The notes below the pieces were generated by a model. That model ran no database searches. It was not told the DNA's origin and saw nothing but the letters and a program-made list of their open reading frames with translations. From Methanobacteriota archaeon (GTDB taxonomy: Archaea > Thermoplasmatota > Poseidoniia > Poseidoniales > SP79), in NCBI GenBank assembly GCA_002715545.1, contig PAZI01000049.1, positions 14,984 through 58,892 on the forward strand: a stretch of DNA of 43,909 nucleotides, in the 5' to 3' direction. A program made the translations under genes and the position numbers. Below are positions 1 through 43,909 of this stretch, piece after piece. Within the stretch, counting starts at the first letter, position 1; each line of letters opens with the position of its first letter.

Positions 1-1
1 G

Positions 2-250
2 TCATTCGGTTCTGGCGCGTGATGACGATGGGCGTTTCGGGGGAGTTGGTTGTAGCTTTGTTACGACATGCCTGACGGAGGGCAGCGCGGACACTGATTT
101 TTTCTGTACGTTTAGCTTCAACGAAGAGAAGTGGTGTCCCAACCAGATCGGCAGTGCCGCCAGCAATAACAAAGCCGCCACCAGATAGAGGGGCGCGATG
201 GCAATCAATGCCCAGATTTTCCCGCAGGTATCCCGCAAGCTCGCGCTCAT
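2..250 (-). CDS. Small membrane protein, unknown function
   Basis: 82 residues from an ATG with a good Shine-Dalgarno (GGGAG six bases upstream on the minus strand). A strongly hydrophobic stretch at about residues 12-38, rich in Ala, Leu and Pro, is followed by a basic Ser/Pro/Lys/Arg-rich tail, so one or two membrane passes with a charged C-terminus are expected. It begins 11 bases after the preceding minus-strand gene. Its TGA overlaps an ATG at 3-5 that would open another gene leaving the window, so the operon continues to the left. I recognise no family; a membrane role is inferred from composition only. Confidence 0.6.
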   Translation of the reverse strand: MSASLRDTCGKIWALIAIAPLYLVAALLLLAALPIWLGHHFSSLKLNVQKKSVSALPSVRHVVTKLQPTPPKRPSSSRARTE

Positions 251-261
251 AGCCGTCTCCC

Positions 262-528
262 TTACGTTTTGATGCTGACATTTAGCCTACTCGCCCGACC
301 GGCCCCCAAGGCCGGGGAGGGCTGGGGGAAGCAGTCGATGGATTTAACGGGTGCGCCGTCGTACTGACTGCGAGCGTATTCTTTCAGTCTTTCGGTGTGG
401 TCGTAGATGTGTGCGTAACACTCATCTTTTGATTTGAAAGAAAGTGGCTCTCCGTTCAGATGCGTGATGGTTAAAGCGTCTTGAGAGCCGGGTGCGAGCA
501 GGAACATGAAGACGACGATCTGATACAT
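262..528 (-). CDS. Short exported or membrane-anchored protein, unknown
   Basis: 88 residues. I chose the ATG at 528 because it overlaps the TAA of the upstream gene as TAATG, the coupling style used throughout this genome; a GTG 12 bases upstream (540) is the alternative. Residues 1-12 are hydrophobic (MYQIVVFMFLLA), which could be a signal peptide or anchor. The rest is polar, with two cysteines (about 37 and 66) that could form a disulfide if the protein is exported. No family recognised. It sits between the HTH/zinc-ribbon gene and the 82-residue membrane protein. Confidence 0.6.
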   Translation of the reverse strand: MYQIVVFMFLLAPGSQDALTITHLNGEPLSFKSKDECYAHIYDHTERLKEYARSQYDGAPVKSIDCFPQPSPALGAGRASRLNVSIKT

Positions 529-836
529 TAGTATATCCACTGCTCGTCGAGACCGAAGATGTCTTCGTGGGATTTACATTTCACACATCGATACTGCCAT
601 TTGGGCCGTGGGGTTGTGTCACCGCAGCAGGTGCATGGGCGCTCCCACATTTGTATTTGTATTGTGGGGACGTATTTAGCGCCGTCGTAGTTGCCGATGC
701 CGTGACGGGCACAGATGCGCTTTGCGGTGTCGACGCAGCAGCCGAAGCGGTCGGCGACCTCACTGATGTGAAGCATGTCGAAGTTGGTCTGAAGCCAGTG
801 TATGTCGGCTTCGCTTATCTCAACGGGCCGTGGCAT
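528..836 (-). CDS. Helix-turn-helix protein with C-terminal zinc ribbon
   Basis: 102 residues. The N-terminal half (about 10-48) reads as a DNA-binding helix-turn-helix: an acidic first helix, then ISEVADRFGCCVDTAKRICA, which has the spacing of a recognition-helix pair. The C-terminal half has two Cys pairs (C68..C71 and C84..C87) typical of a zinc ribbon. A small DNA-binding protein, probably a regulator or homing-type accessory protein, is inferred. The Shine-Dalgarno is weak, and about 210 non-coding bases lie upstream (837-1045), so it may have its own promoter. Its stop overlaps the next start. Confidence 0.6.
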   Translation of the reverse strand: MPRPVEISEADIHWLQTNFDMLHISEVADRFGCCVDTAKRICARHGIGNYDGAKYVPTIQIQMWERPCTCCGDTTPRPKWQYRCVKCKSHEDIFGLDEQWIY

Positions 837-966
837 GTGTTATTTTTACCGATAAAGAGACAAAAACACAAGCCGCAAGGTGTATAAAAAGCCCTCTAAG
901 ATCAGGAAGTTGTATTTTGTGCTTGACAGGGGTGAATTTGGCAACAATGCTTCGCGCAGCGGAGCC

Positions 967-1054
967 GGTATATATAATAAATGAATTCAGTTTCTCCCCA
1001 CCGCCTTGTGGGCGGCGGGAGAAACGAACAGATACATGTTATATATTATATACC
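967..1054. other. Long imperfect palindrome with strong central hairpin
   Basis: A nine-base-pair outer stem (GTTTCTCCC / GGGAGAAAC) and a GC inner stem (CCGCC / GGCGG, loop TTGTG) form a hairpin at 990-1025. AT-rich arms extend the symmetry: GGTATATATAATAA at 967 against TTATATATTATATACC ending at 1054. The right arm enters the last codons of the 1046-1387 gene. There is no clean T-run after the stem on the minus strand, so a simple terminator is not the best reading. A replication origin or a structured mRNA end are alternatives. The rest of 837-966 shows only weak promoter-like words. Confidence 0.6.
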
Positions 1055-1387
1055 CGACAGCGCTCGGAACGCTCGGGTGCCCCTCTTGCGTAATTGATTT
1101 TTCGAAAGCTGCTTTCGCCGCCGTTTTTTCTTGTAATGAACAGTTCCGTTCGGCGGCAACACAGTTATGACCCTGTCGACCGCATGGTCAAAAATCAGTT
1201 TCCAGACGATGTCACGGTAGCGCACGAGGTACATACCTCGGGATTTGTTACGGCTTAAACAAACAGCCTTGTTATTTAACACCGCCTCTTTAAGGCCAAA
1301 AATGTCGAGCGTGGAAAAGTCGTCCACACCGTAGCGTTCGGATGCTCGCTGTACTGTGTGATAGTACGCACCTTTGTTTTTAGACAT
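1046..1387 (-). CDS. Small basic phage protein, unknown
   Basis: 113 residues. The ATG at 1387 overlaps the TAA of the primase-polymerase gene by eight bases, so it is co-transcribed and probably translationally coupled. The N-terminus (HTVQRASERYG) and middle (YLVRYRDIVWKLIFD, then VITVLPP) give an alpha plus beta pattern resembling small phage proteins that look like RelE/DUF4258-type folds; this is only a resemblance. A run of Lys/Arg near residues 86-102 makes the C-terminus strongly basic, suggesting nucleic-acid contact. Placement directly behind the replication enzyme suggests a replication or host-interaction accessory role (inference). Confidence 0.6.
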   Translation of the reverse strand: MSKNKGAYYHTVQRASERYGVDDFSTLDIFGLKEAVLNNKAVCLSRNKSRGMYLVRYRDIVWKLIFDHAVDRVITVLPPNGTVHYKKKRRRKQLSKNQLRKRGTRAFRALSGI

Positions 1388-3266
1388 TTATCCACTCCTC
1401 TATAGTGCGGACGCTGACCATCACGTCCGGGTGTTGGGCGATGTCGAATGCTGATGTCCCGCGAGCCGACAGGATGCGGACACGCTGCTTTAAGGAATTC
1501 TGAGAGACAAAGAACTGAGTGCCGTCTGTGCGCTCGCCTGTTCCGAAATGGATCGTCCGCATGTTTTCGTTGCGGTCGCGCGTCTTGTGGTAGGTGAGCC
1601 GGTAGGCATCTAGCAGACGGCTGCCGTTCGATAGCTCACCCGCCTTACGGGTGAGCTGTTGCGTCATCGTCTCACCAAGATTGTCGGGCTTATCGACGAG
1701 GCCGTTGAACTGGTCAGCGCGTTCGGCGTCCTCATAGATCGGCGTCAATCGCATCTGGAGGTCGAGGTTGGTGAGCTGGTTCGTGCTGCCAGCTTCACGG
1801 CCAAGGCCGTCTGCACCGCCTTTATTGGCGTGGTGGATCATGATTACAGCGCGGCCCGTGTTACGGATCGCCATGAGCAGCCGGTTGACCGGCGTCCATG
1901 CGTTTGCGTCGTTTTCTTCGAGACCCGCCCAAGCGGAGCGCAGTGTGTCAATGACGACAACCTCGGGGTTGTAAGATTGAATCCAATCTTGCAGCAGTTT
2001 GTTGCCGTCTGGCGTCCCCAAGGGCATGACGCCGCCTTCCTCTTGAGCGAGGACAGCCGGGGACCAGTGCCCGTACTCTTCGCCTGGATCGCCGTAACTG
2101 TCTTGGAGTAGACGGAAGCGCGAGGACACGCTTTCGAGGCCGAGTTCATAGTCGAGGTAGAGGACACGGGCCGGTCGCTCGATGTCGAAGCCGCCGATGG
2201 TGTTGCCCATCGACAGATGCCACATCACCGTCTGAATGAAGCGAGACTTACCTGCGCCCGAGTACGCGTATAGCTGAATGATGCTCCCACCTTTGAGCCA
2301 CGGATCGATGAGGTATTGTTGGTCACCCACCATCGTTTGAAGGCGGGGAATGTCCGACGTGAAGATCGGCCGCAGCGGCACCTTCGGCTTGGGGACACGC
2401 TCGACGTAGCGCTCCGGGTGGTTGCGCCGGTCTGCCTCTTCGGCAGATTTGCATTTGGCTTCAACGTATTCCGACTGATCGATGTCGGGGTTTGGCAGGA
2501 ACCATGTGTCCATGAACTCGTGTAACGCATCACGTAAGACGTACCCACGCACACCTGCGGCTACACATTCTCCGGCGTACCTTATTAGTAGATTGTCTCT
2601 ACCGCCGCCTTCACCCTGTCCGATTTTGCGACCGAGACGCTCAACGGTGAGAGCCGCTATGCTGGACGCTGTTTCTGCTCCGGCGGCAATGTTTGTGAGA
2701 TCGGGAAGCTCGTCTCCGACCGGCTTGTCAACGACCGTAGGCGACAGCGGGTAGCGCGGTGCGTCATCGTGCCAGTCGAGGCCGGGCTGGTTGTCCCAGC
2801 GATATTCGACGTATTGGCCTGTTTTGGATTTGCAGATCGACGGCGGGACGACGACGTAACCACCATCACCTCGAAGGTCGATGTCGTCGCAGCCCCACAG
2901 GCCTTGTTGATTGCGAACGTCCGAGCCGGGGTGGGTAAAGTAGTAATGCGGCCCGCGCCCAGATCGTGCCGAGAACGGGCTGGTGAGACCACGTTCCTTC
3001 GCAAACTCGATTGCGCTGTCGCTATCGCAGTCGATAACGACGACGTTGGATGTCGCGCCGGTCGCTAGACCGAGCGCGATCTCATCGTGCTGATCGAACC
3101 AGCCGACCACTTCTTCTTCAGAAGCGATGCGATCTTGGAATTCCCTCCATTTATTGAGGGGTCGCTTGTCGTGCGGGTTGAGCGGAATGACGGACCAGCC
3201 GTCTTCGATGTACTCAAGGGCAGCGTTTAATAGAACGTCTTTTTGGCTTTTTATCCTGTCTCTCAT
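1380..3266 (-). CDS. Primase-polymerase / RepA-type helicase fusion
   Basis: 628 residues with two recognisable modules. Residues 10-160 match the bifunctional primase-polymerase (PrimPol) family: the metal-binding DxD is D79-C-D81, followed by SGRGPHYYF (H107) and a DIDLRGDGGYVVVPP block around 128-142. Residues 320-500 match hexameric RepA-like AAA ATPases: Walker A AYSGAGKS (334-341), Walker B EVVVID (435-440), and the HH..K motif in MIHHANK (476-482). A C-terminal helix-turn-helix-like stretch ends the protein (about 600-628). The expected role is primer synthesis and unwinding at the origin. The start at 3266 has GGAGG six bases upstream, inside the end of the repressor gene, with which it overlaps by 53 bases. 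No DNA polymerase is present in the window. Confidence 0.9.
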   Translation of the reverse strand: MRDRIKSQKDVLLNAALEYIEDGWSVIPLNPHDKRPLNKWREFQDRIASEEEVVGWFDQHDEIALGLATGATSNVVVIDCDSDSAIEFAKERGLTSPFSARSGRGPHYYFTHPGSDVRNQQGLWGCDDIDLRGDGGYVVVPPSICKSKTGQYVEYRWDNQPGLDWHDDAPRYPLSPTVVDKPVGDELPDLTNIAAGAETASSIAALTVERLGRKIGQGEGGGRDNLLIRYAGECVAAGVRGYVLRDALHEFMDTWFLPNPDIDQSEYVEAKCKSAEEADRRNHPERYVERVPKPKVPLRPIFTSDIPRLQTMVGDQQYLIDPWLKGGSIIQLYAYSGAGKSRFIQTVMWHLSMGNTIGGFDIERPARVLYLDYELGLESVSSRFRLLQDSYGDPGEEYGHWSPAVLAQEEGGVMPLGTPDGNKLLQDWIQSYNPEVVVIDTLRSAWAGLEENDANAWTPVNRLLMAIRNTGRAVIMIHHANKGGADGLGREAGSTNQLTNLDLQMRLTPIYEDAERADQFNGLVDKPDNLGETMTQQLTRKAGELSNGSRLLDAYRLTYHKTRDRNENMRTIHFGTGERTDGTQFFVSQNSLKQRVRILSARGTSAFDIAQHPDVMVSVRTIEEWINV

Positions 3267-3453
3267 GTTCGTCCTCCATAAAGTCGTCGAGAACGATTTC
3301 CGGTCGTGCGCTCTTAATTCTGAGCAGGGTTTCGAGAGACAGGCTCATCGACCGGAGCCACCGATAAGGCGCTGTGCGCGGTAAACCCGCTGCTGCTGCG
3401 GCCTTTGACGCGCCACCGAGTTCCTTAACCAGCCTATCTACTCGAAAGATCAT
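3214..3453 (-). CDS. Cro-like transcriptional regulator
   Basis: 79 residues, the first gene of the leftward operon. Residues about 7-35 (LVKELGGASKAAAAAGLPRTAPYRWLRS) give the helix-turn-helix of the Cro/CI or YdaS-like antitoxin type. The C-terminus is highly charged (DDFMEDEHERQDKKPKRR), which looks like an unstructured tail. It lies next to a near-perfect dyad at 3511-3538 in the divergent spacer, the natural place for autoregulation and for control of the plus-strand recombination operon. Its 3' end overlaps the primase-polymerase start, so repressor and replication protein are co-expressed. Whether it maintains lysogeny is unknown; no integrase is visible. Confidence 0.7.
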   Translation of the reverse strand: MIFRVDRLVKELGGASKAAAAAGLPRTAPYRWLRSMSLSLETLLRIKSARPEIVLDDFMEDEHERQDKKPKRRSIKRCP

Positions 3454-3561
3454 TTTTCCACTTGCTTAGTTGTATGGAAATCGCTACAAGAGGGTGAAAT
3501 ATAAAACCTAGTGTATTTTATGCAACATAAAAATACACCTTATCAAAACTAAGAGGACGAG
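3454..3561. promoter_or_regulatory. Divergent promoter/operator region
   Basis: This AT-rich 108-bp spacer separates the leftward repressor-replication operon from the rightward recombination operon. It contains a dyad, GTGTATTTTATG then CATAAAAATACAC, at 3511-3538, whose arms differ by one inserted base, and a smaller one, TTGTA/TACAA, at 3470-3489. On the minus strand TTGCAT and TATATT are 16 bases apart and overlap the dyad, a plausible promoter for the repressor. No strong plus-strand promoter is evident by eye. The rightward gene has AGAGGA upstream of its ATG. Confidence 0.6.
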
Positions 3562-4359
3562 ATGGCTTGGAAGAGTAAGAGCACGAGCGACAGCACTGTC
3601 GACACACACAAGTGTCTGCTTGTCGGTCACCACGGCTGGGGAAAAACAACGCAAGCGCTGAACATGCAGAGGGCGTTTGGGCCGGGATTGATTATTTCCG
3701 GTGAGGGTGGGCTGCGGTCAGTGATGACTGAGGAGATCGACTATGTTGACTTCACGACATGGGACGGCGAGCACGATCCAGAATCTGGAACGTATTCATT
3801 CCGAGGTATCTGCCGGGACATGGCGTCTCCCGAGTTCTCGAAGGCTGGCTATAAGTGGCTGATGATCGACAGCCTCACCGAGCTGGCCGATCAGTTGATG
3901 TCGCACGTTTCCGAAGTCCATAAGGATAATAAGAACGGCTTTGAGAAGTGGGGCGATTACAGCCGCATGATGTTGGGTGCAGTGAAGTGGGTACGCGATC
4001 TGCCCTTTCATGTTGTCGTCACGGCCCTCGCTAAAGAGGAAGACGACGATAACGGCCAGACACACTATTGGCCAATGTTGCAGGGGCGCGGCGTGATGAA
4101 GCAGCTCCCCGGTATCTTCGATCATGTGTTTTGTGGGATACGCGTCACAGATGGTGACCGCGATAAGCCGCACGTCACCCGATACATCGTCACAGACGAG
4201 GTTCGAGGGTGGCACGGCAAGGCCCGTGATCCGCGACACCGCCTCAAGGCCGTCGAGCGGACGGGGGACATCACGGAACTCTTTCGTTCGATGAGCATGA
4301 GTGATGAAGAGTTCAAAAAGCGTTCGAAAATTCAACCAACGAGGACAGAAGATGAGTGA
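3562..4359 (+). CDS. Sak4-like RecA-fold ATPase (phage recombinase)
   Basis: 265 residues. P-loop VGHHGWGKTT (residues 21-30) and Walker B-like WLMIDSLTEL (99-108) identify a RecA/AAA_24-type ATPase of the class described in phages as Sak4, a single-strand annealing or recombination ATPase. The next gene encodes a DUF669 SSB-like protein and the one after it a Cas4/AddB-like nuclease; this ATPase-SSB-exonuclease set is the usual phage homologous-recombination context. The start has GAGGA upstream. The TGA overlaps the next ATG by eight bases (ATGAGTGA). A role in DNA repair, recombination-dependent replication or annealing is inferred from family and neighbours. Confidence 0.85.
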   Translation: MAWKSKSTSDSTVDTHKCLLVGHHGWGKTTQALNMQRAFGPGLIISGEGGLRSVMTEEIDYVDFTTWDGEHDPESGTYSFRGICRDMASPEFSKAGYKWLMIDSLTELADQLMSHVSEVHKDNKNGFEKWGDYSRMMLGAVKWVRDLPFHVVVTALAKEEDDDNGQTHYWPMLQGRGVMKQLPGIFDHVFCGIRVTDGDRDKPHVTRYIVTDEVRGWHGKARDPRHRLKAVERTGDITELFRSMSMSDEEFKKRSKIQPTRTEDE

Positions 4360-4828
4360 TTTCAGCAGTTTAGACCTGAGCGGGATTGACACCCAGGGCG
4401 ACGGAGCGCTGGCTCCGGGCAAGTACGAGGCGAGCATCAAGAGCGCTGCGATGCAGCCGACGAAGAACGGTAAAGGCAAGATGCTTGTCGTCGAATACGC
4501 CGTGCCGGGTGAGGGTGCGATCCGCGAGTGGATTACAATTTTCCATGAAAACGATCAGACCGCTCGCATCTCACAAGAGAGGTTAAAGACGATGCTCGTT
4601 CACGCGGGACATCCAAATCCCAACAAGCCGGGGGATGTCGCCACACTGAAGGGGCTAAAGGTCGGCATTAACGTCGTCGAAGGGGACAAGTGGACTGACG
4701 ATCAAGGTCAGCTCCGTGACGGCGGATCGAAAATTAAACGCAGCGGGGCTTACTTTTCCCTGTCCTCTGGTACGTCCGATGCTGCGGCTGAGGCAAAAAC
4801 AGAACTCGACGACGAAATTCCGTTTTAG
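4352..4828 (+). CDS. DUF669-family single-strand DNA-binding-like protein
   Basis: 158 residues from the ATG at 4352, which is preceded by GAGGACA and overlaps the upstream stop. An in-frame ATG-rich extension to 4301 lies inside the upstream gene and is less likely. The body is beta-rich (LAPGKYEASIKSA, KMLVVEYAVP, GLKVGINVVEG), as in DUF669 phage proteins. The protein ends in DDEIPF, the acidic tip used by bacterial SSB proteins to recruit partners. It should coat single-stranded DNA for the adjacent Sak4-like ATPase. A strong terminator-like hairpin follows 12 bases after the stop. Confidence 0.85.
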   Translation: MSDFSSLDLSGIDTQGDGALAPGKYEASIKSAAMQPTKNGKGKMLVVEYAVPGEGAIREWITIFHENDQTARISQERLKTMLVHAGHPNPNKPGDVATLKGLKVGINVVEGDKWTDDQGQLRDGGSKIKRSGAYFSLSSGTSDAAAEAKTELDDEIPF

Positions 4829-4840
4829 CCTTGGGGGAGG

Positions 4841-4876
4841 AGCCGGGGGTCCGCCACCACCCCCGGTTCTTTTTTT
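4841..4876 (+). terminator. Intrinsic terminator/attenuator abutting the nuclease start codon
   Basis: The stem AGCCGGGGGT (4841-4850) pairs with ACCCCCGGTT (4859-4868) around an eight-base loop. It is followed by C and seven T (4870-4876), and the nuclease ATG is the next base. The only purine-rich Shine-Dalgarno, GGGGGAGG (4833-4840), lies just 5' of the stem, so folding would bring it to about eight bases from the start codon. The element can therefore act both as a transcription attenuator and as a structured ribosome-binding site. Confidence 0.85.
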
Positions 4877-5677
4877 ATGAGCATCGAAGACAAGATTGAC
4901 GAAGCATACGAACGCGAAGGCCGCGATCAGAAGCGTAAGTACATTGGTGCGTCATCGGTCGGCGGCGATTGTCTTGCCGAACAGAGCTTTGCTTTTCGTG
5001 GTTTTCCCGAGACACCCCCATCGGCCAAGCTAAAACGCATTTTCAAGATGGGGCATGTCATCGAGGACATCGTTGTCGCTGATCTCAAGAAGGCTGAGAT
5101 CGATGTGTTCGAGGTTGATGGGCTGACAGGACGGCAATTTGAGTACCGCTCGCACGGCGATCATGTGCAGGCCCACGCAGATGGTCAGATGCAGTACGAC
5201 GGCGAGCTGCGGCTGCTGGAGATCAAAAGCATGAACGACCGCAAGTGGAAAGAGTGCAAAAAGAAAGGTGTGCGCTCGTCGCACCCGCGCTACCAAAGCC
5301 AGATGCAGATGATGATGGCGATGTCGGGCATTGGGAGCTGTGTGTTCGTCGCGTATAATAAGAATACAAGCGAGTATCTGAGCGAGATCGTCACCTACGA
5401 CGAGTTTGAGGCGTCCGCGATCCTCGACCGGATCGAGCGCGTGATGCGCGGGGACGCTCCGAAGATCACAAAAAATATAGACGATTGGCGCTGCCGTGGT
5501 TGCTTCCAGCGTGGGAGCTGCTGGCTGGGCGAGCGCCCGAAGGTTTCGACATGCCGTAGTTGTTTGAGCGGTACAGCCAAAGAGATGGGCGGACGGTACT
5601 GCAATCAGCATGAACAGGACGTAGAGGACGACTATGTCTGCGATGATTTCAACTTTTGGGAGCCGCGCGATGGGTAG
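4877..5677 (+). CDS. Cas4/AddB-like PD-(D/E)XK nuclease with Fe-S cysteines and zinc finger
   Basis: 266 residues. The nuclease core is visible as H100-A-D102, then E115-I-K117 (LEIKS), and a downstream YxxQ (Y139, Q142), the order of the RecB/Cas4 exonuclease family. One N-terminal cysteine (C32) and a C-terminal trio C206-x2-C209-x5-C215 have the Cas4/AddB iron-sulfur arrangement. Beyond it, C226-x2-C229 and C242-x2-H245 look like an additional zinc finger not usual in Cas4. It should resect DNA ends with the Sak4-like and SSB-like proteins encoded upstream. The ATG follows a terminator T-run directly and lacks an adjacent Shine-Dalgarno. The last 44 bases overlap the next gene. Confidence 0.85.
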   Translation: MSIEDKIDEAYEREGRDQKRKYIGASSVGGDCLAEQSFAFRGFPETPPSAKLKRIFKMGHVIEDIVVADLKKAEIDVFEVDGLTGRQFEYRSHGDHVQAHADGQMQYDGELRLLEIKSMNDRKWKECKKKGVRSSHPRYQSQMQMMMAMSGIGSCVFVAYNKNTSEYLSEIVTYDEFEASAILDRIERVMRGDAPKITKNIDDWRCRGCFQRGSCWLGERPKVSTCRSCLSGTAKEMGGRYCNQHEQDVEDDYVCDDFNFWEPRDG

Positions 5678-6122
5678 GGTTTATCTTGCGGGTCCAATGG
5701 CGACGAGGACATATGGCGAGTGCATCGATTGGCGCGACAAGATGCGCGAGCTGTGCGAGACGCACATAAGGTTTCTGTCCCCTCTGCGCGGCCTCGAATA
5801 TTTCATGGAAGACGAGGAGCTGCCACTTGAAGTGGATGGGGACATCATGAACCGGGGTGCGGCAATCATTGCGAAATGCCGCATGGATGTGCGTCGTGCT
5901 GATGCGGTCGTCGCACACTTTCCTGACGAGAATGAGCGTACCTCGATTGGATCGATGGTTGAGATCGGCTGGGCGGACATGTTGCAGAAGCCCGTTATCG
6001 TCATCCGGTCAGACAAGGAGAAGGCGCACGCTCACCCGTTTGTTGAGCATCTGGCGGGATGGACGGTAGACAGCATCGAGGAAGCGGCTGCCGTGCTTAA
6101 TGTTCTTTTCGACGAGGTATAG
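5634..6122 (+). CDS. Nucleoside 2-deoxyribosyltransferase-like protein
   Basis: 162 residues. VYLAGPM near the N-terminus (about 16-22), an internal D-x-x-R-A-D segment (MDVRRADAVVAHF), then SIGSMVEIGWADMLQKPVIVI match the fold of nucleoside 2-deoxyribosyltransferases and related DUF4406-type proteins, which exchange or cleave the N-glycosidic bond of deoxynucleosides. I keep the ATG at 5634 because AGAGGA sits five bases upstream; the ATG at 5670 (ATGGGTAG overlap with the nuclease stop) is the alternative and starts just before the conserved motif. With the next gene it forms a nucleotide-pool pair, suggesting dNTP remodelling during infection. The exact substrate cannot be read from sequence. 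Confidence 0.75.
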   Translation: MSAMISTFGSRAMGRVYLAGPMATRTYGECIDWRDKMRELCETHIRFLSPLRGLEYFMEDEELPLEVDGDIMNRGAAIIAKCRMDVRRADAVVAHFPDENERTSIGSMVEIGWADMLQKPVIVIRSDKEKAHAHPFVEHLAGWTVDSIEEAAAVLNVLFDEV

Positions 6123-6527
6123 ATGAGTAAGGAAGAGAAAGCGCTACGTTATAATAAGTATAAGGCGCGGTTTGATTTGCTGCCGCCAGAGGCGCTGTAC
6201 GCTCTGGCAGAGCATTATGGCAAAGGTGCCGAAAAATACGCCGAGCGGAACTGGGAAAAGGGGACAGAATGGAATGTCCCCTATGCGTCCATGATGCGTC
6301 ACGTCATGGCGTGGCAAACAGGCGAAGATCATGATCCCGAGAATGGTACGCACCATATGATTGCTGCCGCGTGGAATGCGTTAGCGATCTACACTTATTA
6401 TATGCGCGAGATTGGTGCTGACGACCGACCTATGGCTGAACCGATTTCTGCTGTGCAGCACGAATCTTCTGTCGGAGGGTTCCGTAGTCCGCAATCATCC
6501 GAGAAAGCGCCGAACAGTCAGGAGTGA
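6123..6527 (+). CDS. dATP/dGTP diphosphohydrolase-like protein (DUF5664)
   Basis: 134 residues. RFDLLPPEALYALAEHYGKGAEKY, then RNWEKG, a central SMMRHVMAWQTGEDHDPENG and HHMIAAAWNALAIYTY match the DUF5664 family, annotated as dATP/dGTP diphosphohydrolase N-terminal domain and common in phages. The His/Glu/Asp-rich helices are consistent with an all-alpha NTP pyrophosphohydrolase fold. The family relates to MazZ enzymes that deplete dATP in 2-aminoadenine phages, but no PurZ gene is visible here. It begins right after the preceding stop (TAGATGAG). The last 98 bases overlap, antisense, the 3' end of the o-spanin-like gene; that C-terminal tail looks unstructured. Confidence 0.8.
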   Translation: MSKEEKALRYNKYKARFDLLPPEALYALAEHYGKGAEKYAERNWEKGTEWNVPYASMMRHVMAWQTGEDHDPENGTHHMIAAAWNALAIYTYYMREIGADDRPMAEPISAVQHESSVGGFRSPQSSEKAPNSQE

Positions 6528-6810
6528 CGACATCGCGGGGACAGGCGTGAGATAGCTTGTCCAGCTCGTCAGCCGCCCTCGACTGAATGTCCTTGCTGTA
6601 TTCGACGATGGGCGGCGTCACGATGACAGGTTCGCCCTTCTCGGATGTTAAATAGTCGAAATAAGCACCAGCGACCGACGCTCCTGCGCCAACGGTGCTA
6701 GTAGCGACCGTCACGCATCCGCTTAGTGGCATCACCAGAAGACATGTCATCAACGCTGTCCATGCGGCTACGCGCCTCAGAGACGGCCTTGAGGTTTTTG
6801 TTTTTAACAT
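6430..6810 (-). CDS. Outer-membrane lipoprotein, o-spanin-like
   Basis: 126 residues from the ATG at 6810; a longer TTG start (6864) would add an unlikely leader. Basic residues RPSLRR precede a hydrophobic segment and the lipobox LSGC with the lipidated Cys at 32, a clear type II signal peptide. The mature part is helical with two cysteines (CPRD, PDCS) and a final Lys/Gln-rich helix. Position after endolysin, holin and a tiny membrane protein fits an outer-membrane spanin subunit that disrupts the outer membrane at lysis. Its start lies inside the 6698-6868 gene in another frame, as in Rz/Rz1 pairs. Its 3' end overlaps the convergent gene by 98 bases. Confidence 0.7.
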   Translation of the reverse strand: MLKTKTSRPSLRRVAAWTALMTCLLVMPLSGCVTVATSTVGAGASVAGAYFDYLTSEKGEPVIVTPPIVEYSKDIQSRAADELDKLSHACPRDVVTPDCSALSRMIADYGTLRQKIRAAQQKSVQP

Positions 6811-6868
6811 AAAAATAGGCACAACCCCCGGCTGCCACGGCGACCACAACGATAGTGAAAACAAGCAT
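6698..6868 (-). CDS. Tiny single-span membrane protein, candidate i-spanin
   Basis: 56 residues, encoded from an ATG at 6868 that overlaps the holin TGA as TGATG. Residues 1-21 (LVFTIVVVAVAAGG then CAYFYV) form one transmembrane segment, followed by a short charged helix (KNKNLKAVSEARSRMD) and ending RDGRY. The 3' two-thirds overlaps the o-spanin-like lipoprotein gene in another frame, the arrangement typical of Rz/Rz1 spanin genes. At 56 residues it is much shorter than usual inner-membrane spanins (often over 100), so its role in bridging the periplasm is uncertain; it could be a second holin or an antiholin. Confidence 0.6.
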   Translation of the reverse strand: MLVFTIVVVAVAAGGCAYFYVKNKNLKAVSEARSRMDSVDDMSSGDATKRMRDGRY

Positions 6869-7059
6869 CACGCGTCAGGTTTGCCTTTTTCAGACATCAT
6901 AATACCGACGACAGCGGCTACTGACGTGATGCCCATGACGATGTGAGACCACATCTCTTCACCGATGTTGACGCCGACCATAGCGAGGATGGATGCGATG
7001 GCAGCGTAACTGCTGGGTTCCTTGGCGCGTTGCAAGATCATAGTGAATACCGGGTTCAT
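6868..7059 (-). CDS. Holin-like small membrane protein
   Basis: 63 residues. The pattern EPSSYAAIASILAMVGVNI, then EEMWSHIVMGITSVAAVVGIMM, then a short basic tail (SEKGKPDA) is common among small phage holins: two hydrophobic helices separated by a short acidic turn. It should form membrane lesions that release the endolysin, which has no signal peptide. Its ATG overlaps the endolysin TGA as ATGA, and its own TGA overlaps the next ATG, so the lysis genes are translationally coupled in the order endolysin, holin, tiny membrane protein, lipoprotein. Confidence 0.75.
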   Translation of the reverse strand: MNPVFTMILQRAKEPSSYAAIASILAMVGVNIGEEMWSHIVMGITSVAAVVGIMMSEKGKPDA

Positions 7060-7562
7060 CGAACGTACCTACGATAGTTGGACAAGAATTCGTGTTCCGT
7101 CGCTTTTCCAAGCGGCGTGTTGTAGTGCTTCTTGTAATAGCGCGCGAGGCCGGGGAGGTCGTCCGCGTTAGAGGGCATTTTTTCCGGCACCATCCAGTAG
7201 CGCAGACGGCAAAGAGCGACACCAAAACGCAGATCGTAGATCAGGCGTTCTGACACCATCCCTATGGTGGTGTTGTCCCAGTCTATGGTGTGTGGCGGCA
7301 CGATCTGGACGGCTTGCTCAAATCGACCCCTCAAATCTGAGCGAATTTTGAGATATCGAAATAGGATGTCCTCGGCTGTTGCAGGCTCAACCTGGAACAT
7401 TCCGAGAGCCGGGCCGCCGCCAAGCTGCTTGATGTAGGTGAACCCGCTTTCCTGAGCCGCTGTCCCCATGATTAGGTTCTCGGCGACAGGTGAATACATC
7501 TTGAGATCGTGGAGTACGGGCCGCACGATCTCTTCGCGGAATTGGTTTATGTCGATGGTCAC
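7056..7562 (-). CDS. Endolysin, lysozyme-like transglycosylase
   Basis: 168 residues. I chose the GTG at 7562 because it overlaps the TGA of the giant virion gene (GTGA) and has GGAAGG about ten bases upstream; a longer reading would need a TTG at 7580. MGTAAQESGF gives the catalytic Glu (E38) in the lysozyme/SLT position, followed by GGGPALGMFQVEP, the conserved active-site groove of goose-type and SLT lysozyme folds. There is no signal peptide or anchor, so export depends on the holin encoded next. It would cut peptidoglycan at lysis. Because it follows a virion protein gene directly, a role in virion entry is possible but less likely. Confidence 0.8.
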   Translation of the reverse strand: MTIDINQFREEIVRPVLHDLKMYSPVAENLIMGTAAQESGFTYIKQLGGGPALGMFQVEPATAEDILFRYLKIRSDLRGRFEQAVQIVPPHTIDWDNTTIGMVSERLIYDLRFGVALCRLRYWMVPEKMPSNADDLPGLARYYKKHYNTPLGKATEHEFLSNYRRYVR

Positions 7563-10500
7563 CAGCCAGACGCCTTCCAACCGCTGCTATTTTTAGAGAC
7601 CCAGCCGTTTGTGGATTTGCTGCGGCGTTTGGTTTGTTCGCCTGCTATGGCGTCTACGGTGCCTTCTCGAATGGCACGGACGCCACCGAGGACAGGGACG
7701 CGGCTTGCGAGTTCGCGGACAGCCTGCCGCTCCTTGTAGTTGGATGGCTTTTGGTCTGTCATGCCAGCGAACACGTTGAGAGCGGACGGGATGTGGCCGA
7801 AGGTCGGGCCGAAGATGTTGGAGAGGACACGAACCTGTCCCCATGCCCCGTTATCGGCTTGAGCGGCGGTGTTATACATCAGCTCTGCGATGAGACCGAG
7901 GCCGCCAAGCTGGAGCATCCCTTCGAGATACCAGCCGAGAAATTCGTCAGCCGGGGCGTCCCCGAACGGTGTTGATATTTTTCCGCGCACTTTGCTCTCG
8001 AAGCCAAAGTTGGCGGCTAGTTTTTCGAATGTACGCTCGCGGAACTCTGGGCTGCGTTCGTCATCGCCGCCGCGCGATTGGATGATGTCCTTGAGGCCCA
8101 GTGTCCCCGTGCCCATTGCCGGGGCTGCGGTCATCATGAAGAAGAGCGGCTTGATGTCTCCGTCCTTACCGGCTGTGCGGACGTAGGTGTAAGCATCCTC
8201 CATGATGTTGCGTGACAGGCGGCCCATCATCAAAGGGAATGACTTGAGATGGAACATCAGCTCACCGACCGGCGTTTGTGCCCAGAGAGGGATATCGTTG
8301 CGGTTCGGCGCAAAGAGTGTTTCGCCTGCGAACTTAACGAGAGCTTCTGAAACCTTCGGGTCGTTTAGAGCCTCTGGACTATCGAGCGAGATCGGTGCGT
8401 TAGGATCGCCGTACTCGGACAGGCCGTAGTGCTCCAATCGTTTCTTCGCCATTCGGAATGCGCGATTTGGTCGTCCCGCTCGCTTGTGCATCACACGGGC
8501 TTCGGCACGCAGGAACTCAAGCGCGACCGAGCCTGCGACATTCCGCATGATGTTTGTCCACGGTGTAAGGCCGATGGCATTGAAGAAGGCTGTGCTGTAT
8601 TTGCCGCTCTGCGATCCGTAAAGGTTGGCGAGGTGGCCGTGCAGGATGTTGCCCATCATCGTGCCTGAGTTCTTCATGGCATCACGATGGTTGGGATCGG
8701 CAGCATAGCGGGCGAGACCCTTCACCCACGTTCCAAATTGGCCGGTGCGGAGGAGTGGAAGGACAACGTCTGTGGTCGAGGTCAGCGTCGTGAAGCCGAG
8801 GTACATGATGTTGCCGAGCGCCTTCGCGTTCTTGCTGAATGCGTACATCTGGGCGTTGCCCGGAGCTGGCTTGTTGTTCATGAGACGGAACGTCTGCTCC
8901 ATGAACTCGATCTCGCTCTGGTGCATTCCCTGACGGCGGCCGCCAAAGTCCTTGAGAGCCTGCTTGATGGCCTCGCTACGCTTCTGCCAAGAGCTACCGG
9001 CGTCGGGTTTGAGATCATCGAGGAGACGGGCAACGTCATCGTGCTTGCCTTGGCGAGCCAGCGCGATCAGTTCCGATGACATTTGCGCAGCGGCTTGCTC
9101 GTTTGGGAATGGCTTGCGGGCCAAGATGACCTGCTCGCCTACCGTCTGCGGACCTTCTTCTCCGATGACAGAGTTGCGGATCGTGATGATCTTGTCTGTA
9201 GACAGGAGTTTGGTCAGTGCGTCCGGGCCGTGAGCTGCGAGAGCGAGATAGTCTCTGTACCCGTGCATATTCACGCCAAAGCGCTCAGTCAGCATGATGC
9301 GGCGTTCAGCCGCGAGGTGGTATTTGCCGATGATCGTCTCAGGATCATTGACGAGAAATTCTTCGATGTCTTTGAGTTCGTTTTCGTAGACCAGCTTGCC
9401 GTCTGCATCCAACTTGTGGAGCTGGATGAGACGGTTGTGGTCGATGTGGTCGGCGTTCTCGCCTGCCGTTTCCGCCCGAGGCGGCATATAGACGCCTTCG
9501 TCGTCGGTCATCTTCTTGAACATGCGAGATGCGATAGCTTCTGCTTCGTCCTCTGTGATCGGACGGCCCTCAACATCGCCTTCGCGCTTAAAGTATTTAG
9601 CAAAACTCGCAATGTATTTGTCTTTTTTACGAGCCATCATGTCCACATCGTGGACTTGTGGGAAATAATTTGGTCCCACGTCACCGACTGTGATGCCTGC
9701 CTCTCTCATGCGACGTAGCGTTTGCTCGAACGCACCCTTTAATGCGTCGTATGCAACCTTCTGTTCGGGGGACAGGCTGCTCGGGTCGCCCCTGCGGATC
9801 GCGGACACGATCTCGACATGCGCGGGGATCGGTTTCTTGAATGGGTTGGCGCTTCTGACAAAGCGCTTGGCCGCGTTGTTTGCGCCCGGCAGGTCATTCA
9901 GCACCTTGTAGATCGGCATCAGAGTGCGGGCTGTTGCCACGTCGAGTTTTTCGAACATTCCTGCGCCGCTGTTTGGCTGTAGGAAGTCGGCGATCCAGTG
10001 TGCGCCGCTGTCACGCAGGCGGCGAGCGTTGGTACGGATTTGCGGCAGCATCTGTTTGAAGAGCGGCTGCGCGTCTGCATCGTCAGGAATGCGGCCCGCC
10101 AGCATTTGCTGCATCGCCTTGGATACAGAGGCTGGGTGACCTGATTCTTCAATAGCGGATGCCCAGGTTGTCCCCGCTCCCCGGTAGTCGGGCATACCCG
10201 TCGTTTCCATCGCACCGTTTATGACGCCTGCTGATGGGAAAAACTCGGGTGCGTCTATGCTGGACTTGTAGAGGTAGGGTTCGTCGCCGTCGAAGTTTTC
10301 GGCGTCGATATGTTTCACATTGTTGCTGTCGAACACGACCAGCGTGTCGTGCGAGACAGGCAACATGCTGTCTGATTTGTTGGTTGTCTCCGTGTAAATC
10401 GAGTCGTAACCCAAGCGACGGAGCATTTCGTTGAAGTCGTTTCGCGTTACGCCGCTGGCTTCTGTTTCTCCGGCGAGGCGAGCTAGGAGGTTGATGACGC

Positions 10501-13500
10501 CGTCCATTTCGACAGCCTCACCTCGAAGGCCGGTCGCGGTCCCGCCGTAAAATTCCTCACCTGAAAATGTTTCTGGCAGACGAGCGTAGAACCTGTCGAC
10601 GACATCGACATCGATGCCGGGCGTGTTTGCCACCTCGTCGATAATGTCGAGGATTTCCTGATCGTCTTTCGCGTAGATTGATTTGCTGTGAGCGTTAAAG
10701 GATTTTTGAGTGCTTACCACTACCGGCAGGACGTCAGGGGATACGCGTGTGCCGGTGAGCGCTTCAAGCTCATCGTCAATAAATTCGAGCAGATCGGCGC
10801 GTCCTTTAAGATCGGCCTTGAGGTCTTGGATTAAGTCCTTGTTGACGCCCATTTGGATGTCGCCTGCATCACCGAGTATGTCCAGCGGGGACACGCTGCG
10901 CTCTTGAGTGACGATCATCTCGTTTAGGTATCGGATGTCCTCAACCATTGTCATGCGCTGCTCGATCAGCTCATCGACGCCTGCGATTTCGTCGGCGTTG
11001 AACATCTGTCGCAGTGCGCCCAGGGTCGGTCGATTAGCGTAGACCTCTTGCACGACGTTTGGGTTTATTGAGAGGTAGATGCCGTCACCTTGCTGGCCGG
11101 TTTCAGACGGATTGAGGATCGGGTTCTTGTCGGCACCAAGCGCGATACCGTTCGGGGTTGCGTGATACCACGCACGCGGTGATCCGTCAGCGTGTTTACC
11201 GCGCCCCCGTATGAAACGATGCAGGGCCGCAGCGCGTCCAATAGACATCTTTTCGACGGCCTGCTTGAAGTAATCCGCTGCGACACTGGCTGGCGCAGTG
11301 CGGCTGTGGAAAAACATGTCATGCACCGACTTTTCTGGTGCTATGTCCGCAAACATGTCGCCGTAGTGTGTAAGCGCAGCCAGCTCCCTACGGGCAGTTG
11401 GGCCGGTGATGAGGCCGTTTAAGACGTAAGCGACCTGCGCTCTCATTTTCTCAATAAACTGTTCGCCTTTTTCTGACTGGCCGAGACGGGGAATGTTGTC
11501 TGGATCGATAATGACACTACTGACAGCAGCGTTATCACCGAGGACATCACGAAGCTCCAAGTTGTTGAGGTACGCTTCGTTGGATATCGCTGTGCTACTA
11601 CTAATCATTTCGTACAGCTCGTTGACCACGTCGGCTTCATTTGAGGCATTAGCGTTCATTTTCTGAACCGACACTGCGAGTTTACGCATTGCGCCCTGTA
11701 GAATACGGATGTCTTCCTGTGAGGCGACCTCGTCTAATTGCGAGATGGGACTGTCCGTCATGTTTCTGATGTCCCAACTCGTTATGACGTTCATGTCCTC
11801 GGGGGTTCCATGAACGCTAAGACCGGCGAGGTTGAAGATGCGGTAGGTGATGGTCTTCATCACACTGTCTACTTCCGCGTCCCGGTGTGTCATCTGCTCC
11901 AGAATGTTGCGCAGTTGAGCGCGAGCAGCGGGAAACGGATTGGTGTCCGACGTGGTCCCGGTTGTGTCCTCAACCTCGCGGGATATGGCACCACGAACTT
12001 CGGGCTGTGTTGGTTTTTTGAAAGCGTAGCTGGGCACTTTGCCGTCGCTGCGGCGTGCCAGTTCCGCGAGAGCTTGAGCTGATTGTTTGGCTGTTCCGTT
12101 TTGGACTAGGTCTGCGAGGTCGTCGATCCGAAGGCGTTTGACCTCTTTACTAATCTTGACGCCTGAGACCTCTGGCTCCGCAGCCGCCATGCGTTTGATC
12201 TCTTTGGCGATGCGGGTGCGCTCGGTGGATGGCTCCAACGAGTTGTACTTTTCAGCCAGCTCTCGTGCTGACATTGCGCGTGGGGACTTAGCCGCGTCGT
12301 CCGGTGTGGATCGTACTTCGGGTTTCTTTTTGCTGCTGGCCTCTTCAAGAGCTTTGTTCTCTTGGCGGGCGCGTTTTGCGTTGGCCCGTCCGATTGCCTT
12401 TCTGGCATTTGGGTGGATGTATTTATCGTAGCGGCTGAATGGATTGCGCAGACCTTCAATGTTCGCGTTCTCCATGTTGAAAAATCTCTGTGATAGATCG
12501 CGGCCTGCCAGTCGAAATTCTTCATCAAGGCGATTGAGGACATCGAGTATTTCGACGGAATTTGCTACCTCACCCGTGTACTCTGCTGGTACGTCGGAGA
12601 CGCTAAATCCCCTATCCTCCAGCTCGGCGAACGCTTCGTTCGCGCCATCAAAGAAGTCGTAACCCTCCTCGAAGGATTCAAATTCGTCGTAGTCGTAGTT
12701 ATCGGCGTCTTTGAAGAGGCTTGCGTCTTCAAAGGACTCTTTGTCTTGGGTGGCTTCAAAGCCGCGCATAGCGAGGGCGCGGAGGCGTCCGCCTGTTTTG
12801 GATCGGCGAATGCTGCCGTCGCTTGCTCGGAATTTTGCTTTGGTCAGCAAATTCAAACGCGACAACCCAAGCGCTTCACGAGCCATGTCGTTGGCGACTT
12901 CACGCATCCGCATAGGGTCTTCGGATTCGATGGCGTCGTGAATGGTGCGCCGGGCGTCATCGAGCTGGAACAGCTTTCCTGCTGCCAACTGGCCGCCGGG
13001 GGTGGCCGCCTGTTTGACAATGTCCTCGGACGGCAGGTCGATCTCGCCTTGGAACTCATCGGGAAGGATTTTGCGGAACAGCATGTCGAGTTCTGGGTCG
13101 ACGATTGGCGATTTCCCAATGAAATACTCGATTACATTGCGCACTATTTCAGACAAGCGCTGCAAAATAGTTTCGATTTCAGGCGACTTGTTGCCCATCA
13201 CCCATTGGTCAAACGTGTTTGCGAAAAACTCCTGTGGCGAGTAATCGAAGTTTCCTGTTGCTCCCGTTTGAGACCCGTATAAATCATTGATTACATCCTG
13301 CGGCAATTCACTGTCGAGGCGCTTTTGGATGTAACGAAGAAAAGTAATCCGGTCCTGCGCAGTAAGGATGTTCATGTACGCCCAATGGGCCACTTCGTGG
13401 TAGAGCTTTGAGATAGGCGGTGTGATGTGGAATAGAGGGTCTTCCGGGCGAAGCACAATTTCGTTTGTTAAAGTATTAAATGCGCCCTGTCCTTGAGACG

Positions 13501-16500
13501 GGTCAGCCCCCTTCTGAAAAAACCGTGGCGCTTCGTTTCGATTCCCACCAAGGCGGCGCAGGAAGTCGCGAGCACTCACTGCGTCTTCTACTGAAACGCC
13601 GGAGAATATGTCTTGAACGGCCTGGATCGCACTGTGACGATCTGTATTTTGAAGGCGATAAGAGATGTTCTGGCGTTCGAACGCCTCTTCAATAGCGATG
13701 ATGTCGTTAATGTTGAAACTAATGGCTTGGTTTGCTTCTTCCCACGTCATGTTGTGAAGCATTATCAGCCGTTTATGAGCATCCAAAACGGTCTGTCTGC
13801 CGCCAAGCTCTTCGGGCAGATAAACTGTTGCTGACTGTATATCTTGAAGGAATGGCGGCAGTTCGCGCTTTGTCGCGGAGGCGCGTTCTGGGCGTGGGGC
13901 TGCAACATCGATTGGCTGTGCGTTCTGTGCCGCACTTATGCTCCTGCTGCGCGTTCCTGCGGGGACAGTAACCAGTTCAAATTGATCTGCCGGTTTTTTG
14001 CCAATCACCTTTGCGAGGGCTTCGCCGTATGTGTCGGCATCAGTGATCTGCCTGCTGCTCGGAATACGCACCTCGTTAGGGTCGTCTTTGAGGCGAACCG
14101 CGAGTATTTCACCTTCCGGTATGTTTACGGCATTGGCCGCAGCTATAAATTCGTCCGTTGACGATGGTGCCTTTCGCGGTTGCTCTGCTGGCGCTGCCTC
14201 TGGGGCTGCTGCTTCTGGTGCTGGGTCAGTTTTTTTCTGATCGAGGCCTGCTCGGGCGAGGAACTCTTCAAGGGTTAGTTCGCCGTTTTTGTAAGCGACG
14301 GCCAGCTCGGGGACAGAAGTTGGCTCTGTGATGTCTGGCTCGGGTGGCGCTTCTTTGACGTATTCCGGTTTTGCCGGTTCGGGCTGCTCCGGGTCGGGCT
14401 TGGCATTGATTGGCTTGACCGGCGCTATGCGGCCAGAAGCGAAGCCGTCGCGGTCCTTCTCCATGTTGACGCGGTGGCGGTATGCCCGTTTGTGTATGGG
14501 ATCGTAGACGCCTTCCTCGCCGCGTTTCAGCGGTGCGCCATCGACGACACGCGTTCGGGATGATGCCGTGAATGGACGAGCGGAAAAATCTATATTGGCG
14601 ATCTCTCCAGACGCCATCTTTTCGCCGATCTTGGCGGCGGTGAGGCCACGCATTTGGGTGGCGCGGCGGCTCTCTTGGATTTCGAGATCAGCAACGATTT
14701 CTGGTAGGGAGGGGAACCGAGCTTTTCGGCCTGTCTTTCCAGTGTCGAGCTGGCCGACGATGCCTTGTTTGTTTGATTTTCGAAGGAAACCCTGAACGCG
14801 GCCCGCGCGTTGTTGTCCCCCGACGTTTTCGGGTGTGGCTGCGCCGCGAGATATGACGCGTTCTACCGTGCGGCCAGCGACGACGGGCATGGTGTCGTCG
14901 ATCCTGCCGAGCGGGCTGGACGTGTCTGTGGCCGTGCGGCGGCGGCGAATGATGTCCTCGACGAGGTCGTCTGAGGCGTTACGCAAGCGCAGCTCGACAA
15001 ATGCTTCCGGTGCGTCGGGGAACTCTTTGATGATCTGCCTGCGCATGTTTGCCATGCGACGGGTGAACTCGGTTTGCTCAACCTCCGAGAGTTCTGTTTC
15101 TGGATCGAAGAGGCTTTGCTGAGTGTCGGTTGATTTGAACTTTTTGTAGAGACGGCGAGCTATGTCCTTGCGGTTGATGTTGTCATCGAAACGCTTGAGC
15201 TGCGGCATGTCCTCGATCAGACGCTCGATGAACACTTCATCAAGTATGAGATCGGGGCTGGCGTCATAGATTGCTTCAAGCTCCGACACAAAGTCGGATT
15301 CGACTTGGTTGACGACGCGTGCAACTTGAGCGGCGAGCTGTTGTCGTTCGGCCTTGGGTAGCTTTTTGCCGCCTGCGGCCGCGTTGATGATCTTGCGGGC
15401 CTGTGTGACGGTGCCGATCTTGTCAGCGATAGCCTGCTGGCTCTCTTTGATGAGCGGTGCGGCCTCATCTACTTCTGGTTCTTCAAGTGCCCGCTGGGCA
15501 TCTGCGAGGGCGGCGGCGTCCAGCACTTCACCGCCAACATCTGCCGGATCAACGTCAATGGCTTCTAGGCGCTCTGCCGCTTGGTCGGTTGTGGCGCTCC
15601 CGCTTTCCACGTCATCGATGATGTCTTCAGTAGTTTCTGCACGCCGGTCGAGAAACTGCGGGACATCCAGATCGGCCTCTTCACGTTTGGCGGCAATTTT
15701 GTTGATGACGTCGTCCGGTGTGTCGGTCTGCTCGATCTCAGCGCCGACCCTGCGGGCCGCTGCACGCATAGCGTTTGTAATGAAGGCGGGCATACCCTCG
15801 CGTGCTCTTGCCACGAGGTCATCGATTGGATCGGGGACAGCCTCCGGGGCAGCGGGAGCCTCGGGTTCAGGGGCAGCAGGTGCCTCTTCGGGTGCGGGGA
15901 CAGTGTCCCCGGCCTCGGGGACACGCTGAACGTCGGGCGCAGCCTGGGCGGCAGCCTGGTCAGCCTGGAATAAATCTGGCGTTCCGCCGCCAACCTCTGT
16001 CCTCGCGTCGATATCTTCGAGGGTGAGACCTGATATATCAGCCTGCTCTTCTTCCAGCGCTTGTAACGCTCGTTCGCCCTTTTTGATCTCTGCGGGGTCG
16101 GAACTGGCGAGCTGCTGCTCAACGGCTGCCATTCGTTCGTCGAGGGTCGACCGTTTGATTTGAAGCGAGCGAGCAGCGGTGAGAGCTTTAGTGATGGCGG
16201 ACGTGTCCTCACCATCGCGGCGGGCACGAGCAAGTTGTGCGCGGAGCTGCTCGATGCGGTAATTCAGTACCCTGTCTATTTCCTGCTCGGAAGACGGCTC
16301 CGGCTCTATGCGTGGTTCGTCAGGGAATAGGTCGCCCGCTTCCTGCTGACGCGCAGCGAGTTCTGCGGCAGGCCGCGCGGCCTCTTCATCGATAAGGCGT
16401 TGGGCTTCTAAGGCCTCTTCTTCCTCCACTAGACGTTCTGCCGCTATCTCGGCTTCGGCATCGCGGATACCCCGCGCTCGGCCAACGGTTGCGCCACCTA

Positions 16501-17206
16501 CGGCACCAAATGCGCCACCGAGGACGCCGCCACCGACAGCGCCAAATCCTGCGGCTATGCCGGTGCGGCCAACGTCGTATTCGTTTTGGAGGCCCAGCTT
16601 CATGTCGCGAGCTTGAGTGGCCGCGTCGAAAGCGGCTTCGATAGGCGCGTTGACGACGGCTTCTGCGATTGCGCCTCGTTTGGCACCGGCTAGAGCAGAT
16701 CGACCGGCTAGTGCAGACCGGGAAAGGATGGTTCCTGATTTTAAGGCTGCTTTGGCCCCGGCCTTTGCAACCTCACGGGCGGCGATGCCGCCGAACCCGA
16801 AGCCGACATAGTTTATGGGATCGGTCAGGAGTGAGCCTGCGATGGTGTCTGCGGCTTGACCAAAGCGGCCAAGGTCGTCGCGGAAGAATAATGGAGATTT
16901 GTCGTAGACAGCCTGCAAGCGCTTCATGCGCTCGCGGCCTTCGGTGTCTGCGCTGTAGGCTGCGTATACGTCTTCGCCGAGGCTGACAGAGTTCAGGTCG
17001 GATTTCAGGCGGTCGCGGAAGAATGCGTCGATCAGCTTGTCGGGGTCGTTCGTTCCGACCTCTTGGCCGTAATGTGTCCGCAGGTCTTCGAGGAACTGCG
17101 GGTTGCTCTTGATCTCGTTGTAATCGAGAGATGTGTAAGCGTTGGGTGAGACGGGCGCTTGCGTTGGCTGGGGGAGGTCACGCCAACTATCGGTAAACAG
17201 CTTCAC
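7559..17206 (-). CDS. Giant polyvalent virion protein with zincin and ADP-ribosyltransferase-like motifs
   Basis: 3215 residues, about 22 percent of the window. It starts at a GTG (17206) with GGAG seven bases upstream. The N-terminus has DPINYVGFGFGG (about 128-139) and a Gly/Ala-rich membrane-active stretch (about 216-240), as in large internal virion proteins. An Ala/Pro/Glu low-complexity linker follows (about 415-465). HEVAHW near 1270 plus a downstream SPQEFFANTF gives an HExxH...E zinc metallopeptidase. WYHATP near 2010, GDGIYLS near 2040 and a following VYANRP resemble polyvalent-protein ADP-ribosyltransferase domains. The last ~700 residues (LFAPNRNDIPLWAQTPVGELMFHLKSF region) resemble the LPD38-type C-terminal domain. 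Such proteins are thought to be injected with DNA and to act on host targets. Domain edges need profile searches. Confidence 0.85.
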   Translation of the reverse strand: MKLFTDSWRDLPQPTQAPVSPNAYTSLDYNEIKSNPQFLEDLRTHYGQEVGTNDPDKLIDAFFRDRLKSDLNSVSLGEDVYAAYSADTEGRERMKRLQAVYDKSPLFFRDDLGRFGQAADTIAGSLLTDPINYVGFGFGGIAAREVAKAGAKAALKSGTILSRSALAGRSALAGAKRGAIAEAVVNAPIEAAFDAATQARDMKLGLQNEYDVGRTGIAAGFGAVGGGVLGGAFGAVGGATVGRARGIRDAEAEIAAERLVEEEEALEAQRLIDEEAARPAAELAARQQEAGDLFPDEPRIEPEPSSEQEIDRVLNYRIEQLRAQLARARRDGEDTSAITKALTAARSLQIKRSTLDERMAAVEQQLASSDPAEIKKGERALQALEEEQADISGLTLEDIDARTEVGGGTPDLFQADQAAAQAAPDVQRVPEAGDTVPAPEEAPAAPEPEAPAAPEAVPDPIDDLVARAREGMPAFITNAMRAAARRVGAEIEQTDTPDDVINKIAAKREEADLDVPQFLDRRAETTEDIIDDVESGSATTDQAAERLEAIDVDPADVGGEVLDAAALADAQRALEEPEVDEAAPLIKESQQAIADKIGTVTQARKIINAAAGGKKLPKAERQQLAAQVARVVNQVESDFVSELEAIYDASPDLILDEVFIERLIEDMPQLKRFDDNINRKDIARRLYKKFKSTDTQQSLFDPETELSEVEQTEFTRRMANMRRQIIKEFPDAPEAFVELRLRNASDDLVEDIIRRRRTATDTSSPLGRIDDTMPVVAGRTVERVISRGAATPENVGGQQRAGRVQGFLRKSNKQGIVGQLDTGKTGRKARFPSLPEIVADLEIQESRRATQMRGLTAAKIGEKMASGEIANIDFSARPFTASSRTRVVDGAPLKRGEEGVYDPIHKRAYRHRVNMEKDRDGFASGRIAPVKPINAKPDPEQPEPAKPEYVKEAPPEPDITEPTSVPELAVAYKNGELTLEEFLARAGLDQKKTDPAPEAAAPEAAPAEQPRKAPSSTDEFIAAANAVNIPEGEILAVRLKDDPNEVRIPSSRQITDADTYGEALAKVIGKKPADQFELVTVPAGTRSRSISAAQNAQPIDVAAPRPERASATKRELPPFLQDIQSATVYLPEELGGRQTVLDAHKRLIMLHNMTWEEANQAISFNINDIIAIEEAFERQNISYRLQNTDRHSAIQAVQDIFSGVSVEDAVSARDFLRRLGGNRNEAPRFFQKGADPSQGQGAFNTLTNEIVLRPEDPLFHITPPISKLYHEVAHWAYMNILTAQDRITFLRYIQKRLDSELPQDVINDLYGSQTGATGNFDYSPQEFFANTFDQWVMGNKSPEIETILQRLSEIVRNVIEYFIGKSPIVDPELDMLFRKILPDEFQGEIDLPSEDIVKQAATPGGQLAAGKLFQLDDARRTIHDAIESEDPMRMREVANDMAREALGLSRLNLLTKAKFRASDGSIRRSKTGGRLRALAMRGFEATQDKESFEDASLFKDADNYDYDEFESFEEGYDFFDGANEAFAELEDRGFSVSDVPAEYTGEVANSVEILDVLNRLDEEFRLAGRDLSQRFFNMENANIEGLRNPFSRYDKYIHPNARKAIGRANAKRARQENKALEEASSKKKPEVRSTPDDAAKSPRAMSARELAEKYNSLEPSTERTRIAKEIKRMAAAEPEVSGVKISKEVKRLRIDDLADLVQNGTAKQSAQALAELARRSDGKVPSYAFKKPTQPEVRGAISREVEDTTGTTSDTNPFPAARAQLRNILEQMTHRDAEVDSVMKTITYRIFNLAGLSVHGTPEDMNVITSWDIRNMTDSPISQLDEVASQEDIRILQGAMRKLAVSVQKMNANASNEADVVNELYEMISSSTAISNEAYLNNLELRDVLGDNAAVSSVIIDPDNIPRLGQSEKGEQFIEKMRAQVAYVLNGLITGPTARRELAALTHYGDMFADIAPEKSVHDMFFHSRTAPASVAADYFKQAVEKMSIGRAAALHRFIRGRGKHADGSPRAWYHATPNGIALGADKNPILNPSETGQQGDGIYLSINPNVVQEVYANRPTLGALRQMFNADEIAGVDELIEQRMTMVEDIRYLNEMIVTQERSVSPLDILGDAGDIQMGVNKDLIQDLKADLKGRADLLEFIDDELEALTGTRVSPDVLPVVVSTQKSFNAHSKSIYAKDDQEILDIIDEVANTPGIDVDVVDRFYARLPETFSGEEFYGGTATGLRGEAVEMDGVINLLARLAGETEASGVTRNDFNEMLRRLGYDSIYTETTNKSDSMLPVSHDTLVVFDSNNVKHIDAENFDGDEPYLYKSSIDAPEFFPSAGVINGAMETTGMPDYRGAGTTWASAIEESGHPASVSKAMQQMLAGRIPDDADAQPLFKQMLPQIRTNARRLRDSGAHWIADFLQPNSGAGMFEKLDVATARTLMPIYKVLNDLPGANNAAKRFVRSANPFKKPIPAHVEIVSAIRRGDPSSLSPEQKVAYDALKGAFEQTLRRMREAGITVGDVGPNYFPQVHDVDMMARKKDKYIASFAKYFKREGDVEGRPITEDEAEAIASRMFKKMTDDEGVYMPPRAETAGENADHIDHNRLIQLHKLDADGKLVYENELKDIEEFLVNDPETIIGKYHLAAERRIMLTERFGVNMHGYRDYLALAAHGPDALTKLLSTDKIITIRNSVIGEEGPQTVGEQVILARKPFPNEQAAAQMSSELIALARQGKHDDVARLLDDLKPDAGSSWQKRSEAIKQALKDFGGRRQGMHQSEIEFMEQTFRLMNNKPAPGNAQMYAFSKNAKALGNIMYLGFTTLTSTTDVVLPLLRTGQFGTWVKGLARYAADPNHRDAMKNSGTMMGNILHGHLANLYGSQSGKYSTAFFNAIGLTPWTNIMRNVAGSVALEFLRAEARVMHKRAGRPNRAFRMAKKRLEHYGLSEYGDPNAPISLDSPEALNDPKVSEALVKFAGETLFAPNRNDIPLWAQTPVGELMFHLKSFPLMMGRLSRNIMEDAYTYVRTAGKDGDIKPLFFMMTAAPAMGTGTLGLKDIIQSRGGDDERSPEFRERTFEKLAANFGFESKVRGKISTPFGDAPADEFLGWYLEGMLQLGGLGLIAELMYNTAAQADNGAWGQVRVLSNIFGPTFGHIPSALNVFAGMTDQKPSNYKERQAVRELASRVPVLGGVRAIREGTVDAIAGEQTKRRSKSTNGWVSKNSSGWKASGW

Positions 17207-17271
17207 TTCGGTACTCCAGTTTCCGCATGTGTGTAATGCGAAATTACTGGGGTATTGGGGTGGCGGTCGTC

Positions 17272-19068
17272 CTAGTCAGGGAGTTCCGCTGGAAGATATG
17301 GTTTGTGGAGGCCGAAGGCCCGACTCCACGCTCCGCGAAAGCCAGCATTATTCTGGTTGAAGCCTTCGCCGCCAGTAAGCATCCGTCGTGCTTTCGCGAG
17401 CAGGCTGGCGCGTTCTCTCCATGTTGCATTCGGGAAATGCCGTTCGATGAATCTATCGAGGTATGTGTCTCTGACCACACCTCCGGGGCCTTTGTTGGTT
17501 GCCGCCATTTGATAATCGAGAATAGCGTCAGCTAGTTTTCTATCTTCATCTGCTCTCTGCTGTGCTGCTGTCTTTGGTGCCGCCTGCTGGGGGGTTTTTG
17601 GTGTTGGGGGCGTCGTCCCCTTCACGTTAGCTTGCATGTCTATTAATTGGGCTTCGAGACTGTTGACCGTGTCTTTGATTTGCATGACTACGTCTGGGTT
17701 GAAGCCCGAGGTGACATTGAAGTTGGGGAGGGACAACGCTTCTCTTAACTGCTGGATGCGTTTTGCTTGCATCCGGTATGCCTGCTGAATTGTTGCATCT
17801 GGCGTTTGAGATGCGTTTTTTGCAATGTCGGCAAGTTCGCTCGTCACCTTTTGAATGTTCTGTTGAACACCGTCGATGAAGCTGCCCGGATCGGATTGAA
17901 TTGCGCCTGTGTCGTCGATCTGAGCGGTCATCACGCTGGGCGCGGTTTCGATGCCAAGGCCTGCTTGCATGACAACGTCTATGCGTCGTGCGAGACGCCC
18001 ACTCTTTTGTTCGAATGCCGCTTTGACAGTGTTGATGCTTCCTTTTTCGGCCTGTTCCACAGCTATTTTTGCTATTTCCGCGATCTGGGTGTCTGTCACA
18101 GCGTAGATTTCGGCTATGGACTGCACGTTTTTAGTGACGATCTCTTTATCTTCGTCGCTTAAATCTTCTGCTTCCGCTAGGGCGCTCGCTTCACTTGCGC
18201 CCACCATCTTCAATCGATTGGCTTCTTGTTCTTGAGATTGTTTCGTTAGCTCGCGAGCGGTCTTTACTCGGGATAGGCGCTGTTTTTCAGCTTCGCTGGC
18301 CATCGTTATTTTGTTGGTTAATTCGGTCTGGCTTTCGCGAAACATTTGGCTACTTCTGGCCAACTCTGCTTGCTCTTCGGCAAGTTCAAGCCGCGCATCT
18401 TTGCGGTCTTCATCACGCTGGAGGCGGGCCTTTTCTGCCTGTTTTCTTTCTGCGACTGCGATGGCAAACGGCTTCATATTCGCGGGCAGGTTTGAAGTCC
18501 TGATCTGATCAAGAGTCAAGTCTCCAAACATTGCGATTGCTTTTTCTGCCTCTTGTAGCTTTGCCAGCTCGCGTGAACTGCGTAAGTCTGTGAGGCTGTA
18601 CCCTGCTGTGTAAATTCGATCAAAATCTTTGTGTAAATATTCCGGTAGCTTTTCCCGCACGCTCGCAAGAAGTTCTTGGTCGCTAGGACCAATTGCATTG
18701 GGGGTGGCGTAAATATCACTTAAAGCTCTGTCGACGGCTTGCGACACGCTTTCTCTAATCATGCCCTGCCTTTTTTGAAGCTGCTCAAGGCGGGTCATTT
18801 CTTCTGCTTCTTTGCGTACTTGGGCAGCGGCTTCGTTGCGTTCGATTTGCTTTGCGATAGATGCGTCGTCAGGCAGAGCGGCCAGCAGATAGTTTGATCC
18901 ATCCGCAACCATTTCACGCCGACCGAATAACTCTTGTTCGGTTGCCTCTGGGTTGTTGCGCACGAATGCGTCGTAGGCCTCGATGGCCTTGGCGCGACGG
19001 CCACGCGCCCGTTCATCGCTTTCGCGCATACCCTCTGAAATGTTACCGGCGAAACGAAAAATGCTCAT
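17272..19068 (-). CDS. Coiled-coil internal virion protein, likely
   Basis: 598 residues, mostly long charged helices (Glu/Ala/Lys/Gln-rich; for example AEEMTRLEQLQKRQGMIRES and LELAEEQAELARSSQMFRES), a Pro/Gln-rich linker (TTPPTPKTPQQAAPKTAAQQ), and a C-terminal compact part around RHFPNATWRERASLLAKAR. No enzymatic motif seen. Position between two smaller Ala-rich virion-type proteins and the giant polyvalent protein matches the internal-core or ejection-protein block of podoviruses, which forms the DNA-ejection conduit. The ATG at 19068 lies 10 bases after the preceding stop. A 65-base gap with AGGACGACC at its start separates it from the giant gene. Confidence 0.7.
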   Translation of the reverse strand: MSIFRFAGNISEGMRESDERARGRRAKAIEAYDAFVRNNPEATEQELFGRREMVADGSNYLLAALPDDASIAKQIERNEAAAQVRKEAEEMTRLEQLQKRQGMIRESVSQAVDRALSDIYATPNAIGPSDQELLASVREKLPEYLHKDFDRIYTAGYSLTDLRSSRELAKLQEAEKAIAMFGDLTLDQIRTSNLPANMKPFAIAVAERKQAEKARLQRDEDRKDARLELAEEQAELARSSQMFRESQTELTNKITMASEAEKQRLSRVKTARELTKQSQEQEANRLKMVGASEASALAEAEDLSDEDKEIVTKNVQSIAEIYAVTDTQIAEIAKIAVEQAEKGSINTVKAAFEQKSGRLARRIDVVMQAGLGIETAPSVMTAQIDDTGAIQSDPGSFIDGVQQNIQKVTSELADIAKNASQTPDATIQQAYRMQAKRIQQLREALSLPNFNVTSGFNPDVVMQIKDTVNSLEAQLIDMQANVKGTTPPTPKTPQQAAPKTAAQQRADEDRKLADAILDYQMAATNKGPGGVVRDTYLDRFIERHFPNATWRERASLLAKARRMLTGGEGFNQNNAGFRGAWSRAFGLHKPYLPAELPD

Positions 19069-19078
19069 TTCTAAGTTC

Positions 19079-19882
19079 CTATGAGTTCCCCGAGGCCGCA
19101 GCTATCGTGCCCAAATTGTACCCAGCCTTCAGACGCTCATCGACTTTACGCTCGCGGAGCAGGTCGGCGAGGCTGGAACCGAAGCCTCTGGAGGCTTCCC
19201 CGGCTTCGGTGGCTGCTGCGCTGGCGGCTCCGGTGACAGCTCTGTTTGCGCCACCCATTGCGTTGAGGCCGGTTTGATTATTTACGAGGGCCGTCTCGGC
19301 CTTGATCTGTGGTTGAAGGACGCCCGCTATTTCGTTAAGGGCGAAGGACCGGCGGCCTTGTTCCATTTCTTGTCCGGTCGACGCCAGTCCGAGCAGTGAC
19401 TGGTATTCTTTGATTGCGTCCTGCCGTGCCTTGAGTGTGGCGTCCCGGTTCACGTCAGCGGCTGTTTCCATCAGGCGGCGTTGCGTGTCCTCGCCGGGTG
19501 TGCCGCTTGCTACGCCACGCCGCAGGTCTTGTGCGAAAAGTTTAGAACCGGCGCGGTCTAGTGCTTGGTTTGCGTCACGTTGCGCGGCTGCAAGGTATTC
19601 GGCCTGCAAGGAGTCGAGGAGGTTCTGATTGAAGAATCCTGTCCCCCCTGGATCGAAAGGACCGAGCGCCTGTTGGGCGGCGGACATGCTGGTGCCGAGG
19701 TTCGCGGTTTGTTGTAGCAGTCCGCTGCGGATGCCTTCGTTGATTGCCTGTTCGCGAGCCGCCATGTCGAGGTATGCGCCTGTGACAGCATCTGCCGCTG
19801 CCTGAGCGCGGTTGGCGCGTTGGGTGGTCGATATCATGGAAAGGCCAGCTAGGCCGGGTACGATGTAGTCGGCGAAGGCCAT
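19079..19882 (-). CDS. Internal virion protein, Ala/Gln-rich
   Basis: 267 residues. A hydrophobic N-terminus (YIVPGLAGLSMI) is followed by helices rich in Ala, Gln and Arg, with repeated A-A-(D/E) patterns and a Gly/Ala-rich central part. The composition resembles small podovirus internal core or ejection proteins (T7 gp14-like in style, no direct motif). Its ATG overlaps the stop of the upstream gene (TAATG). A role in the ejection complex is inferred from position just ahead of the coiled-coil and giant virion proteins. Confidence 0.65.
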   Translation of the reverse strand: MAFADYIVPGLAGLSMISTTQRANRAQAAADAVTGAYLDMAAREQAINEGIRSGLLQQTANLGTSMSAAQQALGPFDPGGTGFFNQNLLDSLQAEYLAAAQRDANQALDRAGSKLFAQDLRRGVASGTPGEDTQRRLMETAADVNRDATLKARQDAIKEYQSLLGLASTGQEMEQGRRSFALNEIAGVLQPQIKAETALVNNQTGLNAMGGANRAVTGAASAAATEAGEASRGFGSSLADLLRERKVDERLKAGYNLGTIAAASGNS

Positions 19883-20703
19883 TAGCCAAATCCTCCTGCT
19901 GCACGACGCGACAGCCGAGCGGCAAAGTTATTTCCGATACCGGAGACGCGGGTGTCCTCGCCTGTCACTCGATCCCTTACGAGGAAGCTGCTCAGGCCGG
20001 TGCCTTCATCTCCAAGAGTGACGCCCGATGGAAGCGCAGGCTGATCTGTCACTATGTTCGTTGCTTCGATGACGTTTGTCGGCGGCGTTACTTGGCCGGT
20101 TTGGGGAAGCACAACGGCGGATGTTGTGCCCTGTGCCGGACTGAATTGCTGGTCGGATGCACGGGGGATACTTTGCGTCTCTGGCGATTCAAACATTGGA
20201 GCGACGAAAGATGGCGCGACCGCTCCAGCGACTCTAGCGAATGGAACATTTACAAAGCCCTCCCGTAAGTAGTCTCCAGCCGTTTGTCCGAACATACCTG
20301 TGGCTTTGTTGACGCCACTAGCGACGGTGTCTGTTGAGAAGAAATCATCACTAGCACCGGCAGTTGGGATGACTTGGCCGTCTTCCAAATCAAAACCATA
20401 TTGTTTACCAAGTGTGGGCGCTTTTCCTTCGGGAGGCGTAAGAATATACGTCGTTGCGCCTTGTATACCGGCGCGGGTCAGGGCGTTGCCGAGATTAAAT
20501 TCTTGGTCGCTTAGTTGTGATCCGACGTACTCACCACCAAGTCTCCCGGCGGCAGATGTTAAACCGGCACCTAGCGGTGTGCTTAGGTATGGAGCCACAC
20601 TGGTCGGTACGACGTGTGGCGCTGCTGCACTTACACCGAGACTGACTGCGGCGGGAACAACGTCCGCCGTGAAGTAGTCAGTGAAGTCATCCCAGAAACC
20701 CAT
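19882..20703 (-). CDS. Ala/Gly-rich virion protein, unknown
   Basis: 273 residues beginning MGFWDDFTDYFTADVVPAAV, a short amphipathic helix followed by Ala/Gly/Pro/Thr-rich segments (GAGLTSAAGRLGGEYVG) that could insert in membranes. The second half is Thr/Pro/Gln-rich and probably extended (TTSAVVLPQTGQVTPPTN). No enzyme motif. It sits between the 514-residue fibre and two internal virion proteins and shares TAATG couplings on both sides, so it belongs to the same virion assembly block; an ejection-complex or tail-knob role is inferred. Confidence 0.65.
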   Translation of the reverse strand: MGFWDDFTDYFTADVVPAAVSLGVSAAAPHVVPTSVAPYLSTPLGAGLTSAAGRLGGEYVGSQLSDQEFNLGNALTRAGIQGATTYILTPPEGKAPTLGKQYGFDLEDGQVIPTAGASDDFFSTDTVASGVNKATGMFGQTAGDYLREGFVNVPFARVAGAVAPSFVAPMFESPETQSIPRASDQQFSPAQGTTSAVVLPQTGQVTPPTNVIEATNIVTDQPALPSGVTLGDEGTGLSSFLVRDRVTGEDTRVSGIGNNFAARLSRRAAGGFG

Positions 20704-22247
20704 TATGTGTCCTCGGTAACGCAGCCAATTCCGATCTCAAGGTCTGAAGCGCCGGATGCGCCGGTCACGACAACCTCCAGTCGTTTGCTGCCGGTTGTGG
20801 CATCGATGTTGATGGCGGGTGAGATCGTTGTGTCTGTGCCGCTGGTAGACACGGCGTGTGTGCTGCCGACAACCGATCCATCGACACTGATCTGGATTGT
20901 GCATGAACCCGCTGAGAGCGCGTGCGTGATGCCGTCGATGCGTATCTTTTGTTTGAACAACCGGGAGACGAGGATGGTGCCGTTCGATACGGAACCGGCG
21001 GCTGATACCGGGAGTGTGATGGCGGTCAATATCGTTGGCACTTGGGCGGCTGGCACGAGTGCGGATGAATCGAGACTGGCGACACCGTTGGCTGCGCCGA
21101 TGAATGTTTGGGGGACAACCGAGGACAGGTCGACCGTGCCAAACTGGAGGGCGGTGCCGGTGCCGTTGACCTTGAGGAACTGGTTGGCGTTTGTGGATGC
21201 GAATGTCGGTATCTCCGCTTCCGCGTTGAGGGAGATGAACTGGACGCCATCAAAAAACTTGAGCTGGTTTGGCGATGTTGATGTGTCGAGGAACAGATCG
21301 CCTTGTGATGGGCTGCCCGGAGTGGACGAAGAGATCGTCATCGTGGTCGCTGCGGCGAGTGCGGCCGTCAGGCCGGAGACTTTTGCCTGAGTGATGGCGG
21401 CGTCAGCGATGTTGATCTTGTTGAACTTGATGAGGCCGTCAGCGGTATCGGTGAAGTTGCCTTCGAGCATGAGGCCGGTGACGACTTGGTTGCTGGTGTT
21501 CTCGACCGTGATGATTGTGAGCTTGTCGTTGACGCTCGGGTTGTTGACCAGCGTGATCGTGTTTGATGCCGGGTTGGTCGTGTAGTCGTTTGCGCCACCC
21601 TCTTGCAGGAGGACGCCGTTGAGGAAGACTTGGACGACCTGTTCTTCTGTGTGGGTGAATGAGTGGACGACCTGAGTGGTGGCCGTGATGGTTACGTCTG
21701 TACGCACGAACCCGCTGATGACGTCCGCACGAACCTTAAATATGGTGACCTTGTCGTTGGCCGCTAAGGCCGAGGTAAAGGTGACGGTGTTTGCCGTGTC
21801 GCTGCTTGTGTAGTCGGTGGTCGGGACTTGCAGCAATCCGTTTTTGTAGACGACGAGAGTGTCCGTGCTGGCGTGGCTGTAGCTGACGACGGTCTGGCCG
21901 GATGTTGCGGTTGTGTCTTGGCGGCTGTGGAAGATCGGTGCCCCAATACTGCCGAGGTCGACGCCGGAAGCGCCGCGCATATCGCTGTCTGAGATGAGGG
22001 TGGTGTAGCCTGCTTCGGCGTCGGTGAACTCGCCCACACGGAATTGGATGCCTGTCCCCGGCACTCGCCGCATCTCAATGGGGCCGTCGAACACTCCAGC
22101 ATCGTCGAAGAGGACATCGAGCAGCTCGGCTACCGTTTTGTTGCCAAGCTCTGCGCTGTTGAGATAGCGCACAATGTTTTCGAACTCGGCGTTAATGTTC
22201 GTCGAGGATGGGTAGTTCTGTGGATTTAGTTGGCGCAGCCGTGCCAT
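20703..22247 (-). CDS. Tail fibre/tail protein with tandem beta modules
   Basis: 514 residues. The N-terminal ~60 residues contain AELGNKTVAELLDVLFDDAG, a probable virion-attachment segment shared in pattern with the 31911-33008 fibre. Two tandem beta modules follow: LVVYKNGLLQVPTTDYT...NTVTF...NDKVTIFKV (about 130-172) and VQVFLNGVLLQEGGANDYT...NTITL...NDKLTIITV (about 205-248). After these come Thr/Ser/Ala-rich segments typical of trimeric fibre shafts (PSQGDLFLDTSTSPNQLKFF) and a beta-rich tip. It should form a tail spike or fibre contacting the cell surface. It lies directly behind the tail stopper gene, so it may be the fibre nearest the tail knob. Confidence 0.8.
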   Translation of the reverse strand: MARLRQLNPQNYPSSTNINAEFENIVRYLNSAELGNKTVAELLDVLFDDAGVFDGPIEMRRVPGTGIQFRVGEFTDAEAGYTTLISDSDMRGASGVDLGSIGAPIFHSRQDTTATSGQTVVSYSHASTDTLVVYKNGLLQVPTTDYTSSDTANTVTFTSALAANDKVTIFKVRADVISGFVRTDVTITATTQVVHSFTHTEEQVVQVFLNGVLLQEGGANDYTTNPASNTITLVNNPSVNDKLTIITVENTSNQVVTGLMLEGNFTDTADGLIKFNKINIADAAITQAKVSGLTAALAAATTMTISSSTPGSPSQGDLFLDTSTSPNQLKFFDGVQFISLNAEAEIPTFASTNANQFLKVNGTGTALQFGTVDLSSVVPQTFIGAANGVASLDSSALVPAAQVPTILTAITLPVSAAGSVSNGTILVSRLFKQKIRIDGITHALSAGSCTIQISVDGSVVGSTHAVSTSGTDTTISPAINIDATTGSKRLEVVVTGASGASDLEIGIGCVTEDT

Positions 22248-22248
22248 G

Positions 22249-23745
22249 TTATTCCCTCACGTAAAAAGCGAAACCGACGACGCGAAGCAAGCCGGTGCCT
22301 TGGCTTTTGAAAACCAGCCGTACACCTGACGCTCGGCGTTCGACTTTGCGTTCGTACTGTTGTGGTAGCGGATTGTCGGAGAAGCTGTCGTCCACGACCT
22401 GCTCTTCGATTTCCAGTGTTTGGCTGTAGATGACTTCGTTTGTGTAGGTGTCGCGTATTTCGACGAGCAGCGTGCCTGTCCCCGCAGCCTGGATGACAAG
22501 GCTGTGGATTGTGGTGATGTCGGTGATGGACCCGAGCCACAGCGTTGGGGTGACGACCTCGATCTCTGGTGTGGCGCTTGCCACGTCCTCAATGTTGCTG
22601 ATTTCGTGGATGCCGCCCGAGGTGCCGTAGAGGAGGCGACCGCCGAGAAAGGCACCGCAGCGGGCGTTGAGGAACGTGCCGGTCGACCATTTTGATTCGA
22701 TTTGCTTGGATGGCGAAATCGTGAAGGTAAGGCGTTTGGAGAGCGAGTCCGTTATTGGAAAGAAGACATGGTATTGGTTTTCGTCGGGATCGAAGACCGC
22801 GTTGATTTTTGTGTGATCGTCGACCTGAGCTACAAGCGAGCGCCACAGGATATCGATCTTTTCTGACAGGGGGACAGTAAAGACGCTGATGCCGTTGGTG
22901 ACGGATCGGCGGACAGAGTGGACGCCACTGCGCGAGCAGAACAGGAGGTCGGCACCTGCGTTGCAGATGGTGTTGTGGGACATGCAGCCGACGGAGATGT
23001 TGGCCCTGTCCTCCAACTCCCAGAGGGTAAGGTCCGGGTCAATTTTGAAGAGTATGCCTTGGTCGTTGGTGAAGACTGCAAGACGGTTCTTTTCGAGGAC
23101 ACCGAGGCCGGTGATGTCGTCGGCCGTGTTGAGCTGGTTGGCGATGTCGAGGAATGCGCCGCGTGTGACTTCTGTTGCGTTTGTGTCCTCGTCGTCAGCG
23201 AAGACGTTGCCGTCGTCAACGCGGCTGAAGTGTATTTGTGTGGGACTGCCGACGATCCCGGCGACAGCGAGGCGTTGCTGCACGGCCACGCCGAAGCTGG
23301 GGTTTAGGTCTGCTGCGGACTCGGTATCGAAAAATTTAGCGCCGTCGAACCAGATTGGTTTCTGACCGCGAGCGAAGAAAATTGTTTTGCGGTCGAAGTT
23401 TGTTGAGGTGATGCGTGACGTAATTGGAAAGCCATCTACGCTGTCGACGCCGCCTTGGGATCGCAGATCAATGGCCCTGCCAGTTTTCTGCGCCCATGCG
23501 ATACGGTCCTTTCCGAAGAACCGCATGTGCTCGATTTGCCCCTCGTTTATATTCTCGTAGACGTTGGCACCGGGATCGCGGACAAGGTTGCCGCGAAAGT
23601 CGCAGTGGGCGTTGTTGCAAACGACGAAGTGTTGCTGCTTGCCGGTGTCGAGACCAACAGGATCGCGGCTCGTGTCTAGGCCTTGAAAGTCCTCGTATGG
23701 GATAGGTGCGACCTTGATCCCTGTTGGTGCGCGAAGACGTGACAT
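22249..23745 (-). CDS. Tail stopper/nozzle protein (P22 gp10/T7 gp12-like)
   Basis: 498 residues. The N-terminal motif PYEDFQGLDTSRDP, repeated short beta strands with aromatic and Gly turns (KPIWFDGAKFF, GVLEKNRLAVFTNDQG, YHVFFPITDSLSKR), and YGTSGGIHEI match the beta-propeller tail tubular/stopper proteins of podoviruses. It would close the portal channel after packaging and open at ejection. It follows the gp4/gp11-like connector by three bases and precedes a fibre gene, the order seen in podovirus tail modules. Its start has TAG-adjacent spacing and a reasonable purine stretch. Confidence 0.8.
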   Translation of the reverse strand: MSRLRAPTGIKVAPIPYEDFQGLDTSRDPVGLDTGKQQHFVVCNNAHCDFRGNLVRDPGANVYENINEGQIEHMRFFGKDRIAWAQKTGRAIDLRSQGGVDSVDGFPITSRITSTNFDRKTIFFARGQKPIWFDGAKFFDTESAADLNPSFGVAVQQRLAVAGIVGSPTQIHFSRVDDGNVFADDEDTNATEVTRGAFLDIANQLNTADDITGLGVLEKNRLAVFTNDQGILFKIDPDLTLWELEDRANISVGCMSHNTICNAGADLLFCSRSGVHSVRRSVTNGISVFTVPLSEKIDILWRSLVAQVDDHTKINAVFDPDENQYHVFFPITDSLSKRLTFTISPSKQIESKWSTGTFLNARCGAFLGGRLLYGTSGGIHEISNIEDVASATPEIEVVTPTLWLGSITDITTIHSLVIQAAGTGTLLVEIRDTYTNEVIYSQTLEIEEQVVDDSFSDNPLPQQYERKVERRASGVRLVFKSQGTGLLRVVGFAFYVRE

Positions 23746-23748
23746 CCG

Positions 23749-24204
23749 TTAGGCCGTTGCCGTGGTAGTTGGGCTGGGTTTGTTTCGTGGGTTGCTGCCG
23801 CCGTCGACAACCTTGAATTCGATTACCTTGTTTCCGTTTTTCAAATCCCACAGGACTCTGTTCATAAGCTGGTAGTACAGCGGTAGGAACAGCGCCTGCT
23901 TATCCGAGGCCTGCTGGACAGAGTAGCGGTAGACCAGACCGTGGATAATTATGAGATCGGAGATGGGTCGCGAATCAGTGATGTGCTGGTAGTAGTCGAG
24001 TTCCGTTGTGCTGGCGTCGAAGTATGGGTGCTGACGGACCTCTTCGATGATCTCATTTGCGAGATCGAGCATGAGGTTCATCGTTTCGCCGTCGACTGTT
24101 TCGGCTGCTCCGTCTCCATACCGACGCAACGCACGGGCCGCTAGTTCGGATAGCGGGGCGTGTTTGTCTCTGATGTGTGGTGATGCGTCGTTGTTTATGG
24201 CCAT
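23749..24204 (-). CDS. Head-tail connector (T7 gp11/P22 gp4-like)
   Basis: 151 residues, largely helical. TMNLMLDLANEIIEEVRQHPYF and DLIIIHGLVYRYSVQQASDKQALFLPLYYQLMN resemble tail tubular A or gp4-like adaptor proteins, which form a twelve-subunit ring below the portal. It ends in a Pro/Thr/Ala tail (RNKPSPTTTATA). The next gene in transcription order is the stopper, its normal structural partner. Length is close to the smaller members of the family. Assignment rests on helix pattern and position. Confidence 0.7.
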   Translation of the reverse strand: MAINNDASPHIRDKHAPLSELAARALRRYGDGAAETVDGETMNLMLDLANEIIEEVRQHPYFDASTTELDYYQHITDSRPISDLIIIHGLVYRYSVQQASDKQALFLPLYYQLMNRVLWDLKNGNKVIEFKVVDGGSNPRNKPSPTTTATA

Positions 24205-24205
24205 A

Positions 24206-24583
24206 CTAATACTCGATATCTACGATCTGGATTTTGCCTTGGCGGTTGAAGTCGTGACGTACAAGCTGGTCGATTAGTTTGGCCGGGATGTTCCACATAC
24301 CGAACCCGTGCTCGCTGAAGCCGCCATTCACGATCTCCATGCCGATGCGGATCGGGTGGCGCTTCTCGATTGGTGCGGTGGACTTAATCTTGAAACGACG
24401 GATTGTATCGTCAGATTCTTTCAGTTTGGTCGCCGCGCTGTGAGAGATTTCAAATGATCCGAGTAACGTGTCGACGGACATTGAGAACAGTTGTTCCGCT
24501 GCTTCGACTTTCTCCTCTTGAGGCTTTTCGTCGGTTTTGCTCGTCTTCGGGGCCGCTTTTTTTGCTGCTTTTTTCGTTGCCAT
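24206..24583 (-). CDS. Lys/Ala-rich virion or head-completion protein, unknown
   Basis: 125 residues. The first 30 are basic and low-complexity (KKAAKKAAPKTSKTDEK), like histone-type or DNA-contacting tails, followed by an acidic helix and a beta-rich C-terminal half (FGMWNIPAKLIDQLVRHDFNRQGKIQIVDIEY). I do not recognise the fold. It is the first gene after the capsid gene and its terminator-like hairpin and precedes the connector, so a minor head, head-completion or DNA-organising role is inferred. Confidence 0.6.
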   Translation of the reverse strand: MATKKAAKKAAPKTSKTDEKPQEEKVEAAEQLFSMSVDTLLGSFEISHSAATKLKESDDTIRRFKIKSTAPIEKRHPIRIGMEIVNGGFSEHGFGMWNIPAKLIDQLVRHDFNRQGKIQIVDIEY

Positions 24584-24600
24584 TGTGGTTCCTCGTCTAA

Positions 24601-24634
24601 GAAAAATGAGCCAGCCCCTATGAGAGGCTGGCCC
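24601..24634 (-). terminator. Terminator-like hairpin downstream of the capsid gene
   Basis: Read on the minus strand, GCCAGCC (rc of 24626-24632) pairs with GGCTGGC (rc of 24610-24616) around a nine-base loop. TCATTTTTC follows, giving a short U-rich run. It sits 37 bases after the major capsid stop. Partial termination here would raise capsid transcript over downstream tail genes. Confidence 0.65.
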
Positions 24635-24670
24635 ATTCTGCGTATTGCATCAGGGATGGTCGTCCTCGAC

Positions 24671-25867
24671 TTACGTCGTGGTCTGCCAATCCGTGATTTT
24701 GGAGTGAACCTTCTCCTGTAGCATTTCGAGACCACACTCGGAGAGGTACTCGTGATGCTTCGCATCATCACCCGGAGACTGACGATCCATCAGTAACTGA
24801 GTGTCGCGGTTCTGCATGTAGCGGTAACGGAGATACGGGAAGTCCAGAATGACCATCTGGTTCTCGTAGTCCGGTACTTGACGGAACTGCGGGTGCAGGT
24901 GGACGAGGAGATCACCGGCCATCGTCTGATAGCGGGTGAAGTTTACGCCGTAGGTGCCCTCGACCTGGGTCGGCGACCAGCGGTTCTTTCCGAACTTCTG
25001 GAGGTGACCCGCAACCTTCGCGCCCACGAATGCGATCTTCTCTTTCGAGCCGAACGCGAAGACGCTTTCGATCAGGAAGCGGTCGAAATCGTCTTCCGTG
25101 ATCTGGTTGGCCGTGGACTGGGAAGCGCCAGCCAAGACGTTGGACGAGATGTTGGGAACCAAGCCGCCCGTGTAACGGAGGGGCTGCGAGGTGGAACCCA
25201 GCGTGGATGTGTCCTCGTGCTTTACGCCGAAGAAGAACGCCCGCTCGATGTCGGACATATGCAACTTGAGCGCTTTGGTCGAGAACTCGTCCTCAGCGTC
25301 ACCCGTGCGACGGTAGGTGTTATCCAACGTGCCCGTGACTTTGTACGATGTACGGAAGATTTGGGTGAAGTTGGACGCCACCGACGGATCGAACGAGATC
25401 GGGTTGGGGACGCTGTCACCTTCTTTTGAAGCGTGACCGGCAATGAACAGCTTGTCATTGTCGTTGATGGTGAGGCTGGTGCCGCTGATGTTACGAGTAA
25501 CGGTCAGGATGTTGGCACCCGCGCTTGCGCCGTTGGCGGAAGCACGCATTACCTCGCCGGTACGCTCGACGACGATGATCGTGCCGGGTACGACGAAGTT
25601 CAGATCGCCACCAGCGTCGACCGTCAAGGCGGTAACGTTGGCTGCTGCACCAGAACCCATGTTGATCTGCATCGTGCGGGACGGCAGCTCATCACGGAAG
25701 TTGGAGAACTTAGGGTCATCCGTTGCCTCGGACTGGCTCATGGCGAGCAATGCGTTCAGAGGCGCGGAGCCGTTTGGTTCTAGGAGCGTGAAAAGCTCCC
25801 GATAGTTTGTCGGACGGAAGTCTGTATTAAATTCGCCCGACCCACGAAGACCGATGATACCGGCCAT
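24671..25867 (-). CDS. Major capsid protein, SU10/DUF5309 type
   Basis: 398 residues. DFRPTNYRELFTLLEPNGSAPLNALL, the segment FSNFRDELPSRTMQINMG, the beta domain with VVPGTIIVVERTGEVMRA, and C-terminal VILDFPYLRYRYMQNRDTQLLMDRQSPGDDAKHHEYLSECGLE fit the DUF5309/SU10 major capsid family, which has the HK97 fold. It should form the icosahedral shell. The start has AAGGAG upstream. It follows the scaffold gene after two tiny genes, and a terminator-like hairpin follows it. The 139-base gap on its 5' side (25868-26006) contains this ribosome-binding site but no promoter I can support. Confidence 0.88.
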   Translation of the reverse strand: MAGIIGLRGSGEFNTDFRPTNYRELFTLLEPNGSAPLNALLAMSQSEATDDPKFSNFRDELPSRTMQINMGSGAAANVTALTVDAGGDLNFVVPGTIIVVERTGEVMRASANGASAGANILTVTRNISGTSLTINDNDKLFIAGHASKEGDSVPNPISFDPSVASNFTQIFRTSYKVTGTLDNTYRRTGDAEDEFSTKALKLHMSDIERAFFFGVKHEDTSTLGSTSQPLRYTGGLVPNISSNVLAGASQSTANQITEDDFDRFLIESVFAFGSKEKIAFVGAKVAGHLQKFGKNRWSPTQVEGTYGVNFTRYQTMAGDLLVHLHPQFRQVPDYENQMVILDFPYLRYRYMQNRDTQLLMDRQSPGDDAKHHEYLSECGLEMLQEKVHSKITDWQTTT

Positions 25868-26006
25868 AATTGGGTACTCCTTATAACAAGGGGTTGAAGA
25901 CTAGGTGGACTTGGTCGCGGAGCGGAAAGTTCGTCACTCTGGGACTGCGTCTATGTCTTCTGCGGCGGATCGCGGCGAATGCGGCTGTGCGGCAGATGTT
26001 AATTTT

Positions 26007-26156
26007 TTATGGATTTTGGTGAATGTTGTCGTCCTGTATCTGCTCGCCGTCGCAACAATCTGCAACAGGGCGGTGGCAGGACGTGCATTCGTAGTGTCCC
26101 CGAACCTGTTCGTAATGGGTGTATTGGCCGCACCACGGGCAATTGGATGGGAACAT
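26007..26156 (-). CDS. 49-residue zinc-ribbon protein
   Basis: From the ATG at 26156, preceded by AAGGGA. Residues 5-10 give CPWCGQ and the second half gives CTSCHRPVADCC, so at least two Cys pairs plus His can bind zinc, followed by an acidic tail (DGEQIQDDN). Very small zinc-ribbon proteins with CPWCG near the capsid genes are common in phages; function unknown. It lies three bases after the 41-residue gene and before the capsid gene. A longer reading (to 26252) overlaps that gene and is less likely. Confidence 0.65.
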   Translation of the reverse strand: MFPSNCPWCGQYTHYEQVRGHYECTSCHRPVADCCDGEQIQDDNIHQNP

Positions 26157-26158
26157 CG

Positions 26159-26284
26159 CTATTTCCCTTTTTTGTAGCCGGAGGCGTAAGCCGCTCTGGC
26201 TTGGCGCTGCGCTTGGGCCTTGGTGGGGTAGACCTTGCCGGTCTTGCCCCACCTGTAACCGCCTTTGACCTTATAGACTGGCAT
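26159..26284 (-). CDS. 41-residue conserved basic phage protein
   Basis: The sequence starts MPVYKVKGGYRWGKTGKVYP and continues with an Ala/Gln/Arg helix (KAQAQRQARAAYASGYKKGK). This pattern (KVKGGYxWGKxGKVYPTKAxAxxQxxAAYASGY) is recurrent in small phage proteins near structural genes, although no function is established to my knowledge. Its ATG overlaps the scaffold TGA as TGATG, so it is translated with the scaffold. The net charge is strongly positive, suggesting binding to DNA or to the acidic scaffold (inference). Confidence 0.75.
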   Translation of the reverse strand: MPVYKVKGGYRWGKTGKVYPTKAQAQRQARAAYASGYKKGK

Positions 26285-27258
26285 CAGACCCGTGAGTTCA
26301 TTGCCTTTTCGGTCAGTCGAGCGAGCGTTTGTTCCGCCTGTGATAGCTGCGGCGGCTCGCCACTTGCGGCGGGTGTCCCCGCTGACTGCTCTGTGAAGGC
26401 TGCCCGGTCGTTTTGAACGCGTTGCAGGCGCTCGAACTCAGGCTGATTTTTCTCGTTTAAGAAGTTTTGGCCTGCTTGCATGGCTAGTTCCATGTTGGCC
26501 ATGTCCTCGACCACGAGACCGTTACGCATCATGTGCTGCTCGAACGCGGCTGCGTCTTCATCTGCAAGCCCGAGCTGCTGCTGCATCATGTTGAGGTTGT
26601 TCGCGATCCGCTGCTGCATCGCCGCCTGAGAGTTTTCCATGTTGGCCGCTTGGGCTTCTGCGGTTGCGGTGGCAACCTGTTGTGCAGCGCCTGACATGTT
26701 GGCGATTTTCGCCGCCATCATCTTTATGGCTTCCTGCATTTCGAGGCCGTTCTGGACAATTTGAGCGTAGCCTGGGGGCGCGGAGACCGCGTTTGTTTCC
26801 TCCCAGGATTTGAGCGCTGTGGCCAGTTGTGATGCCTCAGCGTTACCGATCTGATCGGCTTGCGAGACGTTTGGACCGGCTGATGGACCGGCAGGGTTGT
26901 CCTCAGATGTGCGTGCGGACAGCCGCGAGACAATGTCGTTGGGGGACAGGTTCATTTTTTCGGCCGCATCAAAGACGGGTTTCATGTCCGCGTGCATCGC
27001 GTTCATTTTTGGGTAGCGCGAGAGGACACCGGCAAGTTGCTCGTTTGTGTATGAGCGGCTTTCGCCGTTCGGGAATTTGACTTCGTATGAGACTGGCTTG
27101 TCGCTTTGGGCCTTGTCCTCGTTTTGTGGGGACGCGGCAGCTACTGCCATGTCTTGTGTGTTCGCCTCAGCAGGGGCTTCGGCGGCTTGAGCAGCGGCTT
27201 CGGGTTGAGGCCCGAGGCGGCTCGCTATTGCGGCTTGCAGCACATCTTGTTGATCCAT
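26284..27258 (-). CDS. Scaffolding protein
   Basis: 324 residues, acidic and helical with a low-complexity Ala/Glu/Pro/Gln N-terminus (AAAQAAEAPAEANTQ), then a small beta patch (YEVKFPNGESRSYTNEQLAGVL), and long Met/Gln/Ala-rich helices (NMMQQQLGLADEDAAAFEQHMM). This composition and position, after the portal block and just upstream of the capsid gene, are those of podovirus scaffolding proteins that template the procapsid and are released later. The start has AGGAA upstream. Confidence 0.8.
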   Translation of the reverse strand: MDQQDVLQAAIASRLGPQPEAAAQAAEAPAEANTQDMAVAAASPQNEDKAQSDKPVSYEVKFPNGESRSYTNEQLAGVLSRYPKMNAMHADMKPVFDAAEKMNLSPNDIVSRLSARTSEDNPAGPSAGPNVSQADQIGNAEASQLATALKSWEETNAVSAPPGYAQIVQNGLEMQEAIKMMAAKIANMSGAAQQVATATAEAQAANMENSQAAMQQRIANNLNMMQQQLGLADEDAAAFEQHMMRNGLVVEDMANMELAMQAGQNFLNEKNQPEFERLQRVQNDRAAFTEQSAGTPAASGEPPQLSQAEQTLARLTEKAMNSRV

Positions 27259-27267
27259 TTTGGGTTC

Positions 27268-27564
27268 CTAATTGATTGCGTGATTGCCCGCGCCGTTGGT
27301 CCGACGGACCTTCGGGGCGGTGTTTATTTTGTCCATGCTCTCTACTTTTTGCTTGAGGACAGACGGCATTTCGATCATGCGGTCTGCCGCGTAAATTACG
27401 CCGCGCAGGAAGTCGTGTTCGGCTTTCGCATCGACGCTGGTCTTTGGGTCTGCAAGCAGGCGGACGGCACGTTCTCGTTCGGCGGTGACGCCTTCGAGGA
27501 TCGTGGCCCAGCCAGACGATTGCATGAGTTCGTCGAGTGAGCGGATGGTTTCGGCGGGCTTCAT
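27268..27564 (-). CDS. Small helical protein, unknown
   Basis: 98 residues. Helical pattern with LDELMQSSGWATILEGVTAERERAV, then DAKAEHDFLRGVIYAADRMIEMPSVL, and a basic tail (KVRRTNGAGNHAIN). The first segment resembles short phage proteins encoded beside portal or scaffold genes in other podoviruses; I cannot name the family. It lies three bases after the 34-residue Lys-rich gene and nine before the scaffold gene, so it is in the head-assembly group. Confidence 0.6.
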   Translation of the reverse strand: MKPAETIRSLDELMQSSGWATILEGVTAERERAVRLLADPKTSVDAKAEHDFLRGVIYAADRMIEMPSVLKQKVESMDKINTAPKVRRTNGAGNHAIN

Positions 27565-27567
27565 TTA

Positions 27568-27672
27568 TTAGTAGCCGCCACCTTTCTTCTTCTTCTTCTT
27601 TTTCATGAGAATTGGCGCTCCGGCCATCGCTGGCTTGTGGGCTTTACGCTTTATAGAGGTGTAACCGGGCAT
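27568..27672 (-). CDS. 34-residue lysine-rich peptide
   Basis: It begins MPGYTSIKRKAHKPAMAGAP and ends with seven consecutive Lys then GGGY. An ideal Shine-Dalgarno (GGAGGG) lies upstream of the ATG at 27672, the best argument that it is translated. Comparable tiny poly-Lys proteins occur near portal or scaffold genes in other phages and may neutralise packaged DNA or bind RNA; that is inference. It is too small for motif assignment. Confidence 0.65.
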   Translation of the reverse strand: MPGYTSIKRKAHKPAMAGAPILMKKKKKKKGGGY

Positions 27673-27728
27673 GATTGGCCCTCCTTTCACGCGCACAGTA
27701 AAAGCCGTGAGGGAGGCGGTCGTCCTCT

Positions 27729-28082
27729 TTAGCCGGTTTTTTCGTCGGGGACAGGAGGGTGTCTGCCGTTGTGCATGTGCTGGAGGATGTTGACGTCGCG
27801 CCGAATTGTTTCGGCTTCTACTGTGAGACGCTCAAGCGAGCGGTGCAGCCGCTCGCGGTTCTCGGGGTCCATCATGCCTGCGATGACGCTCAGTTTTTGG
27901 CCGACGAGATCGGTCTGATTGTCGTTCCGGTCGAGCCGTGTATCCAGTTCGTTAAGGCGGCGTACCGCGTCTTTGAGGATGTCCTCAAGCTCTGTAACTT
28001 TTTGCCGCACTATTACGAACGAAGTACCAACGCTGGCAATTAGAGCGCCGATACTCACGATCATTTCGATAGTTAGCTGCAT
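27729..28082 (-). CDS. Membrane-anchored coiled-coil protein
   Basis: 117 residues. One N-terminal transmembrane segment (MIVSIGALIASVGTSFVIV) is followed by a long heptad-patterned helix (VTELEDILKDAVRRLNELDTRLDRNDNQ and later RLHRSLERLTVEAETIRRDVN), ending in a short Pro/His tail. The architecture resembles inner-membrane spanins (Rz) or small tail-associated coiled coils. It lies far from the lysis cassette, between a fibre chaperone and head genes, so function is open; a second i-spanin candidate cannot be excluded. Confidence 0.6.
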   Translation of the reverse strand: MQLTIEMIVSIGALIASVGTSFVIVRQKVTELEDILKDAVRRLNELDTRLDRNDNQTDLVGQKLSVIAGMMDPENRERLHRSLERLTVEAETIRRDVNILQHMHNGRHPPVPDEKTG

Positions 28083-28085
28083 ACG

Positions 28086-28406
28086 TCACGGTTTGTTGGG
28101 CCAAACCGGCCAGCTCTTCATAGCCTCGATGTCGTCTACCGGCGGCGTAGGCGCTGTGGCTGGCAGATCGCGCAGGGCTTGGCGATAACTTGTTTGTGCA
28201 TCCGTCATTGCTGGACTGTCGCTGAAAGACCACCAGTCAGTTTCTGCAAGTTTGTGATTACGTTGGTCACGCATAACATCCATAGCGCGGTCAACGCGGC
28301 CAGCCTCAAATGCTGCTTCTGCCGCTTCCAGGGCAGCAAGCTCGTCACCAGTGATTTCGACTTGCGATTGACCTTCCGGTGTCGCGACCGTTTTATATCT
28401 TGCCAT
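28086..28406 (-). CDS. Tail fibre assembly chaperone-like protein
   Basis: 106 residues from the ATG at 28406, six bases from AGGAG; an ATG at 28409 and a TTG at 28412 are in-frame alternatives. The block RNHKLAETDWW, then YRQALRDLPATAP and SWPVWPNKP matches phage tail assembly chaperones that act on fibre tips, in which an RxxxLxxxDW helix and a YRQALRD...P..WP element recur. It is encoded right after the 260-residue fibre, its likely client. Confidence 0.75.
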   Translation of the reverse strand: MARYKTVATPEGQSQVEITGDELAALEAAEAAFEAGRVDRAMDVMRDQRNHKLAETDWWSFSDSPAMTDAQTSYRQALRDLPATAPTPPVDDIEAMKSWPVWPNKP

Positions 28407-28415
28407 CATCAACTC

Positions 28416-29198
28416 CTAGCTGTTGGTTATGCCGTAAACACGCACGGTGCCCGATGCGACGTTGCCGGATGAGTACGAAATTTGGAAAGCGTTGGTGTCC
28501 AAATCACCGCCGCACTCACCCGCACCAACAAGGCGCTGGTGATAATTGCTACCGTCGGCCATGCGCGATTTGAAATCCCAAACATACGTCGTTCGCATCA
28601 CGTCAGAGATTGGCGAGTAGATAAAAATGTTGCCGCTCGTACCGGCATCGGCAGTATCGGTTCTACAACTCGTCGCGAGAAGTTGCGGAGATGTCCCTGT
28701 CGATTCCGAGTTGCCATCCCCGCTTGGCCCGACATAAAAATGTTTCAAAACATACTGATAATTTGAGGTGATGTACGACGAGCCGTTGTCGGCTGAGAAC
28801 AACATATTCATCGAGACGTTATTCGTTGCTGGACAGAGGTTTGTCAAAACGACCAAGTAATTCAGATACGTTGACGAAAACGTCGAATTGATATCTAGTG
28901 ATGCGCTGTCTGATGCCGTCACGGTTGTGATGTGATTCAAGCCAGCAGCGGGGGCCGCGCCCCATGTATTGTTTCCATAAAGAATCGTTGACGAGGACGC
29001 GGTTCCACTTCCAAGCCGTGCGGTTGGAACGGTTCCACTGCCAAGTGCAGAAGCATTGAGCGACGTGACTTGGCTACCGTTGATCGCTGGCAGTCCAGTG
29101 GCGTCGGCTGCAATAACATTGCCGTCGCTAGTTCCAATTGTAAGGCCGAGATCGCTTCGCGTCTGCGATAGGTCTGCGGGGTTGAGGCGTATTGTCAT
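28416..29198 (-). CDS. Tail fibre/receptor-binding protein, paralogue A
   Basis: 260 residues. The N-terminus has DLSQTRSDLGLTIGTSDGNVI, shared with the 30284-31909 fibre. It is followed by a shaft (ASALGSGTVPTARLGSGTA, then TILYGNNTW) and a beta-rich tip ending GTVRVYGITNS. The tip is clearly paralogous to the adjacent 29209-29973 protein: VLKHFYVGPSGDGNSESTG is identical, and the segments between conserved blocks differ. That conserved-frame, variable-patch pattern is typical of receptor-binding tips. Base composition is more AT-rich than flanking head genes. Confidence 0.75.
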   Translation of the reverse strand: MTIRLNPADLSQTRSDLGLTIGTSDGNVIAADATGLPAINGSQVTSLNASALGSGTVPTARLGSGTASSSTILYGNNTWGAAPAAGLNHITTVTASDSASLDINSTFSSTYLNYLVVLTNLCPATNNVSMNMLFSADNGSSYITSNYQYVLKHFYVGPSGDGNSESTGTSPQLLATSCRTDTADAGTSGNIFIYSPISDVMRTTYVWDFKSRMADGSNYHQRLVGAGECGGDLDTNAFQISYSSGNVASGTVRVYGITNS

Positions 29199-29208
29199 TT
29201 AATCAATC

Positions 29209-29973
29209 CTAGCTGTTCGCTATTCCGTAAACGCGCACGGTGCCAGACGATATGTTTCCTGATTCATTCTTAAACTGAAACGCATCGTCGTCAGTGTTTG
29301 TTGGAGCCATTCCACCACCTAAAAGCGTGGCACCCGTATTGCTGCCATCGCCCATCCGCATAAAAGCAAACCAGTTGATATATGTTCTAACGGCAGAATT
29401 TGTCGGACTGTGGATGTACATGTGTCCGGTTAAGCCACCTTCGGCGGCTGTGCTACTTACCGCCAAACCTATTCGGATTGACGAAGAACCAGTGCTTTCG
29501 GAATTTCCATCCCCGCTCGGACCAACGTAAAAATGTTTCAATACGAATTTGTAATTTAAGCTAGTAAAGGAACTCCCGTTGTCGGTGCTTAAACGAAACA
29601 CAAATTCTGAGTTATTCACCGCTGGAATTAAGTTTGCGAAGGTTACGAAATAAGAGTTGTAAGTGTCGGTAAAGGTCGACGCTATATCGAGAGTTGCGCT
29701 GTCTGATGCGGTTACAGTCGTGATGTGATTAAGCCCCGCCGCTGGTGCCGCAGCCCATGTATTATTCCCGTAGAGGATTGTTGACGACGACGCCGTTCCT
29801 GAGCCAAGTCGAGCAGTTGGGATTGTGCCGCTCGCCAGATTACTGGCATTTAATGCGGTGATCGATGCGCCACTACCTGTGATGGTGCCACTCGTTGAGA
29901 CATTTTCGTCATCGAAGCCTAAGCTACCTGTAGATGACGTAATCGTCCCAGAGCCGTTGATTGTTACGCCCAT
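29209..29973 (-). CDS. Tail fibre/receptor-binding protein, paralogue B
   Basis: 254 residues, paralogous to the 28416-29198 protein. It has the same shaft (LGSGTASSSTILYGNNTW), the same AGLNHITTVTASDSA block, an identical VLKHFYVGPSGDGNSESTG and a near-identical end (GTVRVYGIANS), while intervening segments diverge (for example FADNL-type versus PAVNNSEFVFRLSTDNGS patches). It starts with GVTINGSGTITSSTGSLGF instead of the LGLTIGT anchor. The ATG overlaps the upstream stop (TGATG). Two tips may allow heteromeric fibres or alternative receptor specificity. Confidence 0.75.
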   Translation of the reverse strand: MGVTINGSGTITSSTGSLGFDDENVSTSGTITGSGASITALNASNLASGTIPTARLGSGTASSSTILYGNNTWAAAPAAGLNHITTVTASDSATLDIASTFTDTYNSYFVTFANLIPAVNNSEFVFRLSTDNGSSFTSLNYKFVLKHFYVGPSGDGNSESTGSSSIRIGLAVSSTAAEGGLTGHMYIHSPTNSAVRTYINWFAFMRMGDGSNTGATLLGGGMAPTNTDDDAFQFKNESGNISSGTVRVYGIANS

Positions 29974-30284
29974 CAGTCACTCCAGTGCGCGTCGTCTCGC
30001 GCATTAAAATTGAGGATTTGCTCGTCAGTCATAGTTGAAATTGATGCCTCAATCTCATTCGATTTTGTTCGGAGTGCCGTGACCTTAGCCCATTCTGATG
30101 CCGCTGCTGCTTTTGTGTCGGCGCTGTCGGAGGACAGATCAGCGATTACATTGCGCTGCTTCCAGCTAGGCATAATTTCAAGAATGCGGCGTTCGCACTC
30201 GGCTTTGACGTGGGGTGTAAGCTGCGTCTGCGCCTCGGCGGCATCATGGTATAAAACGGTTCCGTCGATTGCTTGGATAGGCAT
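29973..30284 (-). CDS. Small tail-fibre-associated protein, probable chaperone
   Basis: 103 residues. It starts MPIQAIDGTVLYHDAAEAQT, then a helix LTPHVKAECERRILEIMPSWKQRNVIADL, and an Ala-rich helix with EWAKVTALRTKSNEIEASI. Proteins with this helix pattern are common directly after fibre genes and are usually annotated as fibre assembly or DUF4376-like proteins. TAATG and TGATG overlaps tie it to the fibre genes on both sides, consistent with co-translational assembly of the 541-residue fibre. Confidence 0.65.
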   Translation of the reverse strand: MPIQAIDGTVLYHDAAEAQTQLTPHVKAECERRILEIMPSWKQRNVIADLSSDSADTKAAAASEWAKVTALRTKSNEIEASISTMTDEQILNFNARDDAHWSD

Positions 30285-31909
30285 TAGGCTCGCTCCTCAA
30301 CTATGAGCTTTGTAGAACTTGCTGCTCGACCAGCAATGCCATAGCCATCGTCTGATGTGCCAATCGTGCCATCATTTTTGACGTAATACTTTGTCCCTAC
30401 CGTCAGCGAACCCTGAGTGGGAGTAGCAATAGCGCCGGGGAGTTGAACTGTTACCGTGCCACCGTCAGATACGGAGTTGCTGGCAAACCCAACAAAGTTT
30501 GAACTTGTGACGTTGGTTGTACTTCGTGCTACACGCACTCCATAAGTCTTGCTGGCCGCAGCATCTAATGGAACGCGAACAAGGAAGCCATCAACATCGG
30601 GCGAATACGCCGCTGTCAGATTATAGTAGGGAACGTCTGTCGAAATCTGGTTTGGCCCGGAATCTTTTGTGAAGCTGTCACTCGCCGCATTCGTTCCCGT
30701 AGTTACAGTGACCAACCAATAGCTTAGTTTGTTGCTGTCGGCAGCGTCACCCCCAAAACAAACAATTTTATCGGTGCCGGGGATTCCGACGAGGCACCAG
30801 CCATCAATAGATGGGTAGCTGGATTGAAGCTCAAACAAGGATGACTTATTGTAGCCGCCATTCATTGAGAGTGAACGTAGGTGTTTTCCATCGAACCAGA
30901 TAGCTCGCTTGAGGTCCGAGTTATATCGGACGTGTCCTGCGTAATCGAATCGATCTGAGTCTTGCCAGTTGTCCTCTCCGATTTCCGAGTAACTAGCTGA
31001 CCCGCCTGAGCCAGTGACGCTTCCGTACCCGAGACGTACTCGATAATCGGTCGAACTATGATAACCGTGAGTCAACAGGATCAGTCGCGCCTCGTCTGGA
31101 AACCAGATAGGAGTGTCGTAATAACGATAAGTTTCACCGCTAGTAGAAATTCCGGCATCAGCTTCACCGTCACTTGCGTAGCTGTCGAGTGACGCATCGG
31201 AGCCTGTAGTTAGCCCACCAAACCGGACATAGCCGGTACTTACCGAAGTGGGAGTATAATAAAGCGAAGCGATTGTGTTATCGTCTGTTCCTATGAATAT
31301 TGAACTGCCATAGGGTAAGTTAGCACCATGAAGATTCGACACCGCATCGACATCTAATCCGTTCGAAACCGAGTACGACACTGTGTTTACAGACGGATAA
31401 TAAGGTGAGCCATTTTGATAATGAGCGAGAAGCCGGTCATGTACGGCAGAGTATCGAACAGAATAACAAGCACCGCTTCCCCCGCACGTTATAGGAGCTT
31501 CGGTTTCAGTGATTGCCATCGAACTGTTGAGACTAAGGACGGAAGCGCGACATATGTTCGAGCCTGAGATCGTGGACCGATTGACGAACATAAAAACGTC
31601 AGCGGTAGTGTTGTAATCAACAAACCCACCTTCCCCAGCGGTCTCGCCGGAAGGTGTGTACGAACTGCCTATTATCTCTGAGATGCTTGTCGCTGAAATC
31701 TGAGACACAGTGCCGTCCGAGTTGAGGATAAGCGTTTTTCCAGCCGTTACAGCGCCGCTTGCTGTAAGGTCGATGGTGCCGCCAGAAGCCGGAAGCCCAG
31801 TCAAGTTTGAGCCGCTGCCGTTTGGCGCTAAAACGTCGGTGCCAATGGTAAGGCCGAGCGCCGTGCGTGTTGCAGCGAGATCATCTGGATTAAAGGTTAT
31901 TGTACCCAT
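30284..31909 (-). CDS. Large tail fibre with propeller-like receptor domain
   Basis: 541 residues. The N-terminal ITFNPDDLAATRTALGLTIGT resembles the paralogue A anchor. A Thr/Ser/Gly shaft follows, then repeated strands containing short Ser/Tyr/Asp-rich motifs (SVRYSAVHDRLLAHYQNGS, DNTIASLYY, YNSDLKRAIWFDGKHLRSLS, PGTDKIVCFGG), which read like beta-propeller blades. The C-terminus VGTKYYVKNDGTIGTSDDGYGIAG is a common fibre-tip module. Likely the main receptor-binding fibre. The gene is markedly AT-richer than neighbouring head genes. Confidence 0.75.
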   Translation of the reverse strand: MGTITFNPDDLAATRTALGLTIGTDVLAPNGSGSNLTGLPASGGTIDLTASGAVTAGKTLILNSDGTVSQISATSISEIIGSSYTPSGETAGEGGFVDYNTTADVFMFVNRSTISGSNICRASVLSLNSSMAITETEAPITCGGSGACYSVRYSAVHDRLLAHYQNGSPYYPSVNTVSYSVSNGLDVDAVSNLHGANLPYGSSIFIGTDDNTIASLYYTPTSVSTGYVRFGGLTTGSDASLDSYASDGEADAGISTSGETYRYYDTPIWFPDEARLILLTHGYHSSTDYRVRLGYGSVTGSGGSASYSEIGEDNWQDSDRFDYAGHVRYNSDLKRAIWFDGKHLRSLSMNGGYNKSSLFELQSSYPSIDGWCLVGIPGTDKIVCFGGDAADSNKLSYWLVTVTTGTNAASDSFTKDSGPNQISTDVPYYNLTAAYSPDVDGFLVRVPLDAAASKTYGVRVARSTTNVTSSNFVGFASNSVSDGGTVTVQLPGAIATPTQGSLTVGTKYYVKNDGTIGTSDDGYGIAGRAASSTKLIVEERA

Positions 31910-31910
31910 A

Positions 31911-33008
31911 TTAAGTCCCCACGATATGCCAAGTCGCGCCCGAGCTAACGGTCACGCTTGACCCGCTGGTTATTGTGATTGGACCGGCGCTCATACCGTT
32001 CGATCCGCTTGGTATTGTCAGACTGACGCTGCCACTAATTTGATTTTTGTTGGTGCGGATGACGCTTTCCTCGTCCGTTCCGCCGCCATCCAGGCCGGGT
32101 CCGCCGCCGCCAATTCCAGCCCACTCGCTGCCGTTGTAGCCTTCAAACTTGGTGTCCGTTGTGTTGAAGCGCAGGTAACCGGCGCTGGGGCTGCCGTCCC
32201 GCTGCCCGGTTGTCCCCGCTGGAAGCACGCCAGCTCCTGTCCCCGATGTTTTGGCGACCAGGGTCGTTACATCGACCTCTCCTGCGACCTGCCATGCAGA
32301 ACCGTTGTAGACCTTGAGTTGGTTGCTCGTGGTATTGAAATAGAGGTCGCCTGTGGTGAGCGCGTCTCCGTCCCCGTCTGCCGTGGGGTCCGAGGAGAAG
32401 GCTCCAAGGTATGTGTCCTCGAAGTTGTCGAGAGCGGCTTCGGCTGCGGTCTTTGCAGTTTCGGCTGCGGCCTGCGCTGTTTCGGCAGCAGTCTTTGCGG
32501 CTTCGCTCGCGGCTTTAGCCGTTTCACTCGCGGTTTTAGCGGTTTCCGATCCGGTCCTTGCGGTTTCCGCTGCCGTTTGCGCTGTTGATGCAGAGCTGGC
32601 CGAAGAGGCGCTGGCTGTAGCGGAATTTGCGCTCGCGGTAGCGGAATTTGCTGCATTTGTTGCGGCAGTGTTTACGACTGATGCGTCGAGTATGAGGGCA
32701 ATTTTGTTGGCCGCTAGGTCGGCGGCTACGTTTGTGGACGTGTGTTGGACGCGGACAGTGTAGAGGTCTTCGCTGGATGCATCGCGGTATACGTCGCCGA
32801 TGTCGTAGAGGGTGCTTGTGGCAAAGTCACCCTTGTATTCGGCAAAGCCTGTTTTGTATTGGCCGTTGGTGTCGAATGCCTGAGCGAGGAGATTGGCGAG
32901 CGTCGTGTTGCCGATCTCGGCGTTCTCCATGTAGGTGTCGAGGGAGTGCTCGCCGGTCTTGCTGGATGTGAAGCGGAGCTGCTCTGATGTTGGGCGTGTA
33001 CTAGCCAT
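31911..33008 (-). CDS. Tail fibre with Ala-rich coiled-coil shaft
   Basis: 365 residues. The N-terminus contains AEIGNTTLANLLAQAFDTNG (about 30-50), a pattern shared with the 514-residue fibre, then a beta segment (YDIGDVYRDASSEDLYTV). From about 115 to 195 there is a long, near-perfect Ala/Thr/Glu/Lys heptad repeat (AAETAKTAAE type) expected to form a trimeric coiled coil. Downstream modules LYFNTTSNQLKVYNGSAW and LRFNTTDTKFEGYNGSEW are classic fibre repeats. It probably anchors or connects the other fibres to the virion. Its start overlaps the upstream gene by eight bases. Confidence 0.8.
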   Translation of the reverse strand: MASTRPTSEQLRFTSSKTGEHSLDTYMENAEIGNTTLANLLAQAFDTNGQYKTGFAEYKGDFATSTLYDIGDVYRDASSEDLYTVRVQHTSTNVAADLAANKIALILDASVVNTAATNAANSATASANSATASASSASSASTAQTAAETARTGSETAKTASETAKAASEAAKTAAETAQAAAETAKTAAEAALDNFEDTYLGAFSSDPTADGDGDALTTGDLYFNTTSNQLKVYNGSAWQVAGEVDVTTLVAKTSGTGAGVLPAGTTGQRDGSPSAGYLRFNTTDTKFEGYNGSEWAGIGGGGPGLDGGGTDEESVIRTNKNQISGSVSLTIPSGSNGMSAGPITITSGSSVTVSSGATWHIVGT

Positions 33009-33276
33009 CGAAGCTCTCCTGTTCTTGCATCTTGCGTAAGCGGAATACGAGTTCGTTCTTGGTCATGGGCTGGTCTTGTTTGACGGCGTTTAGGTCAGCC
33101 CGGAGCTGCGCGATGGCTTCGTCTTGTGGCGCGTTGATGTTTTCGATGCGCTCCTCGATTGCACGGAGGCGCAGTTCTGTTTGGCGCGCGTAGTTTTCGA
33201 AGACGGCGAGGATATAGTCGCGGGTCTTCGGGTCTACGAACGAGCTGAGAGATTGGGGATCGGGGATCGTCTTCAT
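33001..33276 (-). CDS. Small coiled-coil protein between portal and fibres
   Basis: 91 residues, helical, with YARQTELRLRAIEERIENIN and EAIAQLRADLNAVKQ heptads and a basic C-terminal helix (KNELVFRLRKMQE). The ATG overlaps the portal TGA as ATGA. Similar small coiled-coil proteins follow portal genes in several podoviruses, but no function is established to my knowledge. An adaptor or portal-associated role is a guess from position. Confidence 0.6.
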   Translation of the reverse strand: MKTIPDPQSLSSFVDPKTRDYILAVFENYARQTELRLRAIEERIENINAPQDEAIAQLRADLNAVKQDQPMTKNELVFRLRKMQEQESFDG

Positions 33277-35177
33277 GCCTGCGCCTCACTTATGGGGACA
33301 AGGTTGCCTGCGCTGACCTGCCCATCGATGTCCCCCTGCGGCATGACGGATGCGCCGCGCATCTTTTCCATGACAGAGATTTCTTGCGATGGGGACATCG
33401 GTCGTGATGGGTCGAGCTTGAAGCGCTCAATGTTGGGGATGCCCATTGCTTTGATGGCTTCTTCAGCGATTGCGCCGCCGTCGTATTCCATCGTCAGGCC
33501 GGTCTGCTGCATGATGCCGAGTATCTGCATCCAGGCTTCGACGTTGCGCGATGGTTCGAGGGGAAGCGTGCCGTCGACCACGAGGTAGTCGATGTCCCCT
33601 TGTAGATCGAGGACATTGAAGTCGACGTAGCCGTCCTGTGCGCCGGCACGCAGGATTTCGGGTGAGTTGGATTGGTTGAGCGGTATGGAGCCGCTGAACT
33701 TGGAGGTCAGCATGTCTTGGAGGTTGGAGACCATCATGCGGACCATTGGCCGGATTGTGGTCGCTGAGATGATGCGGCTGAGTACGCCGAGGCGTTGTGA
33801 GCCGAGCTGTGTCAGGCGTTGGACTTCTGTGGCCGTGGGTGGTGTGCCGGGAGATGGAATGCCTTGTTGTGCGTCGGATGCGGCGGACAGGCGCTGCTTA
33901 AATTCGGACAGGCCTTGGATGTCGTTCCAGTGGGATGACGTTACGTCGGGGACTTGAACGACGTTGACGCCGTCTCCGGGTCTGGTTCCGGGGAGCGTGC
34001 GGACGAGACCCCACGGGTTGCGGTCGATGAGGTCGGAGATGTTGACCTGGCTGGGATCGACGAAGATCAGGTTGTTTAGCGCTGCCATGACATTGTCGAC
34101 GCGGCTGCGCAGCAGCCACGTCGCTATGTCGTGGAGCGGAAGGAGGATGTCGTAGAGGCCAGCGCCGAATGTTTTGTGGCTGTCATTGAAGAGCGCGGAC
34201 ATGACGATGGGGAACTGCCTGCCGTATGGGTTGAGCTGACAGCGGATGACGGTGTCCTCATCGAGGATCGTGATGATGGCCCAGACTTCGCGGACACCGG
34301 GCATACCGATTAGATCGCCAGGGAGGCGGACGAAGACCTCGTTGATGGTGCGTGCCGATCCCAGTGTGAAGTATTGGCCGCCGGATTGGTTGAGGGCGTC
34401 GGCTGATGCCGGGTCGATGGAGAGGCCACGACCTTCTTCGCGTGAGGTTTCGTTTGATTTCCACCCTTGGATGGGCCGGTTGCGCTGGTGGCGTATGGAC
34501 GGGAAGTAGTCGAGCTTGGGGTAGAGGCCGCTCTGACGGAGCGCGTCGAAGGACTTGTAGTCGACGAAGCCGATGAACTGCATCTCGTCGATGTCTCCCC
34601 AGTTGACGCGGGGGTCGGGAAAGCAGCGGCGCGGATCGTAGTTGATTATTTTGTTGGTGTTTTTGCTGCCGTCCCACGAGACGCGGGTGGGTGCGAAGCC
34701 GTATCGGATTGCGTCGTTGAGGAGTTGGGCAACGCGGAACTCGCCTGCGCCTTGGCGCATGTGTTGGTGGAGGATGCGTTCGATGATGGCGGCTGGTTTG
34801 CGGGATTTTGCGTTGAGGCCTTCGAGGCCGAACATCGGGTTGCGTCCGCCTAGTGCGGCCATGAGGTAGGTGAGGACAGTGTCCGCGATTGCGCGGGTGT
34901 CTGCTATGACAGCTTTCTCGCGGAAGTCGGTGGCGTCCGGGGGGACGTAGACGTCGTGTGCGCGGTCTGCTTCTTTCCAATGGTCGTAGCGTCGGCTGAT
35001 GCGGTTCCACGACATATCGAAGAGTGCTTTGGCGTATGCGCAGATGCGCTGCTCCTGATCTGCGGAGAGCGCAGGCGCGATGTCTCTCATTTGGAGGAAT
35101 GGCTCGGCGAGCTGCGACAGGTCGACGATCAGTCCATCTGACGTGCTCGGTGCGTTCTCTGCGGGCAGTATTGGCAT
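33273..35177 (-). CDS. Portal protein
   Basis: 634 residues, the right size for podovirus portals. DMSWNRISRRYDHWKEADRAHDVYVPP, then FREKAVIADTRAIADTVLTYLM and RYGFAPTRVSWDG, a YDPRRCFPDPRVNWGDIDEM block and the C-terminal region around HDIATWLLRSRVDNVMAALNNLIFVDP fit the head-to-tail connector portal. It forms the dodecameric ring through which terminase pumps DNA. It follows terL by 37 bases. No Shine-Dalgarno is evident before the ATG, which is unusual in this genome; the spacer is C-rich (ACCACCAACCCCCAT). Confidence 0.85.
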   Translation of the reverse strand: MPILPAENAPSTSDGLIVDLSQLAEPFLQMRDIAPALSADQEQRICAYAKALFDMSWNRISRRYDHWKEADRAHDVYVPPDATDFREKAVIADTRAIADTVLTYLMAALGGRNPMFGLEGLNAKSRKPAAIIERILHQHMRQGAGEFRVAQLLNDAIRYGFAPTRVSWDGSKNTNKIINYDPRRCFPDPRVNWGDIDEMQFIGFVDYKSFDALRQSGLYPKLDYFPSIRHQRNRPIQGWKSNETSREEGRGLSIDPASADALNQSGGQYFTLGSARTINEVFVRLPGDLIGMPGVREVWAIITILDEDTVIRCQLNPYGRQFPIVMSALFNDSHKTFGAGLYDILLPLHDIATWLLRSRVDNVMAALNNLIFVDPSQVNISDLIDRNPWGLVRTLPGTRPGDGVNVVQVPDVTSSHWNDIQGLSEFKQRLSAASDAQQGIPSPGTPPTATEVQRLTQLGSQRLGVLSRIISATTIRPMVRMMVSNLQDMLTSKFSGSIPLNQSNSPEILRAGAQDGYVDFNVLDLQGDIDYLVVDGTLPLEPSRNVEAWMQILGIMQQTGLTMEYDGGAIAEEAIKAMGIPNIERFKLDPSRPMSPSQEISVMEKMRGASVMPQGDIDGQVSAGNLVPISEAQA

Positions 35178-35214
35178 GGGATTGTTTTATGGGGGTTGGT
35201 GGTAGGCTGTCGTC

Positions 35215-36882
35215 CTACAGACCCCAGCCCTTCCATGCCCGCTTGTTTGCTGACGCCATGTCAGAAAGGGAGGTGCCGAACATGTGGACTTCCTTGTTGA
35301 GGCTGTTGGAAAGGTTGAGCGGACTGTTGAATGCGTTGCCGGTCGAAGGGACACGGCTGAGGACATCGAGGACAATGGAGAGGGCGTCGACTTGGTCGTC
35401 GTGTGCGCCGTCTGGAAACTCGACGCATTCCTGTAGGAAGTCATCCAGCCAGGGCGCGTCTTTGGGGAGGAAGACACGGCCACCCTCTATGAGATCGGTG
35501 ACAGCGTTGACGCGTGCGACCTTGTCGTTGACGACCTTGCGAGGGATGACGGCGATGCCGCTCTCGTTGCGGAGTTCTTGGATTAGGGATTGACCGGAGG
35601 CTTTGTCCTCGATGTGGACACCTCTGAGGCCGTTGCCGCGCCAGCGTGCGTTTAGTGCGATTAGGGCACGCTTGAGTTCGGGGAAGTCGTACTTGGCCCG
35701 CATGATGTCGAGGAGATGGATGTCCCCGTTATAGGAGAGGCCTGCGGTGATCGCGACGGAGTAGTCGGCGGTCTCTGTTTTTTTGAAGGCTGTGTCCGCG
35801 CCGATGATGATTGTTTCGAACTCGCCGGGGGGATCGTCGTGCTTCCACCATGTGGATTTGATGAGGTTGCCGCCCTTGATGTAGGGGGACTGCTGGTACA
35901 GGGACGCGAACTCGCGCTCATTGAGTTCGCGCTTTCTTATTAGTTCTTCTAATGGGAAACGATCCGGCCAGAGAGGTACTTCTTTCTTTTCCCACATGTA
36001 GCGTTTGGCCGGTGCGGTGTCCGTTAGACGTTTGTGGGCGTATTCGGGATTGCGAACTTGGACGCCTGTTTCTTCTTCTTGGATGGCCGGGAAGTTGATG
36101 TGTGTCCATTCGCCGTCGGCCCATTCCTTGAGGGTTTGGACGCGGCCAGCGAGGTCGTCAGGGTGCCACCGTGTCAGGGTGATGACGCGGATCGGTGGCG
36201 TGCCGTCGTAGGCCGGTTCGAGGCGGGTTGAGAGAGCGGACGCGTAGTAGTCCCATGTTTTGTTGCGCTGGGTGGCGCTCTCGGCGTCCTCGCGTGCTTT
36301 GATTGGATCGTCGATGTTGAGGAGGTTTGCGGCTCGACCGGAGGTCGTGCCGCCTATACCGACGCCGTAGTAGCGGCCGCCGCTTTCGGTTGCCCAGTTG
36401 TCGGCGGCCCGCGTTTCGTCGGAGAGGCGACAGTTGGGGAAGACCTGATGGAATTCGTTTGAGCGGACTACGTCGCGAACCTTGCGGCCGAAGTCTGTGG
36501 CCAGTTCGGCGTTGTATGAGCAGGACATGACGATGCGGCGGGGATCGCGGCCCATGAAGTAGGCTGGGAAGTAGATGCTGCCGAACGTGGACTTTGCGTG
36601 CCGTGGAGGCATCGTGATGAGGACATTGCGTATTGGCGGCCTGTCCCCGCGTTGCGGGCGCTTTTCTTTACGAGCGTGGCCGTAGCGGCGCTTTTCTAGC
36701 GCTTCCCAGAACTCGGGAAACAGCTCGCCCTGTTCAAGGAGGTGCAGGCACTCGATGAGCTTGAGCTGGAACTGGGGTATGTCCCAGCCGGGCTGCATGA
36801 ACTTGATGAAATGTTCGAAGCTGTCCTCGGCACGCTTGGCCGCGAGGAGTAGCTTGGCGGCTTCTTTTCTTGTCAGCGACAT
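35215..36882 (-). CDS. terL: Terminase large subunit
   Basis: 555 residues from the ATG at 36882; a TTG at 36924 would add an unlikely leader. The ATPase P-loop variant PPRHAKST lies at 92-99, Walker B-like LLNIDD at 187-192 and TRWHPDDLAG at 237-246. The RNase H-like nuclease has GADTAF (D363), HIEDKASG (E425/D426) and AHDDQVDAL (D495/D496). This is the packaging motor that cuts concatemers and drives DNA into the prohead. The small subunit lies upstream after a 281-base spacer (36883-37163) that holds AGGACGACC, AT-rich inverted repeats and a GC tandem repeat. Confidence 0.92.
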   Translation of the reverse strand: MSLTRKEAAKLLLAAKRAEDSFEHFIKFMQPGWDIPQFQLKLIECLHLLEQGELFPEFWEALEKRRYGHARKEKRPQRGDRPPIRNVLITMPPRHAKSTFGSIYFPAYFMGRDPRRIVMSCSYNAELATDFGRKVRDVVRSNEFHQVFPNCRLSDETRAADNWATESGGRYYGVGIGGTTSGRAANLLNIDDPIKAREDAESATQRNKTWDYYASALSTRLEPAYDGTPPIRVITLTRWHPDDLAGRVQTLKEWADGEWTHINFPAIQEEETGVQVRNPEYAHKRLTDTAPAKRYMWEKKEVPLWPDRFPLEELIRKRELNEREFASLYQQSPYIKGGNLIKSTWWKHDDPPGEFETIIIGADTAFKKTETADYSVAITAGLSYNGDIHLLDIMRAKYDFPELKRALIALNARWRGNGLRGVHIEDKASGQSLIQELRNESGIAVIPRKVVNDKVARVNAVTDLIEGGRVFLPKDAPWLDDFLQECVEFPDGAHDDQVDALSIVLDVLSRVPSTGNAFNSPLNLSNSLNKEVHMFGTSLSDMASANKRAWKGWGL

Positions 36883-37072
36883 GTGTATCCAAAAGGGGGG
36901 CGCGTAGCGTGTACGCACCCCCAAGTAGAGAGACGAGACAAGTAAAGCCTATGCACCGTCTAGGCGCTGGTCGTCCTTAACGGGTTGAAAATTTGCTCAG
37001 AATTTTCGGATACCCGGAAATGGCATTTAAAATTTTTGGTTTTCGGGATCGGCCCTCGCCCCCCCACATCAT

Positions 37073-37107
37073 GACGTGGCGCGCGCGACGTGGCGCGCGC
37101 GACGTGC
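37073..37107. repeat. Tandem GACGTGGCGCGCGC repeat between terS and terL
   Basis: A 14-base unit, GACGTGGCGCGCGC, is repeated exactly at 37073-37086 and 37087-37100, with a partial third unit. Each includes the palindrome GCGCGC. It lies in the non-coding spacer of the packaging genes. The same spacer (36960-37060) also has GAAAATT/AATTTTC arms (36987-37007). A terminase recognition or promoter role is possible. Confidence 0.7.
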
Positions 37108-37163
37108 GATGCGCGCCTGCGCCTGCGCGTCGGCAAGCGACACAGATTCTGCACACTCGGTCG

Positions 37164-37514
37164 CTAAGTGGCTGATTTTGCTGGTGGTTCGTCGTTATCC
37201 AGAATAACTGCGTCGTCGACTTCGTCGAGACCGGCGGCGATCCGTTCGAGGTCTTCGCGGGTCAGCTCGCGGGTATCTTTTACGCTCATGTCCACCTGCG
37301 AGTAGGTCGCGGACACGTCTGGAACGACCTTGGAAAGCATTGTTTTGAATACGTTAGCTTGGGTCGGGGTCCATTCGCGCGTGCCCAGTACGACCTCGTG
37401 GGCGCGTGGAAGCTGCTGTTTCACGAGCGCGGTGATCTTCGCGCGGACTTGCGCGATTTGATGCGGCGAGACCGGCCGCAGATGCGACGGTGCTTTGATG
37501 CGATTCTCAGTCAT
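37164..37514 (-). CDS. Terminase small subunit, probable
   Basis: 116 residues, first gene of the leftward late operon. It has an N-terminal basic helix (HQIAQVRAKITALVKQQLPRAHEVV), a GTREWTPTQANVFKTMLSKVVPDV segment resembling the helix-turn-helix of small terminases, and an acidic C-terminal helix (TREDLERIAAGLDEVDDAVI) that could contact the large subunit. Position and size support DNA recognition for packaging. It lies 34 bases from the left copy of the 23-bp repeats, which could be its recognition sites or the operon operator. Confidence 0.75.
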   Translation of the reverse strand: MTENRIKAPSHLRPVSPHQIAQVRAKITALVKQQLPRAHEVVLGTREWTPTQANVFKTMLSKVVPDVSATYSQVDMSVKDTRELTREDLERIAAGLDEVDDAVILDNDEPPAKSAT

Positions 37515-37547
37515 TTCTCGACCTTACGCGCGAATAGCGGGCGCGTC

Positions 37548-37570
37548 ATCCCAAAGGGATCAGGGTGATG
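37548..37570. repeat. 23-bp direct repeat with dyad, copy 1
   Basis: The repeat contains the perfect dyad ATCCCAAAGGGAT followed by CAGGGTGATG. The identical copy is at 37629-37651. Both lie in the 202-base divergent spacer between terS (leftward) and the 177-residue protein (rightward). They look like binding sites of a dimeric regulator, the small terminase or a replication protein. Confidence 0.8.
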
Positions 37571-37628
37571 GGGATTGAGGCCGGAGAGCTTCCGGTTTCC
37601 ATCAGCCTTTCCCCCGCAGGGACGCGAT

Positions 37629-37651
37629 ATCCCAAAGGGATCAGGGTGATG
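37629..37651. repeat. 23-bp direct repeat with dyad, copy 2
   Basis: Identical to the copy at 37548-37570, starting 81 bases after it (about eight helical turns), so both face nearly the same side of the helix. The remainder of the spacer has no clear canonical promoter by eye. AGGAG before the ATG at 37717 serves the rightward gene. Confidence 0.8.
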
Positions 37652-37716
37652 AGTAGTGAGGCCAGTCGACGGTCGGCTTGGCCCGATTTCATCGCGAACA
37701 CAGGAGTAACGCGATT

Positions 37717-38250
37717 ATGAACACCATCAAAACCATCAACCCCGTCATCCGCTTCGTGTCCGAGAACGACAACGTCCTCGCAGAGCGCCCAGGTTACTTG
37801 CGCGTCCGCCCGGACGGAACCTTCGGCGCGATCCGCCGCAAAAAGTGCTACCCGGTCTACGAAGTCATCGACGGCAACACCGTGTCCGTGCGTGTCGAGA
37901 AATCCCTCGCGCTGCCCAAGGACGACTGCCGTGGGGCCAAGGTCGTCGACATCTCGGCGAAGCCGACTGCGGCAAAATCCGAGCCGACCGCCAAGAAGCC
38001 GCGCACGGTTGCGCAACAGCAGGCGACGGTTCGCATGGCTGAAGGCCGCTTGGCCGCAGTCACCCGCGAGACTGACGACCCCGCGAAGATCGAGACCGCC
38101 GCACGGGCACTTGCCACCGCGCAAGAGAACCTCGCGGCCATGATCGAGCACGAGGTCGTCGAGCAGGCCGTGGCCGACGCTGGTCCGGTCAAGCCGATCT
38201 CGAAGATGACGAAGGCCGAGCTGATCGCTCACATCGCGAAGCTGTCGTAA
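37717..38250 (+). CDS. Helical protein with Rho/SAP-like C-terminus, unknown
   Basis: 177 residues from the ATG at 37717, with AGGAG upstream; an earlier in-frame start at 37678 lacks such a site. A beta-rich N-terminus (GYLRVRPDGTFGAIRRKKCYPVYEVIDGNTVSV) and a long Ala/Glu/Arg-rich helical middle precede MTKAELIAHIAKLS, a short SAP/Rho-N-like helix pair that often binds nucleic acid. First gene of the rightward operon and closed by a perfect terminator, so it is a single-gene transcript in part. Codon third positions are strongly C-rich. Likely an early, abundant host-interacting or DNA-binding protein (inference). Confidence 0.65.
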   Translation: MNTIKTINPVIRFVSENDNVLAERPGYLRVRPDGTFGAIRRKKCYPVYEVIDGNTVSVRVEKSLALPKDDCRGAKVVDISAKPTAAKSEPTAKKPRTVAQQQATVRMAEGRLAAVTRETDDPAKIETAARALATAQENLAAMIEHEVVEQAVADAGPVKPISKMTKAELIAHIAKLS

Positions 38251-38276
38251 GCGGCCGCAACACACACTGGCACACA

Positions 38277-38309
38277 CGGGCCGTCCTTCGGGGCGGCCCG
38301 TTTTCTTTT
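38277..38309 (+). terminator. Intrinsic terminator, TTCG loop
   Basis: The stem CGGGCCGTCC (38277-38286) pairs with GGGCGGCCCG (38291-38300), with one G-T wobble, around TTCG. TTTTCTTTT (38301-38309) follows. The most convincing terminator in the window. Confidence 0.9.
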
Positions 38310-38321
38310 GGGAGATCGAAC

Positions 38322-38516
38322 ATGAAACGCTTCAACTGGAACAGCTTTCCGCAAATCGCACACGCCATTCCCCGTGCGATGGAACTCACGGATCACGGCC
38401 AAGTCGTGATGCGTCACGCCGAGATGCAACGCGAGCGCATCGAACGGGTCCGCAAGAGGGCCGCCGAGGACACCAACGTCATCCGTCGCGGAACACTTCG
38501 CGCAGTCCGCAACTAG
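38322..38516 (+). CDS. Small basic helical protein, unknown
   Basis: 64 residues. GGGAG upstream of the ATG. Helical, Arg-rich C-terminal half (EMQRERIERVRKRAAEDTNVIRR), suggesting RNA or DNA contact. It sits between a strong terminator and a strong non-terminating hairpin (38529-38551), so it may depend on readthrough or on a promoter between. No family recognised. Confidence 0.6.
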   Translation: MKRFNWNSFPQIAHAIPRAMELTDHGQVVMRHAEMQRERIERVRKRAAEDTNVIRRGTLRAVRN

Positions 38517-38528
38517 GTGCAGACGCCC

Positions 38529-38551
38529 GAGCGCCCCTTCGTGGGGCGCTC
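38529..38551 (+). other. Strong RNA hairpin without U-run
   Basis: GAGCGCCCC (38529-38537) and GGGGCGCTC (38543-38551) form nine perfect pairs around TTCGT. It is followed by CAGTGTCATC rather than a T-run, so it may stabilise or process mRNA rather than terminate. It lies just after the 38322-38516 stop. Confidence 0.75.
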
Positions 38552-38579
38552 CAGTGTCATCATCCAAAGGAGAAACGCG

Positions 38580-38849
38580 ATCCAAACACAAACCAAAACG
38601 TCGCGCATTGCGAACATGCACATCATGGACGCACGCGCATCACGCCGGGAAAAACACGGCGAAGTCCACTACCCATCGAAGGGTCACTACAAGCGCATGT
38701 CTGCACGCGCAGAACGTAAACGCGCACGCATCGAGGCGGCCATCGAGGCCGCCGAGATGCCAACACCCACACCGCAGCCGGTCGTGCGCTGCGTCCCCGT
38801 CTTCAACACGCGAAGCCGTTGCCTCGGTTTCGTCGAGATCGCCGCATAG
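38580..38849 (+). CDS. Basic protein with unclear start, unknown
   Basis: About 78 to 90 residues. AAGGAG (38567-38572) points to an in-frame ATC at 38580 seven bases downstream; the first in-frame ATG is at 38616 (MHIMDARASRREKHG) and has no Shine-Dalgarno, and a GTG at 38517 would place the hairpin inside the gene. The protein is Arg/Lys/Ala-rich (MSARAERKRARIEAAIEAAE) with a Pro/Thr linker and a short beta end (RCVPVFNTRSRCLGFVEIAA). It probably binds nucleic acid. The start codon is the odd point; a mutated or non-canonical start is possible. Confidence 0.55.
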   Translation: MQTQTKTSRIANMHIMDARASRREKHGEVHYPSKGHYKRMSARAERKRARIEAAIEAAEMPTPTPQPVVRCVPVFNTRSRCLGFVEIAA

Positions 38850-38858
38850 GAGGGCAAC

Positions 38859-39056
38859 ATGGACATCACCAACGAACTTATCGACTTCGCAGTCATGCTG
38901 ACCGCTTTCGTCCTCGCGTTGGGCATCGCCTGCGCGGTCCAGAACTGGTGGCACAGGCGTCCACCAACAACGCGTAGCGATCTCGACTACATCGCAAGGC
39001 AACGTAGCAAGGCGATGCGCCGACGAGCACGTCGCAAATACAGCGCACGATCATAG
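38859..39056 (+). CDS. Small single-span membrane protein
   Basis: 65 residues. Start with TAGGAGGG upstream. One transmembrane segment at about residues 9-27 (FAVMLTAFVLALGIACAVQ), then a basic cytoplasmic tail (RQRSKAMRRRARRKYSARS). Unknown; small membrane proteins of this type in phage early regions can modulate host envelope functions or superinfection, but nothing here shows which. Confidence 0.65.
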   Translation: MDITNELIDFAVMLTAFVLALGIACAVQNWWHRRPPTTRSDLDYIARQRSKAMRRRARRKYSARS

Positions 39057-39065
39057 GAGGACACG

Positions 39066-39338
39066 ATGGACAAACTTTCCACGCCTATCTGGGTTTGCGT
39101 AATCAACAACGACCCAGAGCTGTTTAACACTAAGAACAAGGCCTTACGCTTGGCCTACGCCGAGATAGACGATGTCGTCGAGGAAAATTGTGGGAACGAC
39201 GACCTGCCTCGCCCACTCAACGCTCTCGCCTTGCGCGTTCGTCTCCTACAACACGGGGCGGTGACAATAGACATCGGCAAGGACGATTTCGGTGATCCAA
39301 TTCTTTGGGAAATCACCGTCACGCAATGCTTCATATGA
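39066..39338 (+). CDS. Acidic small protein, unknown
   Basis: 90 residues, GGAGGACA upstream of the ATG. Mixed alpha/beta (IWVCVINNDPELF, then LRLAYAEIDDVVEENCG, then VTIDIGKDDFGDPILWEITVTQCFI). Acidic and compact, resembling other host-takeover proteins in size and charge only. It is followed by a perfect terminator, ending the first rightward unit. Confidence 0.6.
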   Translation: MDKLSTPIWVCVINNDPELFNTKNKALRLAYAEIDDVVEENCGNDDLPRPLNALALRVRLLQHGAVTIDIGKDDFGDPILWEITVTQCFI

Positions 39339-39369
39339 TGTGCGGACGCATCATTAACGCGAGCGTGTG

Positions 39370-39394
39370 AAAGCCACCTTCGGGTGGCTTTTAT
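39370..39394 (+). terminator. Intrinsic terminator, TTCG loop
   Basis: AAAGCCACC (39370-39378) and GGTGGCTTT (39383-39391) pair perfectly around TTCG, and the T-run continues to 39392. It closes the 37717-39338 unit. Confidence 0.88.
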
Positions 39395-39404
39395 GCACTC
39401 GTTA

Positions 39405-39506
39405 GCGACAGTTCGTACGCTAAGAGGGTGTACGAGGTAAAAAAGATGTTTATTTTTGCCTCCAATGTGCTAATACAAAACCACAACACAACAACGAGGT
39501 ATTGAG
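39405..39506 (+). promoter_or_regulatory. Putative promoter region of the second rightward unit
   Basis: It follows a terminator and precedes the 39507 gene. It contains a TCGTAC/GTACGA inverted repeat (about 39412-39434), then an AT-rich stretch (39438-39480) with TGCTAATAC, a possible extended -10 element at 39468-39476 without a clear -35. GAGG upstream of the ATG is the ribosome site. Promoter assignment is by context. Confidence 0.4.
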
Positions 39507-39857
39507 ATGAGTATGAAGATCACTCTGGAGTTCGAGGAGCGCGATACGTCGCTGTTCTCGACCATCGCCGAGCTGGCCGTCGAATGTGGCGCGTCCAGCG
39601 TCAACGTCGACATGGGGAAACCGTCACGCGTAATCGATGTTGGTCCCCGGTTGCGTCGGACGAACAACAACCTGCTCACGCAAGGCCGTGGCATCGACAT
39701 CGACGGCAGTCTGAATGCGTTCGGCATCACCGCCGAGGAGCTGAGATACACCAGAACGTCGAAGGGAACCGCCATGCACAAGTTGAAAATGGCGCTGGCG
39801 TATCGGGATCGTGCAGCAAGCACCGAGCAACAATGTGCGGATGCGCGTTCAGTATGA
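39507..39857 (+). CDS. Hypothetical protein at head of packed operon
   Basis: 116 residues. N-terminal beta element (KITLEFEERD), a helix (LFSTIAELAVECGASSVNVDMG), a central segment (VGPRLRRTNNNLLTQGRGIDIDG) and a helix ending MHKLKMALAYRDRAAS. No family recognised. It opens an unbroken series of ATGA-coupled genes; its TGA overlaps the next ATG. Confidence 0.6.
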   Translation: MSMKITLEFEERDTSLFSTIAELAVECGASSVNVDMGKPSRVIDVGPRLRRTNNNLLTQGRGIDIDGSLNAFGITAEELRYTRTSKGTAMHKLKMALAYRDRAASTEQQCADARSV

Positions 39858-40132
39858 CGCAGAAGGAACGCTGGTGGGCGTGGCACAAGAAGAACCCCCA
39901 CGTCTACCGGCTCTTCGAGCGGTTCACGTTAGAGGCAATCGCGAAGGGCCACAAAACCCTGAGCGCGTGGCTCATCGTGAACCGCATACGGTGGGAGACG
40001 ACGGTCGTAACGAGGGGCGACAAGTTCAAGATCACGAACAACCACATCGCCTATTACGCCCGTCTCTTCCACGCACTCCACCCGGAGCACGACGGGTTCT
40101 TCAAAACACACAAGCTGAAGGAGGAAGCATGA
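39854..40132 (+). CDS. Conserved small phage protein (ERWWAWHKKNPHVYRLFE type)
   Basis: 92 residues. The pattern starting WWAWHKKNPHVYRLFERFT, then KTLSAWLIVNRIRWETT, TRGDKFKITNNHIAYYARLF and FFKTHK is a recurrent phage small-protein signature (xxNPxVYxxFE...GDxxKINNN...YARLF). Function is not established. Overlaps the upstream stop (ATGA) and the next start (ATGA). Confidence 0.75.
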   Translation: MTQKERWWAWHKKNPHVYRLFERFTLEAIAKGHKTLSAWLIVNRIRWETTVVTRGDKFKITNNHIAYYARLFHALHPEHDGFFKTHKLKEEA

Positions 40133-40305
40133 CCAGCTTCACCCTGGAGGGCGTGACGCAGATCACGCTGCCGCTGGACGGTGCAACAAACAAGCACCTG
40201 ACAACAATACATCAGGCCTTGTCGGAGAAGATGGGCGTCGATGCCCAGCCTGTCGACATCATCAAGGCGGCGGTACGCATGGCCGCTGAGATGGAAGCCG
40301 AATGA
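40129..40305 (+). CDS. Small hypothetical protein
   Basis: 58 residues, GGAGGAA before the ATG. A beta-strand start (FTLEGVTQITLPL) and a helix (HQALSEKMGVDAQPVDIIKAAVRMAAEME). No family recognised. ATGA overlaps on both sides argue that it is translated. Confidence 0.6.
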   Translation: MTSFTLEGVTQITLPLDGATNKHLTTIHQALSEKMGVDAQPVDIIKAAVRMAAEMEAE

Positions 40306-40457
40306 AGAAGCCCGTCAACTTCAACTACCGCCCCGCAAGCAGCTTGCGCGGGGCGGTCAAGGGCGCGTGGAACCGGGGCAGCAAGCCTCGCATCGAGGCC
40401 TCACCGCCTCCCCCATTACGGGGACGCATCATTAAACCAAAGGTTAAAGGTGAATAG
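40302..40457 (+). CDS. Small basic Pro-rich protein, tentative
   Basis: 51 residues starting MKKPVNFNYRPASSLRGAVK and ending in a Pro/Lys-rich tail. Its last 11 codons are read through the 33-base repeat element at 40422-40454, so the 3' part may be regulatory DNA rather than selected coding sequence. ATGA overlap with the upstream gene supports translation. Confidence 0.45.
   Translation: MKKPVNFNYRPASSLRGAVKGAWNRGSKPRIEASPPPPLRGRIIKPKVKGE
40422..40454 (+). repeat. 33-base intergenic-type repeat, copy A
   Basis: It begins GGACGCATCATTAA and continues with ACCAAAGGTTAAAGGTGAA. It matches 43329-43361 at about 30 of 33 positions, and its first 14 bases recur exactly at 39344-39357. It lies just before the methyltransferase gene. 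Probably a promoter or regulator site for gene groups of the right arm. Confidence 0.65.
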
Positions 40458-40459
40458 AG

Positions 40460-40954
40460 ATGAGGAGTCCAAACGACTTCTATCCAACACCGCACTCCAT
40501 CATCTGGACAGTTATCCGAATGTTGGGCTGGCGTAGCCCGGAGTTCTGGGAGCCGTGTGCGGGTGATGGAAGATTTGCTGATGCCTTGGACAACGCGCAT
40601 GGCGTGAGGTGCCTGCGCCACGACATCGAAACAGGCGAGGACTTCTTCGATTGGAAGTACGCACAAGCGCCTGACATCGTAACCAACCCGCCGTTCAAAA
40701 TGATACGGCAGTTCATAGACCATGCGTTCGCCATCGGAGTGCAGCGCATGGCACTCGTTTGCCCGGAGCGTTTGTGGGCTTGCCAGAAAGGCTTCGAGCA
40801 AAAACAGCGGCACAATCCTAGCCGCTTCATCAACCTCGCATGGCGCGAGGATTACCTGGGCAAAGGCGGTTCACCCGACCGAGCGTTAGCGATCTCGATC
40901 TGGGATGAGCCGAACGCGCCCTCAACCACTTACCAAGTATGCAGGAGACCATGA
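40460..40954 (+). CDS. DNA adenine methyltransferase-like protein
   Basis: 164 residues. N-terminal DFYPTP, motif I-like WEPCAGDG (30-37) for AdoMet binding and motif IV TNPPFK (75-80) for catalysis give the N6-adenine (or N4-cytosine) amino-methyltransferase signature. A compact protein without a visible target-recognition domain, like other short phage Dam-type enzymes. It may protect phage DNA from host restriction or mark it. Repeat copy A immediately precedes it. The TGA overlaps the following ATG (ATGA). Confidence 0.8.
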   Translation: MRSPNDFYPTPHSIIWTVIRMLGWRSPEFWEPCAGDGRFADALDNAHGVRCLRHDIETGEDFFDWKYAQAPDIVTNPPFKMIRQFIDHAFAIGVQRMALVCPERLWACQKGFEQKQRHNPSRFINLAWREDYLGKGGSPDRALAISIWDEPNAPSTTYQVCRRP

Positions 40955-41040
40955 TGTGGGAAATCTTAGGGCTGATACTGCTCGCAAACGGTGCGCTATG
41001 GGTCGGAATCGTAGTGATCGACAAGATCGCCGGTCTCTAG
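40951..41040 (+). CDS. 29-residue membrane peptide
   Basis: It begins MMWEILGLILLANGALWVGI and continues as one hydrophobic segment ending DKIAGL. AGGAGA upstream and an ATGA overlap with the methyltransferase stop support translation. Function unknown. Confidence 0.5.
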   Translation: MMWEILGLILLANGALWVGIVVIDKIAGL

Positions 41041-41147
41041 TGGCGCACGCGCTAGAGCAACCGGAGCACCGCCCACAGGTGGTGCGTAGCCGCAAGCGGT
41101 ACGACCGCAAGCGGGACAAGCAACAACAACGAAAGGACAGCGAATGA
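41040..41147 (+). CDS. 35-residue basic peptide
   Basis: The GTG at 41040 overlaps the preceding TAG as TAGTG. It runs through a very basic stretch (RSRKRYDRKRDKQQQRKDSE) and ends at a GGACAGCGAATGA junction like the following genes. An in-frame longer reading lies within the methyltransferase and is unlikely. Nucleic-acid binding is plausible from charge alone. Confidence 0.45.
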   Translation: MAHALEQPEHRPQVVRSRKRYDRKRDKQQQRKDSE

Positions 41148-41524
41148 GCGAATGCCCAAGCGCCGCATGGGAGCGGCACTACGCAGAAGAGGAAGCCAAG
41201 GCAGAGGGCGAAGCTGCACTCGACGAGTGCAAGGCCGTCCTCTGTTCTCTGTACGAAATCGACCCGGCCACAGAATGGAATGCGGTAAGGTTTCGGGTCG
41301 GGTTAGCGGTCTTCAAATACACCAATTGCGGTGCGTGGGTAAACTTCAGGGATGCGCCCAACATTACGCTGGGTTCAACCGTCGAGGGGTCTGATGTCGA
41401 TTGCACACCGATCACTCTGTCGTGGCCGTTTGTCAAACAAGATTGGTGGAACGCACTCAGCGAGATCGAGGGCGAAGCCGACTTTATCTGGCATGAATGG
41501 AATGAAGAGGAGGACAGCGAATGA
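41144..41524 (+). CDS. Acidic hypothetical protein ending EDSE
   Basis: 126 residues. Glu/Ala-rich N-terminal helix, then a Trp/Phe-rich core (WNAVRFRVGLAVFKYTNCG, LSWPFVKQDWW) and an acidic end (HEWNEEEDSE). No family recognised. Its last codons form the GGAGGACAGCGAATGA junction with the next gene. Small, acidic and compact, a profile shared with several host-takeover and anti-defence proteins, but this is not evidence of such a role. Confidence 0.6.
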   Translation: MSECPSAAWERHYAEEEAKAEGEAALDECKAVLCSLYEIDPATEWNAVRFRVGLAVFKYTNCGAWVNFRDAPNITLGSTVEGSDVDCTPITLSWPFVKQDWWNALSEIEGEADFIWHEWNEEEDSE

Positions 41525-41853
41525 GTAGCACCAAGAAAATCACGTTCCTCTACCAAGAGGACGGCGAGAACAAGATCAATCTGATCCAGAATCTCGCGCA
41601 CGTCTGGCAGGAGAGAGCAGACAAAGGACCACTCTACGATGAGGAATTGGAGTGGGCGAGATGTCTCGTTCAAAGACGAGAGCATTTCACGGGCGACATG
41701 CTGTTCAACAGGCCGAGCCTAGTCGGTGCGATCACCGTGATGAGCACGAACGACGACATCGTGTGGCTGGAGGACGCCGGTCCTCACCCGAAGACCACCG
41801 TGTTGGAGCGGGACGAGGTGATTAGCCGTTCATACGAGAGGGCCAGCGAATGA
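41521..41853 (+). CDS. Hypothetical protein
   Basis: 110 residues. ITFLYQEDGENKINLIQNLAHVW, then LEWARCLVQRREHF and IVWLEDAGPHPKTTVLERDEVI, mixed alpha/beta. No family recognised. The start follows GGAGGACAGCGA; the stop forms GGCCAGCGAATGA, a variant of the same junction. Confidence 0.6.
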   Translation: MSSTKKITFLYQEDGENKINLIQNLAHVWQERADKGPLYDEELEWARCLVQRREHFTGDMLFNRPSLVGAITVMSTNDDIVWLEDAGPHPKTTVLERDEVISRSYERASE

Positions 41854-42041
41854 GGTACGCAACCGTATGGGCATTATTCTCAATCGGCCACGTCATTAGC
41901 CGCGTGATGCGTCAGGGTCGGGGCTACGCCGACTGGCTGTATCCCGCATATAACCGGGTCATGATCTTGTCTAGCGACATCCAAGGTGATGGTCGTGGAC
42001 CGTGGGGAGACATCGTGACCGCAGAGGAGGACAGCGAATGA
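41850..42041 (+). CDS. Small hypothetical protein, possible short membrane segment
   Basis: 63 residues. N-terminal moderately hydrophobic (YATVWALFSIGHVISRVM), then YADWLYPAYNRVMILSSD and an acidic tail (TAEEDSE). The start has GAGGG upstream in the preceding gene; the end carries the standard GGAGGACAGCGAATGA junction. Confidence 0.55.
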   Translation: MRYATVWALFSIGHVISRVMRQGRGYADWLYPAYNRVMILSSDIQGDGRGPWGDIVTAEEDSE

Positions 42042-42544
42042 CACCACGCATGAAAGCAATCCAGCGATTGCAAAACATCGTCGATGGGCGGTGGGAACGC
42101 CACTGGGAAAACGAGCTGGCCCCGTGGGCCGATACCGACCCTGTCACCACGATGGCTCTCGCGGACGAACATTTTGAGAAGTACGCAGAAGAATGCATGG
42201 GCCGCCACTCATATAGCTGGGCGTGCCGCATGGATCAGGTGGAAAGAAAATCCATCGAGTACGCACTCAACGTGCTCAAGGCGGAACGTCGCAGGTTTGA
42301 AAACGCCGCAGAAAAAGTCGGCGATGTGCTGCACGACATGCCGTTCAGTGACGTGCTTCAGTTGGCCGAAGCCCTCGGGTGGAGGGAACCAGACCTACCC
42401 GGCGCATGGGATGCCACGACAGCCGACGCATTCGAAGAGGAGGCTATCGACTTCATCCTACGGGCCGTAGTGCGACATGCTGAAGCAGCGATAGCAGTCG
42501 AGCAGCGAGCAGAAATGACAACCGAACAGGAGGACAGCGAATGA
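42038..42544 (+). CDS. Helical hypothetical protein
   Basis: 168 residues from the ATG in the standard junction; a longer in-frame reading from 42002 is inside the upstream gene. Helices rich in Glu/Ala/Arg/Trp (IQRLQNIVDGRWERHWEN, QVERKSIEYALNVLKAERRRFE, EEAIDFILRAVVRHAEAAIA). Ends EQEDSE. No family recognised. Confidence 0.6.
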   Translation: MTPRMKAIQRLQNIVDGRWERHWENELAPWADTDPVTTMALADEHFEKYAEECMGRHSYSWACRMDQVERKSIEYALNVLKAERRRFENAAEKVGDVLHDMPFSDVLQLAEALGWREPDLPGAWDATTADAFEEEAIDFILRAVVRHAEAAIAVEQRAEMTTEQEDSE

Positions 42545-42732
42545 CAACCAAACAAGACATCCAAGACCTGGGTGTAGAGATCAGTCAGCGTCTCCGCTGG
42601 GACGGCGAAGCAATCGTCGAGACGTTCCGAGCGGCGCTCGAAGACGCCAACCTTCACACCTTCAACGCCGCCGTGGGTGCGGTGTGGGAGCTGCAACGCA
42701 AACTTTACGACACACTGGAGGACAACGAATGA
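42541..42732 (+). CDS. Small acidic hypothetical protein
   Basis: 63 residues. A single helical domain (IQDLGVEISQRLRWDGEAI, then FRAALEDANLHTFNAAVGAV) with an acidic C-terminus (TLEDNE). Standard junction before it, a GGAGGACAACGAATGA variant after it. No family recognised. Confidence 0.6.
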   Translation: MTTKQDIQDLGVEISQRLRWDGEAIVETFRAALEDANLHTFNAAVGAVWELQRKLYDTLEDNE

Positions 42733-42911
42733 GTGCATCGTTTGAAGAAGACAAGGTGTTCACCTACCTCGACGAGCTTCGGGATAGCGGCGTCACCAAC
42801 ATGTTCGGCGCTGGCCCGTATCTCGAACAGGAGTTCGGGGTTTCGAGGCGAGTATCACACGTTCTGCTCGAAACATGGATGCGTTCGAAGCGAGAGGGGA
42901 CCAGCGAATGA
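42729..42911 (+). CDS. Small winged-helix-like protein
   Basis: 60 residues from the ATGA overlap. VFTYLDELRDSGVTNMFGAG, then LEQEFGVSRRVSHVLLETWM resembles a compact helix-turn-helix, with FGVSRRVSHVLLETW as candidate recognition region. A small DNA-binding regulator is inferred. The end has a GGGGACCAGCGAATGA variant junction. Confidence 0.6.
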   Translation: MSASFEEDKVFTYLDELRDSGVTNMFGAGPYLEQEFGVSRRVSHVLLETWMRSKREGTSE

Positions 42912-43147
42912 GTTCCAGCCACAGCTTCACAGTCTGCATCGCCGTGAGAGTTTACGACGTCGAGGAGCTTGCCGATCACCTTGTGAAGAACAGCAGCATG
43001 TACTGCGGGACAGGTCACAGACAAGCGAGGGAAATGATTACCGATCCCAACAATGGCGAAATCGATTTTGAAACCTGCTGCCGCCTCATCCTTGACCGGG
43101 GCTGCATCATACCGGGTATGACCACAGAGGAGACATACATCCAATGA
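42908..43147 (+). CDS. Hypothetical protein with several cysteines
   Basis: 79 residues. A beta start (HSFTVCIAVRVYDVEELADHL) then a helix, with cysteines in MYCGTG, ETCCRL and RGCIIPG. No zinc motif with clear spacing. ATGA overlaps on both sides. No family recognised. Confidence 0.6.
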   Translation: MSSSHSFTVCIAVRVYDVEELADHLVKNSSMYCGTGHRQAREMITDPNNGEIDFETCCRLILDRGCIIPGMTTEETYIQ

Positions 43148-43302
43148 CCAACTTCCAACAACTCATCGAACACTTCGACCGGCAGGAGCTGCTCGAAGCC
43201 AAGCGCATGATGCAACGCAACACAGAGGAGGCCATCGAGGTGGCAGCTTCGATCCACCGAAAGCACGGTGATGACGTGCTGACGTGGAAAGAAGCCGCCT
43301 AG
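43144..43302 (+). CDS. Small helical protein, last of the coupled series
   Basis: 52 residues, helical throughout (FQQLIEHFDRQELLEAKRMM then NTEEAIEVAASIHRKHGDD). ATGA overlap with the preceding stop. It is followed by a GTCCGG/CCGGAC hairpin (43315-43333) and repeat copy B, so it ends the ATGA-linked block. Confidence 0.6.
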   Translation: MTNFQQLIEHFDRQELLEAKRMMQRNTEEAIEVAASIHRKHGDDVLTWKEAA

Positions 43303-43328
43303 TAACGTGATGCGTCCGGGTGATGACC

Positions 43329-43361
43329 GGACACGTCATTAAACCAAAGGTTCAAGGTGAA
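43329..43361 (+). repeat. 33-base repeat, copy B
   Basis: It matches copy A (40422-40454) at about 30 of 33 positions, starting GGACACGTCATTAA. The reverse complement of GGACGCATCA lies just upstream at 43308-43317, making an inverted pair around GTCCGG/CCGGAC. Downstream CCAAA...GTTC...GAAC...TTTGG forms a second small dyad. It precedes the next gene start at 43400. Confidence 0.65.
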
Positions 43362-43399
43362 CTTTTGGACTGCCAATTTTCACCAACGAGGTTTTGAGA

Positions 43400-43909
43400 A
43401 TGAAAACTGACTTTCCAACAATGAGACTATTGGCCGAAGCCGTCAAACTTAGCGGCGGCACGCAGCGTGACATGCTGCGGAAGATCGTGGGCCGGATGAC
43501 TGCCTCAGCCGACCCCGACGAGTATGATGAGTTCAACAGGAAAATCAAAGGGGCCATCCTGCACAGCCCGATCTGCGGTGACGGGGACGATCAGATCAAC
43601 CCCAAGCCGACCGCAATCGGTATCCTCAAGAGCATGAGCAACGACACGCTCATGGCCCTCGCTCGTGGGGACAGGATGCTAGAGTATGTTCCGGCCGCCA
43701 TTGAAAACCCAGTTGACGCCAGCGTTACAGACGACTCCACGACAACAGGCTTTCGCTTCGGATGGCCAAAAGGGAGCGATAAACTCGATCCCGGCGGGGA
43801 CGTGAAAGATTACATGGGGTGGGCGACCGATCAGATATGGGCGGACGAAGAGGGCGATTTCCAATACCACAATCGCCTCGGCACATTCGACAGCGTTGAG
43901 CATGTGAGC
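43400..43909 (+). CDS. Partial gene, open at window end
   Basis: 170 residues visible and in frame to the last base, with no stop. It starts MKTDFPTMRLLAEAVKLSGG with GAGG upstream and follows repeat copy B. A helical N-terminus (RDMLRKIVGRMT) is followed by a Gly/Asp-rich part (GWPKGSDKLDPGGDVKDYMG) and acidic, aromatic residues (IWADEEGDFQYHNR). No family recognised. Codon use is like the other right-arm genes. The 3' end is missing. Confidence 0.6.
   Translation, partial: MKTDFPTMRLLAEAVKLSGGTQRDMLRKIVGRMTASADPDEYDEFNRKIKGAILHSPICGDGDDQINPKPTAIGILKSMSNDTLMALARGDRMLEYVPAAIENPVDASVTDDSTTTGFRFGWPKGSDKLDPGGDVKDYMGWATDQIWADEEGDFQYHNRLGTFDSVEHVS

What the first reader, a model, noticed from the sequence alone, without database searches (positions are those of the whole stretch)
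1..43909. GRGGACA heptamer enriched about eightfold across the window
Reading both strands by eye I find about 90 copies of GRGGACA or its complement TGTCCYC. Four heptamer words over 43.9 kb predict about 11 in random sequence. Copies are spread over the whole window and often cluster: three within 15896-15923, and two each within 21111-21127, 35359-35374 and 6260-6281. Orientation is mixed; in the leftward late operon roughly 28 are antisense and 38 sense, so codon or amino-acid preference does not explain it. A related core (GAGGACG, GCGGACA) also seems common, and GAGGAC doubles as the ribosome site of several plus-strand genes, but that cannot explain antisense copies. Possible roles: recombination hotspot (Chi-like), packaging or segregation polarity signal, protein-coating site, or a modification motif. 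The biology is untested.
Basis: partly seen in the sequence, partly recalled or inferred. Interest (0 to 1): 0.72.

Follow-up and report, generated by a model that had tools for sequence, protein, structure and literature searches.

The report
Phage genome studded with private word
This bacterial virus, like many of its relatives, has written its own short DNA word all over its genome on both strands; the word changes from lineage to lineage, is not shared by the one host genome that could be checked, and may be the start signal of the virus's own DNA-copying enzyme.

Summary
GRGGACA occurs 91 times (47+, 44-). Its two words are the commonest heptamers of the window; Markov orders 0-3 expect 9-15 copies, and shuffles that keep every protein and codon usage expect 17-22. 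One-base neighbours are mostly near background. The window belongs to the CRP-810-type temperate podophages. Close relatives keep the word. More distant ones lack it, but most carry their own dense word on both strands: CAGACG, CAAGACG, AAGTCG, GTAGAC, GTGGAC, GMGCGTG and others (29 of 41 records, window included, score 9.4 or more after codon correction). In a Poseidonocella prophage the word's density falls about eightfold at the prophage border. So the word is the phage's, and it drifts between lineages. Best explanation (0.45): it is the priming or recognition site of the phage's primase-polymerase/RepA-type helicase. Of 20 other phages, 8 of 9 with the PrimPol domain score above 9 and 0 of 11 without it. 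Against it: no strand polarity or regular spacing, PrimPol phages without a word, related controls, and a co-evolution test that did not single out PrimPol. The reader protein is unproven. Closest known kind: Chi-like genome-wide words.

The parts
1..43909 (.). 91 copies of GRGGACA. + starts: 2049, 2122, 2160, 2391, 4264, 4341, 4682, 5063, 5705, 5838, 6260, 6537, 7688, 7823, 9768, 10887, 11540, 12536, 13961, 14309, 15833, 15896, 15917, 21111, 21121, 22110, 22870, 23095, 26942, 27022, 27355, 27747, 30130, 33294, 33391, 33609, 34872, 35359, 35368, 36619, 38466, 39057, 41510, 42027, 42530, 42718, 43667. - (TGTCCYC) starts: 4761, 5776, 6275, 7367, 7461, 7836, 8102, 10169, 10936, 11794, 11965, 13021, 14814, 14953, 15208, 15904, 15998, 16204, 19486, 19640, 19953, 20708, 22053, 22477, 23007, 23184, 25210, 26095, 26374, 26502, 26898, 27114, 27980, 30970, 32211, 32238, 32414, 33329, 33593, 34253, 35604, 35721, 36642, 36822
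1380..3266 (-). candidate reader: primase-polymerase (PF09250, residues 16-170) with a four-helix bundle (200-282), RepA-type helicase (AAA_25, 316-484) and a small C-terminal helical tail (592-625)
   Evidence: model pLDDT 81.4, pTM 0.51; best PDB match RSF1010 RepA 1nlf; ORF904 3m1m by E-value 1.1e-8, but low TM-score; D79, D81, H107, D130 invariant in the 18-row and 28-row alignments; that these are the AEP catalytic residues is recalled
3562..4359 (+). Sak4-like recombinase ATPase (AAA_24, phrog_124), rival reader module
4301..4828 (+). DUF669 / ssDNA-binding-like protein, rival reader module
4877..5677 (+). Cas4-type exonuclease, rival reader module
   Evidence: phrog_1990, 8e-56
24671..25867 (-). 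SU10-type major capsid protein used to find the family
35215..36924 (-). terminase large subunit used to find close relatives L001 (96%), L002 (87%)

Best explanation
GRGGACA is this phage lineage's private recognition word. Shown: it is enriched genome-wide on both strands, at about 1 copy per kb per strand, beyond what proteins and codons explain, and most related phages carry other words at similar density. A reader that needs a 6-7-base word would find it too rarely in random sequence (roughly one per 4-16 kb per strand), so the genome is selected to carry it about every kilobase per strand. When the enzyme's specificity drifts, the genome is rewritten over time, which gives the lineage-specific words.
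For: Enrichment and sharpness. Word kept in close relatives: L001 26 in 9.4 kb (2.4 expected at order 2), L002 14 in 5.7 kb (1.9), L203 26 in 11.4 kb. Sites: L002-window 11 shared, 3 and 6 not (71% against 37% for permuted words, at 81% identity). Lineage-specific words, codon-corrected z of 9.4 or more: 15 of the first 24 records, 11 of 12 further large ones, 3 of 5 short ones most of which were chosen after one search had shown words in them. One-base difference between sister lineages: GTAGAC (G045, G051) versus GTGGAC (G054, G055), PrimPol 77-80% identical. In 24 of the 29 strong records the best word has a GAC/GTC core. Element-bound: Poseidonocella prophage 261 GMGCGTG in 60 kb, next 232 kb of the contig 123. 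PrimPol link outside the family: PF09250 is in 9 of 20 named phages searched whole; maximum z BFK20 21, phi673 18, phi674 15, EmiRose 11.5, Gustav 10.6, Morgushi 10.6, P1201 9.9, NBR1 9.2, MW202627 5.9. The 11 without it stay at or below 8.6. Idiomarinaceae 1N2-2, annotated with Cas4 exonuclease, annealing protein and AAA ATPase, has AAA_25 with a TOPRIM primase: 6.2. SIO1 (annotated Cas4-domain exonuclease, TOPRIM primase): 6.1. Phages of C. glutamicum carry different words (phi673/phi674 GCCGGG; P1201 GCGGAAC), so one host species does not dictate one word. Sequence-specific priming by such enzymes is published: ORF904 GTG, NrSPol TTTGGTTA and GTG, helix bundle binds the site (PMC8718748, passages); RSF1010 RepB' at two ssi sites (PMC4538821, passages).
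Against: No polarity switch in the sum of 27 genomes, although forks from a fixed origin would need sites mainly on the lagging template; single genomes are lopsided (excess G030 37:108, G035 107:53, G001p 115:64), unexplained. Spacing is random or clumped, not regular (mean p for lower-than-uniform CV 0.63 over 28 strand sets from 14 genomes). PrimPol carriers without a strong word: G016, G019, G023, G004, G015 and MW202627 (5.9). Motif similarity follows every protein's phylogeny; PrimPol's partial correlation is not significant (0.085, p 0.30), and a structural tail protein scores best (0.39, p 0.002) (26 records). HTVC027P has another AEP primase (AEP-TOTE) and no word (5.0), so an AEP alone is not enough. 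NrSPol's 8-mer is, per PMC8718748, much rarer than GTG in its genome; the passages read report no enrichment. The PF09250 phages outside the family are nearly all actinophages, several related to each other; the GC-rich ones (Gustav, NBR1, Morgushi) show several unrelated words near z 9-10, and pieces of host DNA reach 9.2, so those count little. No Corynebacterium host genome was tested. No in vitro evidence.
Confidence: 0.45

Rival explanations
1. Phage-encoded Chi-like signal: the word stops or redirects the phage's own Cas4-type exonuclease/Sak4 recombinase, protecting phage DNA and seeding recombination or concatemer formation.
For: Sak4, DUF669 and Cas4 genes are found in 21 of 24 records, the same ones that have PrimPol; sites in both orientations, random spacing and no shared polarity suit ends entering from either side.
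Against: 1N2-2, annotated with the same kind of module, and SIO1 (annotated Cas4-domain exonuclease) have no strong word; about 2 words/kb is tenfold the 0.2 Chi/kb given for lambdoid phages (PMC3784561, passages); I know of no phage-encoded Chi reader (recalled, not searched for).
Confidence: 0.17
2. Other phage DNA-binding factor (nucleoid-like coat, segregation or maintenance protein, or the C-terminal tail of the PrimPol) that binds the word on double-stranded DNA.
For: Near-equal use of both strands fits a double-strand reader; PrimPol has a small C-terminal helical domain whose segment gave the highest correlation in the first test (0.50, partial 0.27).
Against: That partial correlation falls to 0.12 (p 0.17) with more background proteins. 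Not all conserved gene clusters were annotated, so other candidates remain open; the cluster of CRP-810's LuxR-type regulator is in 9 of 24 records.
Confidence: 0.13
3. Host-read signal (host Chi of an AddAB or RecBCD-type enzyme, or a host restriction/methylation word).
For: Lambdoid phages without recombinases over-represent host Chi, median O/E 3.12 (PMC3784561, passages); Chi was not detected in most Proteobacteria (PMC8022716, passages). In the Poseidonocella host GAGCGTG alone is mildly high (67 vs 36 at order 2).
Against: Prophage word falls eightfold at the prophage border, and GMGCGTG together is not enriched in 275 kb of another contig of that host (139 seen, 150 expected at order 2); 58 genomes of that class have at most about 0.27 GRGGACA/kb; sister phages differ in word. 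The window's own host is unknown.
Confidence: 0.07
4. Target of a phage DNA-modifying enzyme, enriched because modified copies protect the phage.
For: A methyltransferase-like piece lies at 40460-40954 (phrog_799); CRP-810 gp19 is annotated as a SAM-dependent methyltransferase.
Against: A signature scan of 24 records found candidates in only 3, unclustered (it would miss unusual enzymes and did not flag CRP-810 gp19); high density is not needed for protection.
Confidence: 0.06
5. Mutational or gene-conversion drive (a context-specific repair, nicking or copying bias) that piles up the word without function.
For: Sites turn over between relatives.
Against: Sites are more conserved than permuted words in all three pairs compared; the seven-base sharpness with a two-fold R position is unlike a simple mutation bias; density is similar for different words.
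Confidence: 0.07

Closest known systems
Chi sites (GCTGGTGG) and their over-representation in lambdoid phages
   Same: short asymmetric word, over-represented in phages
   Different: Chi is the host's word, about 0.2/kb with median O/E 2.4-3.1 in the phage groups quoted (PMC3784561, passages); here about 2/kb with O/E 6-10, different in each phage lineage, and not enriched in the tested host
PrimPol primase recognition sites (ORF904 GTG; NrSPol TTTGGTTA and GTG) and RSF1010 RepB' ssi sites
   Same: PF09250 domain as in ORF904's clade and a RepA-type helicase; sequence-specific initiation
   Different: published sites are a trinucleotide or few sites; genome-wide enrichment of a 6-7-base word is not reported in the passages read
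T7 primase sites 5'-(G/T)2GTC-3' (PMC12839067, passages)
   Same: GTC core, as in most strong words of this family
   Different: T7 gp4 is a TOPRIM-type primase (recalled); T7's strongest words in my count do not contain GTC or GAC
CRP-810-type phage family (Wu et al. 2024, PMC11288001)
   Same: the window's family by capsid, terminase, portal, PrimPol, AAA_24 and nuclease
   Different: the passages read do not describe any over-represented word

Membership tests
CRP-810-type phages | six core genes named in the paper: portal, terminase, capsid, PD-(D/E)XK nuclease, AAA ATPase, PrimPol | tested here: met
   core genes from passages of PMC11288001
CRP-810-type phages | integrase (217 of 251 in the paper, so not in every member) | tested here: not met
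   no integrase found in the window, which may be an incomplete genome (43.9 kb; CRP-810 57.7 kb)
Chi site of the host | word over-represented in the host genome | tested here: not met
   Poseidonocella prophage and its host; 58 genomes of that class; not testable for the window's own, unknown host
Chi site of the host | recognised by RecBCD/AddAB | not testable with these tools
   needs biochemistry
polar segregation word (KOPS-like, recalled) | strand bias switching along the replicon | tested here: not met
   sum of 27 genomes; single genomes lopsided
PrimPol primase site | phage encodes a PrimPol with conserved acidic residues | tested here: met
   D79, D81, H107, D130 invariant; PF09250 1.5e-28; fold matches RepA and, weakly, ORF904
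PrimPol primase site | phages with a strong word have PrimPol | tested here: met
   29 of 29 strong records have it by profile search (truncated in G018); 14 of these 29 were themselves found through PrimPol, so only the other 15 are a fair test; 0 of 11 named phages without PF09250 reach z 9
PrimPol primase site | PrimPol phages have a strong word | tested here: not met
   G016, G019, G023, G004, G015, MW202627
PrimPol primase site | motif co-varies with PrimPol more than with other proteins | tested here: inconclusive
   a structural protein scored best
PrimPol primase site | primer synthesis starts at the word | not testable with these tools
   needs purified enzyme

The most novel reading that the evidence does not exclude
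A private priming code: phages with a PrimPol-RepA type replicase evolve a 6-7-base start word and spread it through their whole genome, so that the replisome primes on phage DNA about every kilobase and only rarely on host or rival DNA; the word drifts base by base between lineages, and genome statistics alone can reveal the specificity of each enzyme.
Probability: 0.35. Interest if true: 0.87.

Novelty: new variant of a known kind. Interest (0 to 1): 0.74.

Why it matters
It shows strong, genome-wide enrichment of a short word that belongs to a virus, not to the tested host, with a different word in each lineage. If PrimPol reads it, the recognition site of an uncultured phage's primase can be predicted from sequence and tested directly, and phage replication would tell self from host DNA by primer-site density. 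If a recombination enzyme reads it, it would be a phage-owned Chi system. Either way, counting words by lineage is a cheap test for hidden recognition systems in viruses.

Tried and rejected
Host polar word: the list looked all-plus after 75 kb, but on fetched sequence showed that this was list truncation; rejected. Ribosome-site and codon explanations: rejected. Methylation: no shared enzyme in a signature scan. Co-evolution tests follow phylogeny only. Strand polarity and regular spacing: none shared. Shorter words in weak members: nothing clear. Guessed accessions of sister roseophages failed. NrS-1 was not looked for by accession and was not tested. P1201 was first meant as a control without PrimPol; one search showed PF09250 with another helicase. 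The protein tested for Kuura was a nuclease, not its primase; one search then searched all 20 named records whole.

Only part of some named records was scored: 39-40 kb of phi673, phi674, Gustav, NBR1, Morgushi and P1201, 50 kb of HTVC027P. controls are 25 loci with SIO1-type primase plus 2 with Kuura-type capsid. In one search palindromes are counted twice; later calls correct this. Scores vary slightly with the random shuffles (G010 10.6, 9.5). Novelty searches; by title and abstract start none of the listed papers reports such words in these phages; passages were read in six papers. Subscription papers are not covered.
Full report
What is there. The window holds 91 GRGGACA words, 47 on + and 44 on -. 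GAGGACA (52) and GGGGACA (39) are the two commonest heptamers. Markov orders 0-3 expect 13.1, 10.1, 9.3 and 15.4 for the pair; orders 4 and 5 expect 39.9 and 72.6 because their counts already contain most of the word. One-base neighbours are mostly near background, except GCGGACA and GRGGACG; the clearest flank signal is C just before the word (47 of 91). In 45 ORFs the word is counted 51 times in sense and 35 in antisense; shuffling synonymous codons gives 12.4 and 4.2; a shuffle that also keeps codon-junction context gives 21.9 against 85. The enrichment is real and is not made by proteins, codons or ribosome sites.

What the window is. Terminase, SU10-type portal and capsid, Cas4-type exonuclease, Sak4-like ATPase and a PrimPol-AAA_25 protein place it with the CRP-810-type podophages: nearest named relative Roseobacter phage CRP-810 (terminase 54%, capsid 60%, PrimPol 35%). 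The family paper (PMC11288001; passages by term search) describes a temperate, globally distributed marine family; 'overrepresented' does not occur in its main text.

The word is lineage-specific. Close relatives keep it: L001 26 copies in 9.4 kb, L002 14 in 5.7 kb, L203 26 in 11.4 kb. Where window and L002 align at 81% identity, 11 sites are shared and 3 and 6 are not (71% conserved, permuted words 37%); with L001 at 90.6% identity 16 are shared, 9 and 3 not (73% against 60%); L002 with L001 10 shared, 4 and 11 not (57% against 43%). Of 56 fetched loci of 9 kb or more, L001 has 10.8 times the order-2 expectation and no other exceeds 3.2 (L040, six copies). Many of the others stand out for their own words.

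A codon-corrected score (synonymous shuffles, all 6- and 7-mers, both strands together) was then used. Of the first 24 whole or large records, the window included, the others found by capsid, 15 reach z 10: window GRGGACA, CRP-810 CAGACG, the Poseidonocella prophage GMGCGTG, and others with CCAGACG, AACGCCA, TAGACG, AAGCCA, YCAGACG, RAGACGA, CAAGAC, GTACGMA. Nine do not: G003, G004, G005, G014, G015, G016, G017, G019, G023. Of 12 further large records found by PrimPol 11 reach 9.4, and 3 of 5 short ones chosen because words had been seen (AAGTCG, AGACGTT, CAAGACG, AAGTCT, GTAGAC, AGACAG, GTGGAC, ACGACA among them). Together 29 of 41; in 24 of the 29 the best word has a GAC/GTC core. On 12-kb pieces, 48 PrimPol loci have median maximum 6.95 against 5.81 for 27 control loci (p 1.3e-4), and the top 7-mer contains GAC/GTC in 38 of 48 against 3 of 27. 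Sister lineages differ by one base: GTAGAC in G045 and G051, GTGGAC in G054 and G055, with PrimPol 77-80% identical; GTGGACA is also one base from the window's word. Best-word densities per strand are mostly 0.5-2 per kb in the strong records, the window 1.04.

The word belongs to the phage. In Poseidonocella contig C233 the first 60 kb, which hold the prophage, have 261 GMGCGTG; the following 232 kb have 123. In 275 kb of another contig of that genome there are 139 against 150 expected at order 2 (GAGCGTG 67 vs 36, GCGCGTG 72 vs 114). Across 58 genomes of that class GRGGACA never exceeds about 0.27/kb; the window has 2.07/kb. The window's own host is unknown, so a host reader is made unlikely, not excluded.

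Who reads it? PrimPol, Sak4, DUF669 and Cas4 are in 21 of 24 records, with strong and weak words alike; the three without them are fragments of 30-34 kb. Presence therefore gives no answer inside the family. A signature scan found no shared methyltransferase. Mantel tests show that word similarity follows phylogeny; PrimPol is not singled out and a structural protein scores best. Outside the family the picture is sharper but small. Corynephage BFK20 was picked because its gp43 is a known PrimPol (PMC4538821, passages). It has GCCGGGG 73 times in ORFs against 9.2 expected (z 21) and 78 times in all, 40 on + and 38 on -; neighbours are mostly near background except at the loose last position. 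phi673 and phi674 share GCCGGG (z 18 and 14.7) and also have GCTGCAG; EmiRose reaches 11.5; Gustav, Morgushi and NBR1 reach 9.2-10.6, but with several unrelated words. P1201, on the same host species as phi673, has PF09250 with a different helicase and another word (GCGGAAC, 9.9). MW202627 has PF09250 with PriCT and a DnaB-type helicase and no word (5.9). A whole-record search finds PF09250 in these nine and in none of eleven others: lambda, T7, HTVC027P, Kuura, PaP2, SIO1, mu1/6, Mel-JY34, VS-ABTNL-3, 1N2-2 and CRP-823, whose maxima are 8.6, 8.2, 5.0, 8.6, 8.2, 6.1, 6.3, 5.2, 6.3, 6.2 and 8.3. Six 60-kb pieces of Poseidonocella DNA reach 7.2-9.2, so scores just above 9 deserve little weight; the firm cases are BFK20, phi673 and phi674, which are related to one another. 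Four of the eleven (Kuura, PaP2, Mel-JY34, VS-ABTNL-3) have a capsid related to this family's and an annotated DNA polymerase; 1N2-2 has an annotated Cas4/annealing/AAA module and the AAA_25 helicase with a TOPRIM primase. In these examples capsid and recombination module without PrimPol do not bring a word.

Structure. The window PrimPol model (28 sequences, mean pLDDT 81.4, pTM 0.51) shows an N-terminal mixed domain where PF09250 matches, a four-helix bundle at 200-282, a RecA-type helicase domain and a small C-terminal helical domain. The best PDB match is RSF1010 RepA (TM 0.71 of target); ORF904 is fifth by E-value but with low TM-score (0.36 of target) and rmsd 18.5. In ORF904 the helix bundle binds the priming site (PMC8718748, passages).

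Mechanism and its weak points. I take a PrimPol priming word as most likely (0.45). Shown: enrichment beyond coding constraint, lineage specificity, absence of enrichment in the tested host, association with PF09250 in a small set. Inferred: that PrimPol itself reads it, on single strands, and that primers start there. Against: summed over 27 genomes both strands carry a similar excess in most bins, while single genomes are lopsided without a known reason; spacing is not regular; several PrimPol phages have no word. A phage-owned Chi-like signal is the main rival (0.17). Recombination-started forks in both directions would reconcile priming with the lack of polarity; that is inference.

Noticed in passing
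window 1-4400 and 39600-43909: Both end stretches carry the word only on + (6:0 and 5:0), while the middle is mixed; not seen as a trend in the 27-genome sum.
   Followed up: partly
window 7559-17206 (-): A 3215-residue ORF, with relatives in 22 of 24 records, window included, no PHROG hit and no Pfam hit above its cut-off.
   Followed up: no
window 5634-6527 (+): Nucleoside 2-deoxyribosyltransferase-like and dATP/dGTP diphosphohydrolase-like genes side by side; BFK20 also has an annotated deoxyribosyltransferase next to its PrimPol, and CRP-823 a diphosphohydrolase near its primase. Possible nucleotide-pool or base-modification link.
   Followed up: no
window 40460-40954 (+): Short ORF matching only part of a DNA methyltransferase family (phrog_799 positions 209-371 of 458).
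   Followed up: partly
CRP-810 (L003, L004): The palindrome CGTACG is also enriched (about 72 vs 22 in ORFs; one search counts palindromes twice); G006 and G033 have GTACG-based words. Unexplained second word class.
   Followed up: no
L422, L423 (phi673, phi674): GCTGCAG is enriched (94 vs 18.7 and 75 vs 15.4) beside GCCGGG.
   Followed up: no
window, whole: Further weaker words are over-represented: GGATCG, AGATCG, ACCGGC.
   Followed up: no
G016, G019, G023, G004, G015: Family members with PrimPol but no strong word; a natural contrast for finding the specificity residues.
   Followed up: partly
G030, G035, Poseidonocella prophage: Whole-genome strand imbalance of the word excess (37:108, 107:53, 115:64), unlike most relatives.
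   Followed up: no
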